From Streptomyces sp. KMM 9044 (GTDB taxonomy: Bacteria > Actinomycetota > Actinomycetes > Streptomycetales > Streptomycetaceae): a stretch of DNA of 64,000 bases. Numbering within the stretch: position 1 is the first letter of the stretch; every line of letters begins with the position of its first letter. Shown in pieces: positions 1 to 64,000 of the stretch. The notes below the pieces were generated by a model, which saw only the letters and a list, made by a program, of their open reading frames with translations, did no database searches and was not told where the DNA came from. Location of the stretch: the NCBI RefSeq assembly GCF_024701375.2, contig NZ_CP113910.1:6882001-6946000 (forward strand), given 5' to 3'. The translations under genes and the position numbers were made by a program.

Positions 1-836
1 AGGGCGAGGGAGCGGCTGTGCGCGGGCCAGGCGATGTGGGTGACGACGGGAGGTGCGTCGGTCAGGGGGACGGCGGTGTGCTCGGCCCACAGCCAGGCGC
101 GGGCTGAGTCGGGGAAGACGGCCGCGGTGCGTCCGAGGGCGATCAGCTGGGCCAGTTGCGTCTGGTCGTGGATCTCGGGGCCCGGGCCGGGGGGATAGGT
201 GCCGTCGCGGGACCAGCGGGCGAGCGGAAGATCGGGGATGCTGGTGATGTCGGCCAGGGACAGAGTCCTGTGCGCCGCGAGAGGGTGCCCGGCGGGCAGA
301 ACGGCGATCTGCCCCTCGGTCATCAGTTCCTCGCTGTCGAACCCGGCGAGGGAGTTGAACGGCGCGTGCATGAGCGCCACATCCGCGCGGCCGTCGCGCA
401 GCATCTCTCCCTGCTCGCACGTACCGCTCGGCAGCACCTCGATCTCGGCGGCGCCGGGCTCGGCCGCGTAGGCGTCGAGGAGCTTGTGCAGCAGTTCGTG
501 GGACGCGCCGGCCTTCACCGCCAGCACCAGGCGGTTGCGGGGACCGCCAGGGCTGTCGGCGCCACCGGCGCGGCGGGCGCGGCGGGCGGCGGCGGCGGTC
601 GCGTCGAGGGCCGCGCGGCCCTCGTGCAGCAGCACCTCTCCGGCGCTGGTCAGAGCGACGCCGCGGCGGCTGCGGTCCAGCAGGCGAACACCAAGACGCC
701 GCTCGAGCTGCTGGATCGCCCGGGACAGCGGTGGCTGGGCCATGCCGAGGCGCTCGGCGGCGCGGCCGAAGTGCAGTTCCTCGGCAACAGCGACGAAGTA
801 CCTCAACTCACGGGTCTCCAAGGTGTCCACAGCCAC
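1..836 (-). CDS. LysR-family transcriptional regulator, C-terminus outside window
   Basis: Reads right to left from a GTG at 836 (a second in-frame GTG is at 830) and runs off the left edge with about 278 codons visible. The N-terminus reads RELRYFVAVAEELHFGRAAE, followed by MAQPPLSRAIQQLE, the helix-turn-helix of LysR regulators (residues about 20-45). The rest matches the periplasmic-binding-like effector domain in length and character. It is divergent from the aldo/keto reductase at 1045, and a LysR-type inverted repeat lies 13 bases upstream of its start. By LysR convention it probably autoregulates and controls the reductase. The effector is unknown. The family call is firm; only the last few residues are missing. 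Confidence 0.93.
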   Translation of the reverse strand, partial: MAVDTLETRELRYFVAVAEELHFGRAAERLGMAQPPLSRAIQQLERRLGVRLLDRSRRGVALTSAGEVLLHEGRAALDATAAAARRARRAGGADSPGGPRNRLVLAVKAGASHELLHKLLDAYAAEPGAAEIEVLPSGTCEQGEMLRDGRADVALMHAPFNSLAGFDSEELMTEGQIAVLPAGHPLAAHRTLSLADITSIPDLPLARWSRDGTYPPGPGPEIHDQTQLAQLIALGRTAAVFPDSARAWLWAEHTAVPLTDAPPVVTHIAWPAHSRSLA

Positions 837-848
837 AGCGTACTCCCG

Positions 849-867
849 TGATACCTGACGGGTATCA
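849..867. promoter_or_regulatory. LysR-type operator in the divergent intergenic region
   Basis: Perfect 7-bp inverted repeat TGATACC-N5-GGTATCA, containing ATAC-N7-GTAT, which fits the LysR T-N11-A box. It sits just upstream of the LysR start and about 180 bp upstream of the divergent reductase, the usual layout for an autoregulatory recognition site. Confidence 0.75.
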
Positions 868-1044
868 CAAGGCATCGGGTCGGTATTGGATGCGCCGCTC
901 GTCTGCGAGCGAACATCTACGGCATGGGCAAAGCGAAGTCCGCGCCGGTGACCGACCCAGACAGCGGCCCACGAAAAGCGGCGCATCGCGTGACACGCGG
1001 CCCTCTGTAACATCCCGCCCAGCAGAAAGACCAAAGACACAGCC

Positions 1045-1917
1045 ATGAACACACCCTCCACGTCATTGTCCGGCGGCACCTGGATGCTGGGCGATCTGAC
1101 CGTCACCCGTTTCGGCTACGGCGCCATGCAGCTCGCCGGCCCCGGGGTCATGGGCCCGCCCGCCGACCACGACGGTGCGCTCGCCGTCCTGCGCGAGGCC
1201 GCCGACCTGGGGATCACCCACATCGACACCGCCGGTGCCTACGGACCACGCGTCACCAACCAGCTGATCCGTGAAGCGCTGCACCCCTATCCCGCATCGC
1301 TGCACATCGTGACCAAGGTCGGCGCGGTCCGCGACCGACAGGGCGGCTGGCCCCCCGCCCGGCAGCCCGAAGACCTGCGCCGCGCCGTCCACGAGAACCT
1401 TGAGGACCTCGGCCTCGATGCGCTCGACGTGGTCAACCTCCGGCTCGGCGATGCCCAGGGGCCCCGGCCCGGCTCGCTCGCCGAGCCCTTCGAGGCCCTT
1501 GCCGAACTCCGGCAGCAGGGCCTGATCCGACACCTCGGAGTGAGCAACGCGACCGCGGAACAGGTCAGCGAGGCGCAGGCGATCGCACCGATCGTGTGCG
1601 TGCAGAACATGTACAACCTCGCCTACCGCCAGGACGACGAACTGATCGACGACCTCGCCGCCAAGAACATCGCCTACGTGCCGTTCTTCCCGCTCGGCGG
1701 CTTCACCCCGCTGCAGTCCTCGGAACTCTCCGCCGTGGCCGCCCGGCTGAACTCGACGCCGATGTCGGTCGCCCTGGCATGGCTGCTGCGGCGGTCGCCG
1801 AACATCCTGCTCATCCCCGGCACCTCGTCTGTGACGCACCTGCGCGAGAACGTCGCCGGCGTGGGACTTCCGCTCTCCGACGAGGAACTCGCCGAGTTGG
1901 ACAAGATCGGCCACTAG
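1045..1917 (+). CDS. Aldo/keto reductase
   Basis: A 290-residue protein of the aldo/keto reductase TIM-barrel family, normally reducing carbonyls with NADPH. Three of the four catalytic positions are visible: Asp61 and Tyr66 in HIDTAGAYG and Lys91 in VTKVG. The fourth, usually His, reads Asn131 (DVVNLRLG), a substitution I recall in a subgroup of actinobacterial oxidoreductases, so catalysis may be atypical. The C-terminal cofactor loop (LLIPGTSSVTHLREN) is intact. It is divergent from the LysR gene and is the likely target of that regulator. A strong palindrome lies 43 bases downstream. Substrate unknown. Confidence 0.93.
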   Translation: MNTPSTSLSGGTWMLGDLTVTRFGYGAMQLAGPGVMGPPADHDGALAVLREAADLGITHIDTAGAYGPRVTNQLIREALHPYPASLHIVTKVGAVRDRQGGWPPARQPEDLRRAVHENLEDLGLDALDVVNLRLGDAQGPRPGSLAEPFEALAELRQQGLIRHLGVSNATAEQVSEAQAIAPIVCVQNMYNLAYRQDDELIDDLAAKNIAYVPFFPLGGFTPLQSSELSAVAARLNSTPMSVALAWLLRRSPNILLIPGTSSVTHLRENVAGVGLPLSDEELAELDKIGH

Positions 1918-1960
1918 CAGGACCGAGGGCTGGCGGACGATGTGATGTAGGCAGCATGCT

Positions 1961-1986
1961 GCCGCCCGGTGGCGCCACCGGGCGGC
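1961..1986. terminator. Perfect 26-bp palindrome after the aldo/keto reductase
   Basis: Two 13-base arms, GCCGCCCGGTGGC and its exact complement, with no spacer, 43 bases after the reductase stop. It can form a GC-rich hairpin and is the likely terminator; there is no T-tract, as is common in this GC range. Confidence 0.6.
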
Positions 1987-2193
1987 TCCACTGCACCAGG
2001 GCCGAAGCTCAGCCAAGGACGGGAAGGCGGCGGCCTTGCCGCAGGTGACGGGGCCGCTTCGCGCACGGTCTCCGAGTCGTCCCCGCAGGTCGCCATCGGC
2101 CGTTCCGCAGGTAGCAGGGCGTTGTCTGCGGAAGGCTTCGGACCGGTCCCGCGACTGGCGCCTCGTCGGCCACCCACCAGGGCCGACAGATCC

Positions 2194-2559
2194 TCAGCGC
2201 CGGTTTTCGTTCCGATGCTCCTCAACCCCCAGGCCGGACATGTCGAGCACGAAGCGGTAACGGGCGTCGTTTAGCCGGAGGCGGCCGAGTGCCGTGTCCA
2301 CCTGTGACGACGGGAGCACTTCGATGTCGGCGGCGATTCAGTTGGCGGCGCAGAACCGGAGCATCTCGGCTGTCGAGGAGCGGCCTCCGCTGCCCGCGGA
2401 GCTGAGCTTCTTGCGGCCGACGAGCAGGTCCATGGTCTCGACGGTGACCGGGCCCAGGTACCCGAGGAGGCTGAGGGTGCCGTCCATCGCCACCAGCTTC
2501 AGGTACGGGGCGAGGTCGTGAGGTGCGGAGATGGTGTCGATGACGACGTCGACCCATCA
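2194..2559 (-). pseudogene. Remnant of a zinc-type alcohol dehydrogenase (C-terminal part)
   Basis: On the minus strand the sequence reads WVDVVIDTISAPHDLAPYL, then DGTLSLLGYLGPVTVETMDL, FGRK-like LVGRKKL, MLRFCAAN, and ends LNDARYRFVLDMSG near 2194. This is the NADP-binding and C-terminal part of YahK/AdhA-like alcohol dehydrogenases. Stop codons interrupt it at 2557-2559 (just before WVDVV) and 2338-2340 (after CAAN), and the zinc-binding N-terminal half is missing. It is a dead fragment. It abuts a Tn3 transposase scrap, suggesting that transposon activity broke it. Confidence 0.72.
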
Positions 2560-2666
2560 GGTCTCGATCTTCTGGAGCTGCACCTTGTGCGGGCAAGTGC
2601 CTCCAGCCGCCCGTAGCTCCCGGGCCTCGGCGTCGCTGAGGTGCTCTTCCCCGTACAGGCCGCGGA

Positions 2667-2864
2667 GGGGAGGCCCGCGCGCCGGAACCGCTGACCGGCC
2701 AGGTCCCGGAAGCAGGGCGCGAAGCGGTGGCCGAGCATCTTGAAGACGCCGCACACCATGTCGGAGTACGAGGCGTTGTCGGTGTTGACCATCTCCGGGC
2801 GCACGCCTCCGTCCTGATTCAGCAGGGTGTCCAGGACGCGCGAGGAGTCGCGCGGGGTACCGGG
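2667..2864 (-). pseudogene. Fragment of a Tn3-family transposase
   Basis: Minus-strand translation contains LDTLLNQDGGVRPEMVNTDN, ASYSDMVCGVFKMLGHRFAP and CFRDLAGQRFRRA, typical of the catalytic region of Tn3-family DDE transposases (TDxASYSDxVFGLF). Only about 65 residues of a roughly 1000-residue protein remain, and no terminal inverted repeats were found around it. Confidence 0.72.
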
Positions 2865-3128
2865 CACGGCCATCCGACCGGTCCCCGACGCCTGGTCGCG
2901 GACCGAGAGCGGTCTCACCGTCAACGGTTGTACCGCTGCGCGTGCCTGCTCCGCCCCGCCGGCCGGGGCAGCCGGTACCGCCTACCGTCTCCGTGCGGCC
3001 CTTCCCGTCCACGCGGGCGGTCGTTCCTCACGGAGTGGACTGCATCCGCTGCGCTGACAGGGTGCCGTCCGGCAGCCGGGGTGCGTGTTCGTTCGTATGG
3101 AAAGTGATCACGTGCTTACGTAGCATGC
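2865..3128. other. No gene seen between the Tn3 fragment and DUF6214
   Basis: All frames look random for this GC content and I found no conserved motif or strong hairpin. Just before 3129 the sequence is relatively AT-rich and probably holds the promoter of the next gene. Confidence 0.4.
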
Positions 3129-3764
3129 GTGCTTGAGGAATCTTTTCTCCATCTTTCCGATCGTTCTCCGGCGGACGGGGCGGTCTTCGTGTGGCCCGCC
3201 TGGGAGGTGCGGGAGGGCGAGCACGCGACCCGCTGGTTCCATGTGCGGCTCACCTTCGCCGACGGGGCCGGTGTGGAAGCGCTCGCCCTGGTGTCCGGGC
3301 TCTGCGTCTGTGTCGAGGACGTACGGGCCCGGCCCGCGTTGTCACTGGAGGACCTGGCGCTGTTCGCCGACTGGATCGAAGGGCCGCTCGCACGGGCGTG
3401 CGGTGCAGACGACGGGCCGGGCCCCGGCGACGGGGCGGCCGGTGTCGTGGCAGCCGGGATCGTGTCGGCCGCCGTCCCACCGACCGCCGGCGAAGCGGCA
3501 TCCGAGGGCGGCTCCGCCGTCCGGGCCCGGCCGCCCGGTGCGGGGGAGCCGAAGACGCGCAGCCGCGCGGTCCGGCCGCGGGAGCCCGTGGGGAGGCGCC
3601 TCGTGGCGCGGGAGTACCGCGCGGCCCAGGAGGAGGGAGCCGACCCGGTCCTCGCCGTGATGTGCGCGACCGGATACAGTCGGCGCGGAGCGCTCAGGGT
3701 CATCGGACGGGCTCGTGACGCGGGCCTGCTGACCCCGCGTCACACCCGGCGGGCGTCAGAGTAG
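3129..3764 (+). CDS. DUF6214-like protein of unknown function
   Basis: A 211-residue protein from a GTG start. The N-terminal 90 residues (VFVWPAWEV, RWFHVRLTFADG, LSLEDLALFADWIEGPLA) resemble Streptomyces proteins annotated DUF6214, from memory. A low-complexity Ala/Gly/Pro linker follows. The C-terminal 50 residues (LVAREYRAAQEEGADPVLAV to GYSRRGALRVIGRARDAGLL) look like a helix-turn-helix, so a DNA-binding role is possible but unproven. No good ribosome-binding site precedes the start, which is therefore uncertain. The stop overlaps the convergent DUF305 gene by 9 bp. Confidence 0.65.
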   Translation: MLEESFLHLSDRSPADGAVFVWPAWEVREGEHATRWFHVRLTFADGAGVEALALVSGLCVCVEDVRARPALSLEDLALFADWIEGPLARACGADDGPGPGDGAAGVVAAGIVSAAVPPTAGEAASEGGSAVRARPPGAGEPKTRSRAVRPREPVGRRLVAREYRAAQEEGADPVLAVMCATGYSRRGALRVIGRARDAGLLTPRHTRRASE

Positions 3765-4424
3765 GGAGCGCATCCGCGTGATCTCGCTCGTCTGCTGGGC
3801 GACCACGTCGTCGGCCATCTCCTCGACCTGAATGTTGTTGCCCTCCGACTTCACTCCCGTGGCCATGGCGATCGCCCCTTCGTGATGGGTGATCATCAGC
3901 GTGAGGAAGAGCTGGTCGAAGGCCTTCCCCTTGGCCGCGCGGAGGTTCTTGAGCTGGCCCGGGGTCGCCATCCCGGGCATCGTCGCGTGGTCGTGTCCGT
4001 GGGAGTGCCCGTCGGCCTCCTCGGACTTGCCGTGTCTCGTCAGCCAGCCCTCCATCGCCTTGATCTCGGGCTGTTGCGAGGCGGCGATCCGCTCGGCCAG
4101 TTTGACGATCTTCGTCGACTCGGCGCGGTCCGGGACGAGTTCTGTCATCTCCAGGGCCTGAGAGTGGTGCTCGATCATCATGCGGGAGTAGGAGACGTCC
4201 GCCGAGTTGGGGGAGTCGTCCTCGACGCGCTGCTCCGCCGCCTCCTCGGCCGACAGGGTCCGGTTCTGACCTCCGGGCTCGCCCGGCGCGATCACCGAGG
4301 GGCCGCCCGCCGAGGCCGGCCCGGCGTCGTCCGTATCGGAGTCGCAGCCCGTGATCCCGAGCACGGCCAGGGCGACCAGCCCGGTCGCGACGACGGACAC
4401 GCGTGACGCACGGTGGTGGAACAC
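3756..4424 (-). CDS. DUF305-domain lipoprotein
   Basis: A protein of about 222 residues. I chose the GTG at 4424 because AGGAGG lies 6-7 bases upstream and because it starts a clean lipoprotein signal (lipobox LGITGC, Cys27). The mature part contains two DUF305 units, each with a Met/His-rich helix: YSRMMIEHHSQALEM and LTLMITHHEGAIAMA. DUF305 is a ferritin-like helical fold often associated with metal, notably copper, handling outside the cell; the paired MxxHH motifs could be ligands (inference). It is divergent from the secreted LVIVD-repeat protein at 4615. The copper locus at 42-45 kb is not adjacent. Confidence 0.88.
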   Translation of the reverse strand: MFHHRASRVSVVATGLVALAVLGITGCDSDTDDAGPASAGGPSVIAPGEPGGQNRTLSAEEAAEQRVEDDSPNSADVSYSRMMIEHHSQALEMTELVPDRAESTKIVKLAERIAASQQPEIKAMEGWLTRHGKSEEADGHSHGHDHATMPGMATPGQLKNLRAAKGKAFDQLFLTLMITHHEGAIAMATGVKSEGNNIQVEEMADDVVAQQTSEITRMRSLL

Positions 4425-4538
4425 GGGACCTCCTGGGTCAGGCGGGTGGCACGATGCCTCGTGAGCGTTGACGACTGCCCTAGCACGCTTCCGCGCGGTA
4501 GTGATCAAAAAACTTCGTTGCGAGCATGTTGCCCACTG

Positions 4539-4566
4539 TTGATATGTGCATGCTCAGGACCATACT
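4539..4566 (+). promoter_or_regulatory. Likely promoter of the LVIVD-repeat gene
   Basis: TTGATA at 4539-4544 and CATACT at 4561-4566 with a 16-base spacer fit a vegetative promoter about 50 bases upstream of the start. A 7-bp inverted repeat GAGCATG/CATGCTC (4522-4528 and 4549-4555) overlaps it and could be an operator. Confidence 0.5.
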
Positions 4567-4614
4567 GCCGGAGCGGAACCCGTTCCGAGCTGAACGGAAC
4601 AAGGGAGGAAGACA

Positions 4615-6117
4615 GTGATCCTGTTCAATGTTCCCCGGCCCCGGCGCAGACGGCTGGGAGTTGCCGCGGCGGCCGGTGGGCTGCTGGCGGCGCTCCTGAC
4701 CGCCGCCCCGGCCGCGGCGACCCCCGACCCCGGGGACGCGCCGCCCGCTTCGAAGGAGATGTCGAAGAGCGCGCAGGCGCAAGCGCGCGAGGCCATCGCG
4801 GAGGGCGGGATACCCGCCCAGGACGAGATCGTCCACTCCGACAACATCCGTCACGTCGCTCACGTCCCCAAGGACGCGCTGACCGGCACCAATTCGGACC
4901 TGGCCTTCCAGGGCCGGTACGCCTTCGCCGGAAACTACGACGGCTTCACCATCTACGACATCAGCAACCCGAAGTTGCCGAAGACGGTGTCCCAGGTGCT
5001 GTGCCCCGGCTCCCAGAACGACATCTCCGTCTCCGGCGATCTGTTGTTCCTTTCCACCGACTCGTCGCGCAGCGACAGCAGTTGCAACAGCACCACGCAG
5101 CCGGTGACCGAGAAGTCCTCGTGGGAGGGCATGAAGGTCTTCGACATCAGCAACAAGCGCAACCCGCGCTACGTCGCCGCCGTCGAGACCGCCTGCGGCT
5201 CGCACACCCACTCGCTGGTGCCCGAGGGTAAGAACGTCTACGTGTACGTCTCCTCGTACTCGCCGAATGCCGCCTACCCCGACTGCCAGCCGCCGCACGA
5301 CGGAATCTCCGTCATCAAGGTGCCGCGCAAGGCCCCGCACAGGGCGGCCGTGGTCGGGTTCCCCGTACTGTTCCCCGGTGAGGGTCCCGACGGTGGCGGC
5401 AATCCGGGGGGGCCCACGAACCCGGGTGTCTCCAAGACCACGGGCTGCCACGACATCACCGTGCTGCCCTCCAAGGACCTGGCGGCCGGCGCCTGCATGG
5501 GTGACGGCATCCTGCTCTCCATCAAGGACCCCGAGCGCCCCAAGGTGATCGACCGGGTGCAGGACAACGTCAACTTCGCCTTCTGGCACTCGGCGACGTT
5601 CAACCAGCGGGCCGACAAGGTCGTGTTCACCGACGAGCTGGGCGGTGGCGGCGCCGCCACCTGCAACGCCGAGGTCGGACCGGACCGCGGTGCGGACGGC
5701 ATCTACGACGTCGTCGGCAAGGGCGACAAGCGCAAGCTCGTCTTCCGCAGCTACTTCAAGATCCCGCGTCACCAGGCGGACACCGAGAACTGCGTCGCCC
5801 ACAACGGCTCGCTGATCCCGGTCAAGGGCAAGGACCTCATGGTCCAGGCCTGGTACCAGGGTGGCGTCTCCGTCTGGGACTTCACCAACTCCTCGAAGCC
5901 GAAGGAGATCGCCTACTTCGAGCGGGGGCCGTTGAGCACCGACCAGCTCGTCACCGGCGGTTCGTGGTCGGCGTACTACTACAACGGCTACATCTACTCG
6001 AACGACATGGCCAAGGGCTTCGACGTCCTGAAGATCGACGACCGGCGCACGGATCCGGCCCGCTGGGTCAAGATGCGTGAGCTCAACGTGCAGACCCAGC
6101 CGGACTACTTCGACTGA
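4615..6117 (+). CDS. Secreted LVIVD-repeat (beta-propeller-like) protein
   Basis: A 500-residue protein starting at GTG 4615 with GGGAGGAAG just upstream. Residues 1-36 form a signal peptide (RRRR, hydrophobic core, ending APAAA). The mature protein has repeats of the LVIVD type (GRYAFAGNYDGFTIYDISNP, MKVFDISNKRNPRYVAAVET, VQAWYQGGVSVWDFTNSSKP), which build a surface-exposed propeller. Several Cys and His residues (TACGSHTHS, TGCHDITVL, ENCVAHNGS) may form disulfides or bind metal. It is divergent from the DUF305 lipoprotein, and both act outside the membrane. Function unknown. The 3' end overlaps the convergent TetR gene by 13 bp. Confidence 0.85.
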   Translation: MILFNVPRPRRRRLGVAAAAGGLLAALLTAAPAAATPDPGDAPPASKEMSKSAQAQAREAIAEGGIPAQDEIVHSDNIRHVAHVPKDALTGTNSDLAFQGRYAFAGNYDGFTIYDISNPKLPKTVSQVLCPGSQNDISVSGDLLFLSTDSSRSDSSCNSTTQPVTEKSSWEGMKVFDISNKRNPRYVAAVETACGSHTHSLVPEGKNVYVYVSSYSPNAAYPDCQPPHDGISVIKVPRKAPHRAAVVGFPVLFPGEGPDGGGNPGGPTNPGVSKTTGCHDITVLPSKDLAAGACMGDGILLSIKDPERPKVIDRVQDNVNFAFWHSATFNQRADKVVFTDELGGGGAATCNAEVGPDRGADGIYDVVGKGDKRKLVFRSYFKIPRHQADTENCVAHNGSLIPVKGKDLMVQAWYQGGVSVWDFTNSSKPKEIAYFERGPLSTDQLVTGGSWSAYYYNGYIYSNDMAKGFDVLKIDDRRTDPARWVKMRELNVQTQPDYFD

Positions 6118-6920
6118 CCTTCAGGCTCGGGACGACGGGCGGGTGCCGAAGACTCCGGCGCCGCCCCGGTCGCGAAGAACCGTGACACATCCGTCCGGTC
6201 CGGCGCGTCCCTGCCGCCCGCCCCCTCCGGGCCGGGTGTTTTGTCCGAGTGGTTCGGTCCGTCCGTCCGGCCCCCGTCCTCGGGCCGGTCCGGCGGACTC
6301 GTCGCACCCGTCCCGCCGGGCACCTCGGTGTCCGGCGGGACACCGAGTTCCCAGTCCAGCCGGTACCGCTGGAACAACTCCTCGCGCAGCACCGTGACGG
6401 GCATCGGCACACCTGGCACCAGCGCCGAGTACACGGCACCCATCAACAGGGCGCGCAGCATCGGATAGTCGCTGCCTACCTGCGTCGAGCCGTACCGGGC
6501 GACGGTGTCGCTCAGCAGTTCCGCCAGCCGCCGCTGCTCGGGGCAGGGCAGGAAACCCTCGGCCTGCAGCAGCCCGGCCATGTGCTGGCGCATCAGTACG
6601 GGACGGTCCCGGGCCAGGCCCAAAATCGCGTCGATGACCCGCGCCATCCGCTCCCGCCCGTCGTCGGTACGCGGTTCTTGTTCCAGCGCCTCCTCGAGCG
6701 TCCGGTGCATCAGGCGGTGCACGGCGGACTGCACCAACTGGCGCTTCCCCGGGAAGTAGTACGACACCAGGCCCCGCGCGGAACCCGCTCGGTCGGCGAT
6801 GTCGCCGAGCGTCGTCGCGTCGTAGCCGCGCTCGCTCACCAGCTCCACGGCGGCCTGCAGAAGCCGCTCCTTCGAACGCCTTCGCAACTCTTCATTGACC
6901 GAGGCGCTACGCGGGGACAT
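6105..6920 (-). CDS. TetR-family transcriptional regulator
   Basis: A protein of about 271 residues, started at ATG 6920 because AGGAG lies 6 bases upstream; an in-frame ATG at 6953 has no such site. Residues 17-60 are the TetR helix-turn-helix (LLQAAVELVSERGYDATTLG, IADRAGSARGLVSYYFPGKR). The ligand domain follows. The last 75 or so residues are Pro/Gly/Asp-rich and probably disordered, making it longer than usual. A palindrome overlapping its probable -10 suggests autorepression. The adjacent PAP2 gene lies upstream in the same orientation. Target and ligand unknown. Confidence 0.9.
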   Translation of the reverse strand: MSPRSASVNEELRRRSKERLLQAAVELVSERGYDATTLGDIADRAGSARGLVSYYFPGKRQLVQSAVHRLMHRTLEEALEQEPRTDDGRERMARVIDAILGLARDRPVLMRQHMAGLLQAEGFLPCPEQRRLAELLSDTVARYGSTQVGSDYPMLRALLMGAVYSALVPGVPMPVTVLREELFQRYRLDWELGVPPDTEVPGGTGATSPPDRPEDGGRTDGPNHSDKTPGPEGAGGRDAPDRTDVSRFFATGAAPESSAPARRPEPEGQSK

Positions 6921-6933
6921 GCTGGACTCCTGC

Positions 6934-6958
6934 GTTGACTGGCTGGCAGCCAACTATA
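6934..6958 (-). promoter_or_regulatory. Probable TetR autoregulatory operator and -10 element
   Basis: Near-perfect inverted repeat GTTGACTG-N5-CAGCCAAC (one mismatch) at 6934-6954, 14 bases upstream of the TetR start. It overlaps TATAGT read on the minus strand at 6953-6958, a good -10. A repressor bound here would block transcription of its own gene. Confidence 0.55.
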
Positions 6959-7007
6959 CTCAGCGCGTCCGGTCGGGCTCCTCGTGGGTCCACGCCGGGC
7001 TGCCGTC

Positions 7008-7040
7008 CTCCTCGGGCGGCGCGGGGGATCGCCCGAGGAG
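7008..7040 (-). terminator. Terminator downstream of PAP2
   Basis: Perfect 11-bp stem CTCCTCGGGCG/CGCCCGAGGAG with an 11-base loop, about 80 bases past the stop of the minus-strand PAP2 gene. Confidence 0.6.
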
Positions 7041-7116
7041 AGCGGCGGCACGGCACGGGTCCTTTCGCCCAGGACACAGGACCGCCGGACCAGCGGGACG
7101 CCGGCGCCTCTCACGG

Positions 7117-7803
7117 TCACGGGTGCCGTTGACCGTGGACCCGTACCCCCACGACCACGACCACGACGCCGAGGAGCCAGCCGCCGAGCACGTCCGTGGG
7201 CCAGTGGACGCCGAGCCAGACGCGGGTGAGGCCGACGCCGCTGACCGAGAGTGCCGCCAGGGTCACGGCCCAGCCCCACAGGGCCCGGTCCGCCCCGTGC
7301 CGGTGCAGCAGCCACAGCAGGAGACCGAAGGCGACGGTGGCGGTCATGGCGTGGCCCGAAGGGAACGCCGCGTAGTGGGCCGAGTCCACCGGGTCCGGCC
7401 ACACGGGGCGGGCGCGGCCCACCACCGCTTTCAGGACCTGCTGCACCGTGGTCCCCACGGCGCACGTCACCACCAGCCACACCGCGGTCCACCGGGCCGC
7501 ATACCGGTACCACAGCAGCAGCGCGACCGCTCCGCACAGCACGCGCATGGTCCATGGGTCCCAGACCCAGTCCGTCAGGACACGGGCCGCCTGCGTCAGC
7601 CCCGGCTCGTCGACCGCCCAGCGGTGGACGGCCGAGGCGATGCCGCGGTCCAGTCCGGTCAGCGGGCGCCATTCAGCGGCGACCAGGATCAGCAGCAGGA
7701 CCGAGCACACGGCCGGAACGCCGAGGAGAGCGGCGGACGGCCGGTGCTCCGGTGGACGGGGCGGTGGCCCGAGGCCGAGGGGAGAGATGTGGGGGGAGGC
7801 CAT
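7117..7803 (-). CDS. PAP2-superfamily membrane phosphatase
   Basis: A 228-residue integral membrane protein with about five to six hydrophobic segments. The three motifs of the acid phosphatase family are complete: KAVVGRARP (Lys125, Arg132), PSGH (148-151) and TRVWLGVHWPTDV (Arg194, His200, Asp204). Such enzymes remove phosphate from lipid phosphates such as phosphatidate or undecaprenyl diphosphate at the outer membrane face. Substrate cannot be told from sequence. The M56 peptidase lies 154 bp upstream in the same orientation. Confidence 0.9.
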   Translation of the reverse strand: MASPHISPLGLGPPPRPPEHRPSAALLGVPAVCSVLLLILVAAEWRPLTGLDRGIASAVHRWAVDEPGLTQAARVLTDWVWDPWTMRVLCGAVALLLWYRYAARWTAVWLVVTCAVGTTVQQVLKAVVGRARPVWPDPVDSAHYAAFPSGHAMTATVAFGLLLWLLHRHGADRALWGWAVTLAALSVSGVGLTRVWLGVHWPTDVLGGWLLGVVVVVVGVRVHGQRHP

Positions 7804-7957
7804 ACAGCGATCTTCGCCGACCCCGGGGGCCCGGAGCCAGTTCCTCGACCGCCGGCAGCCTCATGGGTCCGGCCGTCCTCCGTCCCCCCGCTCCGGCGCC
7901 CCGCGCTTCCGGCGCCCGCCGGATCCCGTGTCCTTGGCAGGACCCGCCGGGCAGGCC

Positions 7958-8893
7958 CTACCCCAGCGCCCGCAGCCCCGGTGCGAACGCCACCAGTACC
8001 GGAACCACCGGCACCAGCGACGCCACGGCCGTCAGCCGCAGCCGGTGCCACGCCGGGAGCCGGTTCGGGGGAGTCAGCAGCCGGTGCACCCGGGCCGGGA
8101 CCTGGCCCTGGGGGGACGGACAGGGGCCGAACACCCCCCGGTGCTCGTTGAGCTCGACCAGCGCCAGGGCGGTCGTCAGCCGGCCGAAGCGGCGGGAGGC
8201 CGTGTCGTCAGCGGCGAGTTCGACCAGCCGGTGCATCTCGTCGCGGAACGCGGCGAACACCGGCACCTGCGGGAAGCCGTCGGCGAGCGCGGAGGAGCAG
8301 TGCAGCAGCCAGTCGTGCCGGGCCTGCGCGTGCCCCCGCTCGTGCGCGAGGACGGCGTCCAGCCGGCGGCCCTTCAGCCGGCGCAGCGCGGCCGTGGTGA
8401 CGACCAGCCGGGGCGGGGTGCCGGGCAGCCACCACGCGTCGGGGTGCTCGCCCTCCAGGACCACCAGCCGCTCTGCGCCGGGCTCCTCGCCGGGCAGCAG
8501 CGGCGCCCGCACCAGAAGCTCGGCCCGACGGGCCCGCCGCCGCGCACGAGCCCGTGCGACCTCGCGGACCAGCATCGCCGCGGTCCACAGCCCGCCGCAC
8601 GCCAGCGCGACCGCGGTGGCCGCCGCCAGGGGCCCGGCCGTGCCGAGGGCGTAGGCCTCCACGACCCCGCGCGGTGCCGTCGCGAACACCGGACGGCCGA
8701 TCACGTGCGAGGCGGCCACCGCGCTGAACGTCATCGACAGGGCGCAGCACAGCAGCACCGCCGCGACCACGCACTGCCACACCCACAGCGCCACCACCGG
8801 CTCGCGGTCCGCCCAGTAAGCCCGCGCCAGTAACCGGGGGCCGGCGGCGGCGATCAGGACGCCGAGCAGCAACAGTGCCGCGGGGAGCATCAT
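7958..8893 (-). CDS. M56-family (BlaR1-like) membrane metallopeptidase
   Basis: A 311-residue protein with membrane helices near residues 4-22, 36-60, 85-108 and at the C-terminus. The zinc motif HERGH (184-188, in AVLAHERGHAQARHDW) and a following helix with ELAADD place it in family M56. Unlike BlaR1/MecR1 it has no penicillin-binding sensor domain, and no BlaI/MecI repressor gene is adjacent, although such genes often accompany this family. Role unknown, perhaps regulated proteolysis at the membrane. Confidence 0.88.
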   Translation of the reverse strand: MMLPAALLLLGVLIAAAGPRLLARAYWADREPVVALWVWQCVVAAVLLCCALSMTFSAVAASHVIGRPVFATAPRGVVEAYALGTAGPLAAATAVALACGGLWTAAMLVREVARARARRRARRAELLVRAPLLPGEEPGAERLVVLEGEHPDAWWLPGTPPRLVVTTAALRRLKGRRLDAVLAHERGHAQARHDWLLHCSSALADGFPQVPVFAAFRDEMHRLVELAADDTASRRFGRLTTALALVELNEHRGVFGPCPSPQGQVPARVHRLLTPPNRLPAWHRLRLTAVASLVPVVPVLVAFAPGLRALG

Positions 8894-8992
8894 GCGTTCA
8901 GCCTATGAGCGCGCCCCGCTCCCGAGTACGGCCCACCGGGGCAAAGTGACGCAGGCAACGTTCCGCCCCTCGCAGGCCGGCCGTCACCCGCC

Positions 8993-9562
8993 TCACATCG
9001 TCATCAGCATCGCCACCGTCGCGATGCCCATGGACAGCCGGCACGCCCGCGCCAGCTCCGGCCGGTCACCCCAGCCCGAGGCCCCGGCCGCCCCTGGTGG
9101 CGGACTTCCCGCCACGGCGGTCACCGGCACCAGCCGTACGCCCGTGACCAGCACGTATCCGGTGAAGTAGAGCAGCAGGAGGCCGGTCAGCAGAGGTAGG
9201 CCCGCGCTCCCGTGCGCGTGCCCCTGCCCCGGTCCGGGGGAAAGGGGCATCGCCACCGCCATGTAGACCATGGCCGCGGCGCCCAGCGGATGGTGCAGAT
9301 GGCAGGCCTCCCCGCGCGTCGCCCACAGGAAGCGCAGCCCTGCCGCGCCGAACGCCACCGCGTAGGCGGGCCACGCCCACGAGGGCGGTGTGAAGACCGC
9401 TGCGGGTACGGCCATCGCCGCCATGCCGAAGCCCATCAGTGCCTCGCCGCCCGCGCTACGGCGCTGCTCCTCGACGCTGCTGCGCATCCGCAGCAGGCAG
9501 TAGGCACCGGTCGCCGCGCAGAGCGCGACCAGCAGCCAGCCGGACGCCGCCGGTCCGTGCAC
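8993..9562 (-). CDS. DUF5134 membrane protein
   Basis: About 189 residues from GTG 9562, chosen because GGGAGG lies about 7 bases upstream. Five or six hydrophobic segments alternate with short loops; His residues occur in HLHHPLGAA and in the GQGHAHG loop. This matches the DUF5134 family seen in actinobacteria. The reading frame extends to an ATG at 9646, but that extension lacks membrane character. Function unknown; it may share a transcript with the M56 gene 99 bp downstream. Confidence 0.75.
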   Translation of the reverse strand: MHGPAASGWLLVALCAATGAYCLLRMRSSVEEQRRSAGGEALMGFGMAAMAVPAAVFTPPSWAWPAYAVAFGAAGLRFLWATRGEACHLHHPLGAAAMVYMAVAMPLSPGPGQGHAHGSAGLPLLTGLLLLYFTGYVLVTGVRLVPVTAVAGSPPPGAAGASGWGDRPELARACRLSMGIATVAMLMTM

Positions 9563-9722
9563 GCGAACCTCCCTGGGGTCGTCCCCGCCGCATGGGAGGA
9601 CCCCTCCACGGTCGGTCAAGGCATGCCCGCGCTCGAAGGCGTGCACGCGAGCGCACGGAGGTACACGAGGAGCATTCGGGAGCGCCGCAGGTCACGCAGA
9701 TGTTTTACGAGTAAAAGATCTG

Positions 9723-10463
9723 GTGGCGTCGTACGTCATGAACAGTGCGACCCCCGCCCCGGCTCCGAGGCAGAGCCGACGCCCGAGCCCCGACGGTTCC
9801 CACTCGTCAACGTGCTGGTCTCCGCGGCCGTCGCCCCGATCGCCGGCCTCGGACCGCTCGCCTCGTCCTGTGCTGTCTGTCCTCAACTTCGGCGCCGAGG
9901 TGCTGATCGGCCGCAACTACTGGCTCGGCAGCGTCTGCGTCACCCCGCTGGCCCTGCTCGTCACCGAGTTCCCCGGCTACCAGGCGACCGGCTCCCTGGT
10001 CACCGACCGTGTGGTGGACACGCTGGTCGGCTTCGGCACCGCCCTGGCCGTCACCGACCGGAGGGCGGGCAACCGCGTCGCGAACGCGCTCACCACGGTG
10101 GGTCTGGGGCGCGAACACGCGGCCCGGCTCCTGGCCGATCCGCAGGCCGGCCCCGCCGCCCCGGAGACCGTACGACGCGGCCTGGCCGCCGCCCTCGCCG
10201 ACCTGCGGACCGCCGCCGACGCGGCCGCGGGCGAAGGGTGGCTTCGCACGCTGCCGCAGGAACATGTGGTGCTCGCCGAGCAGGCGGGACACCGTACGCT
10301 CGCGGCGACGGTACGACGCCAGGGCCTCGCGGCCGGCTCCGGCACGGACGCGAACCAGGGCACAGGCTCGGACGCATGTTCGGGCAAGAGACTGGATGCC
10401 GCCACGAAGGCGGGGCACCGGCACCGGCCACGACCTGGGCGACGACACGGAGGACGCGCGGCC
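9723..10463 (+). pseudogene. Truncated FUSC-family membrane transporter remnant
   Basis: The frame contains NFGAEVLIGRNYWLGSVCVT, PLALLVTEFP and VTDRVVDTLVGFGTALAV, resembling the C-terminal membrane half and cytosolic tail of FUSC-family (aromatic acid exporter-like) proteins. Most of the N-terminal membrane domain is absent, and a plausible piece of it (RRFPLVNVLVSAAVAPIAGL, about 9800-9860) is in a different frame. I read it as a decayed gene. It runs in the same frame into the MarR gene at 10464. The 5' boundary is approximate. Confidence 0.55.
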
Positions 10464-11069
10464 GTGACGGCTACCGAACGACTTCCGGCCGACGGAGGAC
10501 GCCCCGCCGAAGAGGTCCACGGGGCCGACGGGGGGCCTCCGAAGGGCGAGGGGCTCCCGGCGGCCGGTGCGGGAGTCCCCGCCGGTGAGGGCACACCGGC
10601 GGCCGGCCAGGACACCGTGGCCGAGGTGGTCCGGCAGTGGAGAGCCGTGCACCCCGGTCCCGACACCGGGCCCATGGAGGTCGTCGGCTGCATCAACCGC
10701 TGCGCGGCCCTGCTCCAGCAGACAGGGGACGCCCCGCTCGGCCGGGCCGGACTGACCCGCCCGGAATTCGACCTGCTCGGCGCGCTGCGCCGCACGGGGC
10801 GCGAACTCACCCCGGGCGAACTGGCGCGCGAGACCTTCTCCCCGGGCGCCGCCGTCACCAAGCGCCTCAAACAGCTCGGCGCGCACGGCCTGGTGGAGCG
10901 CCGCGGCGACCCCCGTGACCGCAGAGTGGCCCGAGCCAGCCTGACCGATGCCGGGCGGGAGACGATCGACGGGGTCGTGCCCGCGCAGCTCGCCTACGAG
11001 AGCGCCGTATCCTCCGGTCTGGACGGACCGGTGCTCGGCGGCTGGCCTCGCTGCTCGGGGAGCTGCTGA
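10464..11069 (+). CDS. MarR-family regulator with a probable 3' frameshift
   Basis: Starts at GTG 10464 with GGAGGA 9 bases upstream. After an unusual 60-residue Gly/Ala/Pro-rich N-terminal extension comes a MarR core: LTRPEFDLLGALRRTGRELT, PGELARETFSPGAAVTKRLK and LGAHGLVERRGDPRDRRVAR (winged helix). The frame ends early in GPVLGGWPRCSGSC. A shift near 11035 gives RRLASLLGELLSRLEGRLGT and a stop at 11107, the expected last dimerisation helix. So the gene is either slightly broken or has a sequence indel. It probably regulates the FUSC exporter upstream (inference from neighbourhood). Confidence 0.75.
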   Translation: MTATERLPADGGRPAEEVHGADGGPPKGEGLPAAGAGVPAGEGTPAAGQDTVAEVVRQWRAVHPGPDTGPMEVVGCINRCAALLQQTGDAPLGRAGLTRPEFDLLGALRRTGRELTPGELARETFSPGAAVTKRLKQLGAHGLVERRGDPRDRRVARASLTDAGRETIDGVVPAQLAYESAVSSGLDGPVLGGWPRCSGSC

Positions 11070-11146
11070 GCCGGCTGGAAGGACGCCTGGGCACCCCGTG
11101 GGCGTGAGGGAGCCCCGGCAAGGCGTCGGGAGTGACGCAAACCGTC

Positions 11147-11548
11147 TCAGATCCCCGGCCGGTACCGCAGCGGATGATCGGCCGGGATCTCCACGAGAAC
11201 GATCGGTGTGCCGTCCGGATCGGCGATCCACATCTCGATCAGGCCCCACGGTTCCTTCACCGGCGGCCGGACGATCTCGACGCCCCGGTCCCTCAGCTCC
11301 TCGTGGGCAGCCGTCACGTTCGCGACCTGGAGCCACAGCCTCGTCGCCGGGTCCGCCGTGTCCGTAGGGGCGTCGGACCGGCCGGACAGCTCCAGGAAGC
11401 CGCCGCCGAGGAAGTAGACCGTGCCGCGCTCCGGGCCGGTGGCGAACTCGCGGTACACCGCGAGGCCCAGCTGCTCGCCGTAGAAGACGCGGGAGCGCTC
11501 GGGGTCGGTGGGACGGAGGAGGATCCGGCTGCCCAGTACATGCACCAT
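11147..11548 (-). CDS. VOC-family (glyoxalase/bleomycin-resistance fold) protein
   Basis: A 133-residue single-domain protein with the paired beta-alpha-beta-beta-beta modules of the VOC fold: SRILLRPTDPERSRVFYGEQLGL at the start, GTVYFLGGGFLELSG in the middle, and EPWGLIEMWIADPDGTPIVL at the end. The Glu in LIEMW is in the usual metal-ligand position. Enzymes of this fold include glyoxalase, dioxygenases and antibiotic-binding proteins; the precise job cannot be assigned. It is divergent from the GNAT gene at 11620. Confidence 0.87.
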   Translation of the reverse strand: MVHVLGSRILLRPTDPERSRVFYGEQLGLAVYREFATGPERGTVYFLGGGFLELSGRSDAPTDTADPATRLWLQVANVTAAHEELRDRGVEIVRPPVKEPWGLIEMWIADPDGTPIVLVEIPADHPLRYRPGI

Positions 11549-11619
11549 GCGGCCGAGCGTAGCGGCCGGGATAACCTCGTCCGCGGAGAAACCCGAGCGA
11601 CGAAGCGGAGAAGTGCCCC

Positions 11620-12162
11620 ATGGAATCCGTCACCGAGAGCGCGCTCACCTTCCGTGACGCCACCGACGCCGACGTGGACGACCTCGTCGCGCTGATCGAG
11701 TCGGCGTACCGGGGCGACTCCAGCCGGGCCGGGTGGACCACCGAAGCCGATATCCTCCAGGGGCAGCGGACCGATGCGGAGGGCGTACGGGAGGTCGTCA
11801 AGTCGCCGGACAGCCGGTTGCTGACGGTGGAGCGCGAGGGCCGGATCGTCGCCTGCTGCCAGCTCGAGCACCGCGGTGAGCACGCCTACTTCGGGATGTT
11901 CGCGGTCAGCCCCGGGCTCCAGGGCGCCGGGCTCGGCAAGACGGTGCTCGCCCACGCCGAGCGGCAGGTCCGGGACACCTGGGGCGCGCGCGAGATGCAC
12001 ATGACCGTGATCACGGCGCGCGAGGACCTGATCGCCTGGTACGTACGGCGTGGTTACCGCCGTACGGGCAGGACGAGCACTTTCCCGTACGGCGACGAGC
12101 GGTTCGGCATTCCGCTCCGGGCCGACCTGCGGTTCGAGCTGCTGGTCAAGGAGCTGTCCTGA
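11620..12162 (+). CDS. GNAT-family N-acetyltransferase
   Basis: A 180-residue acetyl-CoA-dependent N-acetyltransferase. The signature motif A is clear, GMFAVSPGLQGAGLGKTVLA, where QGAGLGK binds the CoA pyrophosphate. The C-terminal WYVRRGYRRTGRT matches motif B. Substrate unknown. A hairpin with arms at 12211-12221 and 12237-12247 lies downstream and probably ends both this gene and the convergent GDPD gene. Confidence 0.9.
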   Translation: MESVTESALTFRDATDADVDDLVALIESAYRGDSSRAGWTTEADILQGQRTDAEGVREVVKSPDSRLLTVEREGRIVACCQLEHRGEHAYFGMFAVSPGLQGAGLGKTVLAHAERQVRDTWGAREMHMTVITAREDLIAWYVRRGYRRTGRTSTFPYGDERFGIPLRADLRFELLVKELS

Positions 12163-12210
12163 CCGTCGGAGGAGCCGTCCCGGCCTCCGCCCCCGCCGCC
12201 CCGGGGCGGG

Positions 12211-12247
12211 GCGCACCGGCCGTCACGCGGTGAAGCGGCCGGTGCGC
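12211..12247. terminator. Bidirectional terminator between GNAT and GDPD genes
   Basis: Perfect 11-bp stem GCGCACCGGCC/GGCCGGTGCGC with a 15-base loop. Its right arm lies inside the last codons of the GDPD gene. Confidence 0.6.
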
Positions 12248-12906
12248 TTGATCTCCGGGTAGTCGGTGGTCGCGCCGTCGAGTCCGAGGGCCCGGACCAG
12301 TCTGAGGTGGTCCTGCGTGTTCACCACCCAGCCGATGATCCTCAGGTCGGCCTTGCGGGCCTGCTCGACGATCTCCAGGGTGAGGCGGCGGATGTTCAGG
12401 CAGACGGTCGACGCGCCGACGCCGACGGCCCGCTCCACGATGTCCGTGCCGTAGCGGCTCGCGACGAGCGCGGTGCGTACCCCGGTGACCAGGCGGGAGA
12501 TCTCGGCGATCGCGTCGTCGTGGAACGAGGACACCTCGATCCGGCCCGCCAGATCCCTCCGGTTCATCACCTCGGCCAGGGCCCTGGCCGCCTGCACGTC
12601 CTTGATCTCGGCCTGCAGCGGCGCGTGGACGGCGTCCAGCACCTCATCGAGGACGGGGACGTGCTCGCCGCGCCCGGCGTCCAGGGCACGCAGTTCGGCG
12701 ACGGTCCGGTCGGCGATCGGTCCCGTGCCGTCCGTCGTGCGGTCCAGGTGTGTGTCGTGCATGACGACGAGCGCGCCGTCCTTGCTCAGATGCAGATCGA
12801 GTTCGATCACGTCGAGGCCGGCCTCCTGAGCGGCGACGAAGGACCGGAGGGTGTTCTCGGGCTCGACACCCATGACTCCGCGGTGACCGATGGTGAGGAA
12901 GTTCAA
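12223..12906 (-). CDS. Glycerophosphodiester phosphodiesterase family protein
   Basis: The conserved protein begins MNFLTIGHRG, so I start it at TTG 12906 (227 residues); the frame stays open to 13026 but that stretch is not conserved in type. The GDPD active site is visible: His-Arg (GHRG, residues 7-10), the EPENTLRSF loop, ELDLHLSKDG with acidic metal ligands, and MHDTHLDRTTDGTG with the second catalytic His. It hydrolyses glycerophosphodiesters to glycerol 3-phosphate and an alcohol. No signal peptide, so probably cytoplasmic. Confidence 0.9.
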   Translation of the reverse strand: MNFLTIGHRGVMGVEPENTLRSFVAAQEAGLDVIELDLHLSKDGALVVMHDTHLDRTTDGTGPIADRTVAELRALDAGRGEHVPVLDEVLDAVHAPLQAEIKDVQAARALAEVMNRRDLAGRIEVSSFHDDAIAEISRLVTGVRTALVASRYGTDIVERAVGVGASTVCLNIRRLTLEIVEQARKADLRIIGWVVNTQDHLRLVRALGLDGATTDYPEIKRTGRFTA

Positions 12907-13158
12907 GATGCGACTCGCTTCCGTCGACGGAGACGCGGGGCCGCGTCCCTGCGGCCCTCCTGGACCGTATCGCCTGTGCCCGCCTCGTCCAGATGCTGAA
13001 CATCGAAGCCGAGGAGTGTCACCCAACCGCGTGATGGGCAGGAAAAAGTGCGGTGACGACTAGGGTGGAGCAGGATAATTTACGGAGATGCCCCTTGCTG
13101 GGAGAAGCCTCGCATGTATACGGTCGCCACACGAAGTTTCTTCGCTGGAGGATGGAAT

Positions 13159-14556
13159 ATGACGGAAATTCTTGCGCAGGTGGGTGCGGAGAGGTGCGTT
13201 CCTTCGGAGGTCAGGGTGGTTGAGCACTCTGCGTGGCCCATGCTCAAGGATGCCGTGGAGCGGATCAGGCCCTGGCAGGCGAAGGACGGGTCGATCGACC
13301 TCGACGCCGAGGGCGCCCCGGCCCGTGCCGAGGCCGAGACGGAGGTGCGCCGGGTGGTCGACGCCCTGGGCGAGCTGTCCCCGCTCCTCCCGCACGACCG
13401 CGCCTACCACGAGGCCCTGGCGGGGGACCTGACCCGATGGGCCGAAGGCGGCTTCGAAGTGCCCGACTTCCTGGACTCGCTGCTGGTCTTCCACCCGGCC
13501 GCGCACCGTGAGGACGGTCTCCAGCACCTGGTCGTCTTCCCGATGTACACGCAGAACGGCAACCCCGACCGCAACCTCGAGGCGGTCGTGCTGCGCATGG
13601 TGTGGCCGGACTGGCTGGCCGAGCTGGAACGCACCCGCTACGACAACCCGCTGTTCTGCGGCATCTCGTTCGAGGACTTCACCGCTGGCTACGACACCAA
13701 CTCCGCGGTGCTCTTCCCCGAGACCATCGCCGTGCGCGAGGCACCCGAGCGGTTCACCTGGGGCGGCATCTTCTGCGACCGCGAGGCCGCCCGCTTCCGT
13801 CGGGTGTCCGCTGCCGCCGTCGACCTCCTGGGCCTCGAGCTGCCCGAGGACGTCGCTGCGCTGGTGCACGACCAGAAGCGCTGTGAAGAGGCGTTCGTCC
13901 TGTGGGACATGGTGCACGACCGCACCCACAGCCACGGCGACCTGCCCTTCGACCCGTTCATGATCAAGCAGCGCCAGCCGTTCTGGATGTACGGGCTGGA
14001 GGAGCTGCGCTGCGACCTCACCGCCTTCAGGGAGGCCGTCAAGCTTGCCGGCGACGACGTCCCGCAGGCGCGCGACGTACAGGTCGCGGTGCTGTTCGAC
14101 CGCATGTTCCGCTTCCCTGTCACCGGCGAACGGGTCCGCAACTACGACGGCCTCGGCGGCCAGTTGCTCTTCGCCTACCTGCACAAGCACGACGTCGTCC
14201 GCTGGACCGACAACAATCTCACCATCGACTGGGACCGCGCCCCGCAGGTCACCAACCAGCTGTGCGCCGAGATCGAGACGCTGTACCGCGACGGCATCGA
14301 CCGTCCCAAGCTCGTCCACTGGTTCGCCGGGTACGAGCTGGTCTCCCGCTATCTCGCCCCGCACCCGGGATCCAAGTGGTCCAAGGGCCCCGACGCCCTG
14401 GACCTGACGCAGCCGCCGCGGAAACTCGTCGATGACGTGCTTCCGGACGAGTTTCCGCTGAGCATGTTCTATGAGGCACTGTCCAAGAAGCTGAAGAACG
14501 TGATCGCCTCGACCCGGGGTATCACGGCGGACAGCGCCGAGCGGATCGCCGCGTGA
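13159..14556 (+). CDS. DUF6421-family protein, first gene of a coupled operon
   Basis: About 465 residues from ATG 13159, with GGAGGA 6 bases upstream; an in-frame ATG at 13114 also has a GGGAGAAG site, so a 480-residue form is possible. I recall the sequence (VVEHSAWPMLKDAVERIRPW, LVVFPMYTQNGNPDRN, FRFPVTGERVRNYDGLGGQL) as DUF6421 of actinobacteria, with no known activity. Many His, Trp and acidic residues are scattered through it (FVLWDMVHDRTHSHGDLPFD), suggestive of an enzyme. No signal peptide or membrane helix. Its stop overlaps a GTG of the SDR frame (GTGA), and SDR and threonine aldolase follow in one operon. Confidence 0.82.
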   Translation: MTEILAQVGAERCVPSEVRVVEHSAWPMLKDAVERIRPWQAKDGSIDLDAEGAPARAEAETEVRRVVDALGELSPLLPHDRAYHEALAGDLTRWAEGGFEVPDFLDSLLVFHPAAHREDGLQHLVVFPMYTQNGNPDRNLEAVVLRMVWPDWLAELERTRYDNPLFCGISFEDFTAGYDTNSAVLFPETIAVREAPERFTWGGIFCDREAARFRRVSAAAVDLLGLELPEDVAALVHDQKRCEEAFVLWDMVHDRTHSHGDLPFDPFMIKQRQPFWMYGLEELRCDLTAFREAVKLAGDDVPQARDVQVAVLFDRMFRFPVTGERVRNYDGLGGQLLFAYLHKHDVVRWTDNNLTIDWDRAPQVTNQLCAEIETLYRDGIDRPKLVHWFAGYELVSRYLAPHPGSKWSKGPDALDLTQPPRKLVDDVLPDEFPLSMFYEALSKKLKNVIASTRGITADSAERIAA

Positions 14557-14594
14557 GTGATCTCGTTCACACCACTGTGCAGGAGGCGATGACC

Positions 14595-15341
14595 ATGGGG
14601 AACGGGGCACTCGACGGTGCGGTGATCGCGGTGGCCGGCGCGGGGGGCCCCGCGGGGCGGGCGGCGCTGCTCAGGCTGGCCGAGGCGGGGGCGGTCGTCG
14701 TCGGCTCGGACAACGACCCGGAGCGGCTGGCGGAGGCCGTGGACGCGGCGCGCTACGCGCACGGGGGCGCCACTGTCACCGGTGACACGGTCGACCTGCT
14801 CGACCTGGACTCCACCCGCGAGTGGGCCGCGCGTACCGAGAGGGAGTTCGGCCGCGTCGACGGCCTGGTCCATCTCGTCGGCGGCTGGCGCGGCAGCGAG
14901 ACCTTCACCAAGACCAGCGTGGACGACTGGGACCTGCTGGAACTGCTCCTGGTGCGCACCGTGCTGCACACCTCCCTCGCCTTCCACGAGGGACTGCAGC
15001 GCAGCGACCGCGGCCGGTACGTCCTGATCAGTGCGGCCGGTGCCAGCAGGCCCACCGCGGGCAACGCCGCCTATGCCGCGGCCAAGGCCGCCGCCGAGGC
15101 ATGGGCGCTGGCCATGGGCGACTACTTCCGCAAGGCGGGGGGCGAGCAGGGGCCGACATCGGCGGCTGTGATCCTGGTGGTGAAGGCGTTGGTGCACGAC
15201 GCGATGCGCGCCGACCGCCCCAACGCGAAGTTCGCGGGTTTCACGGATGTCAGGGATCTCGCCGAGGCGATCGCCGGCGTCTGGGACAAGCCCGCCGCGG
15301 AGTTGAACGGAAACCGTCTGTGGCTGACCGAGAAGCCGTGA
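14595..15341 (+). CDS. SDR-family NAD(P)-dependent oxidoreductase
   Basis: A short-chain dehydrogenase of about 248 residues. The frame opens at GTG 14553, overlapping the DUF6421 stop by 4 bp, but AGGAGG at 14581-14586 fits ATG 14595 best (MGNGALDGAVIAVAG). The nucleotide site reads VAGAGGPAGR; the catalytic residues are Ser in LISAAGAS and Tyr/Lys in AAYAAAKAAAEAWA. It would oxidise or reduce a hydroxyl/carbonyl with NAD(P). Its stop overlaps the GTG of the threonine aldolase by 4 bp, so translation is probably coupled. Confidence 0.88.
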   Translation: MGNGALDGAVIAVAGAGGPAGRAALLRLAEAGAVVVGSDNDPERLAEAVDAARYAHGGATVTGDTVDLLDLDSTREWAARTEREFGRVDGLVHLVGGWRGSETFTKTSVDDWDLLELLLVRTVLHTSLAFHEGLQRSDRGRYVLISAAGASRPTAGNAAYAAAKAAAEAWALAMGDYFRKAGGEQGPTSAAVILVVKALVHDAMRADRPNAKFAGFTDVRDLAEAIAGVWDKPAAELNGNRLWLTEKP

Positions 15342-16408
15342 ACCCACCCCGGACCGACGCGCGCCGCCATCACGACCCGGACGTCCGCGGTTTCGCCAGC
15401 GACAACTACGCCGGGGTCCACCCGGAAGTGCTCGCCGCCCTGGCCCTGGCCAACGGCGGGCACCAGGTCGCGTACGGCGAGGACGCGTACACGGAGAACC
15501 TCCAGCAGGTGGTCCGCAGCCATTTCGGCCCCACCGCCGAGGCCTTCCCGGTCTTCAACGGCACCGGTGCCAACGTCGTCGCGCTCCAGGCGGTCACCGA
15601 CCGCTGGGGCGCCGTGATCTGTGCCGAGAGTGCGCACATCAACGTCGACGAGGGAGGGGCGCCGGAGCGTGTCGGCGGGATCAAGCTGCTCACCGTGCCC
15701 ACCCCCGACGGCAAGCTCACCCCCGAGCTGATCGACCGGCAGGCGTACGGCTGGGAGGACGAGCACCGTGCGATGCCGCAGGTGGTGTCCATCGCCCAGG
15801 CCACCGAGCTGGGCACGGTGTACACGCCGGACGAGATGCGTGCCCTCTGCGAGCACGCGCACGCCCTCGGCATGAAGGTACACGTCGACGGCTCCCGGCT
15901 GGCCAACGCCGCCGCCACCCTGGACGTGCCGATGCGCACCTTCACCAACGCGGCCGGCGTCGACCTCCTCTCCCTGGGCGGCACCAAGAACGGCGCCCTG
16001 TCCGGCGAGGCGGTCGTGGTGCTCAACCAGGACGCCGTCAGCCACATGAGGCATCTGCGCAAGCTGTCCATGCAGCTCGCGTCCAAGATGCGCTTCGTCT
16101 CGGTGCAACTGGAAGCCCTGCTCGCGCGGGATCTGTGGCTGCGCAACGCCCGGCACGCCAACGAGATGGCCCAGCGCCTCGCCGAGGGCGTGCGCGCCGT
16201 GCACGGCGTGGAGATCCTCCACCCGGTCCAGGCCAACGCGGTCTTCGCCCGTCTGCCGCACGCCGTGACCGAGCGCCTGCAGAAGCGCTTCCGCTTCTAT
16301 TTCTGGGACGAGACCGCGGGCGATGTCCGCTGGATGTGCGCCTTCGACACGACCGAGGACGACGTGGACACGTTCGTGGCGGCCCTCAAGGAGGAGATGG
16401 CCGGCTAG
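15338..16408 (+). CDS. Low-specificity L-threonine aldolase-type PLP enzyme
   Basis: A 356-residue beta-eliminating lyase/threonine aldolase family enzyme from GTG 15338, overlapping the SDR stop. Fold-type I PLP features: FNGTGANVVAL (cofactor phosphate loop), KVHVDGSRLANA (Asp184, Arg187) and LSLGGTKNGALSG with the Schiff-base Lys217. Known members cleave beta-hydroxy-alpha-amino acids to glycine and an aldehyde. With the SDR next door, aldehyde or beta-hydroxy-amino-acid metabolism is a reasonable inference. The TAG stop is part of the CTAG at the edge of the MITE-like element, so insertion left the protein intact. Confidence 0.9.
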   Translation: MNPPRTDARRHHDPDVRGFASDNYAGVHPEVLAALALANGGHQVAYGEDAYTENLQQVVRSHFGPTAEAFPVFNGTGANVVALQAVTDRWGAVICAESAHINVDEGGAPERVGGIKLLTVPTPDGKLTPELIDRQAYGWEDEHRAMPQVVSIAQATELGTVYTPDEMRALCEHAHALGMKVHVDGSRLANAAATLDVPMRTFTNAAGVDLLSLGGTKNGALSGEAVVVLNQDAVSHMRHLRKLSMQLASKMRFVSVQLEALLARDLWLRNARHANEMAQRLAEGVRAVHGVEILHPVQANAVFARLPHAVTERLQKRFRFYFWDETAGDVRWMCAFDTTEDDVDTFVAALKEEMAG

Positions 16409-16577
16409 CTCCGTCCTCCGCGGGTCACTCTTTTGCACAGCCTCCGGGCTGGATCACGGTCCTGGAGCGATCGTGCTTCGGCGGGTTCTGCACCGCGGAC
16501 CGCTGCGCTGATCGGTGGCTGACCAGCTGTGATCAGTTGATCTTCCCGAATGGGTGACCTGCGGAGGACGGGGCTAG
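16405..16577 (+). mobile_element. MITE-like element, copy A (173 bp)
   Basis: Begins and ends with CTAG. Inside these are imperfect terminal inverted repeats: CTCCGTCCTCCGCGGGTCAC at the left and, read inward from the right, CCCCGTCCTCCGCAGGTCAC (2 mismatches in 20). The same 173 bp recurs inverted at 48114-48286 with only three differences. CTAG at both ends fits a 4-bp target duplication of the type left by IS701-family elements, and an IS701 copy with CTAG duplication is in this window, though its termini differ. No transposase fits within 173 bp. The element follows the threonine aldolase directly and its paired ends may act as its terminator. Confidence 0.8.
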
Positions 16578-16606
16578 CCGCCCTCATCTGTTCGTACAAG
16601 TATGCG

Positions 16607-16638
16607 CTCGATCGAAAGTGCAGTGACTCTCGATCGAG
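16607..16638. promoter_or_regulatory. Inverted repeat, operator-like
   Basis: Perfect 9-bp arms CTCGATCGA and TCGATCGAG separated by 14 bases, 30 bp right of MITE copy A. The spacing would suit a dimeric regulator, but there is no clear gene start next to it. Confidence 0.35.
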
Positions 16639-16687
16639 GGCATCCCGGCCGCGCTGTGCCACCAGAACCTCGGAGGGCTGAACGGGC

Positions 16688-16942
16688 CTGGTCGCCGTAC
16701 GGTTCCACGGTGTCTGGCACCGGCAGGACCCACGGGGCGGCGAACCGGGAGCCGGCGTCCGGTTCTCCCTGGCCGGCGAGCGGCTCGCCCTCACGCCCGA
16801 TCCTGTGGCCGGTGAGACGGACCCCCCGCTCCTGTATGCCGTACCGCGTCCCGTCGTACTGAAGGCGCTCCAGGCCGCCGTGGGCCGCCCACACCTGTGG
16901 CGGGCGCTCCCCACCGCACTGCCGGACCACGCCGGATCATGA
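16688..16942 (+). pseudogene. Possible 84-codon coding remnant lacking a normal start
   Basis: The frame from 16688 shows strong third-position GC bias and a plausible protein (GVRFSLAGERLALTPDPVAG, PPLLYAVPRPVVLKALQAAV, GRPHLWRALPTALP), ending in TGA at 16940-16942. An in-frame stop lies just upstream, and the only candidate start after the GGAGGG at 16672-16677 is CTG 16688. It may be the 3' part of a truncated gene. I do not recognise the family. Confidence 0.35.
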
Positions 16943-16962
16943 CGCCCCCGCGACGACCGGGC

Positions 16963-17691
16963 TCAGCGCGCCTCGGCCGCGCGGACCTGCTCCGGGGTCG
17001 GTGCCGTGCCGCCGAGGTGGGCCGGCATCCACCAGGTGTCGTCCGGACCCTTGGGCCGCACCGGGTAGGCGCGCTGCGCGGCCTCCAGCAGTTCCTGGAC
17101 CCGCTCCCGCAACTGCCGGGTGATCGCGCCCGCGTACTTCTCCTTGGACGCCTCGACCGCCTCGCCGACGCGCATGGTGACCGGGGTGTGACTGCGCCTG
17201 AAGTTGCGGGGGTGCCCCTTGGTCCACAGTCGCTGAGTGCCCCACACCGCCATCGGGATCAGGGGCACGCCCGCCTCCTGTGCCATGCGCGCGGCACCCG
17301 ACTTGAAGCTCTTCAGCGTGAAGGACTGGGAGATCGTCGCCTCCGGGAAGACGCCCACGATCTCGCCGGAGCGCAGCGAGTCGAGCGCGTGCGCGTATGC
17401 CGCGTCCCCCTGCTTGCGGTCCACGGGGATGTGCTTCATCCCGCGCATCAGCGGACCCGAGACCTTGTGCCGGAAGACGGCGTCCTTCGCCATGAAGCGC
17501 ACGAGCCGCTTCTGCGGCAGTGCCGCGAGGCCGTTGAAGACGAAGTCCAGGTAGCTGATGTGGTTGCTCACCAGCACGGCGCCGCCCGTACACGGGATGT
17601 TCTCCGAACCCCGGCAGTCGATCTTGAGGTCCCACGCCTTGAACAGAGTCTGGGCGAAACCGATCACGGGACGGTAGACGAGCTCTGCCAT
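16963..17691 (-). CDS. Lysophospholipid acyltransferase family protein (PlsC-type)
   Basis: A 242-residue PlsC-like 1-acylglycerol-3-phosphate acyltransferase. The family's catalytic motif appears as NHISYLD (His-X4-Asp) and the substrate motif as FPEATIS. It would transfer a fatty acyl chain to lysophosphatidate in phospholipid synthesis, at the inner face of the membrane; the N-terminus has a short amphipathic stretch rather than a clear transmembrane helix. A perfect palindrome 62 bp upstream may be its operator. Monocistronic. Confidence 0.9.
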   Translation of the reverse strand: MAELVYRPVIGFAQTLFKAWDLKIDCRGSENIPCTGGAVLVSNHISYLDFVFNGLAALPQKRLVRFMAKDAVFRHKVSGPLMRGMKHIPVDRKQGDAAYAHALDSLRSGEIVGVFPEATISQSFTLKSFKSGAARMAQEAGVPLIPMAVWGTQRLWTKGHPRNFRRSHTPVTMRVGEAVEASKEKYAGAITRQLRERVQELLEAAQRAYPVRPKGPDDTWWMPAHLGGTAPTPEQVRAAEAR

Positions 17692-17752
17692 GGGTGCGGT
17701 GGAACCCTTTCTGCTCTGCCTGGGAAGGAGGATTCCCAGCCGAAGTTACGCA

Positions 17753-17768
17753 GCCGTAGGTTTACGGC
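17753..17768. promoter_or_regulatory. Operator-like palindrome upstream of the acyltransferase
   Basis: Perfect inverted repeat GCCGTA-GGTT-TACGGC, 62-77 bp upstream of the minus-strand acyltransferase. Its size resembles TetR-type operators of lipid genes (inference). A weaker repeat, CTGGGAA-N6-TTCCCAG, lies at 17720-17739. Confidence 0.45.
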
Positions 17769-18106
17769 TTGTCGCTGATGGTGCCCCAAGAACGACCGGT
17801 GAACCAGCCCTGGCGCCTGCCTGTGGCGAGATTCTTGTCACGTCCACCCCTATGATCCACCTCGGGCTTTTGCGTCGCCGTTACCCCGCGTACCGTCGTC
17901 TGCCGCAGGAGCAGGGGGCATCTGGTGTTCCGGGCGGTAAGCCGGACACGGCGTCGGGGAGGGCCGCCGCGAAGCGGGGTCCTCTCGTGCCGATGGCCAT
18001 GGATCAGGCACTCGCACGGGAAATCCGCATGGGGAACCCGCGCGGAAGCGGGAATCTTCGCGGTCCCGTGCATGCTTGCGACGGAGGATGACCGGACCGA
18101 TGCTGC
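17769..18106. other. Intergenic region with no gene recognised
   Basis: No frame shows conserved protein or consistent codon bias. It separates the divergent acyltransferase and thioredoxin-like genes and presumably carries the promoter of the latter; GGAGG at 18083-18087 is a candidate ribosome-binding site. Confidence 0.4.
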
Positions 18107-18499
18107 GTGCCGGCGCTCGCGGCGGCGAGTGTCCTCGGAGTGCTGCTGCGGCGGCGGAGCGGGAGAGTGCGGGTGCGCGGGCGGGGCGACGGCAAGCGGC
18201 TGCGGGCGGCGGAAATCGGCGCGGACCTCGGTGAACGCGCCACCCTCGTCCAGTTCTCCAGCGCGTTCTGCGCACCCTGCCGGGCGACCCGCAGGGTGCT
18301 CGGTGAGGTGGCCGGACTGGTTCCCGGCGTGACCCATGTGGAGATCGACGCCGAGGCGCACCTGGACCTCGTGCGCCGGCTGGAGATCCTCAAGACCCCC
18401 ACCGTGCTCGTCCTCGACGCCGACGGCACCGTCGTCCGGCGTGCCACCGGCCAGCCGCGCAAGGCCGATGTGATCGCCGCGCTCGGCGAGGCCGTGTGA
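18107..18499 (+). CDS. Thioredoxin-fold protein with an N-terminal membrane anchor
   Basis: About 130 residues. A short hydrophobic N-terminus (LAAASVLGVLL) is followed by basic residues and a thioredoxin domain with the redox motif CAPC in VQFSSAFCAPCRATRRVL, the cis-Pro loop ILKTPTVLVLDADG and a C-terminal helix. It probably works in thiol-disulfide exchange at the membrane. The start is unsure: GGAGG at 18083-18087 is 19 bases from GTG 18107, whereas ATGs at 18088 and 18100 are in another frame, so a small indel near the 5' end is possible. Confidence 0.82.
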   Translation: MPALAAASVLGVLLRRRSGRVRVRGRGDGKRLRAAEIGADLGERATLVQFSSAFCAPCRATRRVLGEVAGLVPGVTHVEIDAEAHLDLVRRLEILKTPTVLVLDADGTVVRRATGQPRKADVIAALGEAV

Positions 18500-18648
18500 C
18501 GGCCGGCGAGCTTCGCCACCAGGGATGTTCCGGTGCTCTTCGGTGCCGATTCCGGGACGCAGCCTGCTGCGGGCAGGTCGAGTTCCGGTTACGCTGCGTT
18601 GCGAAGGTCACAGTTCAAAGCGCTTGCTCAGCGGGAATGGACCGGATG

Positions 18649-18660
18649 TACTGGCGAGTA
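18649..18660. promoter_or_regulatory. Operator-like repeat upstream of etfB
   Basis: TACTGGCGAGTA, a near-palindrome 110 bp before etfB, resembles TetR-family sites of fatty-acid oxidation genes in actinobacteria (from memory). Since ETF takes electrons from acyl-CoA dehydrogenases such control would make sense, but it is inference. Confidence 0.35.
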
Positions 18661-18769
18661 ATATTTCGCTCGGAAACGTGGATCGCCCCGATCGGGAACG
18701 GCCGTTTGAGGCGCCTATGCTGCCTGAAGGCAGGCAGCCAGAAATGACGATTGCAGTAGGAGAGCCGGC

Positions 18770-19558
18770 GTGAGCTTGAGGATCGTTGTCACAGTGAAGT
18801 ACGTGCCCGACGCCACTGGCGACCGGCACTTCGCCGATGACCTGACCGTCGACCGCGACGATGTGGACGGTCTGCTCTCCGAGCTGGACGAGTACGCGGT
18901 CGAGCAGGCGCTGCAGATCTCGGAGAACTCCGACGACGACGTGGAGATCACCATCCTGACGGTGGGCCCGGAGGACGCCAAGGACGCGCTGCGCAAGGCG
19001 CTGTCCATGGGCGCGGACAAGGCGATCCACGTCGAGGACGACGCTCTGCACGGCACCGACGCCATCGGCACCTCCCTGGTCCTGGCCAAGGCAATCGAGA
19101 AGGCCGGCTACGACCTGGTGATCTCCGGCATGGCCTCCACCGACGGCGTCATGGGTGTCGTGCCGGCGCTGCTCGCGGAGCGCCTGGACGTACCGCAGGT
19201 GACGCTGCTGTCGGAGGTGTCGGTCGAGGACGGCAAGGTGTCGGGCCGCCGTGACGGCGACGCCGCGTCCGAGCAGCTCGAGGCGTCGCTGCCGGCGGTC
19301 GTGTCGGTCACCGACCAGTCGGGCGAGGCGCGTTACCCGTCCTTCAAGGGCATCATGGCGGCGAAGAAGAAGCCGGTTCAGTCCTGGGACCTGTCCGACC
19401 TCGACCTCGACGAGGACGAGGTGGGCCTGGAGAACGCCTACACCGTGGTCGACTCCGCGACCGAGCGTCCGGCCCGCACCGCGGGCACGATCGTCAAGGA
19501 CGAGGGCGAGGGCGGCAAGCAGCTCGCCGAGTTCCTCGCGAGCCAGAAGTTCATCTGA
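18770..19558 (+). CDS. etfB: Electron transfer flavoprotein, beta subunit
   Basis: A 262-residue ETF beta (FixA) subunit, the usual length, from GTG 18770 with GGAG upstream. Family hallmarks: LRIVVTVKYVPDATGD at the start, NPYD-like LDEYAVEQALQI, the AMP-binding region (ISGMASTDGVMGVVPALLAE) and the SFKGIMAAKKKPV stretch. With EtfA it forms the FAD/AMP-containing heterodimer passing electrons from acyl-CoA and related dehydrogenases to the respiratory chain. etfA follows after 62 bp, clearly the same operon. Confidence 0.97.
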   Translation: MSLRIVVTVKYVPDATGDRHFADDLTVDRDDVDGLLSELDEYAVEQALQISENSDDDVEITILTVGPEDAKDALRKALSMGADKAIHVEDDALHGTDAIGTSLVLAKAIEKAGYDLVISGMASTDGVMGVVPALLAERLDVPQVTLLSEVSVEDGKVSGRRDGDAASEQLEASLPAVVSVTDQSGEARYPSFKGIMAAKKKPVQSWDLSDLDLDEDEVGLENAYTVVDSATERPARTAGTIVKDEGEGGKQLAEFLASQKFI

Positions 19559-19620
19559 GTCAAGAGGCTCGACTCGCTTTCCGCCCCTCACACTTCGCAA
19601 GCAGGAGAGAAGAAGTCCCA

Positions 19621-20580
19621 TGGCTGAAGTTCTCGTCTACGTCGACCACGTGGACGGCGCCGTCCGCAAGCCGACCCTGGAGCTGCTGACGCTGGCACGC
19701 CGCATCGGCGAGCCGGTCGCCGTCGCGCTGGGCAACGGCGCCGCCGACACCGCCGCCACGCTGGCCGAGCACGGCGCGGTGAAGGTCCTCACGCACGAGG
19801 CCGCCGAGTACGCCGACTACCTCGTCGTGCCGAAGGTGGACGCCCTCCGGGCCGCCCACGAGGCCGTCTCCCCGGCGGCCGTCCTGGTCCCCTCCTCCGC
19901 CGAGGGCAAGGAGATCGCCGCCCGCCTGGCGCTGCGTCTGGGCTCCGGCATCATCACCGACGCCGTCGACCTGGAGGCCGGCGACGAGGGCCCGGTGGCC
20001 ACGCAGTCGGTGTTCGCCGCCGCCTACACCACCAAGTCCCGTGTCTCCAAGGGCACTCCGGTCATCACGGTCAAGCCGAACTCGGCTGCCGTGGAGGCCG
20101 CTCCGGCCGCAGGCGGCGTCGAGACGCTGTCCGTGTCGTTCTCCGAGCAGGCAACCGGCACCAAGGTCACCGGCCGCACCCCGCGCAAGTCGACCGGCCG
20201 CCCCGAGCTGACCGAGGCCGCGATCGTGGTCTCCGGTGGCCGCGGTGTCAACGGCGCGGAGAACTTCGCGGTCATCGAGGCGCTCGCCGACTCCCTCGGC
20301 GCGGCCGTCGGCGCCTCGCGTGCCGCGGTCGACGCCGGGTGGTACCCGCACACCAACCAGGTGGGCCAGACCGGCAAGAGCGTCTCGCCGCAGCTGTACG
20401 TCGCCTCCGGCATCTCCGGCGCGATCCAGCACCGTGCGGGCATGCAGACCTCGAAGACGATCGTGGCGGTCAACAAGGACGCCGAGGCCCCGATCTTCGA
20501 CCTCGTCGACTACGGCGTCGTCGGCGACCTCTTCGACGTCGTCCCGCAGCTCACCGAGGAGATCAAGACCCGCAAGGGCT
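19621..20580 (+). CDS. etfA: Electron transfer flavoprotein, alpha subunit
   Basis: A 320-residue ETF alpha (FixB) subunit beginning [20 protein letters not shown]. The C-terminal FAD domain is complete: [40 protein letters not shown] and [20 protein letters not shown], ending with the conserved [16 protein letters not shown]. It binds the redox-active FAD. The gene follows etfB with a GGAGAGAAG site and is closed by a strong hairpin 20 bases after the stop. Confidence 0.97.
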
Positions 20581-20599
20581 GAGCCCCTCCGGGCCGTAC

Positions 20600-20640
20600 G
20601 AGGCCCCCGCGACCGCCTCCGGCGCGGTCGTGGGGGCCTC
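20600..20640 (+). terminator. Terminator of the etfBA operon
   Basis: 17-bp stem GAGGCCCCCGCGACCGC paired with its complement (one G-T-type mismatch) around a 7-base loop; it also separates the convergent endonuclease gene. Confidence 0.75.
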
Positions 20641-20662
20641 GCCCCGTTCCCGGCACCCCGGC

Positions 20663-21590
20663 TCAGTCCGTCCGTCCCGGGGTGAGCGACGCCTGTACCG
20701 GCAGATGGTCGCTCGGGAACCGCCCGGCCGGCGCGAAGGTGTTGACCGACGCCCGGTGCACCGTGGCGCCGGGCGTGGTCAGGATCCAGTCGATACGGGC
20801 ACCGCCCGGCACCAGCGGCCTGTACCCGTGGAACGTCCCGTACGCCTCGCCCCGCTCGGCCGCCGTGTCCCAGGTGTCGACGAGACCGGCGCCCAGCATC
20901 GTGTCGTACACCGGGTTCCCGTGGGCGGCGACGTTGAAGTCCCCCGTCACGATCACGGGCAGGGAGCGGGCCGGCCCGGCGACGCGCTCGGCGAGCAATG
21001 CGGCGGCCCGCTCGCGTGCGTACTGGCTCGCGTTGTCCAGGTGGGTGTTGAACACGTAGAACTCCCGGTCGCCGGCGCGCAGGTCGAGGAAGCGGACCCA
21101 GGTGACCATGCGGACATGGGCGTTGCCCCAGGTGTTCGAGGCGATCAGATACGGCGTGTCGGAAAGCCAGAAGTGGTCGTACTCCAGGGGGGCGAGCCGG
21201 CGGGTGTCGTAGAGGATCCCCATGAACTCGTCGCGGCTGCCGCCCGCCCGCCCGGCCGGTGCCGATCCAGTCGTAGGACGGGCCCAGGTCGGCCTCGATG
21301 TCGCGCAGCTGCTGGTGGAGGCCCTCCTGGGTACCGATGACGTGCGGCTGTTCGCGGCGCAGCAGTTGGCGTGTCACGGGTCTCCGGGCGGTCCAGCTGT
21401 GGGGCTCCGCCGTACTGGCGAAGCGCAGGTTGAACGACATGACGTCCAGCGGCCCGCCCCGGCGTTCCTGACGTTCCCGGGCCGAGGCGGGCTCGGCGGG
21501 CAGTGCTGTACGGGAGAGCGGAAGGGCGACGGAGGCGGCGAGCGCGGTCTTCATTCCCAGGCGGCGCGTGACTCGGCTGTGGTTCGGCAC
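20663..21590 (-). pseudogene. Secreted endonuclease/exonuclease/phosphatase-family protein with a frameshift
   Basis: From GTG 21590 (AAGGAG 8 bases upstream) the first part has a signal peptide with RRLGMKTALAASVALPL and the EEP start LDVMSFNLRFAS; it continues to WIGTGRAGG. The rest is in another frame from SRDEFMGILYDTRRLAPLEY through NTHLDNAS, VTGDFNVAAHGNP and SDHLPVQASL, the metal and catalytic motifs of the family. The shift is at 21241-21254 in three tandem copies of a 4-base GGGC unit; two copies would restore a full-length protein of about 308 residues. Mutation, slippage switching or sequence error are all possible. Confidence 0.8.
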
Positions 21591-21871
21591 AGGAACTCCT
21601 TCGCTGGTGCTGCGCGGTGGTGTCCGGGTGAGTCGGGCGTGCGTCGGTGCGCGGGGCGGTGCCGGGCGGTGCGTGATTCCGTGTCAGACGGTGCCAGATA
21701 GGCGTGAACATGCCGAGATGGCGGAGTGGATCGGGGCGCAAGAGGGAGGCAAGACGGTGTTGACCTGCGCGAAGGCCGCCCGATAACTTCATTCAACGGA
21801 TTGATGATTTCGCATTGCGGAAAGGGCGGGACGGGTGTGCCACGAGGCACCAAGGATCTGGAGGGCACGGA

Positions 21872-23176
21872 ATGAGCCAGGGCCGGCAGGAGCGGGTGGC
21901 GACGAGTATCGCGGGCACCGTCGGCGCGGAGATCAGCACCTCCCTGGCGCCGGTCGACGCCGAGCTGGAGCGCCGCTACCCCGGAGACCCCGGCACCCGC
22001 CAGCCCGTCCACACCGTCTACGTTCCCGGTGACGCCTTCACCGCCGGCACTCTCCGCTCCTGGGGCGACCAGGCCCTGGCCGCCCTGGACGAACACGCTC
22101 CGGACGCCGTCTCGTTCGCCGCCGCCGTCGGGATGGCCCCCGCAGTGGCCGAGGACGTGTACGGGCGCGTCCGTGCCAAGCTGGAGCGCGAACCCGTGGA
22201 GGACCTGCGCGTCGACTTCGAGGACGGTTACGGCAACCGTCCCGACGCCGAGGAGGACGAGACCGCCGCCCGCGCCGCGCGGCTGATCGCCGAGGCGTAC
22301 CGGGAGGGCACGGCGGCCCCGTACACGGGCATCCGGATGAAGTGCATGGAGGCCGCGGTGCGCGACCGGGGCATCCGCACCCTCGACATCTTCCTCACCG
22401 GCCTGGCCGAGGCCGGCCCGTTGCCCGACGGGCTGGTGCTGACGCTTCCCAAGGTCACGTACACCGAGCAGGTCACCGCCATGGTGCGGCTCCTCGACGC
22501 CTTCGAGGAGGCGCGTGGGCTGGAACCGGGCCGGATCGGCTTCGAGATCCAGATCGAGACCAGCCAGGCCGTCCTCGCCGCCGACGGCACCGCCACCGTC
22601 GCCCGGATGATCCAGGCCGCCGAGGGCCGGGCCACAGGGCTGCACTACGGCACCTTCGACTACAGCGCCTGCCTCGGGGTCTCCGCCGCCCACCAGGCCA
22701 GTGACCACCCGGCAGCCGATCACGCCAAGGCCGTCATGCAGGTCGCCGCCGCGGGCACCGGCGTACGTGTGTCGGACGGTTCCACCAACGTCCTGCCCGT
22801 CGGTCCGACCGCACAGGTCCACGCCGCATGGCGGCTGCACCACGGCCTCACCCGCCGGGCCCTGGCCCGCGCCTACTACCAGGGCTGGGACATGCATCCC
22901 GGGCATCTGCCCACGCGTTACGCGGCGGTCTTCGCCTTCTACCGCGAGAGCTTCGGCCGGGTCGCAGCCCGGCTCGCCCGGTACGCAGCCCGGACCTCGG
23001 GCGACGTCATGGACGAGCCGGCCACCGCCAAGGCGCTGGCCGGCCACCTGCTGCGCGGCTTGGACTGCGGTGCCCTGGACCACGCCGAAGTGGCACGGGC
23101 GACGGGCCTGACCCGCGCAGACCTGGAGGGCTTCGCGTCCCCGCGCCCGGGCGACCCGACGGGAGGGCCCGGATGA
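21872..23176 (+). CDS. Aldolase/citrate-lyase-like protein (DUF6986 type)
   Basis: A protein of about 434 residues from ATG 21872, with GGAGGG 7 bases upstream. Resembles the HpcH/HpaI and citrate-lyase-beta TIM barrel: RVDFEDGYGNRPDAEEDETA, PYTGIRMKCMEAAVRDRGIR, LTLPKVTYTEQVTAM, and GFEIQIETSQAVL, where Arg and Glu residues would hold a metal-bound keto acid. The C-terminal part (RRALARAYYQGWDMHPGHLP) resembles malate-synthase-like members. Probably cleaves or condenses a keto acid or acyl-CoA; exact reaction unknown. Monocistronic. Confidence 0.75.
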   Translation: MSQGRQERVATSIAGTVGAEISTSLAPVDAELERRYPGDPGTRQPVHTVYVPGDAFTAGTLRSWGDQALAALDEHAPDAVSFAAAVGMAPAVAEDVYGRVRAKLEREPVEDLRVDFEDGYGNRPDAEEDETAARAARLIAEAYREGTAAPYTGIRMKCMEAAVRDRGIRTLDIFLTGLAEAGPLPDGLVLTLPKVTYTEQVTAMVRLLDAFEEARGLEPGRIGFEIQIETSQAVLAADGTATVARMIQAAEGRATGLHYGTFDYSACLGVSAAHQASDHPAADHAKAVMQVAAAGTGVRVSDGSTNVLPVGPTAQVHAAWRLHHGLTRRALARAYYQGWDMHPGHLPTRYAAVFAFYRESFGRVAARLARYAARTSGDVMDEPATAKALAGHLLRGLDCGALDHAEVARATGLTRADLEGFASPRPGDPTGGPG

Positions 23177-23315
23177 GGGGCGTCGGCGACGCAGTGCCGG
23201 TGCCGGGATTTCCCGACCGCCCAGCCGTGTGTACCGCTCCGCAGCCGACACCCTCACCGGTGGCTCCTCCTCGAACGTCCGGCCGCCCCGCGCGGTTCCC
23301 GGCGGACGAGGGTGC

Positions 23316-24365
23316 TCAGTCTGCCGGGGGCAGCTCGCCCGAGCCGCGCGTGATCAGCTTGGTCGGCAGCTCGATCCGCTCGGGGGAGAGCAGGGTGCCG
23401 TCCAGCTGACGGAAGAGGCGCTCGGCCGCGGTCCGGCCGAGGGCGGCGGAGTCCTGGGCGACGACGGTGAGCCCCGGCCGGAGCAGATCGGCGAGCTCGA
23501 TGTCGTCGAAGCCGACGAGCGCGACCGGGCGGGACTGCTCGCTCAGGACCCGGATCACGGTGACCGTCACCCGGTTGTTGCCCGTGAAGACCGCCGTGAC
23601 CGGCTCCGGGCGGGACAGCATCTCCTCGGTGGCCCGGCGCACCCGCCCGGGGGCGGTGACCCCCAGGGATATCCAGGCGTCCGCCACCGGTATGCCCGCG
23701 TCCTCCATGGCTGCGCGGTAGCCGCGCAGCCGCTCGGACGCGGTGTGGATGCCGGGCATGTCACCGATGAAACCGATCCTGCGGTGCCCGTGGGCGATCA
23801 GGTGGGCCACGCCGTCCCGGGCGCCGCCGTAGTTGTCCGACACGACGACGTCGGCGTCTATCCGGCCGGCCGGCCGGTCCACGAAGACCGTGGCGACGCC
23901 CGCCTTGAGCTCCGGCTCGAGATACCGGTGGTCGTCACCGGCCGGGATCACCACCAGTCCGTCCACCCGGCGGGCGCACAGCGCCAGCACCAGCTCCTGC
24001 TCGCGGTCGGCGTCCTCCGCGCTGGAACCGTTGATCAGCAGTGCGCCGTGCGCGCGGGCGACCTCCTCGACCGCCCTGCTCAGCGGACCGTAGAACGGGT
24101 CCGCGAGATCTTCCAGGACCAGACCCACACTGGCGGTACGGCCCTTGCGCAGCACCCGCGCGCTGTCGTTCCGGCGGAAACCGAGTGCCGCGATGGACTC
24201 CTGCACCCGGCGCTCCGTCTCCGGCGTGACCCCGGGTTCGCCGTTGACCACCCGTGAGACGGTCTTCAGGCCGACGCCGGCCCGGGCCGCCACGTCCTTC
24301 ATGGTCGGGCGGCTGCCGTAACGGGACCCTGGGAGGCGGTGGGTGCGGCGGGGCGTCTCCGGCAC
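23316..24365 (-). CDS. LacI-family transcriptional regulator
   Basis: About 349 residues from GTG 24365; the longer open frame to 24545 is not conserved. The helix-turn-helix reads MKDVAARAGVGLKTVSRVVN, with hinge FRRNDSARVLRKGRTASVGL. The periplasmic-binding-protein core (DPFYGPLSRAVEEVARAHG, RVDGLVVIPAG, GHRRIGFIGDMPG, VALVGFDDIELADLLRPGLT) is complete and should bind a sugar. It is divergent from the ROK kinase gene, with a LacI-type operator between them, so it probably represses the kinase and itself. Confidence 0.92.
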   Translation of the reverse strand: MPETPRRTHRLPGSRYGSRPTMKDVAARAGVGLKTVSRVVNGEPGVTPETERRVQESIAALGFRRNDSARVLRKGRTASVGLVLEDLADPFYGPLSRAVEEVARAHGALLINGSSAEDADREQELVLALCARRVDGLVVIPAGDDHRYLEPELKAGVATVFVDRPAGRIDADVVVSDNYGGARDGVAHLIAHGHRRIGFIGDMPGIHTASERLRGYRAAMEDAGIPVADAWISLGVTAPGRVRRATEEMLSRPEPVTAVFTGNNRVTVTVIRVLSEQSRPVALVGFDDIELADLLRPGLTVVAQDSAALGRTAAERLFRQLDGTLLSPERIELPTKLITRGSGELPPAD

Positions 24366-24447
24366 GGTACGGTGTCCTGTCCTATAGACCACGCGCTGCG
24401 TGGAGCCACGGGGGTGTATGAGGATGTGGCGTCGAGCATAGAGCCTG

Positions 24448-24459
24448 GACAACGTTGTC
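24448..24459. promoter_or_regulatory. LacI-family operator between the regulator and ROK kinase genes
   Basis: Perfect 12-bp palindrome GACAACGTTGTC with the central CG step typical of LacI/GalR operators, 83 bp upstream of the LacI start and 145 bp upstream of the kinase. Confidence 0.7.
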
Positions 24460-24603
24460 AGGCTCAGGGACACTGTCCACCGCACGCCCCGGCCCGCGAG
24501 TGGTCGCGACATCGGGGTGCGGCTCGCCCCCGTGTCTCGGTTCATGGCCGCGCATGGGCTGCTTCAGCGCCTTTCTCATGGTTGACGGGGAGAACCGACA
24601 CTG

Positions 24604-25554
24604 ATGTACACCGACCTCGTGGCAGCGCTCGACATCGGCGGTACCAAAATCGCCGGCGCGCTGGTGGACGGACAGGGCCGGATACTGGTCCGCGCCCAGC
24701 GGCCGACGCCCGCCAAGGAGGACGGCGACACCGTGATGCGAGCGGTCGAAGTGGTGCTGGGCGAGCTCACCGCGTCCCCGCTGTGGGGGCACACGAGCGC
24801 CGTCGGCATCGGCAGCGCGGGCCCGGTGGACGCCTCCACCGGCACGGTGAGCCCGGTGAACGTGCCCGGCTGGCGTGACTACCCGCTGGTCGCCGGAGTC
24901 CGGGCCGCCACCGGTGGCCTGCCCGTGGAACTGATCGGCGACGGCGTGGCGATCACGGCCGCCGAACACTGGCAGGGCGCCGCCCGCGGTCACGACAACG
25001 CGCTGTGTATGGTCGTCTCGACCGGGGTCGGCGGCGGACTCGTGCTGGGCGGCAGGCTGCACCCCGGGCCGACCGGCAACGCGGGGCACATCGGCCACAT
25101 CAGCGTGGATCTCGACGGCGATCCGTGCCCGTGCGGCTCGCGCGGCTGCGTGGAGCGCATCGCGAGCGGGCCCAACATCGCCCGCCGGGCCCTGGCGGAC
25201 GGCTGGCTCCCCGGACCGGAGGGCGACACCTCCGCCGCCGCGGTGGCCGCCGCGGCCCGTGCCGGGGACCCGGTGGCCGTGGCGTCGTTCGCGCGGGCCG
25301 CGCGGGCGCTGGCCGCCGGAATCGCGGCCACCGCGACGCTGGCCGAGATCGACATCGCCGTGGTCGGCGGGGGAGTGGGCAAGGCGGGAGAGGTCCTCTT
25401 CACCCCCCTGCGCCAGGCCCTGACCGAGTACGCGACGCTGTCGTTCGTCCAGCGTCTCGTGGTGGCGCCGGCGCGGATGGGCACCGACGCCGGGCTGGTG
25501 GGCGCCGCGGCGGCGGCCCTGACCCGGCGGACGGCCCCGGCGGCAGGCGTCTGA
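24604..25554 (+). CDS. ROK-family sugar kinase (glucokinase-like)
   Basis: A 316-residue kinase without an N-terminal DNA-binding domain. It has the phosphate motif DIGGTK (10-15), the catalytic-Asp region (IGDGVAITAAEHWQG), VSTGVGGGLVLGG, and the ROK zinc signature GHISVDLDGDPCPCGSRGCVE. It phosphorylates glucose or an amino sugar with ATP; sequence alone does not separate these. The divergent LacI gene and the operator between them suggest sugar-inducible expression. No transporter gene adjoins. Confidence 0.9.
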   Translation: MYTDLVAALDIGGTKIAGALVDGQGRILVRAQRPTPAKEDGDTVMRAVEVVLGELTASPLWGHTSAVGIGSAGPVDASTGTVSPVNVPGWRDYPLVAGVRAATGGLPVELIGDGVAITAAEHWQGAARGHDNALCMVVSTGVGGGLVLGGRLHPGPTGNAGHIGHISVDLDGDPCPCGSRGCVERIASGPNIARRALADGWLPGPEGDTSAAAVAAAARAGDPVAVASFARAARALAAGIAATATLAEIDIAVVGGGVGKAGEVLFTPLRQALTEYATLSFVQRLVVAPARMGTDAGLVGAAAAALTRRTAPAAGV

Positions 25555-25683
25555 TCCGGGCCGGGACACGGATGCCCGCAGGAACGTTCACGCTGTGCCG
25601 TACGAGTTCGTACCGCCGTGGGCGTCCGTACGTTCCTGTGCGTCCGTGCGTGACCCCGGGCGGCTTCTGCCGTTGAACCCGAC

Positions 25684-25893
25684 ATGAAGAAGCGCAGCAT
25701 GCTCGCCATCGCCTCCCTCGCCACCGGATTCGTCGTCGCGGCGGTCACCCCGTCGCACGCGCTCGGTGAGGGCCTCGACAGCCTCCCCGCCGGTGACGCA
25801 CTCAGCACCCTCGACCACGCCGTCACCGACGACGCCGTCACCGACGACGCCCTCGCCGCCATGGCCGACGGCGACCGGGAGACCAAGGCCTGA
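25684..25893 (+). CDS. Small secreted protein of unknown function
   Basis: A 69-residue protein with a clear signal peptide (MKKRSMLAIASLATGFVVAA, cleavage near SHA-LG), leaving an acidic mature peptide of about 43 residues with a short internal repeat (AVTDDAVTDDALA). No Cys and no known domain. No strong ribosome-binding site is seen before ATG 25684. A hairpin follows 24 bases after the stop, supporting a real transcription unit. Confidence 0.65.
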   Translation: MKKRSMLAIASLATGFVVAAVTPSHALGEGLDSLPAGDALSTLDHAVTDDAVTDDALAAMADGDRETKA

Positions 25894-25916
25894 CGGACCA
25901 CATCGCGAAACCGCCC

Positions 25917-25952
25917 ACGGCGCCGGTCCCCCCCAAGGGGCACCGGCGCCGT
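25917..25952 (+). terminator. Terminator of the small secreted protein gene
   Basis: Perfect 11-bp stem ACGGCGCCGGT/ACCGGCGCCGT; the 14-base loop itself contains C and G runs that can extend the pairing. Confidence 0.6.
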
Positions 25953-26110
25953 CGGTGTGCGTACTCAACTGGGGCTGGTTTCCGTGGCAGGGTGGAACGG
26001 GCAAGCCGCAGGGGACCAACAGAAGAAGGGGAACCGTGATCGTCCGGATCAACGGTCGCGTCGACATAAGGCCAGGTCGGCGTCCTACCTGCTTCTATTC
26101 GCTCCGAAAC

Positions 26111-27557
26111 CTAGTAGGGCTTTGTCAGGTCCTTTGGTGGGGTTCGGGTGTGGGGGCGGGTTGGCCGCATATCGAGCAGGCGCCGGTCCAGGTGGCCAGG
26201 ATCTTCTGTAACTTGCGGAGGACCGTGTAGAGGGTCAGGCCGGCGCAAGGACTTTCGGGTCGAGCCTGAGCATGGTGCAGAAAGCCTGAGCGAGGGTGGC
26301 CAGGGTCATGTGCCGGTGCCAGCCGAGGTAGCTGCGGCCTTCGGAGTGGTCCAGCCCAAGGCCGTCCTTGAGCTCACGGTAGTCGTGCTCGAGGCGCCAG
26401 CGGATCTTGGCGATGCGGACCAGTTCACGCAGCGGGGTGTCGGCGGGCAGGGTGGACAGCCAGTAGTCGGTGGGCTCGGCGGCGCCGGGCCATTCGGCCG
26501 GCAGCCGGCACTCGGGCAGTGAGCCGTCGGCGGCGCGGGGGATGTCGCGGTTGGCCGGGCGTACGCGCAGGGCCACGAAGCGCGAGCGCATGCCGGCTCG
26601 CGGGTTGCGCGGGCCGGTCCTGGTGTCCTGTCGCCAGGTGACGGTGCGGGCGGCGCTCCGCCCGGCGGCCGGGACGGGGGCGCGCAGGGTGCTGTGCGGT
26701 ATCGGGTATGCGGGCCGGGGCGGACGGCCCCGGCCGCTGCGGGGCGGTCGCTCGGGCCGCGCGTCGCCCGGGTGGGCGGTCGTGGTGCCCTTGACGGCGA
26801 CCGCGTAGACCAGATCGCGCTCGGTCGGGCCCAGACGGAAACCGGTGGCGTCGCCGTATCCGGCATCAGCGACCACCGGGAGGTCGGGCAGTTCCCACTG
26901 GTCGCGGACTTCGTCGAGCATCTCAAGCGCCTGGCGCCACTTCTGCCTGTGGCGGACCTGGCCGGGGATGCCTGCGCGTCGGCGGCGTCGGCGGATCGCC
27001 TCGGCCAGGAGCCTGTCGTCCGCTGTGGCGGCATCGTCCCAGCTGTCCGGGATGAACAGCCGCCAGTTGACGGCGGTCGAGGCGTGGTCGCTGACCAGGC
27101 TGACACTCACGCCCGTCTGGCAGTTGCCGCGTTTGCCCAAGGCACCGCAATACATCCGGGCCACCCCGGGAGAGTCGTAGCCGTCCTTGGGGAAGCCGGT
27201 GTCGTCGATCGCATACGCCTCCGGGGCGATATGCGCCGCCGCCCACCGGGCCACCCGCCGCCGCACCTCGACGTAGTCCCAGGTGGAGGAGGATATGAAC
27301 TGCTGCAGCTGCTGGTGGTCCACGCCCAGGCGCTCGGCCGTCGGCTGCATCGGCTTGCGTTTGCCGTCCAGCATCAGCCCGCGCATACAACTCGCCCTTG
27401 GCCCGCTGATCCCGCCGCGCGAGCGAGCCGAGCATCTCGGCCGCGAACGCCTCCAGGCACGGACGGACCTCGTCTATCTCCTCAGGTGTCACACCTGGCA
27501 CAAGATCACAGGCTACACACAGAACGGCAGTTGGGGTACCTAACAAAGCCCTACTAG
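26111..27557 (-). mobile_element. IS701-family insertion sequence with CTAG target duplication
   Basis: Ends are CTAG (26111-26114 and 27554-27557) followed inward by TAGGGCTTTGTCAGGT on the left and TAGGGCTTTGTTAGGT on the right (one mismatch in 16). The 1439-bp interior holds one IS701-type transposase gene on the minus strand. A 4-bp CTAG duplication is characteristic of this family. Because the transposase is frameshifted, this copy is probably inactive unless supplied in trans. It marks the start of a stretch of degraded mobile DNA up to 28603. Confidence 0.88.
26235..27492 (-). pseudogene. IS701-family transposase, frameshifted near its N-terminus
   Basis: From about GTG 27492 the protein begins TPEEIDEVRPCLEAFAAEML and RDQRAKGELY; the continuation, MRGLMLDGKRKPMQPTAERL, is in another frame from about 27386. 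Two bases appear missing at the RGLM junction. The rest is complete: YAIDDTGFPKDGYDSPGVAR (first catalytic Asp), VVADAGYGDATGFR (second Asp) and IKIRWRLEHDYRELKDGLGL (catalytic Glu). Total length would be about 418 residues, near the family norm. Confidence 0.85.
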
Positions 27558-28224
27558 GGCCGCAGCCGGCTTTCGCTGTCTGGCCTGTGGGTTTGGCTGG
27601 GCGGCTGGAGTGCAGCGGGCCGGGGCTGCGACGGCGAGGGGGACGTCCACGAAACCGTCGACGACGCCCAATCGGAACAGGGCAAGCACCGGAACCGGGA
27701 GCACGGCGGCTTGAGGCCTCGCGCCGGCGACTCCATCGAGAAGGCCGAACTCCGTCGGGAGCCAATCACCGAGGAGCAGGCAACCGGGTACTCCTTCTCA
27801 TCGTCATCGCCTACGCGACTTGGAGGTTACGACCAACTCGAGCTGAACCCAGGCAGCCGCGAAGCCTCTCGTGGGGAGCCGGGAGCCGGGAGCTTGTGAG
27901 TGAAGCACCGACGTGGCGAGCCCGGGTCTCGCGCTGACCACTGCCCGGGCAGCGGCTGTTGCCTGAGCGGCGACGCTGGATCCCTTGAACCGCAGAAGGA
28001 GCAGTCGCAACTCCTTTACGCCAAGCAGACCCTTTCCGGCACGGACGGCCGCCTCGGCCGCCAGCCCTGGGGAGACGTACCGCACCTCGCATACCTCTCC
28101 AACAGCCGGGAAAACACCGAGGACTCAAGGGCGCCACGGTCTATCCGGCCAGCAGACGCCGGGGCGGGCCGTGACCAGCTCTCGACGCGAGGCCAGAGCC
28201 GGTCGTAGTGGTCGAACACAGACG
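27558..28224. other. Degraded region right of the IS701 element
   Basis: Several open frames exist on both strands, but none shows a recognisable motif or consistent codon bias. GC is slightly lower and codon bias weaker than in neighbouring genes. It looks like decayed mobile DNA; no features can be supported. Confidence 0.4.
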
Positions 28225-28400
28225 TGATTGCACCCGGGGCAGCGGCCACGGCCACTCCGAGATCCGCCGGATCAAGGTCGCCACCGGTCAGCAACTTGCT
28301 CTTCCCCGGCGCCTGCCAGGCGGTCCAGATGAAGCGCCATCGCACCGACCGCAAGACCGGCAAGGTCGCCATCGCCACCGTCTATGCGGTTACCAGCCGG
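28225..28400 (+). pseudogene. Remnant of an ISAs1-family transposase
   Basis: [18 protein letters not shown] is in one frame and [20 protein letters not shown] followed by [14 protein letters not shown] in another. Together they resemble the ISAs1-family segment HGRxExRxIKV...FPGAxQA...TGKxxxxTVYAVTSL. About 55 residues survive, with one frameshift. The frame then runs on to 28602 in unrelated sequence ([20 protein letters not shown]) that I do not recognise. Confidence 0.6.
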
Positions 28401-28603
28401 CATGAGCTGCCCGGTGTGGAGGGTACGTACAGCGAGGTGACGATCGCGATGGAAGAGTGGATCGTTGGGTATCTCCAGGGAGTCTGGGAGAAGGAGGTGG
28501 TGGGAGCCGGGCTGTGGACACCCTCATTTCCCATACCTCTTCCAGACGAACCGGCGAAATTCGCTCCGCCGCTGGTCAGCGGCCTTCCCACCCTGGAGTA
28601 CTA

Positions 28604-29647
28604 GTGATTGTCGTCTGGATCAACGGTGCGTTCGGTGCGGGGAAGACCACGACCGCGCGGGAACTGATCGAACTGATCCCGAACAGCGCGCTCTTCGACC
28701 CCGAGGTCATCGGCGGGGCGCTCAGTCAACTGCTTCCGCCCAAACACCTCGCCGAGGTCGGCGACTTCCAGGACCTTCCCATCTGGCGCCGCCTGGTGAT
28801 CGACACGGCGGCGGCGATGCTCGCCGATCTCGGCGGGACCCTGGTCGTCCCCATGACACTGCTGAGACAGGAGTACCGTGACGAGATCTTCGGCGGCCTC
28901 GCGGCCCGCCGGATTCCGGTCCGGCATGTCCTCCTCGCTCCGGCGGAAACGATCCTGCGTGAGCGAATAGCGGGCCGGGAGGTTCCGCCGGACCTCCCGG
29001 ACGGCGAGATACGGATCCGGCAGTGGTCCTACGACCACATCGAGCGGTACAAAGCCGCTCTGGCCTCCTGGCTCACCGCCGACGCCTACCCCGTCGGCAC
29101 CGGCTCGCTGAGCCCGTACGACACCGCCGTCCGGATCGCCGAGGCGGTCGGCAGCGGTGAGGTGCCCGCCTGCGACATCGTGCAGACGCCCGAGCCGACC
29201 GCCGAGACCGTCGCCGCCGGTGTCCTCCTCTTCGACGAGCGCGACAGAGTGCTGCTCGTCGACCCGACGTACAAGCCGGGCTGGGAGTTCCCCGGCGGAG
29301 TCGTCGAACCCGGTGAGGCACCCGCGCGCGCGGGTGTCCGCGAAGTCGCCGAGGAGACCGGCATCCGACTCGACGACGTGCCGGCCCTGCTCGTCGTCGA
29401 CTGGGAACCGCCCGCACCACCCGCCTACGGCGGCCTGCGTCTGCTCTTCGACGGCGGACGCCTCGCCGCCGCCGATGCCGCACGGCTGCTGCTGCCCGGC
29501 CCCGAACTACGCGACTGGCGTTTCGTCTCCGAGACGGAGGCCGCCGACATGCTGCCCCCGGTCCGCTACGAACGGTTCCGCCGCGCCCTGCGGGCACGGG
29601 AACGCGGGAAGGCGATGTATCTGGAAGCCGGGGTACCGGTCGGCTGA
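28604..29647 (+). CDS. AAA/TmrB-like P-loop kinase fused to a NUDIX hydrolase
   Basis: A 347-residue two-domain protein from GTG 28604 with GGAG upstream. Residues 1-185 start [20 protein letters not shown] (Walker A at 8-16) and resemble TmrB/chloramphenicol-phosphotransferase-like P-loop proteins. Residues about 205-345 are a NUDIX domain with a full NUDIX box at about 231-253 ([20 protein letters not shown] then ETGI). The N-terminal domain may phosphorylate a small molecule or bind a nucleotide; the C-terminal domain would hydrolyse a nucleoside diphosphate derivative. It has no operon partner and sits right of the IS graveyard. Confidence 0.85.
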
Positions 29648-29685
29648 CGTCCGGAACCCGACCGGACCTCGCACACTGTCCCGCA

Positions 29686-29723
29686 GCCGGGCCGCGCGGG
29701 TGAAATCACCCCGTGGGCCCGGC
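29686..29723. terminator. Hairpin between the convergent NUDIX fusion and dipeptidase genes
   Basis: GCCGGGCC/GGCCCGGC outer stem with an inner GGGTGA/TCACCC stem around AA. It overlaps the last codons of the dipeptidase. Confidence 0.5.
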
Positions 29724-31076
29724 CGCGGACGCGTAGTTGCGCAGGAACAGCGCCTCCGTGACCGACAGCCGCTCCAGTTCGTCGGGCGAGACGCTTTCGT
29801 TCACCGCGTGGATCCGGGCCTCCGGCTCGCTCAGACCGATGAGCAGGATCTCCGCCTGCGGGTAGAGGGCCGCGAGGGTGTTGCACAGCGGGATGGAGCC
29901 GCCCTGCCCCGCACAGCTCATCTCCCGGCCCGGGTACGCGACCGCCATCGCGTCGGCCATGGCCCGGTAGGCCGGGCTGCTGGTGTCGGCGCGGAACGCC
30001 TGCCCCTGTCCGACGTGCTCGGTACTCACCCGCGCGCCCCACGGCGTGTGAGCCTCCAGGTGTGCCTGGAGCAGCTTGGTCGCCTCGACCGTGTCGACAC
30101 CCGGTGGTACGCGCAGGCTGATCAGCGCGCGGGCGCTCGCCTGCACGGACGGGGTCGCGCCGACGACCGGCGGGCAGTCGATACCGAGGACGGTGACGGC
30201 CGGGCGGGCCCAGATACGGTCGGCGACCGTGCCGGAACCGATCAGCCCCACGCCGTCGAGGACCTTGGCGTCCCTGCGGAACTGCTCGTCGTCGTACTGC
30301 AGCCCCTCCCAGGTACTGTCGCCGGTCAGTCCGTCGACGGTGGTGCTGCCGTCCTCTGCGCGCAGCGAGTCCAGGACACGGACCAGGGCGGCCAGGGCGT
30401 CGGGTGCGGCGCCTCCGAACTGGCCCGAGTGCAGGTTGCCTTCGAGGGTGTCGACGCGCAGCCGTACGAGCGTCATGCCGCGCAGGGTGGCGGTCACCGT
30501 CGGCAGACCGGCGCGGAAGTTGCCGCTGTCGCCGATGACGACGGTGTCGGCTGCCAGCAGTTCGGGGTGCTGCTCGGCGTACCGTTCCAGGCCGCCGGTG
30601 CCCTGCTCCTCGGACCCCTCGGCGATTACCTTGACGTTGACGGGAATGCCGCCGTCGGCCCTGAGCGCGCGCAGCGCCAGCAGGTGCATGATCACACCGC
30701 CCTTGCAGTCGGCGGCCCCACGCCCGTACCAGCGGCCGTTCCGCTCGGTCAGCTCGAACGGCGGTGTGTCCCAGCCTGCCTCGTCCAGCGGCGGCTGCAC
30801 GTCGTAGTGGGCGTACAGGAGCACCGTCCTGGCACCCTCGGGGCCGGGGAGGTAGCCGTACACCGACTGCGTGCCGTCCGGGGTGTCGAGGAGGGCCACG
30901 TCCTGGAACCCCTCGGCCGTGAGCGCGTCGGCCACCCAGCGTGCGGCGCCCTCGCTCTCGCTGCGCGGGAACTGGTCGAAGTCCGCCACCGACCGGAAGG
31001 CCACCAGTTCGGCGAGCTCCTCCTTCGCCCTGGGCATCAGTGAGGCGACGGTCACGGCGACCGGATTCGACGGCAT
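29706..31076 (-). CDS. M20-family dipeptidase
   Basis: About 456 residues from ATG 31076, chosen because AAGGAG lies 8 bases upstream; the open frame continues to 31169. The di-zinc peptidase motifs are present: LLYAHYDVQPP (His, Asp), YGRGAADCKGGV (bridging Asp), AEGSEEQGTGG (catalytic Glu and ligand Glu), GDSGNF, and a C-terminal AGQGGSIPL with IHAVNESV. The lid/dimerisation domain lies between. It is a cytoplasmic enzyme cleaving dipeptides, CNDP/PepV-like in layout. Divergent from the reductase at 31310. Confidence 0.92.
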   Translation of the reverse strand: MPSNPVAVTVASLMPRAKEELAELVAFRSVADFDQFPRSESEGAARWVADALTAEGFQDVALLDTPDGTQSVYGYLPGPEGARTVLLYAHYDVQPPLDEAGWDTPPFELTERNGRWYGRGAADCKGGVIMHLLALRALRADGGIPVNVKVIAEGSEEQGTGGLERYAEQHPELLAADTVVIGDSGNFRAGLPTVTATLRGMTLVRLRVDTLEGNLHSGQFGGAAPDALAALVRVLDSLRAEDGSTTVDGLTGDSTWEGLQYDDEQFRRDAKVLDGVGLIGSGTVADRIWARPAVTVLGIDCPPVVGATPSVQASARALISLRVPPGVDTVEATKLLQAHLEAHTPWGARVSTEHVGQGQAFRADTSSPAYRAMADAMAVAYPGREMSCAGQGGSIPLCNTLAALYPQAEILLIGLSEPEARIHAVNESVSPDELERLSVTEALFLRNYASAAGPTG

Positions 31077-31309
31077 GGGCACGCTCCTTGTGGGTGCGAC
31101 GTTGTACGGGTGCGTACTTCGTGGGCGAGTCGATCGTGGAGCACGGGTGAGGTCCGGTGTACGGGGCACCCATGCCGCACGATCCTCCCACAGCGGCCTC
31201 GAGTGATCGTCGCCGTAGTATGCGGTGGACAGATGGGGGCACCCCCTAGCTTGATTGAAGCCGGGAGCTGGGGGGAGGCAGGCGGCTGGATCGGGAGCAG
31301 TAGACCATC

Positions 31310-32629
31310 GTGAGCAGCGAGAACTCTTCGGCGGACGACGCGCGGCAGGTATGGGACGTCGTGGTGGTGGGCGCGGGACCCGCGGGGGCCTCGGCCGCCT
31401 ACGCGGCAGCGGTCGCGGGACGGCGCGTGCTGTTGCTGGAGAAGGCGGAACTGCCGCGTTACAAAACGTGCGGTGGCGGCATCATCGGCCCCTCGCGCGA
31501 CTGTCTGCCGCCCGGCTTCGAGCTGCCGCTGAAGGACCGGGTGCATACGGTGACGTTCTCGAACAACGGCCGCTTCACCCGTACCCGCCGGTCCCGGCAG
31601 ATGCTGTTCGGGCTGATCAACCGGCCCGAGTTCGACCACCAGCTCGTGGAACACGCGCAGAAGGCCGGCGCCGAGGTGCGCACCGGCGCCGCCGTGCAGC
31701 GGGTCGAGCAGCACGGTTCGGCCGTACCGGACCGCCGCACGGTCGCGCTTGTCCTGCAGGACGGCGGGACCGTGCTCGCACGGGCCGTGGTCGGCGCGGA
31801 CGGCAGCGCCGGCCGCATAGGAGCACACGTCGGGGTCAAGGTGGACCAGGTAGACCTGGGTCTGGAGGCGGAGATCCCGGTGCCGGACACCGTCGCCGAG
31901 GACTGGAAGGGGCGGGTGCTCATCGACTGGGGCCCGATGCCCGGAAGTTACGGCTGGGTTTTCCCCAAGGGCGACACACTCACCGTCGGCGTGATCTCCC
32001 GGCGTGGTGAAGGCGCCGCGACCAAGCGGTACTTGGAGGACTTCATCGGGCGACTCGGTCTCGCCGGCTTCGAACCGAGCATCTCCTCAGGCCACCTGAC
32101 CCGGTGCCGGGCGGACGACTCGCCGCTGTCGCGAGGACGGGTGCTTGTGTGTGGGGACGCAGCCGGGCTGCTGGAACCGTGGACCCGTGAGGGCATCTCG
32201 TTCGCGCTGCGTTCGGGCCGGCTGGCGGGGGAGTGGGCGGTGCGCATCGCCGGGGCGCACGACGCCGTGGACACCCGTCGGCAGGCGCTGAACTACGCCT
32301 TCGCGGTCAAGGCGGGACTCGGTACCGAAATGAGCGTGGGCAAGCGGATGCTGGCCGCGTTCGAGCGGCGCCCGGGGGTGGTCCACGCCGTCCTCACCGG
32401 CTTCCGGCCGGCCTGGAACGCCTTCCGGGACATCACCCGCGGGTCGACGACCCTCGGCGAGCTGGTCCGCACCCATCCGCTGGCCCACCGCGCCATGACC
32501 GCGCTGGACCGGCGTCCCGCGGGCGGCGGCTCCGGTGCCGGGGACAGGCCCGGAGGCGGGTCCGAGGCCGGGGACACAACAGTGGCCGGTGGAGCGTCCG
32601 AGGCCGGGGGCCCGTCCGCCAGTTCGTGA
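31310..32629 (+). CDS. Geranylgeranyl-reductase-family FAD-dependent oxidoreductase
   Basis: A 439-residue flavoprotein from GTG 31310. N-terminal FAD site VVVVGAGPAGASAAYAAAVA, conserved LEKAELPRYKTCGGGI, second FAD motif GRVLVCGDAAGLLEPWTREG and the substrate-side GYGWVFPKG-like SYGWVFPKGDTLTVGVISRR. Members reduce double bonds of geranylgeranyl groups in lipids, menaquinone or pigments; related halogenase-like enzymes share the fold. The last 35 residues are a Gly/Ala/Ser-rich tail. No isoprenoid cluster surrounds it. Confidence 0.87.
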   Translation: MSSENSSADDARQVWDVVVVGAGPAGASAAYAAAVAGRRVLLLEKAELPRYKTCGGGIIGPSRDCLPPGFELPLKDRVHTVTFSNNGRFTRTRRSRQMLFGLINRPEFDHQLVEHAQKAGAEVRTGAAVQRVEQHGSAVPDRRTVALVLQDGGTVLARAVVGADGSAGRIGAHVGVKVDQVDLGLEAEIPVPDTVAEDWKGRVLIDWGPMPGSYGWVFPKGDTLTVGVISRRGEGAATKRYLEDFIGRLGLAGFEPSISSGHLTRCRADDSPLSRGRVLVCGDAAGLLEPWTREGISFALRSGRLAGEWAVRIAGAHDAVDTRRQALNYAFAVKAGLGTEMSVGKRMLAAFERRPGVVHAVLTGFRPAWNAFRDITRGSTTLGELVRTHPLAHRAMTALDRRPAGGGSGAGDRPGGGSEAGDTTVAGGASEAGGPSASS

Positions 32630-32917
32630 CCGTGGTCCGGAAGACCGGGTGGTCGGGGGCGATGCCGAGCAGTTCCTCGTCGGAGGAGCCGGGGCCCACT
32701 CCGTCGAATCCGTCCGGGCACCGGTTGCGTAGGGGACCGGTGTCCTGACGGTGGCGGTGGCCTGCTTCAGTGCGGTCGTCACCAGCCACCACCCTGCGGC
32801 GCGGGCGGCGATGGGAACACTCAGGGCAGGGCATCTGCAGCTCGCCCATCCGCTGCACCGGTGGCCGTCGTGGCGGTGGCGGAACCGGCCGGGGAGCCGC
32901 GGAACCGGCCGTCGCCG
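32630..32917. other. Intergenic stretch without a supported gene
   Basis: A minus-strand frame (DGFDGVGPGSSDEELLGIAPDHPVF) has reasonable codon bias, but has no good start or family match. I leave it unannotated. Confidence 0.3.
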
Positions 32918-33088
32918 GTGGCGCTGCTCGGTATCGGCCCGGCCAATGAGGAGAGTGCCCGCCGCAGGCCGGCAGCCCGCTCACCGTCAAAACCCACGTC
33001 GGCCGCGCCATGGCCAAACCGGCGCCCGTGCCCGACTGGTCGTTCCGGCCTATGAGCCGGGCCTGGCCCGACCGGGCCGGCCCGGCTG
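32918..33088 (+). pseudogene. Remnant of a LuxR/NarL-type DNA-binding domain
   Basis: The frames contain LLGIGPANEESA, SPLTVKTHVGRAMAK and, after a shift, RARLVVPAYEPGLARPG. Joined, they match the C-terminal helix-turn-helix of NarL-type response regulators (GLSNEEIA...SPLTVKTHVGRAMAKL...RAQLVVxAYExGLVxPG). The receiver domain is missing. It overlaps the 3' end of the opposite DUF6332 gene. Confidence 0.62.
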
Positions 33089-33337
33089 CCCCGGCGCCCG
33101 GCACCGCATCAGCACACTGAGCGCCCGAACGAGGAAGAAGACCGGCGCAAGCACCGCCCCGGCACCGAGCAGCAGTCCTTCGACGGCATCGGGGAGGGTG
33201 AAGAGCAGCGCCGGACCCGCCGCGGCGCCGAAGACGACCGCAGCGGCGAACGCCGCGCTGCACAGCGCGTAGCCGATCTCGACGGTGATCGCATCCCGTT
33301 CGGCCTGATTCCGCCGCACCCGTGACTCCCCGCTCAC
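33050..33337 (-). CDS. Small membrane protein, DUF6332-like
   Basis: A 95-residue protein with two hydrophobic segments (GYALCSAAFAAAVVFGAAAG and LLLGAGAVLAPVFFLVRALS) preceded by RRNQAERDAITVEI. From memory this fits DUF6332 of Streptomyces. Its start is 6 bases from a MarR-type palindrome shared with the divergent MarR gene, so the two are likely coregulated. Confidence 0.68.
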   Translation of the reverse strand: MSGESRVRRNQAERDAITVEIGYALCSAAFAAAVVFGAAAGPALLFTLPDAVEGLLLGAGAVLAPVFFLVRALSVLMRCRAPGQPGRPGRARPGS

Positions 33338-33342
33338 GTAAC

Positions 33343-33369
33343 CTGCTTGACCTTCCTGAAGTCAAGCAG
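33343..33369. promoter_or_regulatory. MarR-type operator between the DUF6332 and MarR genes
   Basis: Perfect 9-bp inverted repeat CTGCTTGAC-N9-GTCAAGCAG. The spacer itself contains TTC/GAA extending the symmetry. It lies just upstream of the DUF6332 start and 73 bp before the MarR start, as expected for an autoregulated pair. Confidence 0.68.
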
Positions 33370-33441
33370 TCCTGGGTCCGGGCGGACAAGGAGCCCCAAG
33401 CGCGTACGTGGCGTGGGCGGCGTGCCTGCTACGGTGCGGCC

Positions 33442-33828
33442 ATGGCGGCGAAGCAGGTCGAACAGGCGCTCGTGCGGCAGTGGCGGGACATCCTGGCCCT
33501 GCATGCGCGCACGCAGTGCGAACTCGACCGTGCACTGCACGAACACGGCCTGTGCGGAAGTGACTTCGAAGTCCTCGACATCCTCGCGGGCGCGCTGCAC
33601 GGCTGTTCCTACCGCGTCCAGGAGATCGCCGAGCAGGTCCACCTGAGCCAGAGTGCGCTGTCCCGACTGATCGCCCGCCTGGAGCGGGAAGGACTTGCCG
33701 AACGGGGCCTGTGCGCGGAGGACCGGAGGGGCGTGCGGGTCTCGCTGACGGAGAAGGGGCGCGCGCTGCACTACGAGGTACTGCCGGTGCAGCGCGCGGT
33801 GCTGACCCGGATGCTCACGCGCGACTGA
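33442..33828 (+). CDS. MarR-family transcriptional regulator
   Basis: A 128-residue MarR protein from ATG 33442; the frame opens earlier but the family begins here. The winged helix is clear: YRVQEIAEQVHLSQSALSRL, IARLEREGLAERGLCAEDRR and GVRVSLTEKGRAL. TACGGT about 10 bases before the start resembles a -10, so the mRNA may be leaderless (inference). A near-perfect operator lies upstream. Its 3' end overlaps the convergent mycothiol-dependent enzyme gene by 14 bp. Confidence 0.9.
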   Translation: MAAKQVEQALVRQWRDILALHARTQCELDRALHEHGLCGSDFEVLDILAGALHGCSYRVQEIAEQVHLSQSALSRLIARLEREGLAERGLCAEDRRGVRVSLTEKGRALHYEVLPVQRAVLTRMLTRD

Positions 33829-34590
33829 CCCGGGGCTCCCGGGGAGGGGAAGCCATGACCACGGCGGACGTGTCCTGCCAGAGCGTGGCGAGGGCAGGGT
33901 CGCCCGACACGGCCGGCATCGGCAGGCGGTTCCACAACGCGAGGTACAACTGCTCGGCCGGACCGGACAGTTCGCATTCGGCGTCCCCGGCCGTGTCCCG
34001 TGTGGTCACGGGCGGCTCCGGGGACAGCCCTACGGTCCACACCGCGTTGGCATCCGTCACCCGCACTCGCAGGACGCGCGGTATTGCGGTACGGACCCGG
34101 CTCATGGGACGGGCCTGGAAGCCGCGCAGCAGTTCGTCGATGCCGTCCACCGCGAAGTCCGTGGAGACCGGCGCCGGGGTGCCGCCGCGCGCCGCCTCCG
34201 CGTCGAACCGGTGCACCGCCGTCTCGTGCGCCTGACGGCGGGTCCAGAAGGCCAGGGCCGAGGCCGGTCCGGGCAGAAAGGTGAAGGACTCCACGTCGGG
34301 AGCCGCACCCGACAGGGTGTCGACCAGCCCGTAATGGACCTTCGCGGTACCCGGCCATGAGATCGGCGCCGTCCAGTTCGGGAGGGTCGCCCACCGGACG
34401 GGGCCTGACATGCCCGTCGGCGACATTGGGCGGCGGCCCACCGGTGCACCACGCCGGTGTGCCGGACCAGGTCGCCTACCCGCCATTCTGGGCGGGTCGG
34501 CACCTCGGCGTCCGGGCCGGCCTTCTCGGCGGCGTCGGCCAGCAGCCGGCCCTCTTCGTCCAGGATCCCTACGAACCAGGAGACGTCCAC
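33815..34590 (-). pseudogene. Maleylpyruvate-isomerase-family (mycothiol-dependent) protein, twice frameshifted
   Basis: Starts VDVSWFVGILDEEGRLLADA at 34590 and continues WRVGDLVRHTGVVHRWAAA. It then needs a shift at about 34428-34430 to read NVADGHVRPRPVGDPPELDG and ADLMAGYREG, and another at about 34337 to read HYGLVDTLSGAAPDVESFTF, FWTRRQAHETAVHRFDAEAA and the C-terminal domain. Together this is a complete TIGR03083-type mycothiol-dependent enzyme of DinB fold with its His-rich centre (RRQAHETAVHR). Each break is one extra C in a short C run, so sequence error is a serious alternative to decay. Confidence 0.75.
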
Positions 34591-35890
34591 GGGGGGGAAG
34601 TGTGCCGTACGCGGCCGCGGCCGGTGGAGTGGATGTGCGTCGGGCCACTCCTTGGCCAGAGGTCAGGCTGGGTCCGCCTGCGGGTCGCGAACCCGATCAC
34701 CGTGGCCACCGCCGCGAGTACCGCCACGCTGGTCAGAGCGGTGGGAAGGCTGAACCAGTCCGCCATGAACCCGATCGCCGGCGGGCCGAGGAGCATGCCG
34801 CCGTATCCCAGGGTGGACGCCGTGGCGACACCGCTCGGACCGGTGAGTGAGCCCGCGCGTTCGATGGCCACGGGGAAGAGGTTGGCGAGGCCGCTGCCGG
34901 TGACCGCGTAGCCGAGCAGGGCAGGGCCCCCTCCAACGAGGGCGCGAGCGCACCGAGCAGCATCCCGGCGGTCGCGGTGGTACCGCCCGCGACCAGGGTC
35001 CGGGTCCTGCCCAGCCGCTCGAGCAGTGTCGTACCGGTGAGCCGCCCGGCCGTCATGGCGAGCGCGAAGCAGGAGTAGCCGAGGGCCGCGATGCCCGGCG
35101 AGGCGCCGAGGTCCTCCTCCAGATGCAGCGCGCCCCAGTCGGCCAAGGCCCCCTCGCCGTACGCGGTGCAGAGCGCGATCGGACCGAAGACGATCACCAG
35201 CATGTGCGTACGGCCGTCCAGCGGGTGCGAGCCGCCCCGCTCGGTCCGCCCGGTGCCCTTGCCCCGGCCCGGACCGTGGTCCGCGGGAGTCGGCGGCTCG
35301 ATCCGCATGAGTGTCCGTCCCGCGACGGCGGTCACCACCAGGCCGATCGCCGTTAGCCCCCACAGGTGCCGCGTGGGCGAGAGGGAACCGGCGACCAGAG
35401 CGCCCAGCCCCGCGCCGGTCATGCCGCCCAGGCTGAACGCGGCGTGGAAGCTCGGCATGACGGGGCGCCGCAGCACGGCCACCAGATCGACGGCCGCGCT
35501 GTTGAAGGCGACATTGATACCGCCGTAGGCCGCGCCGAACACCAGGAGCACGGCGCCGAGCGCGAGCGCGGAGTAGGTGAGCGGCGGCAGACCGACACTG
35601 AGGCAGAGCAGGACCGCGCAGACCACGGTGACGGGATGGCTGCCGTAGCGGCGGCACAGCCGTCCGGTGAAGACCATCGTGGCGACGGCCCCGGCGGAGA
35701 CCCCGAGCAGGACGAGCCCCAGCCCGCTCGCGGAGGCGCCGGTCTGCTCCTTGATGGCGGGAATACGCACGACCCAGCTCGCGAAGATGAAGCCGTCGAG
35801 GGCGAAGAAGAGGGTCAGGGCGAGGCGGAGGCGGGCGAGGTCGGAGCATGGTACGACACTGTGCGAGCGGAGTTTGTTTATTGGTGGCAC
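34569..35890 (-). pseudogene. MFS transporter, frameshifted in its C-terminal third
   Basis: From about GTG 35890 the frame encodes an MFS protein: FFALDGFIFASWVVRIPAIK, LGLVLLGVSAGAVATMVFTG, and later GALADWGALHLEEDLGASPG and AGRLTGTTLLERLG. After LEGAL, at about 34922, the conserved sequence moves to another frame: LLGYAVTGSGLANLFPVAIE, TLGYGGMLLGPPAIGFMADW. A single missing G in CTGCCCTG explains it. Twelve helices are present in total. The subfamily resembles YbjJ-like permeases. The restored frame runs 22 bp into the mycothiol-enzyme gene, suggesting an operon. Start uncertain. Confidence 0.78.
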
Positions 35891-36024
35891 AAAATAAGGC
35901 TAAGTGGCTCTCCGGGGCAGGGCAGGGGCAGGCAAGGGGGCCGGTCATGGAGCCGTCGGTTGTGGAGCTGCCGGTCGTGGTCCGCCGGCGACGCCCCTCA
36001 CCGGCCCACCGGTCGTGGCCCACG

Positions 36025-36540
36025 TCAGCGCCTGCCCTGATCGCCGACCCACTTCAGGAGCAGCAGCTCGCGCTCCTCGCGGCCCGGGGTGGCTGCGGTG
36101 GCGTGGTCGCGGCGCCAGGTGAGGAGGTCGTCGAGGCCGGTGCCGCCACCGTCCACGAGCCGCCGCAGGAGGGTGAGCGAGAGCTCGTACTCCGTCGGCC
36201 CGTAGATCCCACCCGTGATAGCCGTGAAAGGGCTTGCTGTGACCGTTTTGTGGTCAGTCGTCACATGGACGGTGAAAGAGGGCGGATACCCGGGCCCCTG
36301 GCCCAGCATGCCGCTCACCACGTCGAACGCGAGGGAGGCGTGCCGCCGCACCGCCCGCCGGACGGCGACGTCGGCGACCTCGATGCCGTGCACCTCACCC
36401 CAGGTCCGGAATCCCGTCCGCTCGCGGCCCAGCAGCTCGACACCGTCCTTGGTGAGCCGCACCCCCGAGGCGTTCCCCTCCGGCTCGGCCCCCAGATACA
36501 CGGAGTCCTCGGTGATCCAGAACAGGCCGACCATGGCCAT
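36025..36540 (-). CDS. Conserved hypothetical protein
   Basis: About 171 residues from ATG 36540, with GGAGG 5-6 bases upstream (an in-frame ATG at 36558 also exists). The sequence (MAMVGLFWITEDSVYLGAEP, VRLTKDGVELLGRERTGFRT, WGEVHGIEVADVAVR) suggests a small beta-rich PH-like domain followed by a helical tail ending in LLTWRRDHATAATPGREERE. Codon use is normal and the gene stands alone. I do not recognise a named family. Confidence 0.65.
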   Translation of the reverse strand: MAMVGLFWITEDSVYLGAEPEGNASGVRLTKDGVELLGRERTGFRTWGEVHGIEVADVAVRRAVRRHASLAFDVVSGMLGQGPGYPPSFTVHVTTDHKTVTASPFTAITGGIYGPTEYELSLTLLRRLVDGGGTGLDDLLTWRRDHATAATPGREERELLLLKWVGDQGRR

Positions 36541-36558
36541 GCGCGCCTCCAATGGCAT

Positions 36559-36855
36559 CGTGCGTGCGGCGTCGAGCGACGCCAGTCGGTCCGCCGCTCC
36601 GCCGGTGAGGATGACCCCACCTTTCCGCTTACCCAGACGCGGAGCGTCGGCAGAGGGTTCCGCTTCCGGGGGCGGGTTCGGCCCGCGGCGGTACCGGAGA
36701 AGGCGTCGATACCGCCGTGGGAGTGGCTCTGTAACCCGTGTGAACGCCTCGAATGGTGGGAGTCAGATCCATGGCTGACGGTAGATCACGTCGGGGCCAG
36801 GTCCATGTGCTGACGTGGGGTCAGCAGCCGGGGTCGCCGACGGAAGGACATTCGG
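36559..36855. other. Divergent intergenic region
   Basis: No gene seen. It separates the hypothetical gene from the repeat-protein gene and presumably contains both promoters; no clear -35/-10 pair was recognised. Confidence 0.35.
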
Positions 36856-37821
36856 ATGCGCTCTGCCCGCATGCTGCTCGCCACCGCGACGGCCACCGCG
36901 GCCCTCGTGGTCTCGGCGCCTACAGCCTTCTCCGTCTCGATGGACGACGGGGAGCACGACAAGTCTTCCTACAGCAAGGAGCACGACAAGGACAGTAGCC
37001 ACGACAAGCCGCACGGCGGAATCCACACGGGTGGTGGCGCCCTGGTCGCCGTGAGCGAGGGCGGCTGGAGTGGCGAGCGCGACAAGGAGGAGTCGAAGGA
37101 GGAGTCGAAGGGCGAGGACAAGTACGAGGGCAAGGACGAGGACAAGGACAAGGACAAGGACAAGGACGAGGACGAGAAGAAGGACTGGGGGCACGGCAAG
37201 CCCAGCGGTGGTGTGCACGCGGGTGGTGGCGCCCTGGCTGCGGTGAGCGAGGGCGGCTGGAGTGGCGAGCGCGATAAGGAGGAGTCGAAGGAGGAGTCGA
37301 AGGGCGAGGACAAGTACGAGGGCAAGTACGAGGGCAAGGACGAGGACGAGAAGAAGGACTGGGGGCACGGCAAGCCCAGCGGTGGTGTGCACGCGGGTGG
37401 TGGCGCCCTGGCTGCGGTGAGTGAGGACGGCTGGAGTGGCGAGCGCGACAAGGAGGAGTCGAAGGAGGAGTCGAAGGGCGAGGACAAGTGTGAGGGCAAG
37501 GGCAAGGACGAGGACGAGAAGGAGGACTGGGGGCACGGCAAGCCCAGCGGTGGTGTGCACGCGGGTGGTGGCGCCCTGGCTGCGGTGAGTGAGGACGGCT
37601 GGAGCGGCAAGCACGACAAGGAGGAGTCGAAGGACGAGGACAAGGACGGGTACGAGGGCAAGAAGGACTGGGAGCACGAGAAGCCGAGCGGTGGTGTGCA
37701 CACCGGCGGTGGCGGGCTCTCCGACCCGGGTGTCTCCGGCGGCAGCCTGGCCGCGCTGGCGGTTCTCGGCGCCGGCGCCTACGCGCTGCGGCGCAAGAAG
37801 GCGTCCGGAAGCGCGGCCTGA
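36856..37821 (+). CDS. Secreted, membrane-anchored tandem-repeat protein
   Basis: A 321-residue protein with a signal peptide (residues 1-26), a long repetitive middle and a C-terminal anchor (GGSLAALAVLGAGAYALRRK). The middle holds five copies of K-P-x-G-G-[VI]-H-[TA]-G-G-G, four extended by ALAAVSEGGWSG-like segments, separated by highly charged Lys/Asp/Glu linkers (SKEESKGEDK, DKDKDKDKDEDEKKDWGHG). The C-terminal hydrophobic helix plus basic tail resembles a cell-wall sorting signal, but no LPXTG is seen. A class F sortase gene follows after a strong terminator. Probably a wall- or membrane-displayed protein; ligand unknown, and acidic/His segments could bind metal. Confidence 0.8.
   Translation: MRSARMLLATATATAALVVSAPTAFSVSMDDGEHDKSSYSKEHDKDSSHDKPHGGIHTGGGALVAVSEGGWSGERDKEESKEESKGEDKYEGKDEDKDKDKDKDEDEKKDWGHGKPSGGVHAGGGALAAVSEGGWSGERDKEESKEESKGEDKYEGKYEGKDEDEKKDWGHGKPSGGVHAGGGALAAVSEDGWSGERDKEESKEESKGEDKCEGKGKDEDEKEDWGHGKPSGGVHAGGGALAAVSEDGWSGKHDKEESKDEDKDGYEGKKDWEHEKPSGGVHTGGGGLSDPGVSGGSLAALAVLGAGAYALRRKKASGSAA
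37006..37683 (+). repeat. In-gene tandem repeats of the surface protein
   Basis: The codons for K-P-x-G-G-x-H start at 37006, 37198, 37372, 37540 and 37681, giving spacings of 192, 174, 168 and 141 bp. The three middle units are nearly identical in DNA; length differences lie mostly in the Lys/Asp/Glu linkers. Such near-identical units are prone to recombination and copy-number change. Confidence 0.85.
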
Positions 37822-37845
37822 GCCATGCCCGGCACCATAGCAGCC

Positions 37846-37882
37846 GGGGCCGCCGTACACGCGTCGCGTGTACGGCGGCCCC
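37846..37882 (+). terminator. Strong terminator after the repeat-protein gene
   Basis: 18-bp perfect arms (GGGGCCGCCGTACACGCG and its complement) around one central base, so a stem of about 16 bp with a small loop, 25 bases past the stop. It separates this gene from the sortase, which then needs its own promoter or readthrough. Confidence 0.8.
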
Positions 37883-37936
37883 GCTCGCCCTTTCGACTCC
37901 TGTTTCCGCTGCCGTGTCCGAATGAGGTGGTCCCCG

Positions 37937-38674
37937 ATGGCAGCCCGCCCCCCTTCCTCCGTCCACACCGATCCGGCCCCGGCGCGGCGGAAGCTGCGCG
38001 CCGTCATGACGGCGATCTTCTGGGGTACGGCAACCCTGGTGCTGGCGGTGAGCCTGCTCGGCGGCAGGGAGGGCCCCCCTGTCGACGCCCTCGGCACGCA
38101 CGCCCCTCCCGCGGTCTCCGCCACTGCCACTGCTTCCGCCACCGCTTCTCCTTCTGCCTCCGCCACTGCCACGCGTCCTGAGCCAAGCCGTTCCGCCGCG
38201 CCTCAGCCGGCTGGCGCGCATCTGTCTCGGTCCGCCCCGACCCGGTTGCGCATCCCCGGCATCAACGTCGACGCACCTTTCACTGATCTGGCCATCGGCG
38301 CTTCGGGTCAACTCGACGCGCCACCCCCGGACGACACCAACCTGGTCGGCTGGTTCGCCGACGGAGCGTCCCCGGGGGAGCGCGGAACATCGATCATCGC
38401 CGGACACGTGGACACGAAGACCTCGGCCGCGGTGTTCGCCCGGCTCTCCGAACTCGAGAAGGGCGACCGCTTCGAGGTGAAGCGGGCCGACGGGCGTGAG
38501 GCGGAGTTCATGGTCGACCACGTGGAGTCGTTCGCCAAGGACGACTTCCCCGACGAGCGCGTCTACGCCGACACGGACGATGCCCAGGTGCGGCTCATCA
38601 CCTGTGCCGGGGAGTACGACCGCAAGGCCAAGGACTACACCGAGAATCTGGTGGTCTTCGCCCACCTGGTCTGA
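37937..38674 (+). CDS. Class F sortase
   Basis: A 245-residue sortase from ATG 37937 (GAGGTGG upstream). An N-terminal membrane helix (AVMTAIFWGTATLVLAVSLL) is followed by a Ser/Ala/Thr/Pro linker and the catalytic domain: TRLRIPGINVDAPFTDLAIG, the catalytic His157 in IIAGHVDT, Cys223 in LITCAGEYDRK and Arg229. Sortases of this class, common in actinobacteria, cleave a C-terminal sorting motif and attach the protein elsewhere; substrates are poorly known. The preceding repeat protein is the obvious candidate partner. A strong terminator follows. Confidence 0.9.
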   Translation: MAARPPSSVHTDPAPARRKLRAVMTAIFWGTATLVLAVSLLGGREGPPVDALGTHAPPAVSATATASATASPSASATATRPEPSRSAAPQPAGAHLSRSAPTRLRIPGINVDAPFTDLAIGASGQLDAPPPDDTNLVGWFADGASPGERGTSIIAGHVDTKTSAAVFARLSELEKGDRFEVKRADGREAEFMVDHVESFAKDDFPDERVYADTDDAQVRLITCAGEYDRKAKDYTENLVVFAHLV

Positions 38675-38713
38675 CGTGTACGGCCTGGTCGGCCCGGCCA
38701 GACTCCGAATGGA

Positions 38714-38755
38714 GCGCTGCCCGGAAGGGGAGAAGGACACCCTTCCGGGCAGCGC
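38714..38755. terminator. Strong bidirectional terminator after the sortase
   Basis: Perfect 16-bp stem GCGCTGCCCGGAAGGG/CCCTTCCGGGCAGCGC with a 10-base loop, 40 bases past the sortase stop and immediately downstream (minus strand) of the cellulose-binding remnant. Confidence 0.8.
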
Positions 38756-38760
38756 GTTCG

Positions 38761-38838
38761 TCAGGCCACGGTGCACACGGATCCGTTGAGGGTGAACGCC
38801 GACGGACTGGGGTTGCTGCCCGTCGTGGTGGCGGAAGG
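38761..38838 (-). pseudogene. 3' scrap of a secreted cellulose-binding (CBM2-like) protein gene
   Basis: The minus strand reads TTTGSNPSPSAFTLNGSVCT followed by VA and a stop, the characteristic last strands of family 2 carbohydrate-binding modules with their terminal Cys. Upstream of it the sequence is the start of the response-regulator frame, so only about 25 residues remain. Confidence 0.6.
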
Positions 38839-38847
38839 AGCCGACCG

Positions 38848-39588
38848 ATGACCAGCACACACGGTGAGCACGCAGGGTCCGCGCGTACCGACGCGATCGA
38901 CGTGCTCGTGATCGACGACGACTTCATGGTGGCCCGGGTGCGCCGTGCCTTCGTCGAACGCGTCGAGGTTCGGGGTCGTCGGCGTCGCCAGCACCGGCGA
39001 GCAGGCGGTCGTCGCGGTGGACGGCCTCCGTCCCGATCTGGTCCTGCTCGACCTGTATCTGCCGGACCTGTTCGGCCTCGACGTGATTCCCCGGCTGCGC
39101 AGCGCCGGCCACGACTGCGACGTGATGGTCATCAGCGCCGCGCAGGAGGCGGACACGGTACGCGGTGCGGTCCGGCAGGGGGGCGTCGACTACCTGCTGA
39201 AGCCGTTCGAGTCCGAGGACCTGCGGGCCCGGCTGGAGCGGTACGCCGTCCGGCGCGGACTGCTGCTCGGCGCGGTCGTACGGGGCCAGGCCGACGTCGA
39301 CCGGGTCCTGGCCGGAGTGACGACGCCAGTGGCGGCGACCGCGCCGGCACTTCCCAAGGGCATGAGCGTGGAGACCGCCGAACTTGTCGAGCGCACCCTG
39401 CGCGAGGCCGACGGCATGCTGTCGGCCACCGAGTGCGCCGCCCCCACCGGCGTCTCCAGGGCCAGCGCCCGCCGTTGCCTGGAGCACTTCCACCCCGTGG
39501 GCAGGGCCGAGGCCTCCCTGCGGTACGGGGCGGCAGGGCGGCCGGAACGCCGCTACCGGCTCCTGGCACTGCCGGGGCGCGGGCGTAG
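38848..39588 (+). pseudogene. CitB-type response regulator, frameshifted
   Basis: The first frame gives IDVLVIDDDFMVARVRRAFV; from about 38966 the continuation is in another frame: GVVGVASTGEQAVVAVDGLR, LVLLDLYLPDLFGLDVIPRL (phospho-acceptor Asp), VISAAQEADTVRGAVRQGGV and DYLLKPFESEDLRARL. A C-terminal helix-turn-helix follows (LSATECAAPTGVSRASARRC). This is the DctR/CitB class of response regulators, normally paired with a sensor kinase for organic acids. No kinase gene is near. One indel in the receiver domain breaks it, and the 3' end is unclear. Confidence 0.72.
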
Positions 39589-39648
39589 AGGTACGGGCGG
39601 GCGTCCCCGGCGAACCTCGTACGGGGTGAACTCGCTCACGACACGGGG

Positions 39649-39702
39649 TTGTACCCGTTCGAGCCCGGACCTAGGGTCGACCAGCGGGAGCAAGCGCTTT
39701 CT
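39649..39702 (+). promoter_or_regulatory. Promoter and LacI-type operator of the Gfo/Idh/MocA gene
   Basis: TTGTAC (39649-39654) and TAGGGT (39672-39677) with a 17-base spacer form a good vegetative promoter. Just downstream is AGCAAGCGCTTTCT (39689-39702) with the palindromic core AAGCGCTT, typical of LacI-family/CRE-like operators, placed near the predicted transcription start. This suggests sugar-responsive repression. Confidence 0.6.
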
Positions 39703-39782
39703 GCCTGCTGTGTCCGACGAGGGCTCCCGGGACCGGGAGTCCGTCGGCACCCCGTGCCCGCCGACCGTCCGAAGGAGTGCCG

Positions 39783-40895
39783 ATGTCCCTGTCCCCCGTC
39801 CGCCGCGTCGCCGTCGTCGGCACCGGCGCCGTCGTCGCCGACGGCCACCTGCCGGCGCTGCGGGCCCACGCCGACCGCACCGAACTCGTGGCCGCCGTCG
39901 ACGTGGACCCGGGCAGGCTCGACGCCTTTTGTGAACTGGCCGGCGGGCAGGTCGCCGGGTACGCCTCGGTGGACGCGATGCTGGACGCCGTACGCCCGGA
40001 CCTCGTGCTGATCGGAACGCCGCCGTCGCTGCACCGGGAGCAGACGGTGGCCTCGCTCCGGGCCGGAGCCCGGGTGCTGTGCGAGAAGCCGTTGTGCCTG
40101 TCGCTCGCCGAGTACGACGAGATCGCGGCGGCGGAGGACGCGTCGGGCGCGTACGCCTCCGTGATCTTCCAGCACCGTTACGGTTCGGGCTCCGTCCACG
40201 CCCGGGAACTGATCGCGAGCGGTGCCCTTGGCGCCCCGTTGGTGGCGCACTGCCAGACCACCTGGCACCGGGACGCCGCGTACTACGCCGTCCCCTGGCG
40301 GGGGCGGTGGGCCACCGAGGGAGGAGGCCCGACGATGGGGCAGGGCATTCACCAGTACGACCTGCTGCTCCATCTCCTCGGCCCGTGGGAGGAGATACGG
40401 GCCATGGCGGGCCGGCTCGTCCACGACATCGAGAGCGAGGACGTCTCCACCGCCCTGGTCCGATTCCGGGGCGGCGCCCTCGCCACCGTCGTCAACAGCG
40501 TGCTCTCGCCGGACGAGGTGAGCCGCGTCCGCGTGGACTGCGCCGACGCCACGGTCGAGCTGACCCACCTGTACGGGCACCGCAACGAAGACTGGTCGTA
40601 CACCCCGGCGCGGCACGTCCCCGCCGAACGAGCCGCCGCCTGGCGTACCCCGCCGCACGACGTGCCCAGTTCGCACACGGCCCAGCTCGGCGCCCTCCTC
40701 GACGCCTGGGACGCCGGTGTCCGGCCGCCGGGCAGCGGCCAAGAGGCCCGGGGAACGCTCGAGTTCGCCGCCGCCCTGTACAAGTCCGCCTTCACCGGCA
40801 ACCCGGTGCGGGCCGGTGAGATCGTGGCCGGCGATCCCTTCCACGCGGCCATGCACGGTGACCATCCCGACTGGTCCCCGAAGGAGTACGCATGA
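39783..40895 (+). CDS. Gfo/Idh/MocA-family oxidoreductase
   Basis: About 370 residues from ATG 39783 (AAGGAG 6 bases upstream). The N-terminal Rossmann fold reads RRVAVVGTGAVVADGHLPAL, with the family's catalytic-site Lys in VLCEKPLCLS. The C-terminal beta-sheet domain contains GGGPTMGQGIHQYDLLLHLL, with the active-site His in IHQYD. Such enzymes oxidise sugars or polyols with NAD(P). Its stop overlaps the ATG of a short frame at 40892 (ATGA), implying that a second gene once followed or follows it. A LacI-type operator upstream fits carbohydrate control. Confidence 0.9.
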   Translation: MSLSPVRRVAVVGTGAVVADGHLPALRAHADRTELVAAVDVDPGRLDAFCELAGGQVAGYASVDAMLDAVRPDLVLIGTPPSLHREQTVASLRAGARVLCEKPLCLSLAEYDEIAAAEDASGAYASVIFQHRYGSGSVHARELIASGALGAPLVAHCQTTWHRDAAYYAVPWRGRWATEGGGPTMGQGIHQYDLLLHLLGPWEEIRAMAGRLVHDIESEDVSTALVRFRGGALATVVNSVLSPDEVSRVRVDCADATVELTHLYGHRNEDWSYTPARHVPAERAAAWRTPPHDVPSSHTAQLGALLDAWDAGVRPPGSGQEARGTLEFAAALYKSAFTGNPVRAGEIVAGDPFHAAMHGDHPDWSPKEYA

Positions 40896-41062
40896 GTACC
40901 CGTGCCGGGGAGACCGGGCAGGCTGCGCCCGCCGCCCACGGCCTCCGCGCCGGCCGCCCCCGAGGCGAGGCCGTCACCGTCACCACCGCGGACGGCGGGA
41001 CGAGTACGCGCCGGCGGGTGTCACGGTGCCGTACGGAGACGGGGGAAGCAGCGGGACGGTGA
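40892..41062 (+). pseudogene. Short frame coupled to the oxidoreductase, possibly a truncated downstream gene
   Basis: ATG 40892 overlaps the preceding stop and the frame runs 56 codons (HGLRAGRPRGEAVTVTTADG then Arg-rich sequence). In many Streptomyces a PmoA-like (DUF6807) gene follows such oxidoreductases, and the first 35 residues loosely resemble its start; the remainder looks like noise. It may be the stump of such a gene. Low confidence. Confidence 0.3.
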
Positions 41063-41071
41063 ACGGCCGGG

Positions 41072-41088
41072 CCGGGGGCGGCCCCCGG
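41072..41088. terminator. Small hairpin between convergent genes
   Basis: CCGGGGG-CGG-CCCCCGG, 7-bp perfect stem, just past the stop of the minus-strand PAP2 gene. Confidence 0.4.
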
Positions 41089-41100
41089 AACGGACGCCGG

Positions 41101-41766
41101 TCACTGTCCCCGCGCCGGCCTCGAGCCCCCGTACGAGTGGGGGAGGCGGGCCGATGCCACGGCGAGGGCGGTGGCCGCGCTGGCGATGCCGAGAACCGCG
41201 CCGGCGGCGACATCCCCCGGATAGTGCACACCCGTGTGGATGCGCGAGTAGCCGACCGCACCGGCCAGCGCGCCGAGCGGGACGGAGGCGGCGGGCAGGA
41301 CCGTACCGACGGCGGTGGCGAACGCGACCGCCGAGGCGGTGTGCCCGGACGGGAAGGAGGCCGACGTCGGCATCGGGACGTGCCGGTCCACGGTCACCCG
41401 GGCCGCCTCCCGGTCCGGCCGGTCCCTGCGGACGAGGCGCTTGCCGAGGATGTTGGCCGATGCCGACGCCACAGCTATCGCCCCGACCCCGACCAACGCG
41501 GCACGCCTCGACCGTGACCCGCCCAGGGCCAGGGCACCGGCGAGGGCGAACGAGATCTTCGAGTGGTCGGCGGCGTGCGAGAGGCGACGCAGCGCCCGGT
41601 CGAGGGTGGGCGTGGGAGTGGCGGCCACCGCCGCGTACAGGGCGCCGTCGACGGACCGGAGATCACTGAAGACGGTGGACACCACCCGGCGGATTCCGTC
41701 GGCAGGCGGTACCGGCGTCGTGAGCGGGAGGGTCCCGCCCTGGTCGGTAGTGGTCGGCTCGCTCAT
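41101..41766 (-). CDS. PAP2-superfamily phosphatase, second copy type
   Basis: About 221 residues from ATG 41766 (GGGAGAG upstream). Phosphatase motifs: GKRLVRRDRPDRE, SFPSGHTASAVAFAT, and YSRIHTGVHYPGDVAAGAVL, all complete, with about five membrane segments. This short form resembles actinobacterial undecaprenyl-diphosphatase-like or phosphatidate phosphatases. It differs clearly from the PAP2 protein at 7117. It lies downstream of the copper ATPase in the same orientation, but 225 bp away and with no clear functional link. Confidence 0.87.
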   Translation of the reverse strand: MSEPTTTDQGGTLPLTTPVPPADGIRRVVSTVFSDLRSVDGALYAAVAATPTPTLDRALRRLSHAADHSKISFALAGALALGGSRSRRAALVGVGAIAVASASANILGKRLVRRDRPDREAARVTVDRHVPMPTSASFPSGHTASAVAFATAVGTVLPAASVPLGALAGAVGYSRIHTGVHYPGDVAAGAVLGIASAATALAVASARLPHSYGGSRPARGQ

Positions 41767-41990
41767 TCGTCTCTCCCGCGGTGGTGTCGTGGAGCAGGGT
41801 CCGCGCGTCCGGGGCCCGCCGGGCACACCCGCACCGCGGACCGTGAATCACCGGATGCCCACGGTACGCGTGGTCCGCCCGGTGCGTTCGCGTGCCCCCG
41901 TCACCTCTACCCCCGCCACGCCCGGCAAGGCGCCGCACCGGCCTGGACCGAGGAGGCCCGCCCTCCCCCGCACTCACCGGGCGCTCCCCG

Positions 41991-44306
41991 TCAGCCCGCC
42001 CGGAAGGTGCGCAGGCGGAGGGAGTTGCCGACCACGAAGACCGACGAGAAGGCCATGGCCGCCCCCGCGATCATCGGGTTGAGCAGGCCGGCCGCGGCCA
42101 GCGGCAACGCGGCCACGTTGTAGGCGAAGGCCCAGAAGAGATTGGTCCGAATCGTGCCGAGGGTGCGGCGGGCGAGCCGGATCGCGTCCGCGGCGGCCCG
42201 CAGGTCGCCCCGTACGAGGGTCAGGTCACCGGCCTCGATCGCCGCGTCCGTGCCGGTCCCCATGGCCAGCCCGAGGTCGGCCTGGGCCAGCGCGGCGGCG
42301 TCGTTGACCCCGTCACCGACCATCGCGACCGAGCGGCCCTGTGCCTGAAGGCGCTTGACCACATCCACCTTGTCCTGCGGCAGCACCTGCGCGAAGACGT
42401 CCTCGGGCGTGATCCCGACCTCGTGGGCGACGGACCGGGCCACCGCCTCGTTGTCACCGGTCAGCAGAACAGGCCGCAGACCGAGCGCGCGCAGCCGGCG
42501 TATCGCCTCGGGGCTGGTCTCCTTCACGGCGTCGGCGATCTCCAGCACCGCGCGCGCCTCACCGTCCCAGGCCACCAGGACGACGGTGCGCCCGGCCGCC
42601 TCGGCGGCCTCCCGGGCCCGCGCCAGGTCCGCCGGCGGCTCCGTCTCCCACTGGGCCAGCAGCCGCTCCCGGCCGACGAGTACCGCGTGACCGTCCACGA
42701 CTCCCTGGACACCGAGTCCGGGCACGTTGGTGAAGCCCTCGGGAGCCGGCAGGGTGCCCAGCTTCTCCAGTGCCCCGTCGGCGACGGCGCGGGCGACGGG
42801 GTGTTCCGAGGAGTGCTCCAACGCGCCCGCCAGCCGAAGTACTTCGGCCTCGTCGGTGCCCGCGGCCGGGTGCACGGCCAGCAGGGTCATCCGGCCGGTG
42901 GTGATCGTGCCGGTCTTGTCGAGGACGACGGTGTCGACGCGGCGGGTGGACTCCAGGACCTCGGGGCCCTTGATGAGGATGCCGAGCTGTGCGCCGCGTC
43001 CGGTGCCGACCATGAGCGCGGTCGGGGTGGCGAGGCCGAGGGCGCAGGGGCAGGCGATGATCAGTACCGCGACGGCAGCGGTGAAGGCGGCGGTGAGTCC
43101 GGCTCCGTTGCCCAGCCAGAAGCCCAGGGTGCCCAGCGCCAGCGCGATCACCACCGGCACGAAGACCGCGGAGATCCGGTCCGCAAGCCGCTGCGCCGAT
43201 GCCTTCCCGTTCTGCGCGTCCTCCACCAGCCGTGCCATCCTGGCCAGCTGGGTGTCGGCGCCGACCCGGGTGGCCTCCACGACGAGACGCCCGCCCGCGT
43301 TCAGCGTGGCGCCGGTGACGGTGTCCCCGGCGCCCACCTCCACCGGGACGGACTCGCCGGTGAGTACGGAGGCGTCCACCGCCGAGGTGCCCTCGACGAC
43401 CGTGCCGTCGGTCGCGATCTTCTCGCCGGGACGTACCAGGAAACGGTCTCCGACCGTCAGCTCCCCCACAGGAAGCGTCTCTTCACGTCCGCCCGGGCGC
43501 AGCACGGTGACGTCCTTCGCGCCCAGTTCCAGCAGCGTCCGCAGTGCCGCACCCGCCTTCCGCTTGGCGCGCGCTTCGAAGTACCGCCCGGCCAGGAGGA
43601 AAGCGGTGACACCCGCGGCGGCCTCCAGGTAGATGTTCCCGGCGCCGTCCGAGCGGGTGATGGTCAGCTCGAAGGGGTGCGTCATGCCCGGTGTGCCCGC
43701 GGTGCCGAAGAAGAGTGCCCACAGTGACCACAGGAACGCCGCCGAGGTGCCGACCGAGATCAGTGTGTCCATAGTGGCCGCACCATGCCGCGCGTTGGTG
43801 AACGCGGCCCGGTGGAAGGGCCACCCCGCGTACGTCACGACCGGGGCCGCGAGCGTCAGGGACAGCCACTGCCAGTATTCGAACTGCAGGGCCGGGGCCA
43901 TCGCCATCGCCACGACGGGCACCGACAGCACCACGGCCGTGACCAGCCGCTCCCGCAGCGACCGCAGCTCGTCGGGCGCGGCCGGAGCCGGAGTGTCCTG
44001 GACCGCCGCGGGCGGCGCGGGCGGCGCGGGCTCCTGCGCCGTGTAACCGGTGGCCTCGACGGTGGCGATCAGGTCCCGCACGGTGACGCCTTCTCCGTGC
44101 GACACCCGGGCCTTCTCGGTGGCGTAGTTGACGGTGGCGGTGACCCCGTCCATCCGGTTGAGCCTCTTCTCGATCCGCGCGGCGCACGAGGCACAGGTCA
44201 TCCCGCCGATGGCCAGCTCCACCCGTACCTCGGCCCGGCTCTCGGCCGGTCCCCCGGCGGACGTGGCCTCGGGTTCGTTCCCGGGGCCGGCTGTACGGAC
44301 GGTCAT
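41991..44306 (-). CDS. copA: Copper-translocating P1B-type ATPase
   Basis: A 771-residue heavy-metal ATPase from ATG 44306 (AGGAGC 6 bases upstream). N-terminal metal-binding domain GMTCASC (35-41); then eight membrane helices with the metal site CPC in [20 protein letters not shown], the TGES actuator loop ([12 protein letters not shown]), the phosphorylation site DKTGT, SSEHPVA, and [10 protein letters not shown]. The last helix has [15 protein letters not shown], the Met-Ser-Ser type signature of Cu(I) pumps. It exports Cu(I). Copper-repressor-type operators in the 220-bp divergent region shared with the secreted protein gene indicate copper induction. No copZ or csoR gene is adjacent. Confidence 0.95.
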
Positions 44307-44368
44307 GAGTGCTCCTGGTGACGAGGGCCGGCCGGACAAACCCGACGGCCGACCGCAGTGTACGGGCC

Positions 44369-44405
44369 GGGGGTATATCCTCTCCTGTAGTTCAGGTATA
44401 CCCCC
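44369..44405. promoter_or_regulatory. CsoR-type copper operator facing copA
   Basis: Perfect 9-bp arms GGGGGTATA (44369-44377) and TATACCCCC (44397-44405), about 63 bp upstream of copA. A TACC...GGTA half-pair also spans 44398-44414. The TACCCC/GGGGTA pattern is that of CsoR-family Cu(I)-responsive repressor sites. Confidence 0.6.
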
Positions 44406-44436
44406 CATAGGTATGTGATTCAAGGGTCGTCCGACC

Positions 44437-44464
44437 TTGACTAAGTACCCCCCAGGGGTATGGT
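44437..44464 (+). promoter_or_regulatory. Copper-regulated promoter of the secreted protein gene
   Basis: TTGACT (44437-44442) and TATGGT (44459-44464), spacer 16, form a promoter. Between them lies TACCCC-CCA-GGGGTA (44446-44460), a near-ideal CsoR-type operator. A repressor here would directly block RNA polymerase and release on binding Cu(I). Confidence 0.72.
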
Positions 44465-44525
44465 GAGGTGTGTGGACACCGACCCGGAGCCGGGCCGGAG
44501 ATGTTGTTTCCAAGGAGAGACGGCC

Positions 44526-45497
44526 ATGCAGACCGGACTGAAGACCACCGCATTCGCCGCAGCCCTGGCCGCGACCTTCGGCGCGGCGTACGGCGTCGGC
44601 CAGGGGCTTGAGCCGGTCGTCGAGGACGGAGGACCCGTCTCCGCGCACGACGAGCGGCACGCCCCCACCTCGCCCGCACCGCACGAGGGTGACGGTCGTG
44701 ACGGGCACGAGACCGCCCCCGCGGGAGGCCTGCAGGTCTCCGAGAACGGCTACACCCTCGACCTGAGGACCCCGACGGTCGAGGCCGGTCGACGCGCGGA
44801 CCTGCGGTTCGCCGTCCGGGACGACAGCGGGCGGGCGGTCACCGACTACCAACGCGAGCACGACAAGGAACTGCACCTCATCGTGGCCTCGCGCGACCTG
44901 CTCACCTACCGTCACCTGCACCCCACGCGCGCCGCCGACGGCACCTGGAGCACCCCGGTCGACCTGCCGAGGGCCGGCGGTTACCGGGTCTTCGCCGACT
45001 TCACCCCGGGGAGAAAGGATGCCGAGAACCTCACCCTCGGCGCGGACCTCGCCGCTTCTGGCCCCTACCGGCCGCAGCGCCTGCCCGAACCTCGTGACAC
45101 GGCCCGGGCCGGCGGCTACGAGGTCCGCCTGGAGGGGGCGCTGCGGCCGGGCCGGGGGAGCGGGCTTGACCTGACCGTCTCCCGTGACGGCAAACCGGTC
45201 ACCGACCTCCAGCCCTACCTCGGTGCCTACGGCCACTTGGCCGCCCTGCGCTCCGGAGACCTCGCCTACCTGCACGTCCACCCGAACGGCGAACCCGGCG
45301 ACGGCAGCACCGAGCCCGGTCCGGCGATCTCGTTCACGGCCACGGCGCCCAGCGCGGGCAGCTACCGGATGTTCCTGGACTTCAAACACGACGGAGTCGT
45401 CCGTACCGCGGCGTTCACGGTCGAGGCGGGCACTCCCGCACCGGACTCCGGTACCGGCGACCACGGAGGCCGGGGCGGGGACGGTCACGGTCACTGA
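44526..45497 (+). CDS. Secreted copper-locus protein, probable metal binder
   Basis: A 323-residue protein from ATG 44526 (AAGGAG 8 bases upstream). A signal peptide or single anchor ([20 protein letters not shown]) precedes a His/Asp-rich linker, two beta-sandwich-like units with [20 protein letters not shown] and [20 protein letters not shown], and a His-rich tail ([12 protein letters not shown]). The two HLHP/HVHP motifs in equivalent positions suggest a duplicated domain with metal-binding His. I know this type from copA neighbourhoods in actinobacteria but no activity is established. The copper-type promoter upstream and divergent copA support a role in extracytoplasmic copper handling. 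Confidence 0.75.
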
Positions 45498-45505
45498 GCC
45501 GCACA

Positions 45506-45549
45506 CGCCGCCGGCCGGACAGCGCCACCGCGCGGCCCGGCCGGCGGCG
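45506..45549. terminator. Terminator after the secreted copper protein gene
   Basis: Perfect 13-bp stem CGCCGCCGGCCGG/CCGGCCGGCGGCG with an 18-base loop. Confidence 0.7.
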
Positions 45550-45555
45550 CACGGC

Positions 45556-46083
45556 TCACGCCACGACGACGCGCAGTCCCGCCTCCTCGAACCGGTGCAC
45601 CGCCTCCGGAGCCACCGCCGAGTCCGTCACCAGGGTGTCCACCGACTCGGCCGGGCAGATCCGGGCGAACGCACGTCGGCCCAGCTTGCTGGAGTCGGCG
45701 GCCACGACCACCCGCTCGGCCCGCTCGCACAGCAGCCGGTTGATCGCCGCCTCCGCCTCGTCGTGTGCCGCCGCCCCCGTGCGCGACGTCGAAGGCGACG
45801 ACACCCAGCACCGCCACGTCGAGCGTGATCTGTCCCAGCACGCCGTCCGCGAGCGGCCCTACCAGCTCGTACGACTGGGCCCGTGCGGCACCGCCCGTCA
45901 CCACGATCTTGAACTGCGGTCGCACGGCGAGTTCGCACGCGATGTTGAGCGCGTTCGTCACCACGGTCAGCGCGGGCGATCCGGACACGAGATCGCCGCG
46001 CACCGCCAGCGCACGCGCCACCTCCGTGGTAGTCGTCCCGCCGGTCAGCCCGACCGCCTCGCCCGGCGCGAGGGGACACCCGC
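45556..46083 (-). pseudogene. C-terminal remnant of a DeoR-family regulator
   Basis: Minus strand from about 46083: GEAVGLTGGTTTTEVARALA, LTVVTNALNIACELAVRPQF and VVTGGAARAQSYELVGPLAD, the sugar-phosphate-binding domain of DeoR/GlpR/AgaR regulators. After DVAVLGVVAFDVA the sequence continues in another frame (AAAHDEAEAAINRLLCERAE, VVVAADSSKLGRRAFARICP) because of one extra G near 45785. The N-terminal helix-turn-helix is missing: the sequence joins directly to a SIS-domain gene fragment on the other strand. Not functional. Confidence 0.78.
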
Positions 46084-46290
46084 ACCACCGCGCTCACCGC
46101 CGACCCGGACACTCCCGTGACGACGGCGGCGGACGAGACCGTCGTGCTCGACCACGCGGACGAACGCTCTGTCGTGCAGACCCGGTTCGCCACCACTGCC
46201 CTCACTCTGCTCCGCGCCCACCTCCGCCTGCACGGCGACACGGTCGTCGAGGACGCGCGCACCGCCCTCGCGCAACCGCCGCCCGCCCGG
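46075..46290 (+). pseudogene. Internal/C-terminal remnant of a SIS-domain sugar isomerase gene
   Basis: The frame reads TADPDTPVTTAADETVVLDH, ADERSVVQTRFATTALTLLR, AHLRLHGDTVVEDARTALAQ. This matches the second sugar-isomerase (SIS) half of AgaS-like proteins around the SVVQTRF segment. Roughly 270 N-terminal residues are absent, replaced by the DeoR remnant, and it runs into the aldolase remnant at about 46290. Confidence 0.6.
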
Positions 46291-46293
46291 ACG

Positions 46294-46856
46294 CAGGCTT
46301 CGGCTCCGTCGTGTACGACGCGGCCCGGCTGCCGTACACCGAGAACCTCGCCGCGCCCCGGGCGGCCGTCGACTGGGCACACGCCCGGGGTCTGTGGATC
46401 GAGGCCGAACTGGGAGAGATCGGCGGCAAAGGCGGCAGGTCCCCGCTGGACGCCCACGCACCAGGCGCCCGCACCGACCCCGACCAGGCCCGCGCCTTCG
46501 TCGCCGGCTCGGGCGTGGACGCGCTCGCCGTCGCCGTCGGCACCACACACGCGATGACCACCCGCACCGCCACCCTCGACCACGCCCTCCTCGGACGCCT
46601 GTCCACCGCCCTGGACGTCCCCCTCGTCCCGCACGGCTCCTCCGGCCTCCCGGACGCCGAACCCACCGCCGCCGTCGGATCGGGCATCGCCAAGGTGAAC
46701 ATCGGCACGGCGCCGAACACCGCCATGACCGGAGCCATCCGCGGCTTCCTCGCCGCCCGCCCCGAAGCGGTCGGCTCCCGCGGCTGCCGGACCGCGGACC
46801 GTGAGGCGATGACCCGCGCGGTGGCGGCCGTCATCGGAACGCTCACCGCCCACTGA
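46294..46856 (+). pseudogene. C-terminal two thirds of a class II (GatY/KbaY-like) aldolase
   Basis: Reads AGFGSVVYDAARLPYTENLA, GLWIEAELGEIGGKGG, GVDALAVAVGTTHAMTTRTA, LVPHGSSGLPDAEPTAAVGS and GIAKVNIGTAPNTAMTGAIR to a normal stop at 46856. This is the zinc-dependent fructose/tagatose-bisphosphate aldolase family, with HGSSG and NIGT phosphate-binding motifs. About the first 90 residues are missing, including the first zinc-ligand region. Translation could start at GTG 46312 but the product would be incomplete. A strong terminator follows. Confidence 0.8.
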
Positions 46857-46860
46857 ACCG

Positions 46861-46908
46861 GCCTGAGCCCGAACCGGCCGGGAACTTCGCGGCCGGTTCG
46901 GGTCAGGC
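46861..46908 (+). terminator. Strong terminator after the aldolase remnant
   Basis: A 19-20-bp stem (GCCTGAGCCCGAACCGGCCG against its complement with a single-base bulge) around a 9-base loop. Confidence 0.78.
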
Positions 46909-46945
46909 CCGGAGGCCGGGCCGACGGCCCAGGACGGAGGGCGGC

Positions 46946-48100
46946 TTACCGCTTCACGGCCTTCAGTACGACGAACTTCCGGTCGCTCGCCACCACTTCG
47001 CTGTTCCCGAACAGCCGTCGCAGCTTCACGTGGTAACCCAGATGCCGGTTGCCGACCACCCACAGCTCACCACCCGCCCGCAGGGCGCGCCGGGCGCCGG
47101 TGAACATGCGCCAGGCGGTGGCGTCGCTTGTCGCCTGGTGGGAGTGGAACGGCGGATTGTTGAGCACCAGGTCGACACTGGAGTCCGGTACGCCCGTCAG
47201 ACCGTCGCCAACCCGGAACTCGGCATGCCCTGGTACGCCGTTGGTCCGGTAGGTCGCCTGCGCGGACGCCACCGCCTGGAACGACTCGTCCGCGAACAGC
47301 AGTTCGGCCCGCGGGTCGGACAGTGCCACCGCCGTACCGACGACGCCGTTGCCGCACCCGAGGTCCACCACCCGAAGCCCCGGCCGCTCCGGCGGCGGCT
47401 GTGGCAGATGCCGGAGGAAGAACCGGGTACCGATGTCGAGCCGGTCCGCGCAGAAGACCCCCGCGTGGCTGACGACGGCCCGGCCGGACATCGAGCCGAT
47501 ACCGTCGGGCAGCCGGTAGCGGTACGGCCAGGGACCGGCGGGACGGACCAGCGCCGGGTCCGGGGTGCAGAAGATCAGACGTGCCTTCTTCTCGGCGAGG
47601 GAGGTCCGGGTGGGGCCGATGATCCGTTCGAACAGGTTCAGCGTCGAGCTGTGGATCTCCTTCACCATGCCGGTCCCGACGACGACCGTGCCCTCGTGCA
47701 CCGCGGGCGCCAGCCGCAGCAGTTGGTCCTCCAGCAGCGCCAGGCTCTTGGGCACCCGCACCAGCAGCACGTCGATCCGGCCCGGTGGCGGGTCCTGCGT
47801 GGTGAGCAGCGGCACCGTACCGGGCCCGACCCCGGCGCGTGCCAGGTTCGCGCGGGTCGCCTCCTGCCCCAGCCAGGAGTCGGTGATCTGCGTCGGCCGG
47901 TGGGCGGCGAGCGCGGTGACGAGCGCCCCCCACCGGTCCCCGACGACCACGACCGTGCCTTCCAGCGGCACCTCCTCCCGGTCGAGATGCCCGAGCAGGT
48001 ACTCGTCGGAGGCGTCCCAGGCGCGCAGCCGGTCGCGGGGATCCTCGGGGAAGCGGGCCAGGAGCGGCGCACCCCACGCAGTCGTCATACGGTCGTTCAT
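46946..48100 (-). CDS. RlmG/RsmC-type class I methyltransferase
   Basis: A 384-residue protein with the duplicated Rossmann layout of RsmC/RlmG rRNA guanine-N2 methyltransferases. The N-terminal half lacks a SAM motif; the C-terminal half has RVVDLGCGNGVVGTAVALSD (SAM loop) and LVLNNPPFHSHQA, the NPPF catalytic motif for exocyclic amino groups. The likely substrate is a G of 16S or 23S rRNA. The start lies only 13 bp from MITE copy B, and no ribosome-binding site is visible in those 13 bases, so the element may now supply its upstream signals. Confidence 0.85.
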   Translation of the reverse strand: MNDRMTTAWGAPLLARFPEDPRDRLRAWDASDEYLLGHLDREEVPLEGTVVVVGDRWGALVTALAAHRPTQITDSWLGQEATRANLARAGVGPGTVPLLTTQDPPPGRIDVLLVRVPKSLALLEDQLLRLAPAVHEGTVVVGTGMVKEIHSSTLNLFERIIGPTRTSLAEKKARLIFCTPDPALVRPAGPWPYRYRLPDGIGSMSGRAVVSHAGVFCADRLDIGTRFFLRHLPQPPPERPGLRVVDLGCGNGVVGTAVALSDPRAELLFADESFQAVASAQATYRTNGVPGHAEFRVGDGLTGVPDSSVDLVLNNPPFHSHQATSDATAWRMFTGARRALRAGGELWVVGNRHLGYHVKLRRLFGNSEVVASDRKFVVLKAVKR

Positions 48101-48113
48101 CGTGTGGGCCAGG

Positions 48114-48286
48114 CTAGCCCCATCCTCCGCAGGTCACCCATTCGGGAAGATCAACTGATCACAGCTGGTCAGCCACCGATCAGCGCAGCGGTCCGCGGTG
48201 CAGAACCCGCCGAAGCACGATCGCTCCAGGACCGTGATCCAGCCCGGAGGCTGTGCAAAAGAGTGACCCGCGGAGGGTGGAGCTAG
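48114..48286 (-). mobile_element. MITE-like element, copy B (173 bp, inverted relative to copy A)
   Basis: Bounded by CTAG at 48114-48117 and 48283-48286. Read on the minus strand it equals copy A at all but three positions, all in the terminal repeats: two adjacent changes in one end and one in the other, which turns GGAGGACGG into GGAGGATGG. It lies between the divergent RlmG-like and AlkB genes. The pair encloses 31.5 kb in inverted orientation. Confidence 0.8.
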
Positions 48287-48353
48287 CCGAGCCGCCTCGG
48301 AGAGTGCCGGGCAGGAGACGAGCCGTGGGGCGGGAGGGGAGCCGTCGGGCACG

Positions 48354-49013
48354 ATGGGAGCCATGGACGGCGAACTGTTTCCCCGGACCCGGGCCGAGGT
48401 CGCGCCCGGAGCGGTGCACGTGCCGCACTGGCTGGACGCCCGGACACAGCGCACCCTGCTCGACGCGTGCCGCGCGTGGGCCCGCCCGCCCGCCGGGCTG
48501 CGCACGGTCCGCACCCCCGGCGGCGGCACGATGACCGCCCGGCAGGTGTGCCTGGGCAGGCACTGGTACCCGTACGGCTACGCGAGCACCGCCGTCGACG
48601 GCGACGGTGCCCCGGTCAAGCCGTTCCCCGCCTGCCTCGGCGAGCTCGGACGCCGCGCGGCGAGGGACGCACTGGGAACCGGGGCGGCGCCGGGGGCCGC
48701 GTACGACATCGCACTCATCAACTTCTACGACGGTGATGCCCGCATGGGCATGCACCGCGACAGCGACGAAAAGAGCGACGCGCCCGTGGTGTCGCTGAGC
48801 CTCGGCGACACCTGCGTCTTCCGCTTCGGCAACCCCGACACCCGGGCCCGCCCCTACACGGACGTCGAGCTGCGCAGCGGTGACCTGTTCGTCTTCGGCG
48901 GGCAGTCGCGGCTCGCCCACCACGGGGTCCCACGCGTGCACGCGGGCACGGCGCCAACGGAGTTGGGGCTCACCGGGAGGCTGAACATCACACTCCGGGT
49001 CAGCGGCTGGTAA
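48354..49013 (+). CDS. AlkB-like alpha-ketoglutarate-dependent dioxygenase
   Basis: About 217-219 residues; ATGs at 48354 and 48363 are both possible, with GGGAGGGGAG at 48331-48340. The non-haem iron fold is complete: YDIALINFYDGDARMGMHRD (His and Asp ligands), SLSLGDTCVFRFG, LFVFGGQSRLAHHGVPRV (third ligand His) and GRLNITLRVSG (Arg residues binding alpha-ketoglutarate). AlkB enzymes repair alkylated bases such as 1-methyladenine by oxidative demethylation. No adaptive-response neighbour is present. MITE copy B lies 67 bp upstream. Confidence 0.9.
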   Translation: MGAMDGELFPRTRAEVAPGAVHVPHWLDARTQRTLLDACRAWARPPAGLRTVRTPGGGTMTARQVCLGRHWYPYGYASTAVDGDGAPVKPFPACLGELGRRAARDALGTGAAPGAAYDIALINFYDGDARMGMHRDSDEKSDAPVVSLSLGDTCVFRFGNPDTRARPYTDVELRSGDLFVFGGQSRLAHHGVPRVHAGTAPTELGLTGRLNITLRVSGW

Positions 49014-49048
49014 CCGGACGCGGTTGCGATCATGGGAGACTCGCCCTC

Positions 49049-50287
49049 ATGAGCGGGAAGGCGGACCCCCGGCCGGCGGGGGAAGGGACCACCTCGAGGA
49101 CGCGGCTGGACCGGGGGCGCGGTGCGCTCGGGCCCGCGTTGGAGCTCGTGCACACCGGACGTGCGCCGACCCGCGCGGTGCTCACCGCGGAGCTGGGCGT
49201 GACGCGGGCGACGGCAGGCGCGGTCGCCGCCGAACTGGAGGCACTCGGCCTGATCCGGGTCGACGCCAGGCCCGGCGCGGCGGCCGGCTCCCAGGGCCGC
49301 CCCTCGCACCGGCTCTCGGTCGCCGAGAACGGCCCGGTGACGCTGGCCGCGCAGGTGCACGCCGACGGCTTCCGGGCCGCCCTGGTCGGCCTCGGCGGCC
49401 GGATCGTGGCCACCGCCCCCGGCTGCGAGGTCATCGACGCCGACCCGGCGAAGGTGCTCGGTTCCGTCGTCGAGGCCGGCGCCGGTCTGCTCCGGGAGAC
49501 CGGGCGCCGGTGCGTCGGAGCAGGGCTTGCCGTGCCGTCGGCGATGGCCGAACCCGAAGGGCTGGCCCTCAACCCGATGCACCTGGCCTGGTCCGAGGGC
49601 GCCCCGGTGCGGGAGATCTTCGCCGAGCAGGTGCGCGCCGCCGGCCTAGACGGCCCCGCCTTCGCGGGGAACGACGTCAACCTCGCCGCCCTCGCCGAGC
49701 ACCGGCACGGCGCCGGGCGCGGCGCACGCGACCTGCTGTGCGTGGCCACCGGTCACCGGGGCGTCGGCGGCGCGCTGGTGCTCGACGGCCGCCTGCACAC
49801 CGGCAGTTCCGGCCTCGCCCTCGAGGTCGGCCACGTCGCCGTCAACCCCGGCGGCCGCCCCTGCCACTGCGGCAGCCGGGGCTGCCTGGACGTCGAGGCG
49901 GACCCGCTGGCCTTCCTCACCGCGGCCGGCCGTGAACCCGGCCCCGAGATGTCCCTCCTGAAACAGGCCGACACGCTGATCCGCGAGCACCACGACGACC
50001 CGGCCGTCCGCTCCGCCGTCGCCACCCTCGTCGACCGCCTGGGGCTGGGACTGGCCGGCCTGGTGAACATCCTCAACCCGGACAGGATCATCCTCGGTGG
50101 TCTGCACGGCACCCTGCTGGACGCAGCCCCGGACCGGTTGCGTGCCGTCGTCGCCGACCGCAGCCTGTGGGGCCGCAGCGGCGGCGTTCCGATCCTGGCC
50201 TGCGCCCTGGACCACAACAGCCTGGTCGGCGCCGCCGAACTGGCCTGGCAGCCGGTCCTGGACGACCCTCTGGGAATCCTGGCGTAA
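49049..50287 (+). CDS. ROK-family transcriptional regulator (NagC/XylR type)
   Basis: A 412-residue protein. Residues about 25-85 form a winged helix (ALELVHTGRAPTRAVLTAEL, GVTRATAGAVAAELEALGLI). The rest is a ROK domain with CVATGHRGVGGALVLDGRLH and the zinc signature GHVAVNPGGRPCHCGSRGCL. The ATP-binding DxGGT motif is degenerate (LAAQVHADGFRAALVGL), as usual for regulators that sense sugars without phosphorylating them. Target genes unknown; a carbohydrate locus is expected nearby, and the downstream dehydrogenase at 50465 may be one target. Confidence 0.9.
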   Translation: MSGKADPRPAGEGTTSRTRLDRGRGALGPALELVHTGRAPTRAVLTAELGVTRATAGAVAAELEALGLIRVDARPGAAAGSQGRPSHRLSVAENGPVTLAAQVHADGFRAALVGLGGRIVATAPGCEVIDADPAKVLGSVVEAGAGLLRETGRRCVGAGLAVPSAMAEPEGLALNPMHLAWSEGAPVREIFAEQVRAAGLDGPAFAGNDVNLAALAEHRHGAGRGARDLLCVATGHRGVGGALVLDGRLHTGSSGLALEVGHVAVNPGGRPCHCGSRGCLDVEADPLAFLTAAGREPGPEMSLLKQADTLIREHHDDPAVRSAVATLVDRLGLGLAGLVNILNPDRIILGGLHGTLLDAAPDRLRAVVADRSLWGRSGGVPILACALDHNSLVGAAELAWQPVLDDPLGILA

Positions 50288-50464
50288 CCGGCCGGCGCAG
50301 GGGCAGGCGGTACGGCGGACGGCCGGCCGACAGGCGCACCCTCCGCAGACCGTCGCACAATGATCCACGAGGTACGAACGGGCTGTGCGAGCGGGCCGCA
50401 GAGACGGGTCCCGCGAGCGGACCCGTCTCGTACGGACCGGACCGACCGACAGAAGGCCGAGGTC

Positions 50465-51352
50465 ATGACCGACAAGCTCACCGTGAGCGTCCTGGGGACC
50501 GGCATCATGGGGGCGGCGATGGCGCGCAGCCTCGCCCGTGCCGGCCACACCGTCCGCGCCTGGAACCGAACCCGTGCCAAGGCCGACCCGCTCGCGTCCG
50601 ACGGCGTGCACATCGCCGGCACCCCGGCCGAGGCGGTCGAGCCCGCCGACGTCGTCCTGACCATGCTGTACGACGGTCCCGCCACGCTGGAGACCATGGG
50701 GCAGGCCGCACCCGCGCTGCGGCACGGCACCGTATGGGCGCAGTCCACCACCGTCGGCCTCGAAGACGTGGCCGGGCTGGCCGGTTTCGCGCGCGAGTAC
50801 GGTCTGCTCTTCTACGACGCCCCGGTGCTGGGCACCCGCCAGCCCGCCGAGGCCGGACAGCTGACCGTGCTCGCCGCCGGACCGGCCGGGGGCCGGGACA
50901 CGGTGACGCCGGTGTTCGACGCCGTCGGCGCCCGCACCGTGTGGACCGGGGAGGACGGTGCGGCCGGCAGTGCCACCCGGCTCAAGTTGGTGACCAACAG
51001 CTGGGTTCTCGCGGTCACCTCGGCCGTGGGGGAGACCCTCGCCCTGGCCAGGGCGCTGGACGTCGAGCCCGGCGGTTTCTTCGGCCTCGTCGACGGCGGG
51101 CCGCTCGACATGGGCTACCTGCGCGCCAAGGCGGGGCTGATCCTCGACGGGCCTTTGTCCCCGGCCCAGTTCGCCGTGAACACCGCCGCCAAGGACGCCC
51201 GGCTGATCGTCCGGGCCGGCGAACACAACGGCGTACGCCTGGACGTGGCCGCCGCTGGCGCCGAGCGCATGGAACGCGCCGCCGCCCAGGGCCACGGCGA
51301 CAAGGACATGGCCGCCGCCTACTACGCCAGTTTCGACCGGCCGCCGGCCTGA
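50465..51352 (+). CDS. Beta-hydroxyacid dehydrogenase family NAD(P)-binding oxidoreductase
   Basis: A 295-residue 3-hydroxyisobutyrate/6-phosphogluconate-dehydrogenase-like protein from ATG 50465. Cofactor motif VSVLGTGIMGAAMARSLARA, substrate motif YDAPVLGTRQPAEAGQLTVL, and the catalytic Lys in ATRLKLVTNSWV. The substrate-binding DxPVxGGxxxAxxGxL consensus is altered to DAPVLGTRQPAEAGQL, so the substrate may differ from the classical ones. Follows the ROK regulator in the same orientation. Confidence 0.9.
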   Translation: MTDKLTVSVLGTGIMGAAMARSLARAGHTVRAWNRTRAKADPLASDGVHIAGTPAEAVEPADVVLTMLYDGPATLETMGQAAPALRHGTVWAQSTTVGLEDVAGLAGFAREYGLLFYDAPVLGTRQPAEAGQLTVLAAGPAGGRDTVTPVFDAVGARTVWTGEDGAAGSATRLKLVTNSWVLAVTSAVGETLALARALDVEPGGFFGLVDGGPLDMGYLRAKAGLILDGPLSPAQFAVNTAAKDARLIVRAGEHNGVRLDVAAAGAERMERAAAQGHGDKDMAAAYYASFDRPPA

Positions 51353-51484
51353 GCTCCCCACCGTGACCAGCCCGTGCTCCCGGCCCACAGCTCCTCACTC
51401 CCCTCCCCGGGCACCCGTAGGCAACGTCCGGGAACCCGTCCGCGGCACCTCCGACCGCAGAGCAGACCCATCGAGGAGTCCGTA

Positions 51485-51907
51485 ATGTCCAAGCCCCCGC
51501 TGCCGCCCCAGGCCGACGCCCTGCTGGGCCGTCCCAACCCCTGTGTCATGGCCACGCTCCGCTCCGACGGGACACCCGTCTCCACCCCGACCTGGTACGT
51601 CTGGGAGGACGGCCGTGTGCTGATCAGCCTCGACGAAGGCCGGGTCCGCCTGAAGCACCTGCGCCGCGACCCGCGGGTCACCCTCACGGTGCTCGCCGAT
51701 GACGACTGGTACACCCACGTCACCCTCATCGGACGCGTCGTCGAACTGAAGGAGGACGAGGGCCTGGCCGACATCGACCGCCTCTCACGGCACTACACCG
51801 GCAATCCGTACCCGGACCGGGTGCGGCCGAGGGTCAGCGCCTGGATCGAGGTCGAACGCTGGCACGGCTGGGGCGCGATGAAGGACAGCGACCAGCCGTC
51901 CACCTGA
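51485..51907 (+). CDS. PPOX-class, probably F420-dependent, flavin/deazaflavin protein
   Basis: A 140-residue split-barrel protein from ATG 51485 (GAGGAG 7 bases upstream). The sequence CVMATLRSDGTPVSTPTWYV, RVLISLDEGRVRLKHLRRDP, RVTLTVLADDDWYTHVTLIG is typical of the pyridoxamine-phosphate-oxidase-like family whose actinobacterial members use F420. Redox substrate unknown. It may be cotranscribed with the dehydrogenase 132 bp upstream; a hairpin follows. Confidence 0.87.
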   Translation: MSKPPLPPQADALLGRPNPCVMATLRSDGTPVSTPTWYVWEDGRVLISLDEGRVRLKHLRRDPRVTLTVLADDDWYTHVTLIGRVVELKEDEGLADIDRLSRHYTGNPYPDRVRPRVSAWIEVERWHGWGAMKDSDQPST

Positions 51908-51974
51908 GCCCCGGCCGCCCGGAGCGGAACGGGCTCACCTCCCGGGGCCGTCACCCCCCGGGGGGAAAAGCCGG

Positions 51975-52013
51975 TTCCGCCCCGGCGCCGGCCACGGCGG
52001 CGTCGGGGCGGAA
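51975..52013 (+). terminator. Terminator after the PPOX gene
   Basis: Perfect 10-bp stem TTCCGCCCCG/CGGGGCGGAA with a 19-base loop, 68 bases after the stop. Confidence 0.5.
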
Positions 52014-52108
52014 GCAGCCGCCTCAGCCCCGCGTACTCCCACGGGGGGGGGTACGCACAGCGCCGACGGCCGTACGCCGACAGCAAGTCGGCGCGTGCGT
52101 CCGAGGAG

Positions 52109-52396
52109 TTGAACGACCACGCAGACCCTGGTGTGCTCGGCGACGGCGGGCCGACGGTGACGGACGACTCGCCCCTCGCGGCGCCCGGTCACCGCTTCGC
52201 CTCCGGCGAGATCGACGAGGACGAGTGCGGGCGCCGGCTGTCGGTCCTGGACGAGGAGTCCGGCCGGCACGGCAAGGGCGGCGCGGCATGCCGCCAAGGT
52301 CACCAGGTGGTGGCATGGGCAGGTCTCGAGGCCGGAGTCCTGGCAGGACTGCGCCCGGCCCGCACGGACGTACTGCGGGCGGTCGCCGCCAAGTGA
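52109..52396 (+). CDS. Short frame carrying a SHOCT-like motif, probably truncated
   Basis: A 95-codon frame whose centre, HRFASGEIDEDECGRRLSVL, is the SHOCT short C-terminal domain (RFARGEIDEDEYxRRLxVL), usually the tail of a small membrane protein. Here there is no membrane helix before it, and the only candidate start is TTG 52109 with a poorly spaced GAGGAG. The sequence after GKGGAA, where homologues typically stop, looks like read-through. Probably the 3' end of a broken gene, but codon use is normal. Confidence 0.45.
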   Translation: MNDHADPGVLGDGGPTVTDDSPLAAPGHRFASGEIDEDECGRRLSVLDEESGRHGKGGAACRQGHQVVAWAGLEAGVLAGLRPARTDVLRAVAAK

Positions 52397-52428
52397 GGCC
52401 TCCCGTAAGGGAGGAGGGCGCCGCCCGG

Positions 52429-52974
52429 TCAGCCGGCAACGGCGGACCGGGCGGGAGCAGGTTCGGGCCGGTGGCCCTCGACGGCGTGCTCGACGAGCGT
52501 GACGTCCGCGAACCGGTGCACGGCGCGCTCGGGGGCGGTGATCCTCGGATACCGGTTCCAGTCCACGACGGGAGCCGCGGACGGCGCCGGCAGTGTGAAC
52601 CACACGACCTTGCCGGACTCGCCGTCCGGCAGCGCGCCCCAGCTCTCGCTCATCGCGGCCACCATCGCGAGCCCCCGCCCACAAGTGGCGAGCGGAGCGG
52701 CGTCCCCTATGACCGGCAACCGCGGGTCGTGGTCGTGCACCGAGACCTTGAGCCGGCCGAGCAGCACCTCCAGCTCTACCGTGCAGGTCTTGTCGGGCTG
52801 GGCGTGCCGGTGGACGTTGGACAACAGCTCCGTCACACCGAGTGAGGCCCGGTCTGTCAAGGTGTCCATATGCCAGTAACGCAATTGCGCAGATACGATT
52901 CTGCGGACCTGGCCGATCCTTGACGGCAGAGCCTGGAGCTCCACCGTGCAGTGTCTGCTTGGATGAGTGATCAC
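52429..52974 (-). CDS. RsbW-like ATP-binding regulatory protein (HATPase)
   Basis: A 181-residue protein from GTG 52974. The GHKL ATPase boxes are visible: N box VTELLSNVHRHAQPDKTC, G1 VSVHDHDPRLP and G2 ATCGRGLAMVAAMSESWG. This is the single-domain anti-sigma/anti-anti-sigma kinase type abundant in Streptomyces, which binds a sigma factor or phosphorylates an antagonist. The C-terminal 50 residues are non-conserved. No sigma or antagonist gene adjoins, so the partner is unknown. Confidence 0.88.
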   Translation of the reverse strand: MITHPSRHCTVELQALPSRIGQVRRIVSAQLRYWHMDTLTDRASLGVTELLSNVHRHAQPDKTCTVELEVLLGRLKVSVHDHDPRLPVIGDAAPLATCGRGLAMVAAMSESWGALPDGESGKVVWFTLPAPSAAPVVDWNRYPRITAPERAVHRFADVTLVEHAVEGHRPEPAPARSAVAG

Positions 52975-53169
52975 AGCTGCGACTCCCCGGTGTCAGGTCC
53001 GGACGGGCGTCCGGAAGAACACGGAGTACGGATCCAGCAGGGTGCCTGCGTGATGTGGCCGCCTGCTGTCGTGGCCGGCGGGCTGGTTCGCAGCGTTATC
53101 GCCGGTAAACCCAGAGTGACGTGAGAACAGCGTGACGCAGGGGTTGGGGTGGCGCAACTCGCGGGCATT

Positions 53170-53493
53170 TCAGGCGCCGCGCCCCGATGCCCGGCGGACG
53201 GCTTCGACGAAGCGGCGCGCTGCGGGCGGCCCCGGCTCGCCCGGCGCCGGGTCGTGGTCGCCCAGGGTCAGCAGGTACCGGTGGCCGTTGAGGTCGGCCA
53301 GGGCGCGGCCTCCCGGGGCGAACCAGGGCCGGGAGGCGCGCACGGCCTGCACCGGCGCGCTGTCGATCTCGCTTCCGTAGCTGGTGAGCAACTCGAGCCT
53401 GCCGTCGCTGATCCGGACCTGCCCGGCCCGGGTGAGCGACCGCAGCCGTCTGCCGATCCGCACGCCCCTGGCCGTGAACTCCGGCTCGGCCAT
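53170..53493 (-). CDS. Small conserved hypothetical protein
   Basis: A 107-residue protein from ATG 53493 preceded by an AGGGGGC-like site. The beta-strand pattern (ARGVRIGRRLRSLTRAGQVR, ISDGRLELLTSYGSEIDSAP, WFAPGGRALADLNGHRYLLT) suggests a PH-like small domain. No signal peptide or known motif. Codon use is typical. Function unknown. Confidence 0.6.
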   Translation of the reverse strand: MAEPEFTARGVRIGRRLRSLTRAGQVRISDGRLELLTSYGSEIDSAPVQAVRASRPWFAPGGRALADLNGHRYLLTLGDHDPAPGEPGPPAARRFVEAVRRASGRGA

Positions 53494-53845
53494 GCCCTGC
53501 CCCCTCGTGCGCGTCGGTGTACCGGACCGTGCTCCGCGGGCCGGCTCATGTCCTGATCCAGTGTGCCCCCGTCCGGGACCTTGCCCCGCGGGCAGTCTGC
53601 CCGGCCCCGCCGTCGAGCACCAGTACGCGCGGGTCCCTTCCCGGGGTGCCCGAAGCACTCGCGCGAATGCGCCCCCACCCCCCCCTTGCCAGGTGCGGGG
53701 AAGGGGCGCCCAGGCAGGACCCCAGGGCTTCCTTTGGGCCGCACAAAGAGACGTTTATGCAGGTGAGGGGTGGTTCACGGGGGTCCTATGATCGGTGTGT
53801 CGGCCGCGCTGGATGCCGTCGGCATTCAGCATAAGGAGCCTTGTC

Positions 53846-55054
53846 GTGAGCACTTTCCAGCAGTTCCAGCAGTTCCAGCAGTCCCAGCGGCCCTCGGTCG
53901 GCATCACTCTCGACGCCGACCACAGCGACCCCGGCTACCGCGGCTGGCTGAAAGAAGCCGTGCGGAGGGTCCAGGCCGACGCCAACCGGTCGGCCGACAC
54001 CCATCTGCTGCGCTTTCCGCTGCCCGAGCGGTGGGGCGTGCACCTCTACCTCAAGGACGAGTCGACGCACCCGACCGGCAGCCTCAAGCACCGGCTCGCC
54101 CGCTCGCTCTTCCTCTACGGACTGTGCAATGGCTGGATCCGTCCGGGCCGTCCGGTGATCGAGGCGTCCAGCGGTTCGACCGCCGTGTCCGAGGCCTACT
54201 TCGCGAAGCTGATCGGGGTGCCCTTCATCGCGGTCATGCCGCGTACGACGAGCGCCGAGAAGTGCCGCCTGATCGAGTTCCACGGCGGCCGGTGCCACTT
54301 CGTGGACGACCCGCGCACCATGTACGAGGCGTCGGCCGCCCTCGCGGCGGAGGCCGGCGGCCACTACATGGACCAGTTCACCTACGCCGAACGCGCCACG
54401 GACTGGCGGGGAAACAACAACATCGCCGAGTCCACCTTCCGCCAGCTGAAGCTGGAACCTCACCCGGAGCCTGCCTGGATCGTCGCCACGGCCGGCACCG
54501 GCGGCACCTCGGCGACCCTCGCCCGCTATGTCCACTACATGCAGTACGACACCCGCATCTGCGTCGCGGACCCCGAGAACTCCTGCTTCTTCGAGGGCTG
54601 GACCACCGGTGATCCGGACGTCACCTGCGACCGCGGCTCCCGTATCGAGGGCATCGGCCGGCCCCGGATGGAACCGAGCTTCGTGCCCGGCGCGATCGAC
54701 CGGATGATGAAGGTCCCCGACGCGGCCGCCGTCGCCGCCGTACGCGCTCTCGAGCACGCGATCGGCCGCAAGGCGGGCGGCTCCACCGGCACCGGGCTGT
54801 GGAGCGCGCTGAAGATCGTCGCGGAGATGGTGGCAGAGGGGCGACAGGGGAGTGTGGTGACGCTGCTGTGCGACCCGGGGGACCGCTACCTCGACAAGTA
54901 CTACTCGGACGCCTGGCTGGCCGATCAGGGCCTGGACATCGCCCCGTACACGGCGACGATCGAGACGCTGCTGCGGACGGGAGCCTGGCCGGACCGACAG
55001 CGGGAGTCCGGCCGGACTGACGGCGGCCGCCCCGCTCCGCCCACGGTCGCGTGA
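53846..55054 (+). CDS. PLP-dependent cysteine-synthase-like protein (Cds1-like)
   Basis: A 402-residue fold-type II PLP enzyme from GTG 53846 (AAGGAG 7 bases upstream). PLP Lys81 lies in [20 protein letters not shown]; the phosphate loops are [16 protein letters not shown] and [16 protein letters not shown]. Resembles the mycobacterial cysteine desulfhydrase Cds1 group more than classic CysK, and has an extra N-terminal part with a short tandem repeat FQQFQQFQQ. It probably releases sulfide from cysteine or acts in a related exchange. Convergent with the DeoR gene, only 24 bp away. Confidence 0.85.
53855..53881 (+). repeat. Three tandem 9-bp repeats near the start of the cysteine-synthase-like gene
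   Basis: TTCCAGCAG repeated three times, encoding FQQ units right after the start codon. Copy number changes would stay in frame. Confidence 0.8.
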
Positions 55055-55078
55055 TCTCGACCGAGTGCCGGAGACCGG

Positions 55079-55918
55079 TCAGGTCTCCGAGGGTTCCGCC
55101 GGCTCCTCGGGCTCGCCCGCCACGACCAGCCGCGGCAGGTGTTCGGAGATCTCACCGCGGGCCTCGGACGGCAGTCCGGAGTCCGTCACCAGCGTGTCCA
55201 CCTGGCCCAGGGAGGCGAACGAACTCAACCCCACCGTGCCCCACTTGGTGTGGTCGGCGACCACGACCACCCGACGCGCCGACTGCACCAGACGCCGGTT
55301 CGTCTCGGCCTCGGCGAGATTCGGCGTCGACAGCCCGGCCTCGACGGATATCCCGTGTACACCGAGGAACAGCAGATCGAAGTGGAGCATCGCGATCGCC
55401 TGGTCGGCCACCGGCCCCACCAGTGAGTCGGACGGTGTGCGCACACCACCGGTCAGAACGACCGTGGCCGCGCCCTGCCGGGGGCCCGAGGCGCGCTGTG
55501 CCACGTGGAAGACGTCCGCCACCCGCACCGAGTTGGTGACCACGGTGAGGTCGGGCACGTCCAGCAGCTGATTCGCCAGCGCGTACGTCGTCGTACCGCC
55601 CGAGAGGGCGATCGCCGAGCCCGGGGAGGCCAGTTCGGCCGCCGCCCGCGCGATGTCGTCCTTCGCGCTCAGCTCCAGACCGGACTTCGCCTCGAAACCG
55701 GGCTCATGGGTGCTGGCCTCGACCAGAGGGACCGCACCGCCGTGCACCTTCTCCAGCACGCCCTGGCGTGCGAGGGCGTCGAGGTCACGGCGGACCGTCA
55801 TGTCCGACACGCCGAGCTTGCGGGTCAGTTCGTTGACCCGGACTCCGCCGCGGCGCCGGACCTCGTCGAGGATCAGGGTGCGCCGCTGCTCCGCGAGGAG
55901 GTTCTGATTCTCGCTCAC
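55079..55918 (-). CDS. DeoR/GlpR-family transcriptional regulator
   Basis: A 279-residue regulator from GTG 55918 (GGAG 7 bases upstream). Helix-turn-helix RRTLILDEVRRRGGVRVNEL, TRKLGVSDMTVRRDLDAL, then VLEKVHGGAVPL. The sugar-phosphate sensor domain is complete: IALSGGTTTYALANQLLDVP, LTVVTNSVRVADVFH, LGVHGISVEAGLSTPNLAEA and VVVVADHTKWGTVG. It probably represses a sugar catabolic gene set; no such cluster is next to it. Compare the broken DeoR gene at 45556. Confidence 0.92.
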   Translation of the reverse strand: MSENQNLLAEQRRTLILDEVRRRGGVRVNELTRKLGVSDMTVRRDLDALARQGVLEKVHGGAVPLVEASTHEPGFEAKSGLELSAKDDIARAAAELASPGSAIALSGGTTTYALANQLLDVPDLTVVTNSVRVADVFHVAQRASGPRQGAATVVLTGGVRTPSDSLVGPVADQAIAMLHFDLLFLGVHGISVEAGLSTPNLAEAETNRRLVQSARRVVVVADHTKWGTVGLSSFASLGQVDTLVTDSGLPSEARGEISEHLPRLVVAGEPEEPAEPSET

Positions 55919-56248
55919 GTACGCTCCGGTCCTTTCGCCGCCAAGCCGTCCGACACTCCCCGCGCACCCGGCCCGACTGGCACGTTCCGCCCGCCGCCGG
56001 TGCGTCGGCGCCTCATCCTCGCATGCCGGGGCAAGCCCGGTGCACCCGGCGATTCGTCGCGCACACGCCATCGCTCCCCCGCGGGTCGTCCGCTCGTCAC
56101 CCGGCTCGGGAAATTCCGTGAGGAGGGGTGTCACCCGCTCCGGATGGAGAGATCCTGTTGCCCGCACGGACGGATCCGACGGCGTGTCACGGGGAAGTGC
56201 GAAGCAGTGGAACGTGAGAGGGAAGACAGACCCGCCGAACGGGGCGAG

Positions 56249-58585
56249 ATGGTGGACGGCCCCGCCGAGCGGCCGAAGGAGGCGGGAACCGACCTGGAAC
56301 TCCTGGTCCACGGAGTGGGCGGCGCCACTCCGAAGGGCATGCTGAACGATCCGCGCACCGTGCGGATCACCGGCGACGACATCGCCGCCGTGTTCCGGCG
56401 CGCCGACGACGTCCGGGCGGAGCACGGACCCGCCGGCCACCGGGACGGACCGGTCCCCGAGGCCTACGTCTGGTGCAACCTCACCTCCGGGAACGGCGCC
56501 CGCGCCCTGTGGCTGTTACTGCTGCCTTTCATGGTGGTCAACCTCGCCCACTGGATGCGCCCGACGGGCCGAGGCCGCAGACGTCCCGCCCGGCTGTACG
56601 GACTGCTGGTGCGGCTCGCCGGACTGAGCCTGACGGTGCTGCTCGTCGCGGCGGCATGCGAGGTCGCCCTCGACCTGGCCGCCTGGCAGTGCGCGGGCAC
56701 ACAGGCGTGCGCTGACCGGCACTCCTGGCTCGGCTTCCTCTCGCCCGAGGCCTCGGACGGCGGCTGGTGGAGCGAGCCGGGACGCCGGCTCGCCCTCGCC
56801 GCCCTGGTGCCCGCGGCTCTGACCGGGCTGCTGTGGTACCTGTCCCTGCGCACCTGGAGCGCGTACGAGTCCCAGCAGCCGATGCTCCACGGGATCGCGC
56901 CCGAGGACGACGGTCCCATCGCCCTGGGCCGGCCCGGTTTCTGGTACGGCCGTCGCCTGGTCGCCCGACTGCGCGCCGCGCACGCCGCCGCCGGACTGCT
57001 CACCGTCGCCTTCGCACTCGCCCCCGCGGCAGCCCGGCACGACCGCGCACCGGGCGGATCCGAGGCGCTGGCCGTCCTCGGCCCGCTCCTGCAAGCGTCC
57101 CTGCTCGCCGCCGCGGCCGTCGTGGTGTGGGTGGTCTGCCGCCGCGGCCGCACCGACCGCCGCCTGGACGACACCCTCGACGCACACCTGCTGCGTCTGC
57201 TGCCCCTCGCCGCGCTCCTCCTGCTCGCCCTCACCCTTCTGTACGCCGGATGGCGCCGCCCCGGCTGGGAGTCGGCCGGCCGACTGTCCGGCGACATGAC
57301 CTTCGGCGCGATCACCCTCGCCCAGGGCCTGCTCGTGATCGTCCTCGCCGGTGTCGCCCACACCCTGCACCGCGGTGCCCCTGACCGGCGCGCCGCCATG
57401 CGGGGCCTGGCCGGACCGGCTGTCGCGATGCTGGCCTGTGCGCTGGGCGGCGTGATGTCCGGTGGCGTGGCCCAGCGCGTCGCCGACTGGCTGGACGGCC
57501 CCGGGACGTCGATCCCGGGGCCGCCAGTGGTCCTGACCTGGCAGGCGTCAGTGATCCCGCCGTTGCTCGTCCTGATTCTCGGGCTCTGCTGCTGGCTGGC
57601 CCGGCGCGCCTGGCACATCGCCCGCGACGAGCGTGCCGTCGTGGCACGCGAGTTCCCGGGCGAGACCGGTGACCCCGCCCGCACCCGGCGGATCGCCAAC
57701 GCCCGGGCCATGGCCTCCCTCACCGACCGGGGCCCCCGCATCGTCGCCGTCACCTCCGCCGCGACCCTGCTGCTGGGCGCGGGCGCCCTCGCCGGCGCCC
57801 TGACCACCGGCCGTACGCCCGGTGAGGCCGCCCAGGGCACCTACGCAGTCGTCCACAGCGCAGCCGAGACGTCGCAGGCGCTGGGCTCCTGGCTGATCGG
57901 ACTCGGCTTCATACTGTTCGTCACCTGGGGCCGGCGTGCCTACAAGGACTCCTCCGCGCGGCGCACGATCGGCATCCTGTGGGACGTCGGCACCTTCTGG
58001 CCGCGCGCAGCCCACCCCTTCGCCCCGCCCTGCTACGCCGAACGCGCGGTGCCCGACCTGACCTGGCGGATCGAGACCTGGACGCGGGCCACCGGCGGAC
58101 GCCTGGTGCTCTCCGGCCACTCCCAGGGCAGCGTCCTCGCCGCCGCCGCGGCCTGGCAGCTCACCCCGTCCACCCGGGGACACATCGCCCTGCTCACCTA
58201 CGGCTCCCCGCTGGAGCGGCTGTACGGCCGCTGGTTCCCCGCCCACTTCGGAGCGGACGCGCTCGGCACGCTGCACCAGGAGGTCAACTGCTGGCGCAAC
58301 CTCCACCGCCGCACCGACCCCATCGGCGGTCCGGTGCGGCTGCCCGGCGACCGTGGCCCCGAGGTGGACCGCCCCCCGCTCAAGGACCCGCTGGCATACG
58401 GCCGCACCGAGAGTCATCCGCTGCCCGCACCGATTCTCGGCCACTCCGACTACCAGGCGGACCCGGCCTTCGCGGAGGAACGCCGACGGCTGCTCGCCCG
58501 GCTGCGGCCGGACGTCCCGGCACCACGGCACACGCAGGAACCCGGCGACGGCGCCCGTACCGGCCCGGGGGATCCCACCGGGTGA
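56249..58585 (+). CDS. Large membrane protein with a split alpha/beta-hydrolase domain
   Basis: About 778 residues from ATG 56249 (GGGGCGAG upstream; GTG 56207 is an alternative). Residues 14-28 read LELLVHGVGGATPKG, the first strand and oxyanion-hole turn of a lipase-like hydrolase (His21-Gly). A large insert with about ten membrane helices follows (residues 90-560). Near residue 615 the hydrolase resumes: GGRLVLSGHSQGSVLAAAAA with nucleophile Ser625, then LLTYGSPLERLYGRWFP and a late His in LGHSDYQADPAF. An intramembrane or membrane-tethered lipase/esterase is the likeliest reading. I know similar proteins only as Streptomyces hypotheticals. Confidence 0.75.
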   Translation: MVDGPAERPKEAGTDLELLVHGVGGATPKGMLNDPRTVRITGDDIAAVFRRADDVRAEHGPAGHRDGPVPEAYVWCNLTSGNGARALWLLLLPFMVVNLAHWMRPTGRGRRRPARLYGLLVRLAGLSLTVLLVAAACEVALDLAAWQCAGTQACADRHSWLGFLSPEASDGGWWSEPGRRLALAALVPAALTGLLWYLSLRTWSAYESQQPMLHGIAPEDDGPIALGRPGFWYGRRLVARLRAAHAAAGLLTVAFALAPAAARHDRAPGGSEALAVLGPLLQASLLAAAAVVVWVVCRRGRTDRRLDDTLDAHLLRLLPLAALLLLALTLLYAGWRRPGWESAGRLSGDMTFGAITLAQGLLVIVLAGVAHTLHRGAPDRRAAMRGLAGPAVAMLACALGGVMSGGVAQRVADWLDGPGTSIPGPPVVLTWQASVIPPLLVLILGLCCWLARRAWHIARDERAVVAREFPGETGDPARTRRIANARAMASLTDRGPRIVAVTSAATLLLGAGALAGALTTGRTPGEAAQGTYAVVHSAAETSQALGSWLIGLGFILFVTWGRRAYKDSSARRTIGILWDVGTFWPRAAHPFAPPCYAERAVPDLTWRIETWTRATGGRLVLSGHSQGSVLAAAAAWQLTPSTRGHIALLTYGSPLERLYGRWFPAHFGADALGTLHQEVNCWRNLHRRTDPIGGPVRLPGDRGPEVDRPPLKDPLAYGRTESHPLPAPILGHSDYQADPAFAEERRRLLARLRPDVPAPRHTQEPGDGARTGPGDPTG

Positions 58586-58658
58586 GGGGCCAGGGAGCCG
58601 TGACGCGTCCGCGCCAGGTGCGAAAGTCCTGAACGCCGGGTGCGACAGGCCCCCTGGT

Positions 58659-61094
58659 TCAGGGCAGTTCGGGCAGGTCGTCGGCGTAGAGCAGGGTCAG
58701 GTCGTCCGTGCTCGGCTCCGGCAGCTGGGCGACCCGGCCGGCGTGCCGCTCCACCATCGCCTCGAACGTCTGCCGCGCGGTACGGCCGTTACCGAAGGCG
58801 GGCCCCTTGGGGATCTCCGTGAAGTACTTCAGCAGGCCCTCCGAGGCGCCCGGCGCCAGCCGGTACTCGTGCTCCTCGGCCTGCTGCTCCACGATCCGCA
58901 ACAGCTCTCCGGCCCCGTAGTCGCCGAAGGTGATGGTCCGTGAGAAACGGGACGCCACACCCGGGTTGACGGACAGGAACCGCTCCATCTCGGCGGTGTA
59001 CCCCGCGACGATCACCACGACCGCGTCCCGGTGGTCCTCCATCAGCTTCACGAGCGTGTCGATGGCCTCCTTGCCGAAGTCACGCCCGGAGTCCTCGGGG
59101 GAGAGCGCGTACGCCTCGTCGATGAACAGCACGCCGCCGCGCGCCTTCTCGAACGCCTCCTGGGTACGGATCGCGGTGGATCCGATGTGCTCACCGACCA
59201 GGTCGACGCGCGAGACCTCGACCAGGTGGCCCTTCTCCAGCACGTCAAGGGAGGCGAGGATCTCGCCGTACAGCCGCGCGACCGTGGTCTTGCCGGTGCC
59301 CGGGGAACCTGTGAAGACCAGGTGACGCTTGACGGACGCGGCCTTCAGCCCCGCCTCCTGCCGGCGCCGGCCCACCTCGATCATGTCGGTGAGTGCCCGC
59401 ACCTCCCGCTTGACGCTCTCCAGGCCCACCAGCGTGTCGAGTTCGCCGAGCACGGTCTTCGACGGGCGCAGTTCCTTCTCCTTCGGCCCGGTCACCGGCT
59501 CGGGCGGCGTCCGCTCGGCCGGCTGTCCGGGCAGGGCACCGAGCAGGCCGGGGGAGTGACCGGTGCCCTGCACGACCGGCTCCGGCGCCGCCGGCGGCGT
59601 GAGGCTGCCGCTCTCGTCGCGGGTGCAGTCCTCCACCAGCGGACCCCCCGCGCCGGGGGCCGCGCCGCTCTCGGCGAACTCGTACCCGCCGCGCGCGCAG
59701 CGTTCCGTGCGGCACTTGCGCAGCGTCGTCCGGCTGCCGTCTATCACGTGGAAGCCGTAGCCGCTACTGCCCGTGACCCGGCAGTCGAGGAAGCTGCCCC
59801 GGCCGCCGGCCGAGACGTAGACACCGGCCTCCGCCGGGGAGTCGATGGTGCAGCGCTCGACGGTCGGGTCGGCACCCTTGGTGACGATCACGCCGGTCTG
59901 CGTCCCGTCCAGGGTGCAGTTGTTGAGAGTGCCACCGCTGCCGTGGTCCCGGAACCAGGCTCCCGTGGCGGCCTCCCGGATCCGGCAGTCGTCGAGCTGG
60001 GCGGTGGCGCCGTCGCTGACCGACACGGCGGTGTTGCGCACCTGCGACAGGTCGCTGTCGACCACGTCCGCGCGCGAACCGCGGTCGAGGACGAACAGGG
60101 CGTCCGGCACGTCGTGCACCCGGCACGAGTCCAGGACGACGGTGGCGCCGTCGCTCACCCACACCGCCGGGTAGTCGCCGGTGCTGTCGAAGATCTCGCA
60201 CTGGTTGGCGTCCACGCGGGTGCCCGGGTCCCACACCGACAGGCCGTTGCGGCCGAACTGCCGCACGGTGGTGCGGGTCATGGTGAGCACGGAGCGGGAC
60301 CGCAGGTCGACCGCGTTCTCCGGGATGTCGTGGATGCGGCAGTCGGCCAGCGTCAGCACCGCGTCGGTGTCGAGTGCGACCCCGTCACCGGTGGTGCGGT
60401 GCACATCGCAGTCGGTGAGGTGCGCGGCTGCCCGGCCGGTGACCTGGACACCGCTGCCCCGCACCTCGTAGACCTCGCAGCCCACCGCCTCCAGCGTCGA
60501 TTCGTCCCCGGTCGCGGTCAGGCCCGAGCCCGCGGCATGGTGCACGCGGCAGCGTTCGAGGCGGGGACGGGCGCCTCCGCGCACCGCGATGCCCGCCTGG
60601 CCCGCGGCGACCACCTCGCACTCCTCGAACACCCCGCCCCCGCCGTCGAGCACGGCTATGCCGATCCCCGCCGGATTGTCGACCGTGCAGCGGCGGACCG
60701 CCGGCCGGGCGCTGCCGCGCACCTCGATGCCGGCCGCGGACCGGGTGACCACCCGTATGTCCCGCAGCTCCGGGGTGCCGTCCTCGACCAGCAGGGCGGG
60801 CGCCGCCGCGTCCTGCCCCTCCACATGCAGGTCCTGGACCACCGCCGAAGCGCGTACGGTCAGCGGAACCCCGTCCAGGGGCGCGATGCGCACCGATCCG
60901 GACGAGCCCTCGGGACCACGAAGGGTCACCGCCCGTTCCACGACGAGATTCTCCCGGTAGGTGCCGGGAGCGACGGTGAGGACGTCGCCTTCGGCCGCGG
61001 CCTCCAGGGCGGCGGCGAGCGACGCGTACTCACCTGTGCGGCGCCGCCACCGCGATGTGCCGGTGTGCGTCACCTGGACCGTGCCCTGTGCCAT
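58659..61094 (-). CDS. Right-handed beta-helix repeat protein fused to a CbxX/CfxQ-type AAA ATPase
   Basis: 811 residues from ATG 61094. Residues about 25-500 are parallel beta-helix repeats of about 23 residues ([60 protein letters not shown]). A Pro-rich linker leads to an AAA domain of the CbxX/SpoVK/EccA type: Walker [10 protein letters not shown] at about 596, Walker [12 protein letters not shown] at about 655, sensor [20 protein letters not shown] and arginine-finger region [13 protein letters not shown]. The helix probably binds a polymer or partner that the ATPase remodels. Monocistronic. Confidence 0.87.
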
Positions 61095-61367
61095 GGCGTA
61101 GCTGTGCCCCCACCTTGTTGTACGCGGGTTTGTCGTCGATTCCTTCGGCCGGACCACCGTAGCGTGCGCACGGCCGAAGGATTGACCAGAGGCGGAAGGC
61201 CGTCGGCTTCCGGCGCCGGTCCTGCCCCGGCCGAGGCCCGCTTTGTCCCATGCCCGGTCGCAGGACCGCGTACCGGCGCCGGATCGTGCGCCAAAGGACC
61301 AGCCCTCTCGCGCCCTCGGCCAGGACCGCGCGTGGTCCTGCACGACATCACGGCGTCCGGCCGTCCG

Positions 61368-62198
61368 TCAGGCGAGGACCGTGACCGGATCGCCGACCCG
61401 GACCGTACCGGGCGCGAGGGGCACCAGGTTCTGCCCGAACACCAGCCTGTCCCCGAACCGGCGGTGTCTTCCGAGTGAATGCAGGGGTTCCCGGCCGCGC
61501 TCGGCGGTGCGCTGGTCAGTGGCCGTCACCACGCACCGTCCGCTGGGTTTGGCGACACGGAAGGCGACCTCGCCGACCGTGATGCGTGACCAGGTGTCCT
61601 CGACCCAGGCGGTGGTGCCCTCGACGACCAGGTTCGGCCGGAAGCGGTTCATGGGCAGGGGCCCTTCGCCCGCGTGATCGTCCCCGGCGACCAGGGTATT
61701 GAGGGCGTCGAGGGACGCGGTCGTGGTGAGCAGCAGGGGATAGCCGTCGGCGAGGCTGACCGTTTCGCCCGGCAGTGCGAACCCCGGGTCCACCGGCCGG
61801 CGCGTGGCGGGGCCGTCCAGGTGCACCAGACGCACCTCGGCGCCGAGGAAGGCGCTGCACCAGGCGTGCACGGCGTCGTCCTCGGCCGGCACCACGTCGA
61901 TCTTGTCGCGGAAGATCTCCACCCGCTCGGTGGGGCCTGCCGGCGGGGGCACGGCCACTGTCACCGGGGCCCTGCCGGGCGCGGACAGCCGTAGACCGCC
62001 CCCGGGCAACGGCTCGGCGGCTGCCAGCGCGAGGCGCGGATGTCTGCGTTGTGTGACGACCCTCCCCCCGTCGTCGACCAGCATCCAGCGCCGGTCTCCG
62101 GCGGGCCCCCAGGGCTCCACGACGACCTCCCGGAGAGGCAGGCTCCGGAAGGCCTTGACCGGATGGATGTGAATCGAGCGCAGCAGCGTGTTCCCCAT
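61368..62198 (-). CDS. MOSC-domain (mARC-like) molybdenum-cofactor protein
   Basis: A 276-residue protein with MOSC N-terminal barrel (LRSIHIHPVKAFRSLPLREV, WGPAGDRRWMLVDDGGRVVT) and MOSC domain (MNRFRPNLVVEGTTAWVEDT, VAKPSGRCVVTATDQRTAER). The Cys in SGRCVVT matches the Mo-coordinating Cys of mARC/YcbX reductases of N-hydroxylated compounds. Lacks the C-terminal 2Fe-2S ferredoxin domain of YcbX, so it needs a separate electron donor. Confidence 0.9.
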   Translation of the reverse strand: MGNTLLRSIHIHPVKAFRSLPLREVVVEPWGPAGDRRWMLVDDGGRVVTQRRHPRLALAAAEPLPGGGLRLSAPGRAPVTVAVPPPAGPTERVEIFRDKIDVVPAEDDAVHAWCSAFLGAEVRLVHLDGPATRRPVDPGFALPGETVSLADGYPLLLTTTASLDALNTLVAGDDHAGEGPLPMNRFRPNLVVEGTTAWVEDTWSRITVGEVAFRVAKPSGRCVVTATDQRTAERGREPLHSLGRHRRFGDRLVFGQNLVPLAPGTVRVGDPVTVLA

Positions 62199-62285
62199 GG
62201 ATGCATCGTGCCAGCCGGCGACGACTTCGGGGGCCTGCGGCCCGCGGGACGGCTCAGGGCCCGGGGCTCACCGCCTGGAACGGCT

Positions 62286-62318
62286 CGGTGTCCGGTACTC
62301 GGCGAGCACCGGACACCG
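62286..62318 (-). terminator. Terminator downstream of the DUF6643 gene
   Basis: Perfect 11-bp stem CGGTGTCCGGT/ACCGGACACCG with an 11-base loop, immediately after the DUF6643 stop on the minus strand. Confidence 0.7.
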
Positions 62319-62319
62319 C

Positions 62320-62757
62320 TCAGTACCCGCGGTACTGCTGGTTGTTGTACGGGTCCTGGTACGGCGCCGGCGCTGGGCGCGGGGCCGCGGGGCGCATCGC
62401 CTCGTAGCCCGCACCGGGAGCGGCGGGACGTGGCTGCTGCGGCTGGGGGCCGGGGTAACCGCGCGGCGCGGTGGCCTGCTGCGGGATGTACGGCGAGTGC
62501 GCCTGCTGGAGCGGCGCCGGCTGCTGTGCCTGCGGGTACCCGTAGGCGGGCTGGGAAGGGGCCGCCGGGAGTGCGGGCAACGCCGAGGGAAGCGCGGGCA
62601 GGTGACTGCCCGGCGCGTCATAGGCGGAGGGGACCCGGATCGGAGCGATCTGCGGGGTGCCCCGCTCGGCCACGAGCGAGTCGTAGATCGGAGTGTCCGG
62701 GAAGGAGGCGGAGTAGTAGCCGCCGCCATAAGTGGAGCGGGGGGAGGTCATGGCCAT
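62320..62757 (-). CDS. DUF6643-family Pro/Gln-rich protein
   Basis: 143-145 residues (ATG 62757 or 62751). The first 45 residues are well ordered and conserved in my memory of DUF6643 (TSPRSTYGGGYYSASFPDTP, IYDSLVAERGTPQIAPIRVP). The rest is Pro/Gln/Ala/Tyr-rich low complexity ending NNQQYRGY. No signal or membrane segment. Divergent from the TerD-family gene at 63037, an arrangement I recall in other Streptomyces, so a link to TerD-type stress functions is possible. Confidence 0.78.
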   Translation of the reverse strand: MAMTSPRSTYGGGYYSASFPDTPIYDSLVAERGTPQIAPIRVPSAYDAPGSHLPALPSALPALPAAPSQPAYGYPQAQQPAPLQQAHSPYIPQQATAPRGYPGPQPQQPRPAAPGAGYEAMRPAAPRPAPAPYQDPYNNQQYRGY

Positions 62758-63036
62758 AAGTTAAGCCCACGATGTGCTGGTTGGGGAGACCGATAAGAGG
62801 GTTGTTTTCCGTGTCCGACGTACCCTGGGATAAGTAATTCGGGCGAACTTGGATGAAACGGCTGAACGTCGGGATGATTGTCTGGTAAAAGCCGAGTTCC
62901 GGCGGGGTTACCTGCGGTGATCGACCTCTCCACGCATGCCCCGTGAAAGTTGCCGCGCGCGGGTATTAGGTTGTGCGGACGAAGCACGACGCATGCCGGG
63001 CACCGCCTGGCGGGGTGGCACGTGATGGGGGCGGAC
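62758..63036. promoter_or_regulatory. Divergent promoter region of DUF6643 and TerD genes
   Basis: 279 bp, more AT-rich than its surroundings, with no gene. TATTAGGT near 62964-62971 is a candidate -10 for the TerD gene. Confidence 0.4.
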
Positions 63037-64000
63037 ATGTCAATGTCGAAGGGATCGAACACGCCGATGCCGACCACGGCACTCCGCGTGGAACTGGGGT
63101 GGCGCACCGGCCCCGGAGTCCCCGACGCGGACGCCTCCGCGCTCCTGCTGGCCGGTGGCAAGGTCCGCTCCGACAGCGACTTCGTCTTCTACAACCAGCC
63201 CGTCCATTCCTCCGGAGCCGTCCGGCACGAGGGCAAGCGGAACGCCGGCGGGCAGGTCACCGACACCGTCCTCGTCGACCTCGCGCGCGTGGAGCCCGGC
63301 ATCGAGACGGTGATCCTCGCGGCCTCCTGCGACGGCGGGGCCTTCGGCCGGATCCCGGGCCTGTACATCGAGGTCAAGGACGCCGCGCAGGGTACCGTCG
63401 CCGCCCGCTTCGACAGCACGGGCGCCACCAGCGAGAGCGCCTTCGTGCTCGGTGAGTTCTACCGCCGCCAGGGTGCCTGGAAGTTCCGTGCCGTCGGACA
63501 GGGCTACAGCAGCGGACTCGAGGGCCTGGCCAGCGACTACGGCATCACCGTCGACGAGCCGCAGCGCGCCGTCCCTGCCTCCCCGGCGGTCGCTCCCCCG
63601 CCCTCGCCCCCGCCCCCGGCGCTCCCGGTCACCGCCCCGCCGCCTCGGCCGGCCGCCCCGCCCTCGTCGGCCGCGCCTCCCGCGGCGTCGCCGGTCCGGC
63701 TCGCCAAGGTGACGCTCACCAAGGCCGTCCCCTCCGTCTCGCTGGCCAAACAGGGAGGAACCTCGGGAGTCCTGAGGGTGAACCTCAACTGGCAGGTGCG
63801 CAAACAGTTCTCCGGCTGGGCGGGCAAGCTGGGGCGTCCGGTCGCCACGCACTCCGACCTCGACCTCGACCTGTGTGCCCTGTTCGAACTCAGCGACGGC
63901 AGCAAGGGAGTCGTCCAGGCCCTCGGCAACGCGTACGGGGCACTGCAGCGGCCCCCCTTCATCCATCTCGACGGCGACGACCGCACCGGTGCCGTGGACT
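63037..64000 (+). CDS. TerD-family protein, C-terminus outside window
   Basis: Starts at ATG 63037 (GGGGG-type site upstream; ATG 63043 also in frame) and runs off the right edge after 321 codons. The TerD domain is clear: [51 protein letters not shown] and [20 protein letters not shown] with acidic residues that bind calcium in relatives. A Pro/Ala linker leads to a second, diverged beta-sandwich domain ([20 protein letters not shown]). Such proteins belong to tellurite-resistance/stress systems whose function is poorly understood. Confidence 0.9.

Follow-up and report, generated by a model that had tools for sequence, protein, structure and literature searches.

A family of short inverted-repeat elements in Streptomyces sp. 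KMM 9044, probably mobilised by an IS1634-family transposase into NCTAGN targets

Introduction

The stretch of DNA analysed here (the window) is 64,000 nucleotides of Streptomyces sp. KMM 9044, positions 6,882,001 to 6,946,000 of contig NZ_CP113910.1. It contains two almost identical 173-bp sequences which lie in opposite orientations and bracket 31.5 kb of DNA. The locus raises the questions of what these sequences are, which enzyme moves them and whether their arrangement makes the intervening DNA invertible. The first-pass annotation had called them MITE-like and suggested that an IS701-type transposase mobilises them.

Results and discussion

The two copies in the window

Direct reading confirmed that the copies at 16405-16577 (+ strand) and 48114-48286 (- strand) are identical at 170 of 173 positions and that all three differences (positions 9, 10 and 165 of 173) fall within the terminal repeats, as had been noted. 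The repeats themselves had been described as imperfect and about 24 bp long; over the first 24 positions their arms match at 22, and CTAG does stand at both ends of each copy. When a 6-bp target duplication (see below) is allowed for, the bodies are 163 bp (16410-16572 and 48119-48281) with GCTAGC on both sides of each; this leaves no room for a transposase gene, in agreement with the earlier remark that none is present. The features concerned, in window coordinates, are:

14822..16408, + strand, beta-eliminating-lyase/aldolase-like ORF (domain at residues 191-477), its TAG stop lying in the left CTAG of copy 1
16404..16409, + strand, left target duplicate GCTAGC of copy 1, containing the TAG stop (16406-16408) of the upstream aldolase-like gene
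16410..16572, + strand, body of MITE copy 1, 163 bp, inverted ends TCCGTCCTCCGCGGGTCAC / CCCGTCCTCCGCAGGTCAC
16573..16578, + strand, right target duplicate GCTAGC of copy 1
26111..27557, - strand, IS701-family element (ORF 26235-27386) between CTAG at 26111 and 27554; its ends are unrelated and it is not the partner
46946..48100, - strand, RlmG/RsmC-like methyltransferase gene with its ATG at a distance of 13 nt from the terminal CTAG of copy 2
48113..48118, - strand, right (MITE orientation) target duplicate GCTAGC of copy 2
48119..48281, - strand, body of MITE copy 2, 163 bp, opposite orientation
48282..48287, - strand, left (MITE orientation) target duplicate GCTAGC of copy 2

The motif GTGACC in the MITE ends is -35-like and points outward, a conceivable promoter element.

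A DNA search of the whole genome (7.43 Mb, three contigs; 40 of 46 first-look candidates scored) gave 25 matches to the MITE, each with E <= 6.9e-70, all on contig 1 (C1) and in both orientations. These form 23 loci, namely 21 single copies and two head-to-tail dimers whose members share one CTAG (C1:1969474-1969815 and C1:7145328-7145669). Two copies measure 185 bp, and divergence between copies reaches 10% with a mean of 4.5%. Another of the 25 (C1:6874405-6874577) is found just beyond the window, 23.8 kb upstream of copy 1 and in the opposite orientation to it. As it is nearer to copy 1 than copy 2 is, the pair in the window is no special unit.

A 6-bp target duplication

In 23 of the 25 copies the right flank opens with the base that follows the left CTAG (expected 9.9; 0 of 100000 shuffles), and when the dimers are excluded the outer right base is duplicated in 19 of 21 (expected 7.4). 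In MITE orientation, G precedes the left CTAG in 24 of 25 copies and the right CTAG in all 25. The duplicated word is thus NCTAGN rather than CTAG, although the two 6-mers are imperfect at 7 of the 21 single-copy loci. For these, with L017 and L024 as examples, a hybrid origin was considered, in which one end keeps the base of the donor and the opposite end that of the target. It is not needed, because the rate of mismatch in duplicated bases (9 of 276 over 23 loci, counted by hand) is near the rate at which MITE bodies depart on average from the consensus (107 substitutions in 25 x 163 bases). At L021 the imperfection goes back to a deletion of about 630 bp next to the site, as comparison with G322 shows.

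Elements with IS1634-type ends have the same kind of flank. Among 22 two-ended elements, 20 have identical flanking 6-mers of the form NCTAGN and two agree at 5 of 6 positions. Since CTAG was part of the end patterns, the outer bases alone provide an independent test, and both match in 22 of 22; eight of the elements come from one genome, two of these sharing flanks, and one, of 822 bp, was counted by its ends alone. By eye, the duplications of L271, L266 and a split plasmid copy are perfect and that of L272 agrees at 5 of 6 positions, an outer base differing.

Empty sites and gene order in a relative

The first-pass annotation had advised that empty sites be sought in relatives. The genome G332, the best match among 392 genomes by the DNA around copy 2 (95-96% identical), has no match to the MITE. 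Eleven of the 23 MITE loci can be read across the junction in it, and all eleven are empty. In seven (L001, L002, L003, L004, L010, L012 and L014) G332 has a single target word identical to that in the present genome. In the other four the word differs at one or both ends: it is GTAG at L015, CTAG at L017 (where the present genome has CTGG), CCAG at L022, with the preceding base also different, and CTGG at L024, where the two ends in the present genome read CTGG and CTAG. At the empty site of copy 1 the right flank agrees for a few bases and then the genomes diverge. At one of the dimer sites, the same CTAG is occupied in G332 by an IS1634 element from a different lineage.

Gene order was compared with the same relative. 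One G332 contig has the window parts 10388-16409 and 16635-26114 with order and strand unchanged, and another contig has 46286-48119 and 48328-52298 likewise; the switch between the contigs coincides with the IS701 element and not with the MITEs. It had been suggested that inverted copies could recombine and flip the 31.5 kb between them. Recombination between the copies is possible, and two near-identical inverted repeats are indeed present, but no sign of flipping was seen. Both MITE junctions are collinear with G332, and the pair belongs to a set of 25 copies in both orientations, so that an invertible 31.5-kb cassette is a most improbable reading of it. Equally improbable is that the MITE is a repeat maintained by selection as a functional RNA or an operator. 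What speaks for it is the fold of the MITE, which is strong both as DNA and as RNA (as single-stranded DNA, 7.4 standard deviations better than shuffled sequences), but this fold includes the 26-bp transposon end stem, Rfam has no family above its cut-off within the window, and nearly half of the loci are empty in a close relative.

The partner element

The IS1634 family, formerly known as IS1549 and split from IS4, has a DDE transposase. When the present genome was scanned for the MITE end sequence with up to three mismatches, 52 sites were found, of which 48 were MITE ends and four were ends of IS1634-family elements, one intact and two broken. A full-length IS with the same terminal repeats, which the annotation had proposed to look for, is therefore present, with ends that are similar, not identical. 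The intact element (C1:6142028-6143846) is 1,819 bp long and encodes a transposase of 558 amino acids, which scores 254 bits against NF033559 (cut-off 100), contains a DUF4277 domain and aligns over its full length with four relatives at 60-63% identity. Of the broken copies, L059 has a disrupted reading frame and a left end that is not CTAG, and L060 is split by another insertion, which we take from its protein to be IS21-like. The copies of the IS are 99.7-99.8% identical among themselves.

The right end of the partner is CCCATCCTCCGCACGTCAC and that of the MITE is CCCGTCCTCCGCAGGTCAC. The partner carries CCCATCCT at both ends, which fits the IS1634 end pattern C-----YT described for the family (PMC2266710), and the MITE ends, read just inside NCTAGN, also match this pattern apart from T at position 1 of the left end. 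With its 1,819 bp and GCTAGA at both sides, the partner falls within the length (1500-2000 bp) and duplication (5-6 bp) quoted there for the family, and a 6-bp repeat was produced by ISGka5, another IS1634-family element (PMC8024623). The partner thus resembles the IS1634 family in transposase family match, length, 6-bp duplication and end pattern. It differs from the family in general in that the target here has an invariant central CTAG and that each element lineage mostly keeps to a single 6-mer. Long variable target duplications have been reported for two members, without a mechanistic model (PMC2266710); unlike IS1549 and IS1634 themselves, the elements studied here lack such repeats.

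The IS701 guess, which had been drawn from the CTAG ends, is not supported, since both the MITE ends and the 6-bp NCTAGN duplication match the IS1634-family element. In its favour, the IS701 element of the window is likewise flanked by CTAG. However, IS701 duplications are exactly 4 bp, against 5-6 bp for IS1634 (PMC2266710), and here the base beyond CTAG is duplicated as well in 23 of 25 copies. Moreover, all four non-MITE matches in the end scan lie on IS1634 elements, and the ends of the IS701 element in the window differ from those of the MITE. The end scan of the present genome thus gave no IS701 element with the ends of the MITE. Movement of the MITE by an IS701-family transposase with a 4-bp CTAG duplication is accordingly very unlikely; the MITE has CTAG at its ends in common with the window's copy of IS701, and the length of the duplication and the ends themselves set the two apart.

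The MITE reading of the first pass is therefore upheld by 25 copies, inverted ends, a body with no room for a transposase, a duplicated target, empty sites and an autonomous element with similar ends. On this comparison of sequences it is very likely that the repeats are non-autonomous MITEs of the IS1634 group, moved in trans by an IS1634 DDE transposase with matching ends into NCTAGN. The transposase of the lineage of C1:6142028-6143846 would be the mover and would carry out the cutting and joining steps. Insertion would take place at a 6-bp NCTAGN word, here nearly always GCTAGN with G on the left of the element, and would yield the 6-bp duplication. This would make a clean MITE family in Streptomyces with a matched IS1634 partner, and it corrects the shortcut by which CTAG ends are equated with IS701. 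A search of literature titles, most subscription papers being outside its coverage, returned no Streptomyces MITE with an IS1634 partner.

The relation between MITE and IS is not a simple one. No similarity beyond the ends was found by blastn, and the MITE is therefore not a simple deletion derivative of the partner. As the MITE copies are more diverged than the IS copies, the spread of the MITE may predate the present IS copies, or a lost relative may have been responsible. None of the 391 other Streptomyces genomes searched gave an IS lineage with these ends, the best other transposase there being 64% identical. A linear plasmid of Streptomyces sp. NBC_00289 carries part of the IS (1,469 bp at 95.8% identity), in an element split by IS1182. 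The targets of the lineage are GCTAGA and, from one end read, GCTAGG in the present genome and GCTAGG on the plasmid. When the present genome was scanned with a different end pattern, a single end from a different IS1634 lineage turned up by itself (C1:647627), so another helper is possible.

A rare target word at stop codons

CTAG occurs 13 times in the window, compared with 164 expected from base composition, and MITE or IS701 ends account for six of these occurrences. One of them supplies the stop codon of the aldolase-like ORF, the true start of which is probably further in. GCTAGC is found at the same stop codon in both G332, where it is single, and G146. Copy 2 occupies the upstream region of the methyltransferase gene. 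Over all loci, CTAG lies at a stop codon in 8 of the 23 joined MITE sites (seven by a codon-usage criterion and copy 1 via Pfam), compared with 4 among 27 CTAG occurrences from the window plus two stretches of G332, a set which includes MITE and IS701 ends and was judged with slightly different thresholds. These counts are too few for more than the claim that the MITEs follow CTAG. G stands at the left of the element at 22 of 23 MITE loci, and at native CTAG sites near the copies it precedes CTAG on at least one strand in 7 of 15. GCTAGN is thus preferred, and it seems to be the G that determines in which orientation the element inserts.

CTAG, the core of the target in the proposed mechanism, is rare in this GC-rich genome, and some of its occurrences coincide with TAG stop codons. 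An insertion there leaves the gene whole, since the word is restored by the duplication. A rare word that overlaps stop codons and is rebuilt by the duplication would offer a simple way of spreading with little harm.

The sixth target base

The base after CTAG follows the sublineage of the element. When each of the 21 single-copy loci was compared with its nearest neighbour, the target base (the first of the right flank) was concordant in 15.8 of 21 (chance 6.9; 0 of 5000 shuffles) and the left base in 17.3 of 21 (chance 6.7; 0 of 5000 shuffles). None of 15 control flanking positions follows sublineage (lowest p 0.11), although left -1 hardly varies. This is a post hoc test, the pattern having been noticed beforehand. 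With a distance-based statistic applied to all 25 copies, p was 0.0013 at the left base and 0.068 at the right-flank base, and 0.0014 and 0.098 without the dimers; the strength of the effect therefore depends on the statistic. Three pairs of MITEs have identical bodies in unrelated flanks, of which L009/L010 and L020/L022 share both bases and L012/L017 the left base only.

IS1634 elements elsewhere behave similarly. In G212 one lineage has TCTAGC in 5 of 5 two-ended copies and another has ACTAGA in 3 of 3 (two of these three sharing flanks), and in G126 a lineage has TCTAGA in 2 of 2; the sites of the TCTAGC and of the TCTAGA copies are unrelated to one another. There are exceptions: a single left end in G212 (L251), apparently of the second lineage, has GCTAGA, and the left ends in G078 are GCTAGT in 5 of 6 and GCTAGC in 1 of 6, with T after CTAG in all three right ends read.

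The sixth target base thus seems to be inherited with the MITE. The MITE has no gene of its own, which leaves two readings: separate bursts were the work of different transposases, or the core travels with the element. For the former, in which successive bursts were driven by transposases with different base preferences, we would give roughly even chances. It is consistent with the different 6-mers held to by the IS1634 lineages of G212 and G126 and with the isolated end of a second lineage in the present genome, but the IS lineage with matching ends has used both GCTAGA and GCTAGG, suggesting that one transposase tolerates different bases, and the left base is common to all three identical-body pairs at unrelated sites. 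The latter, that an IS1634-type element retains one NCTAGN and joins only targets with the same word, is possible but rather doubtful. The excised element would then keep NCTAGN as, for example, a cohesive end or circle junction. If so, a DDE element would act in the manner of a site-specific recombinase whose crossover core is heritable, which would not be expected of a DDE transposase.

Occurrence in other genomes

Three of 41 genomes, the present one included, have a match to the MITE, two of them short only. In a search of 392 Streptomyces genomes, with about two candidates scored per genome so that weak copies may have been missed, 11 matched (again including the present one), the other ten over 31-59 bp only; there was no full-length match in the 391 others. 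One of the short matches (L026, in G011) appears, on reading, to be a diverged relative with similar ends. No match was found among 72,556 plasmid and 50,697 phage records, and the end pattern had no exact match in viral contigs. A 187-nt MITE of Microcystis is comparable in being short and non-coding, with inverted ends and many copies, and in presumably being moved in trans, and it is attributed to an ISL3-type transposase (PMC11448079); the MITE described here differs from it in its IS1634-type partner, its GCTAGN target and a sixth target base apparently inherited with the element.

An exact scan for the end pattern in a collection of 84,980 species, which may omit the present strain's own record, gave nine stretches in six organisms. 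That in Actinacidiphila oryziradicis (L077) has C at one side and T at the other. Kitasatospora sp. GP82 has two identical short elements of 168 bp with the ends CTAGNCCCGTCCTCCGCACGT and GCTAGT at all four sides, and Streptomyces sp. ISL-87 has one short element with the same ends, CTAGNCCCGTCCTCCGCACGT, and GCTAGC at both sides. These elements have ends as in the window MITE and interiors unlike it.

Two copies of the MITE, the 163-bp-body non-autonomous element, end just upstream of coding sequence: the copy next to window 48101-48118 stops 13 nt, and that at L004, another locus of the same genome, 9 nt before the start codon or ORF start. At these ends both copies carry TAGNNT words, which we take to be similar to -10 boxes and which would form a putative promoter motif. 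An outward-facing GTGACC lies in the MITE end repeats, approximately 15 nt from TAGNNT, and may likewise be a promoter motif.

A further MITE of this genome, L021 (C1:1995252-1995424), is located close to the start of a gene. This gene is without its next ~630 bp, which are present in the relative G322; the loss is a MITE-adjacent deletion.

Streptomyces sp. NRRL S-31 and Actinacidiphila oryziradicis have in common a 1.7-kb block, the two versions being 96.9% identical:

L073:3646-5371, 1.7-kb shared block
L078:6120-7852, 1.7-kb shared block

Its boundary is an IS1634-type right end and the block may be a passenger-carrying element.

IS1634-type ends were also seen in other genomes. The 2.15- and 2.63-kb elements at L260 (G325) and L117 (G357) have two left-type ends each, and their 6-bp duplications are perfect. 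An 822-bp element with such ends (L261, G285), flanked by GCTAGG on either side, is perhaps another non-autonomous derivative.

Synteny with the closest sampled relative, G332, is broken at the window IS701 element (26111-27557). When the window was mapped onto G332, positions 26114 and 28401 matched two different contigs, both of which run on past the break into DNA absent from the window.
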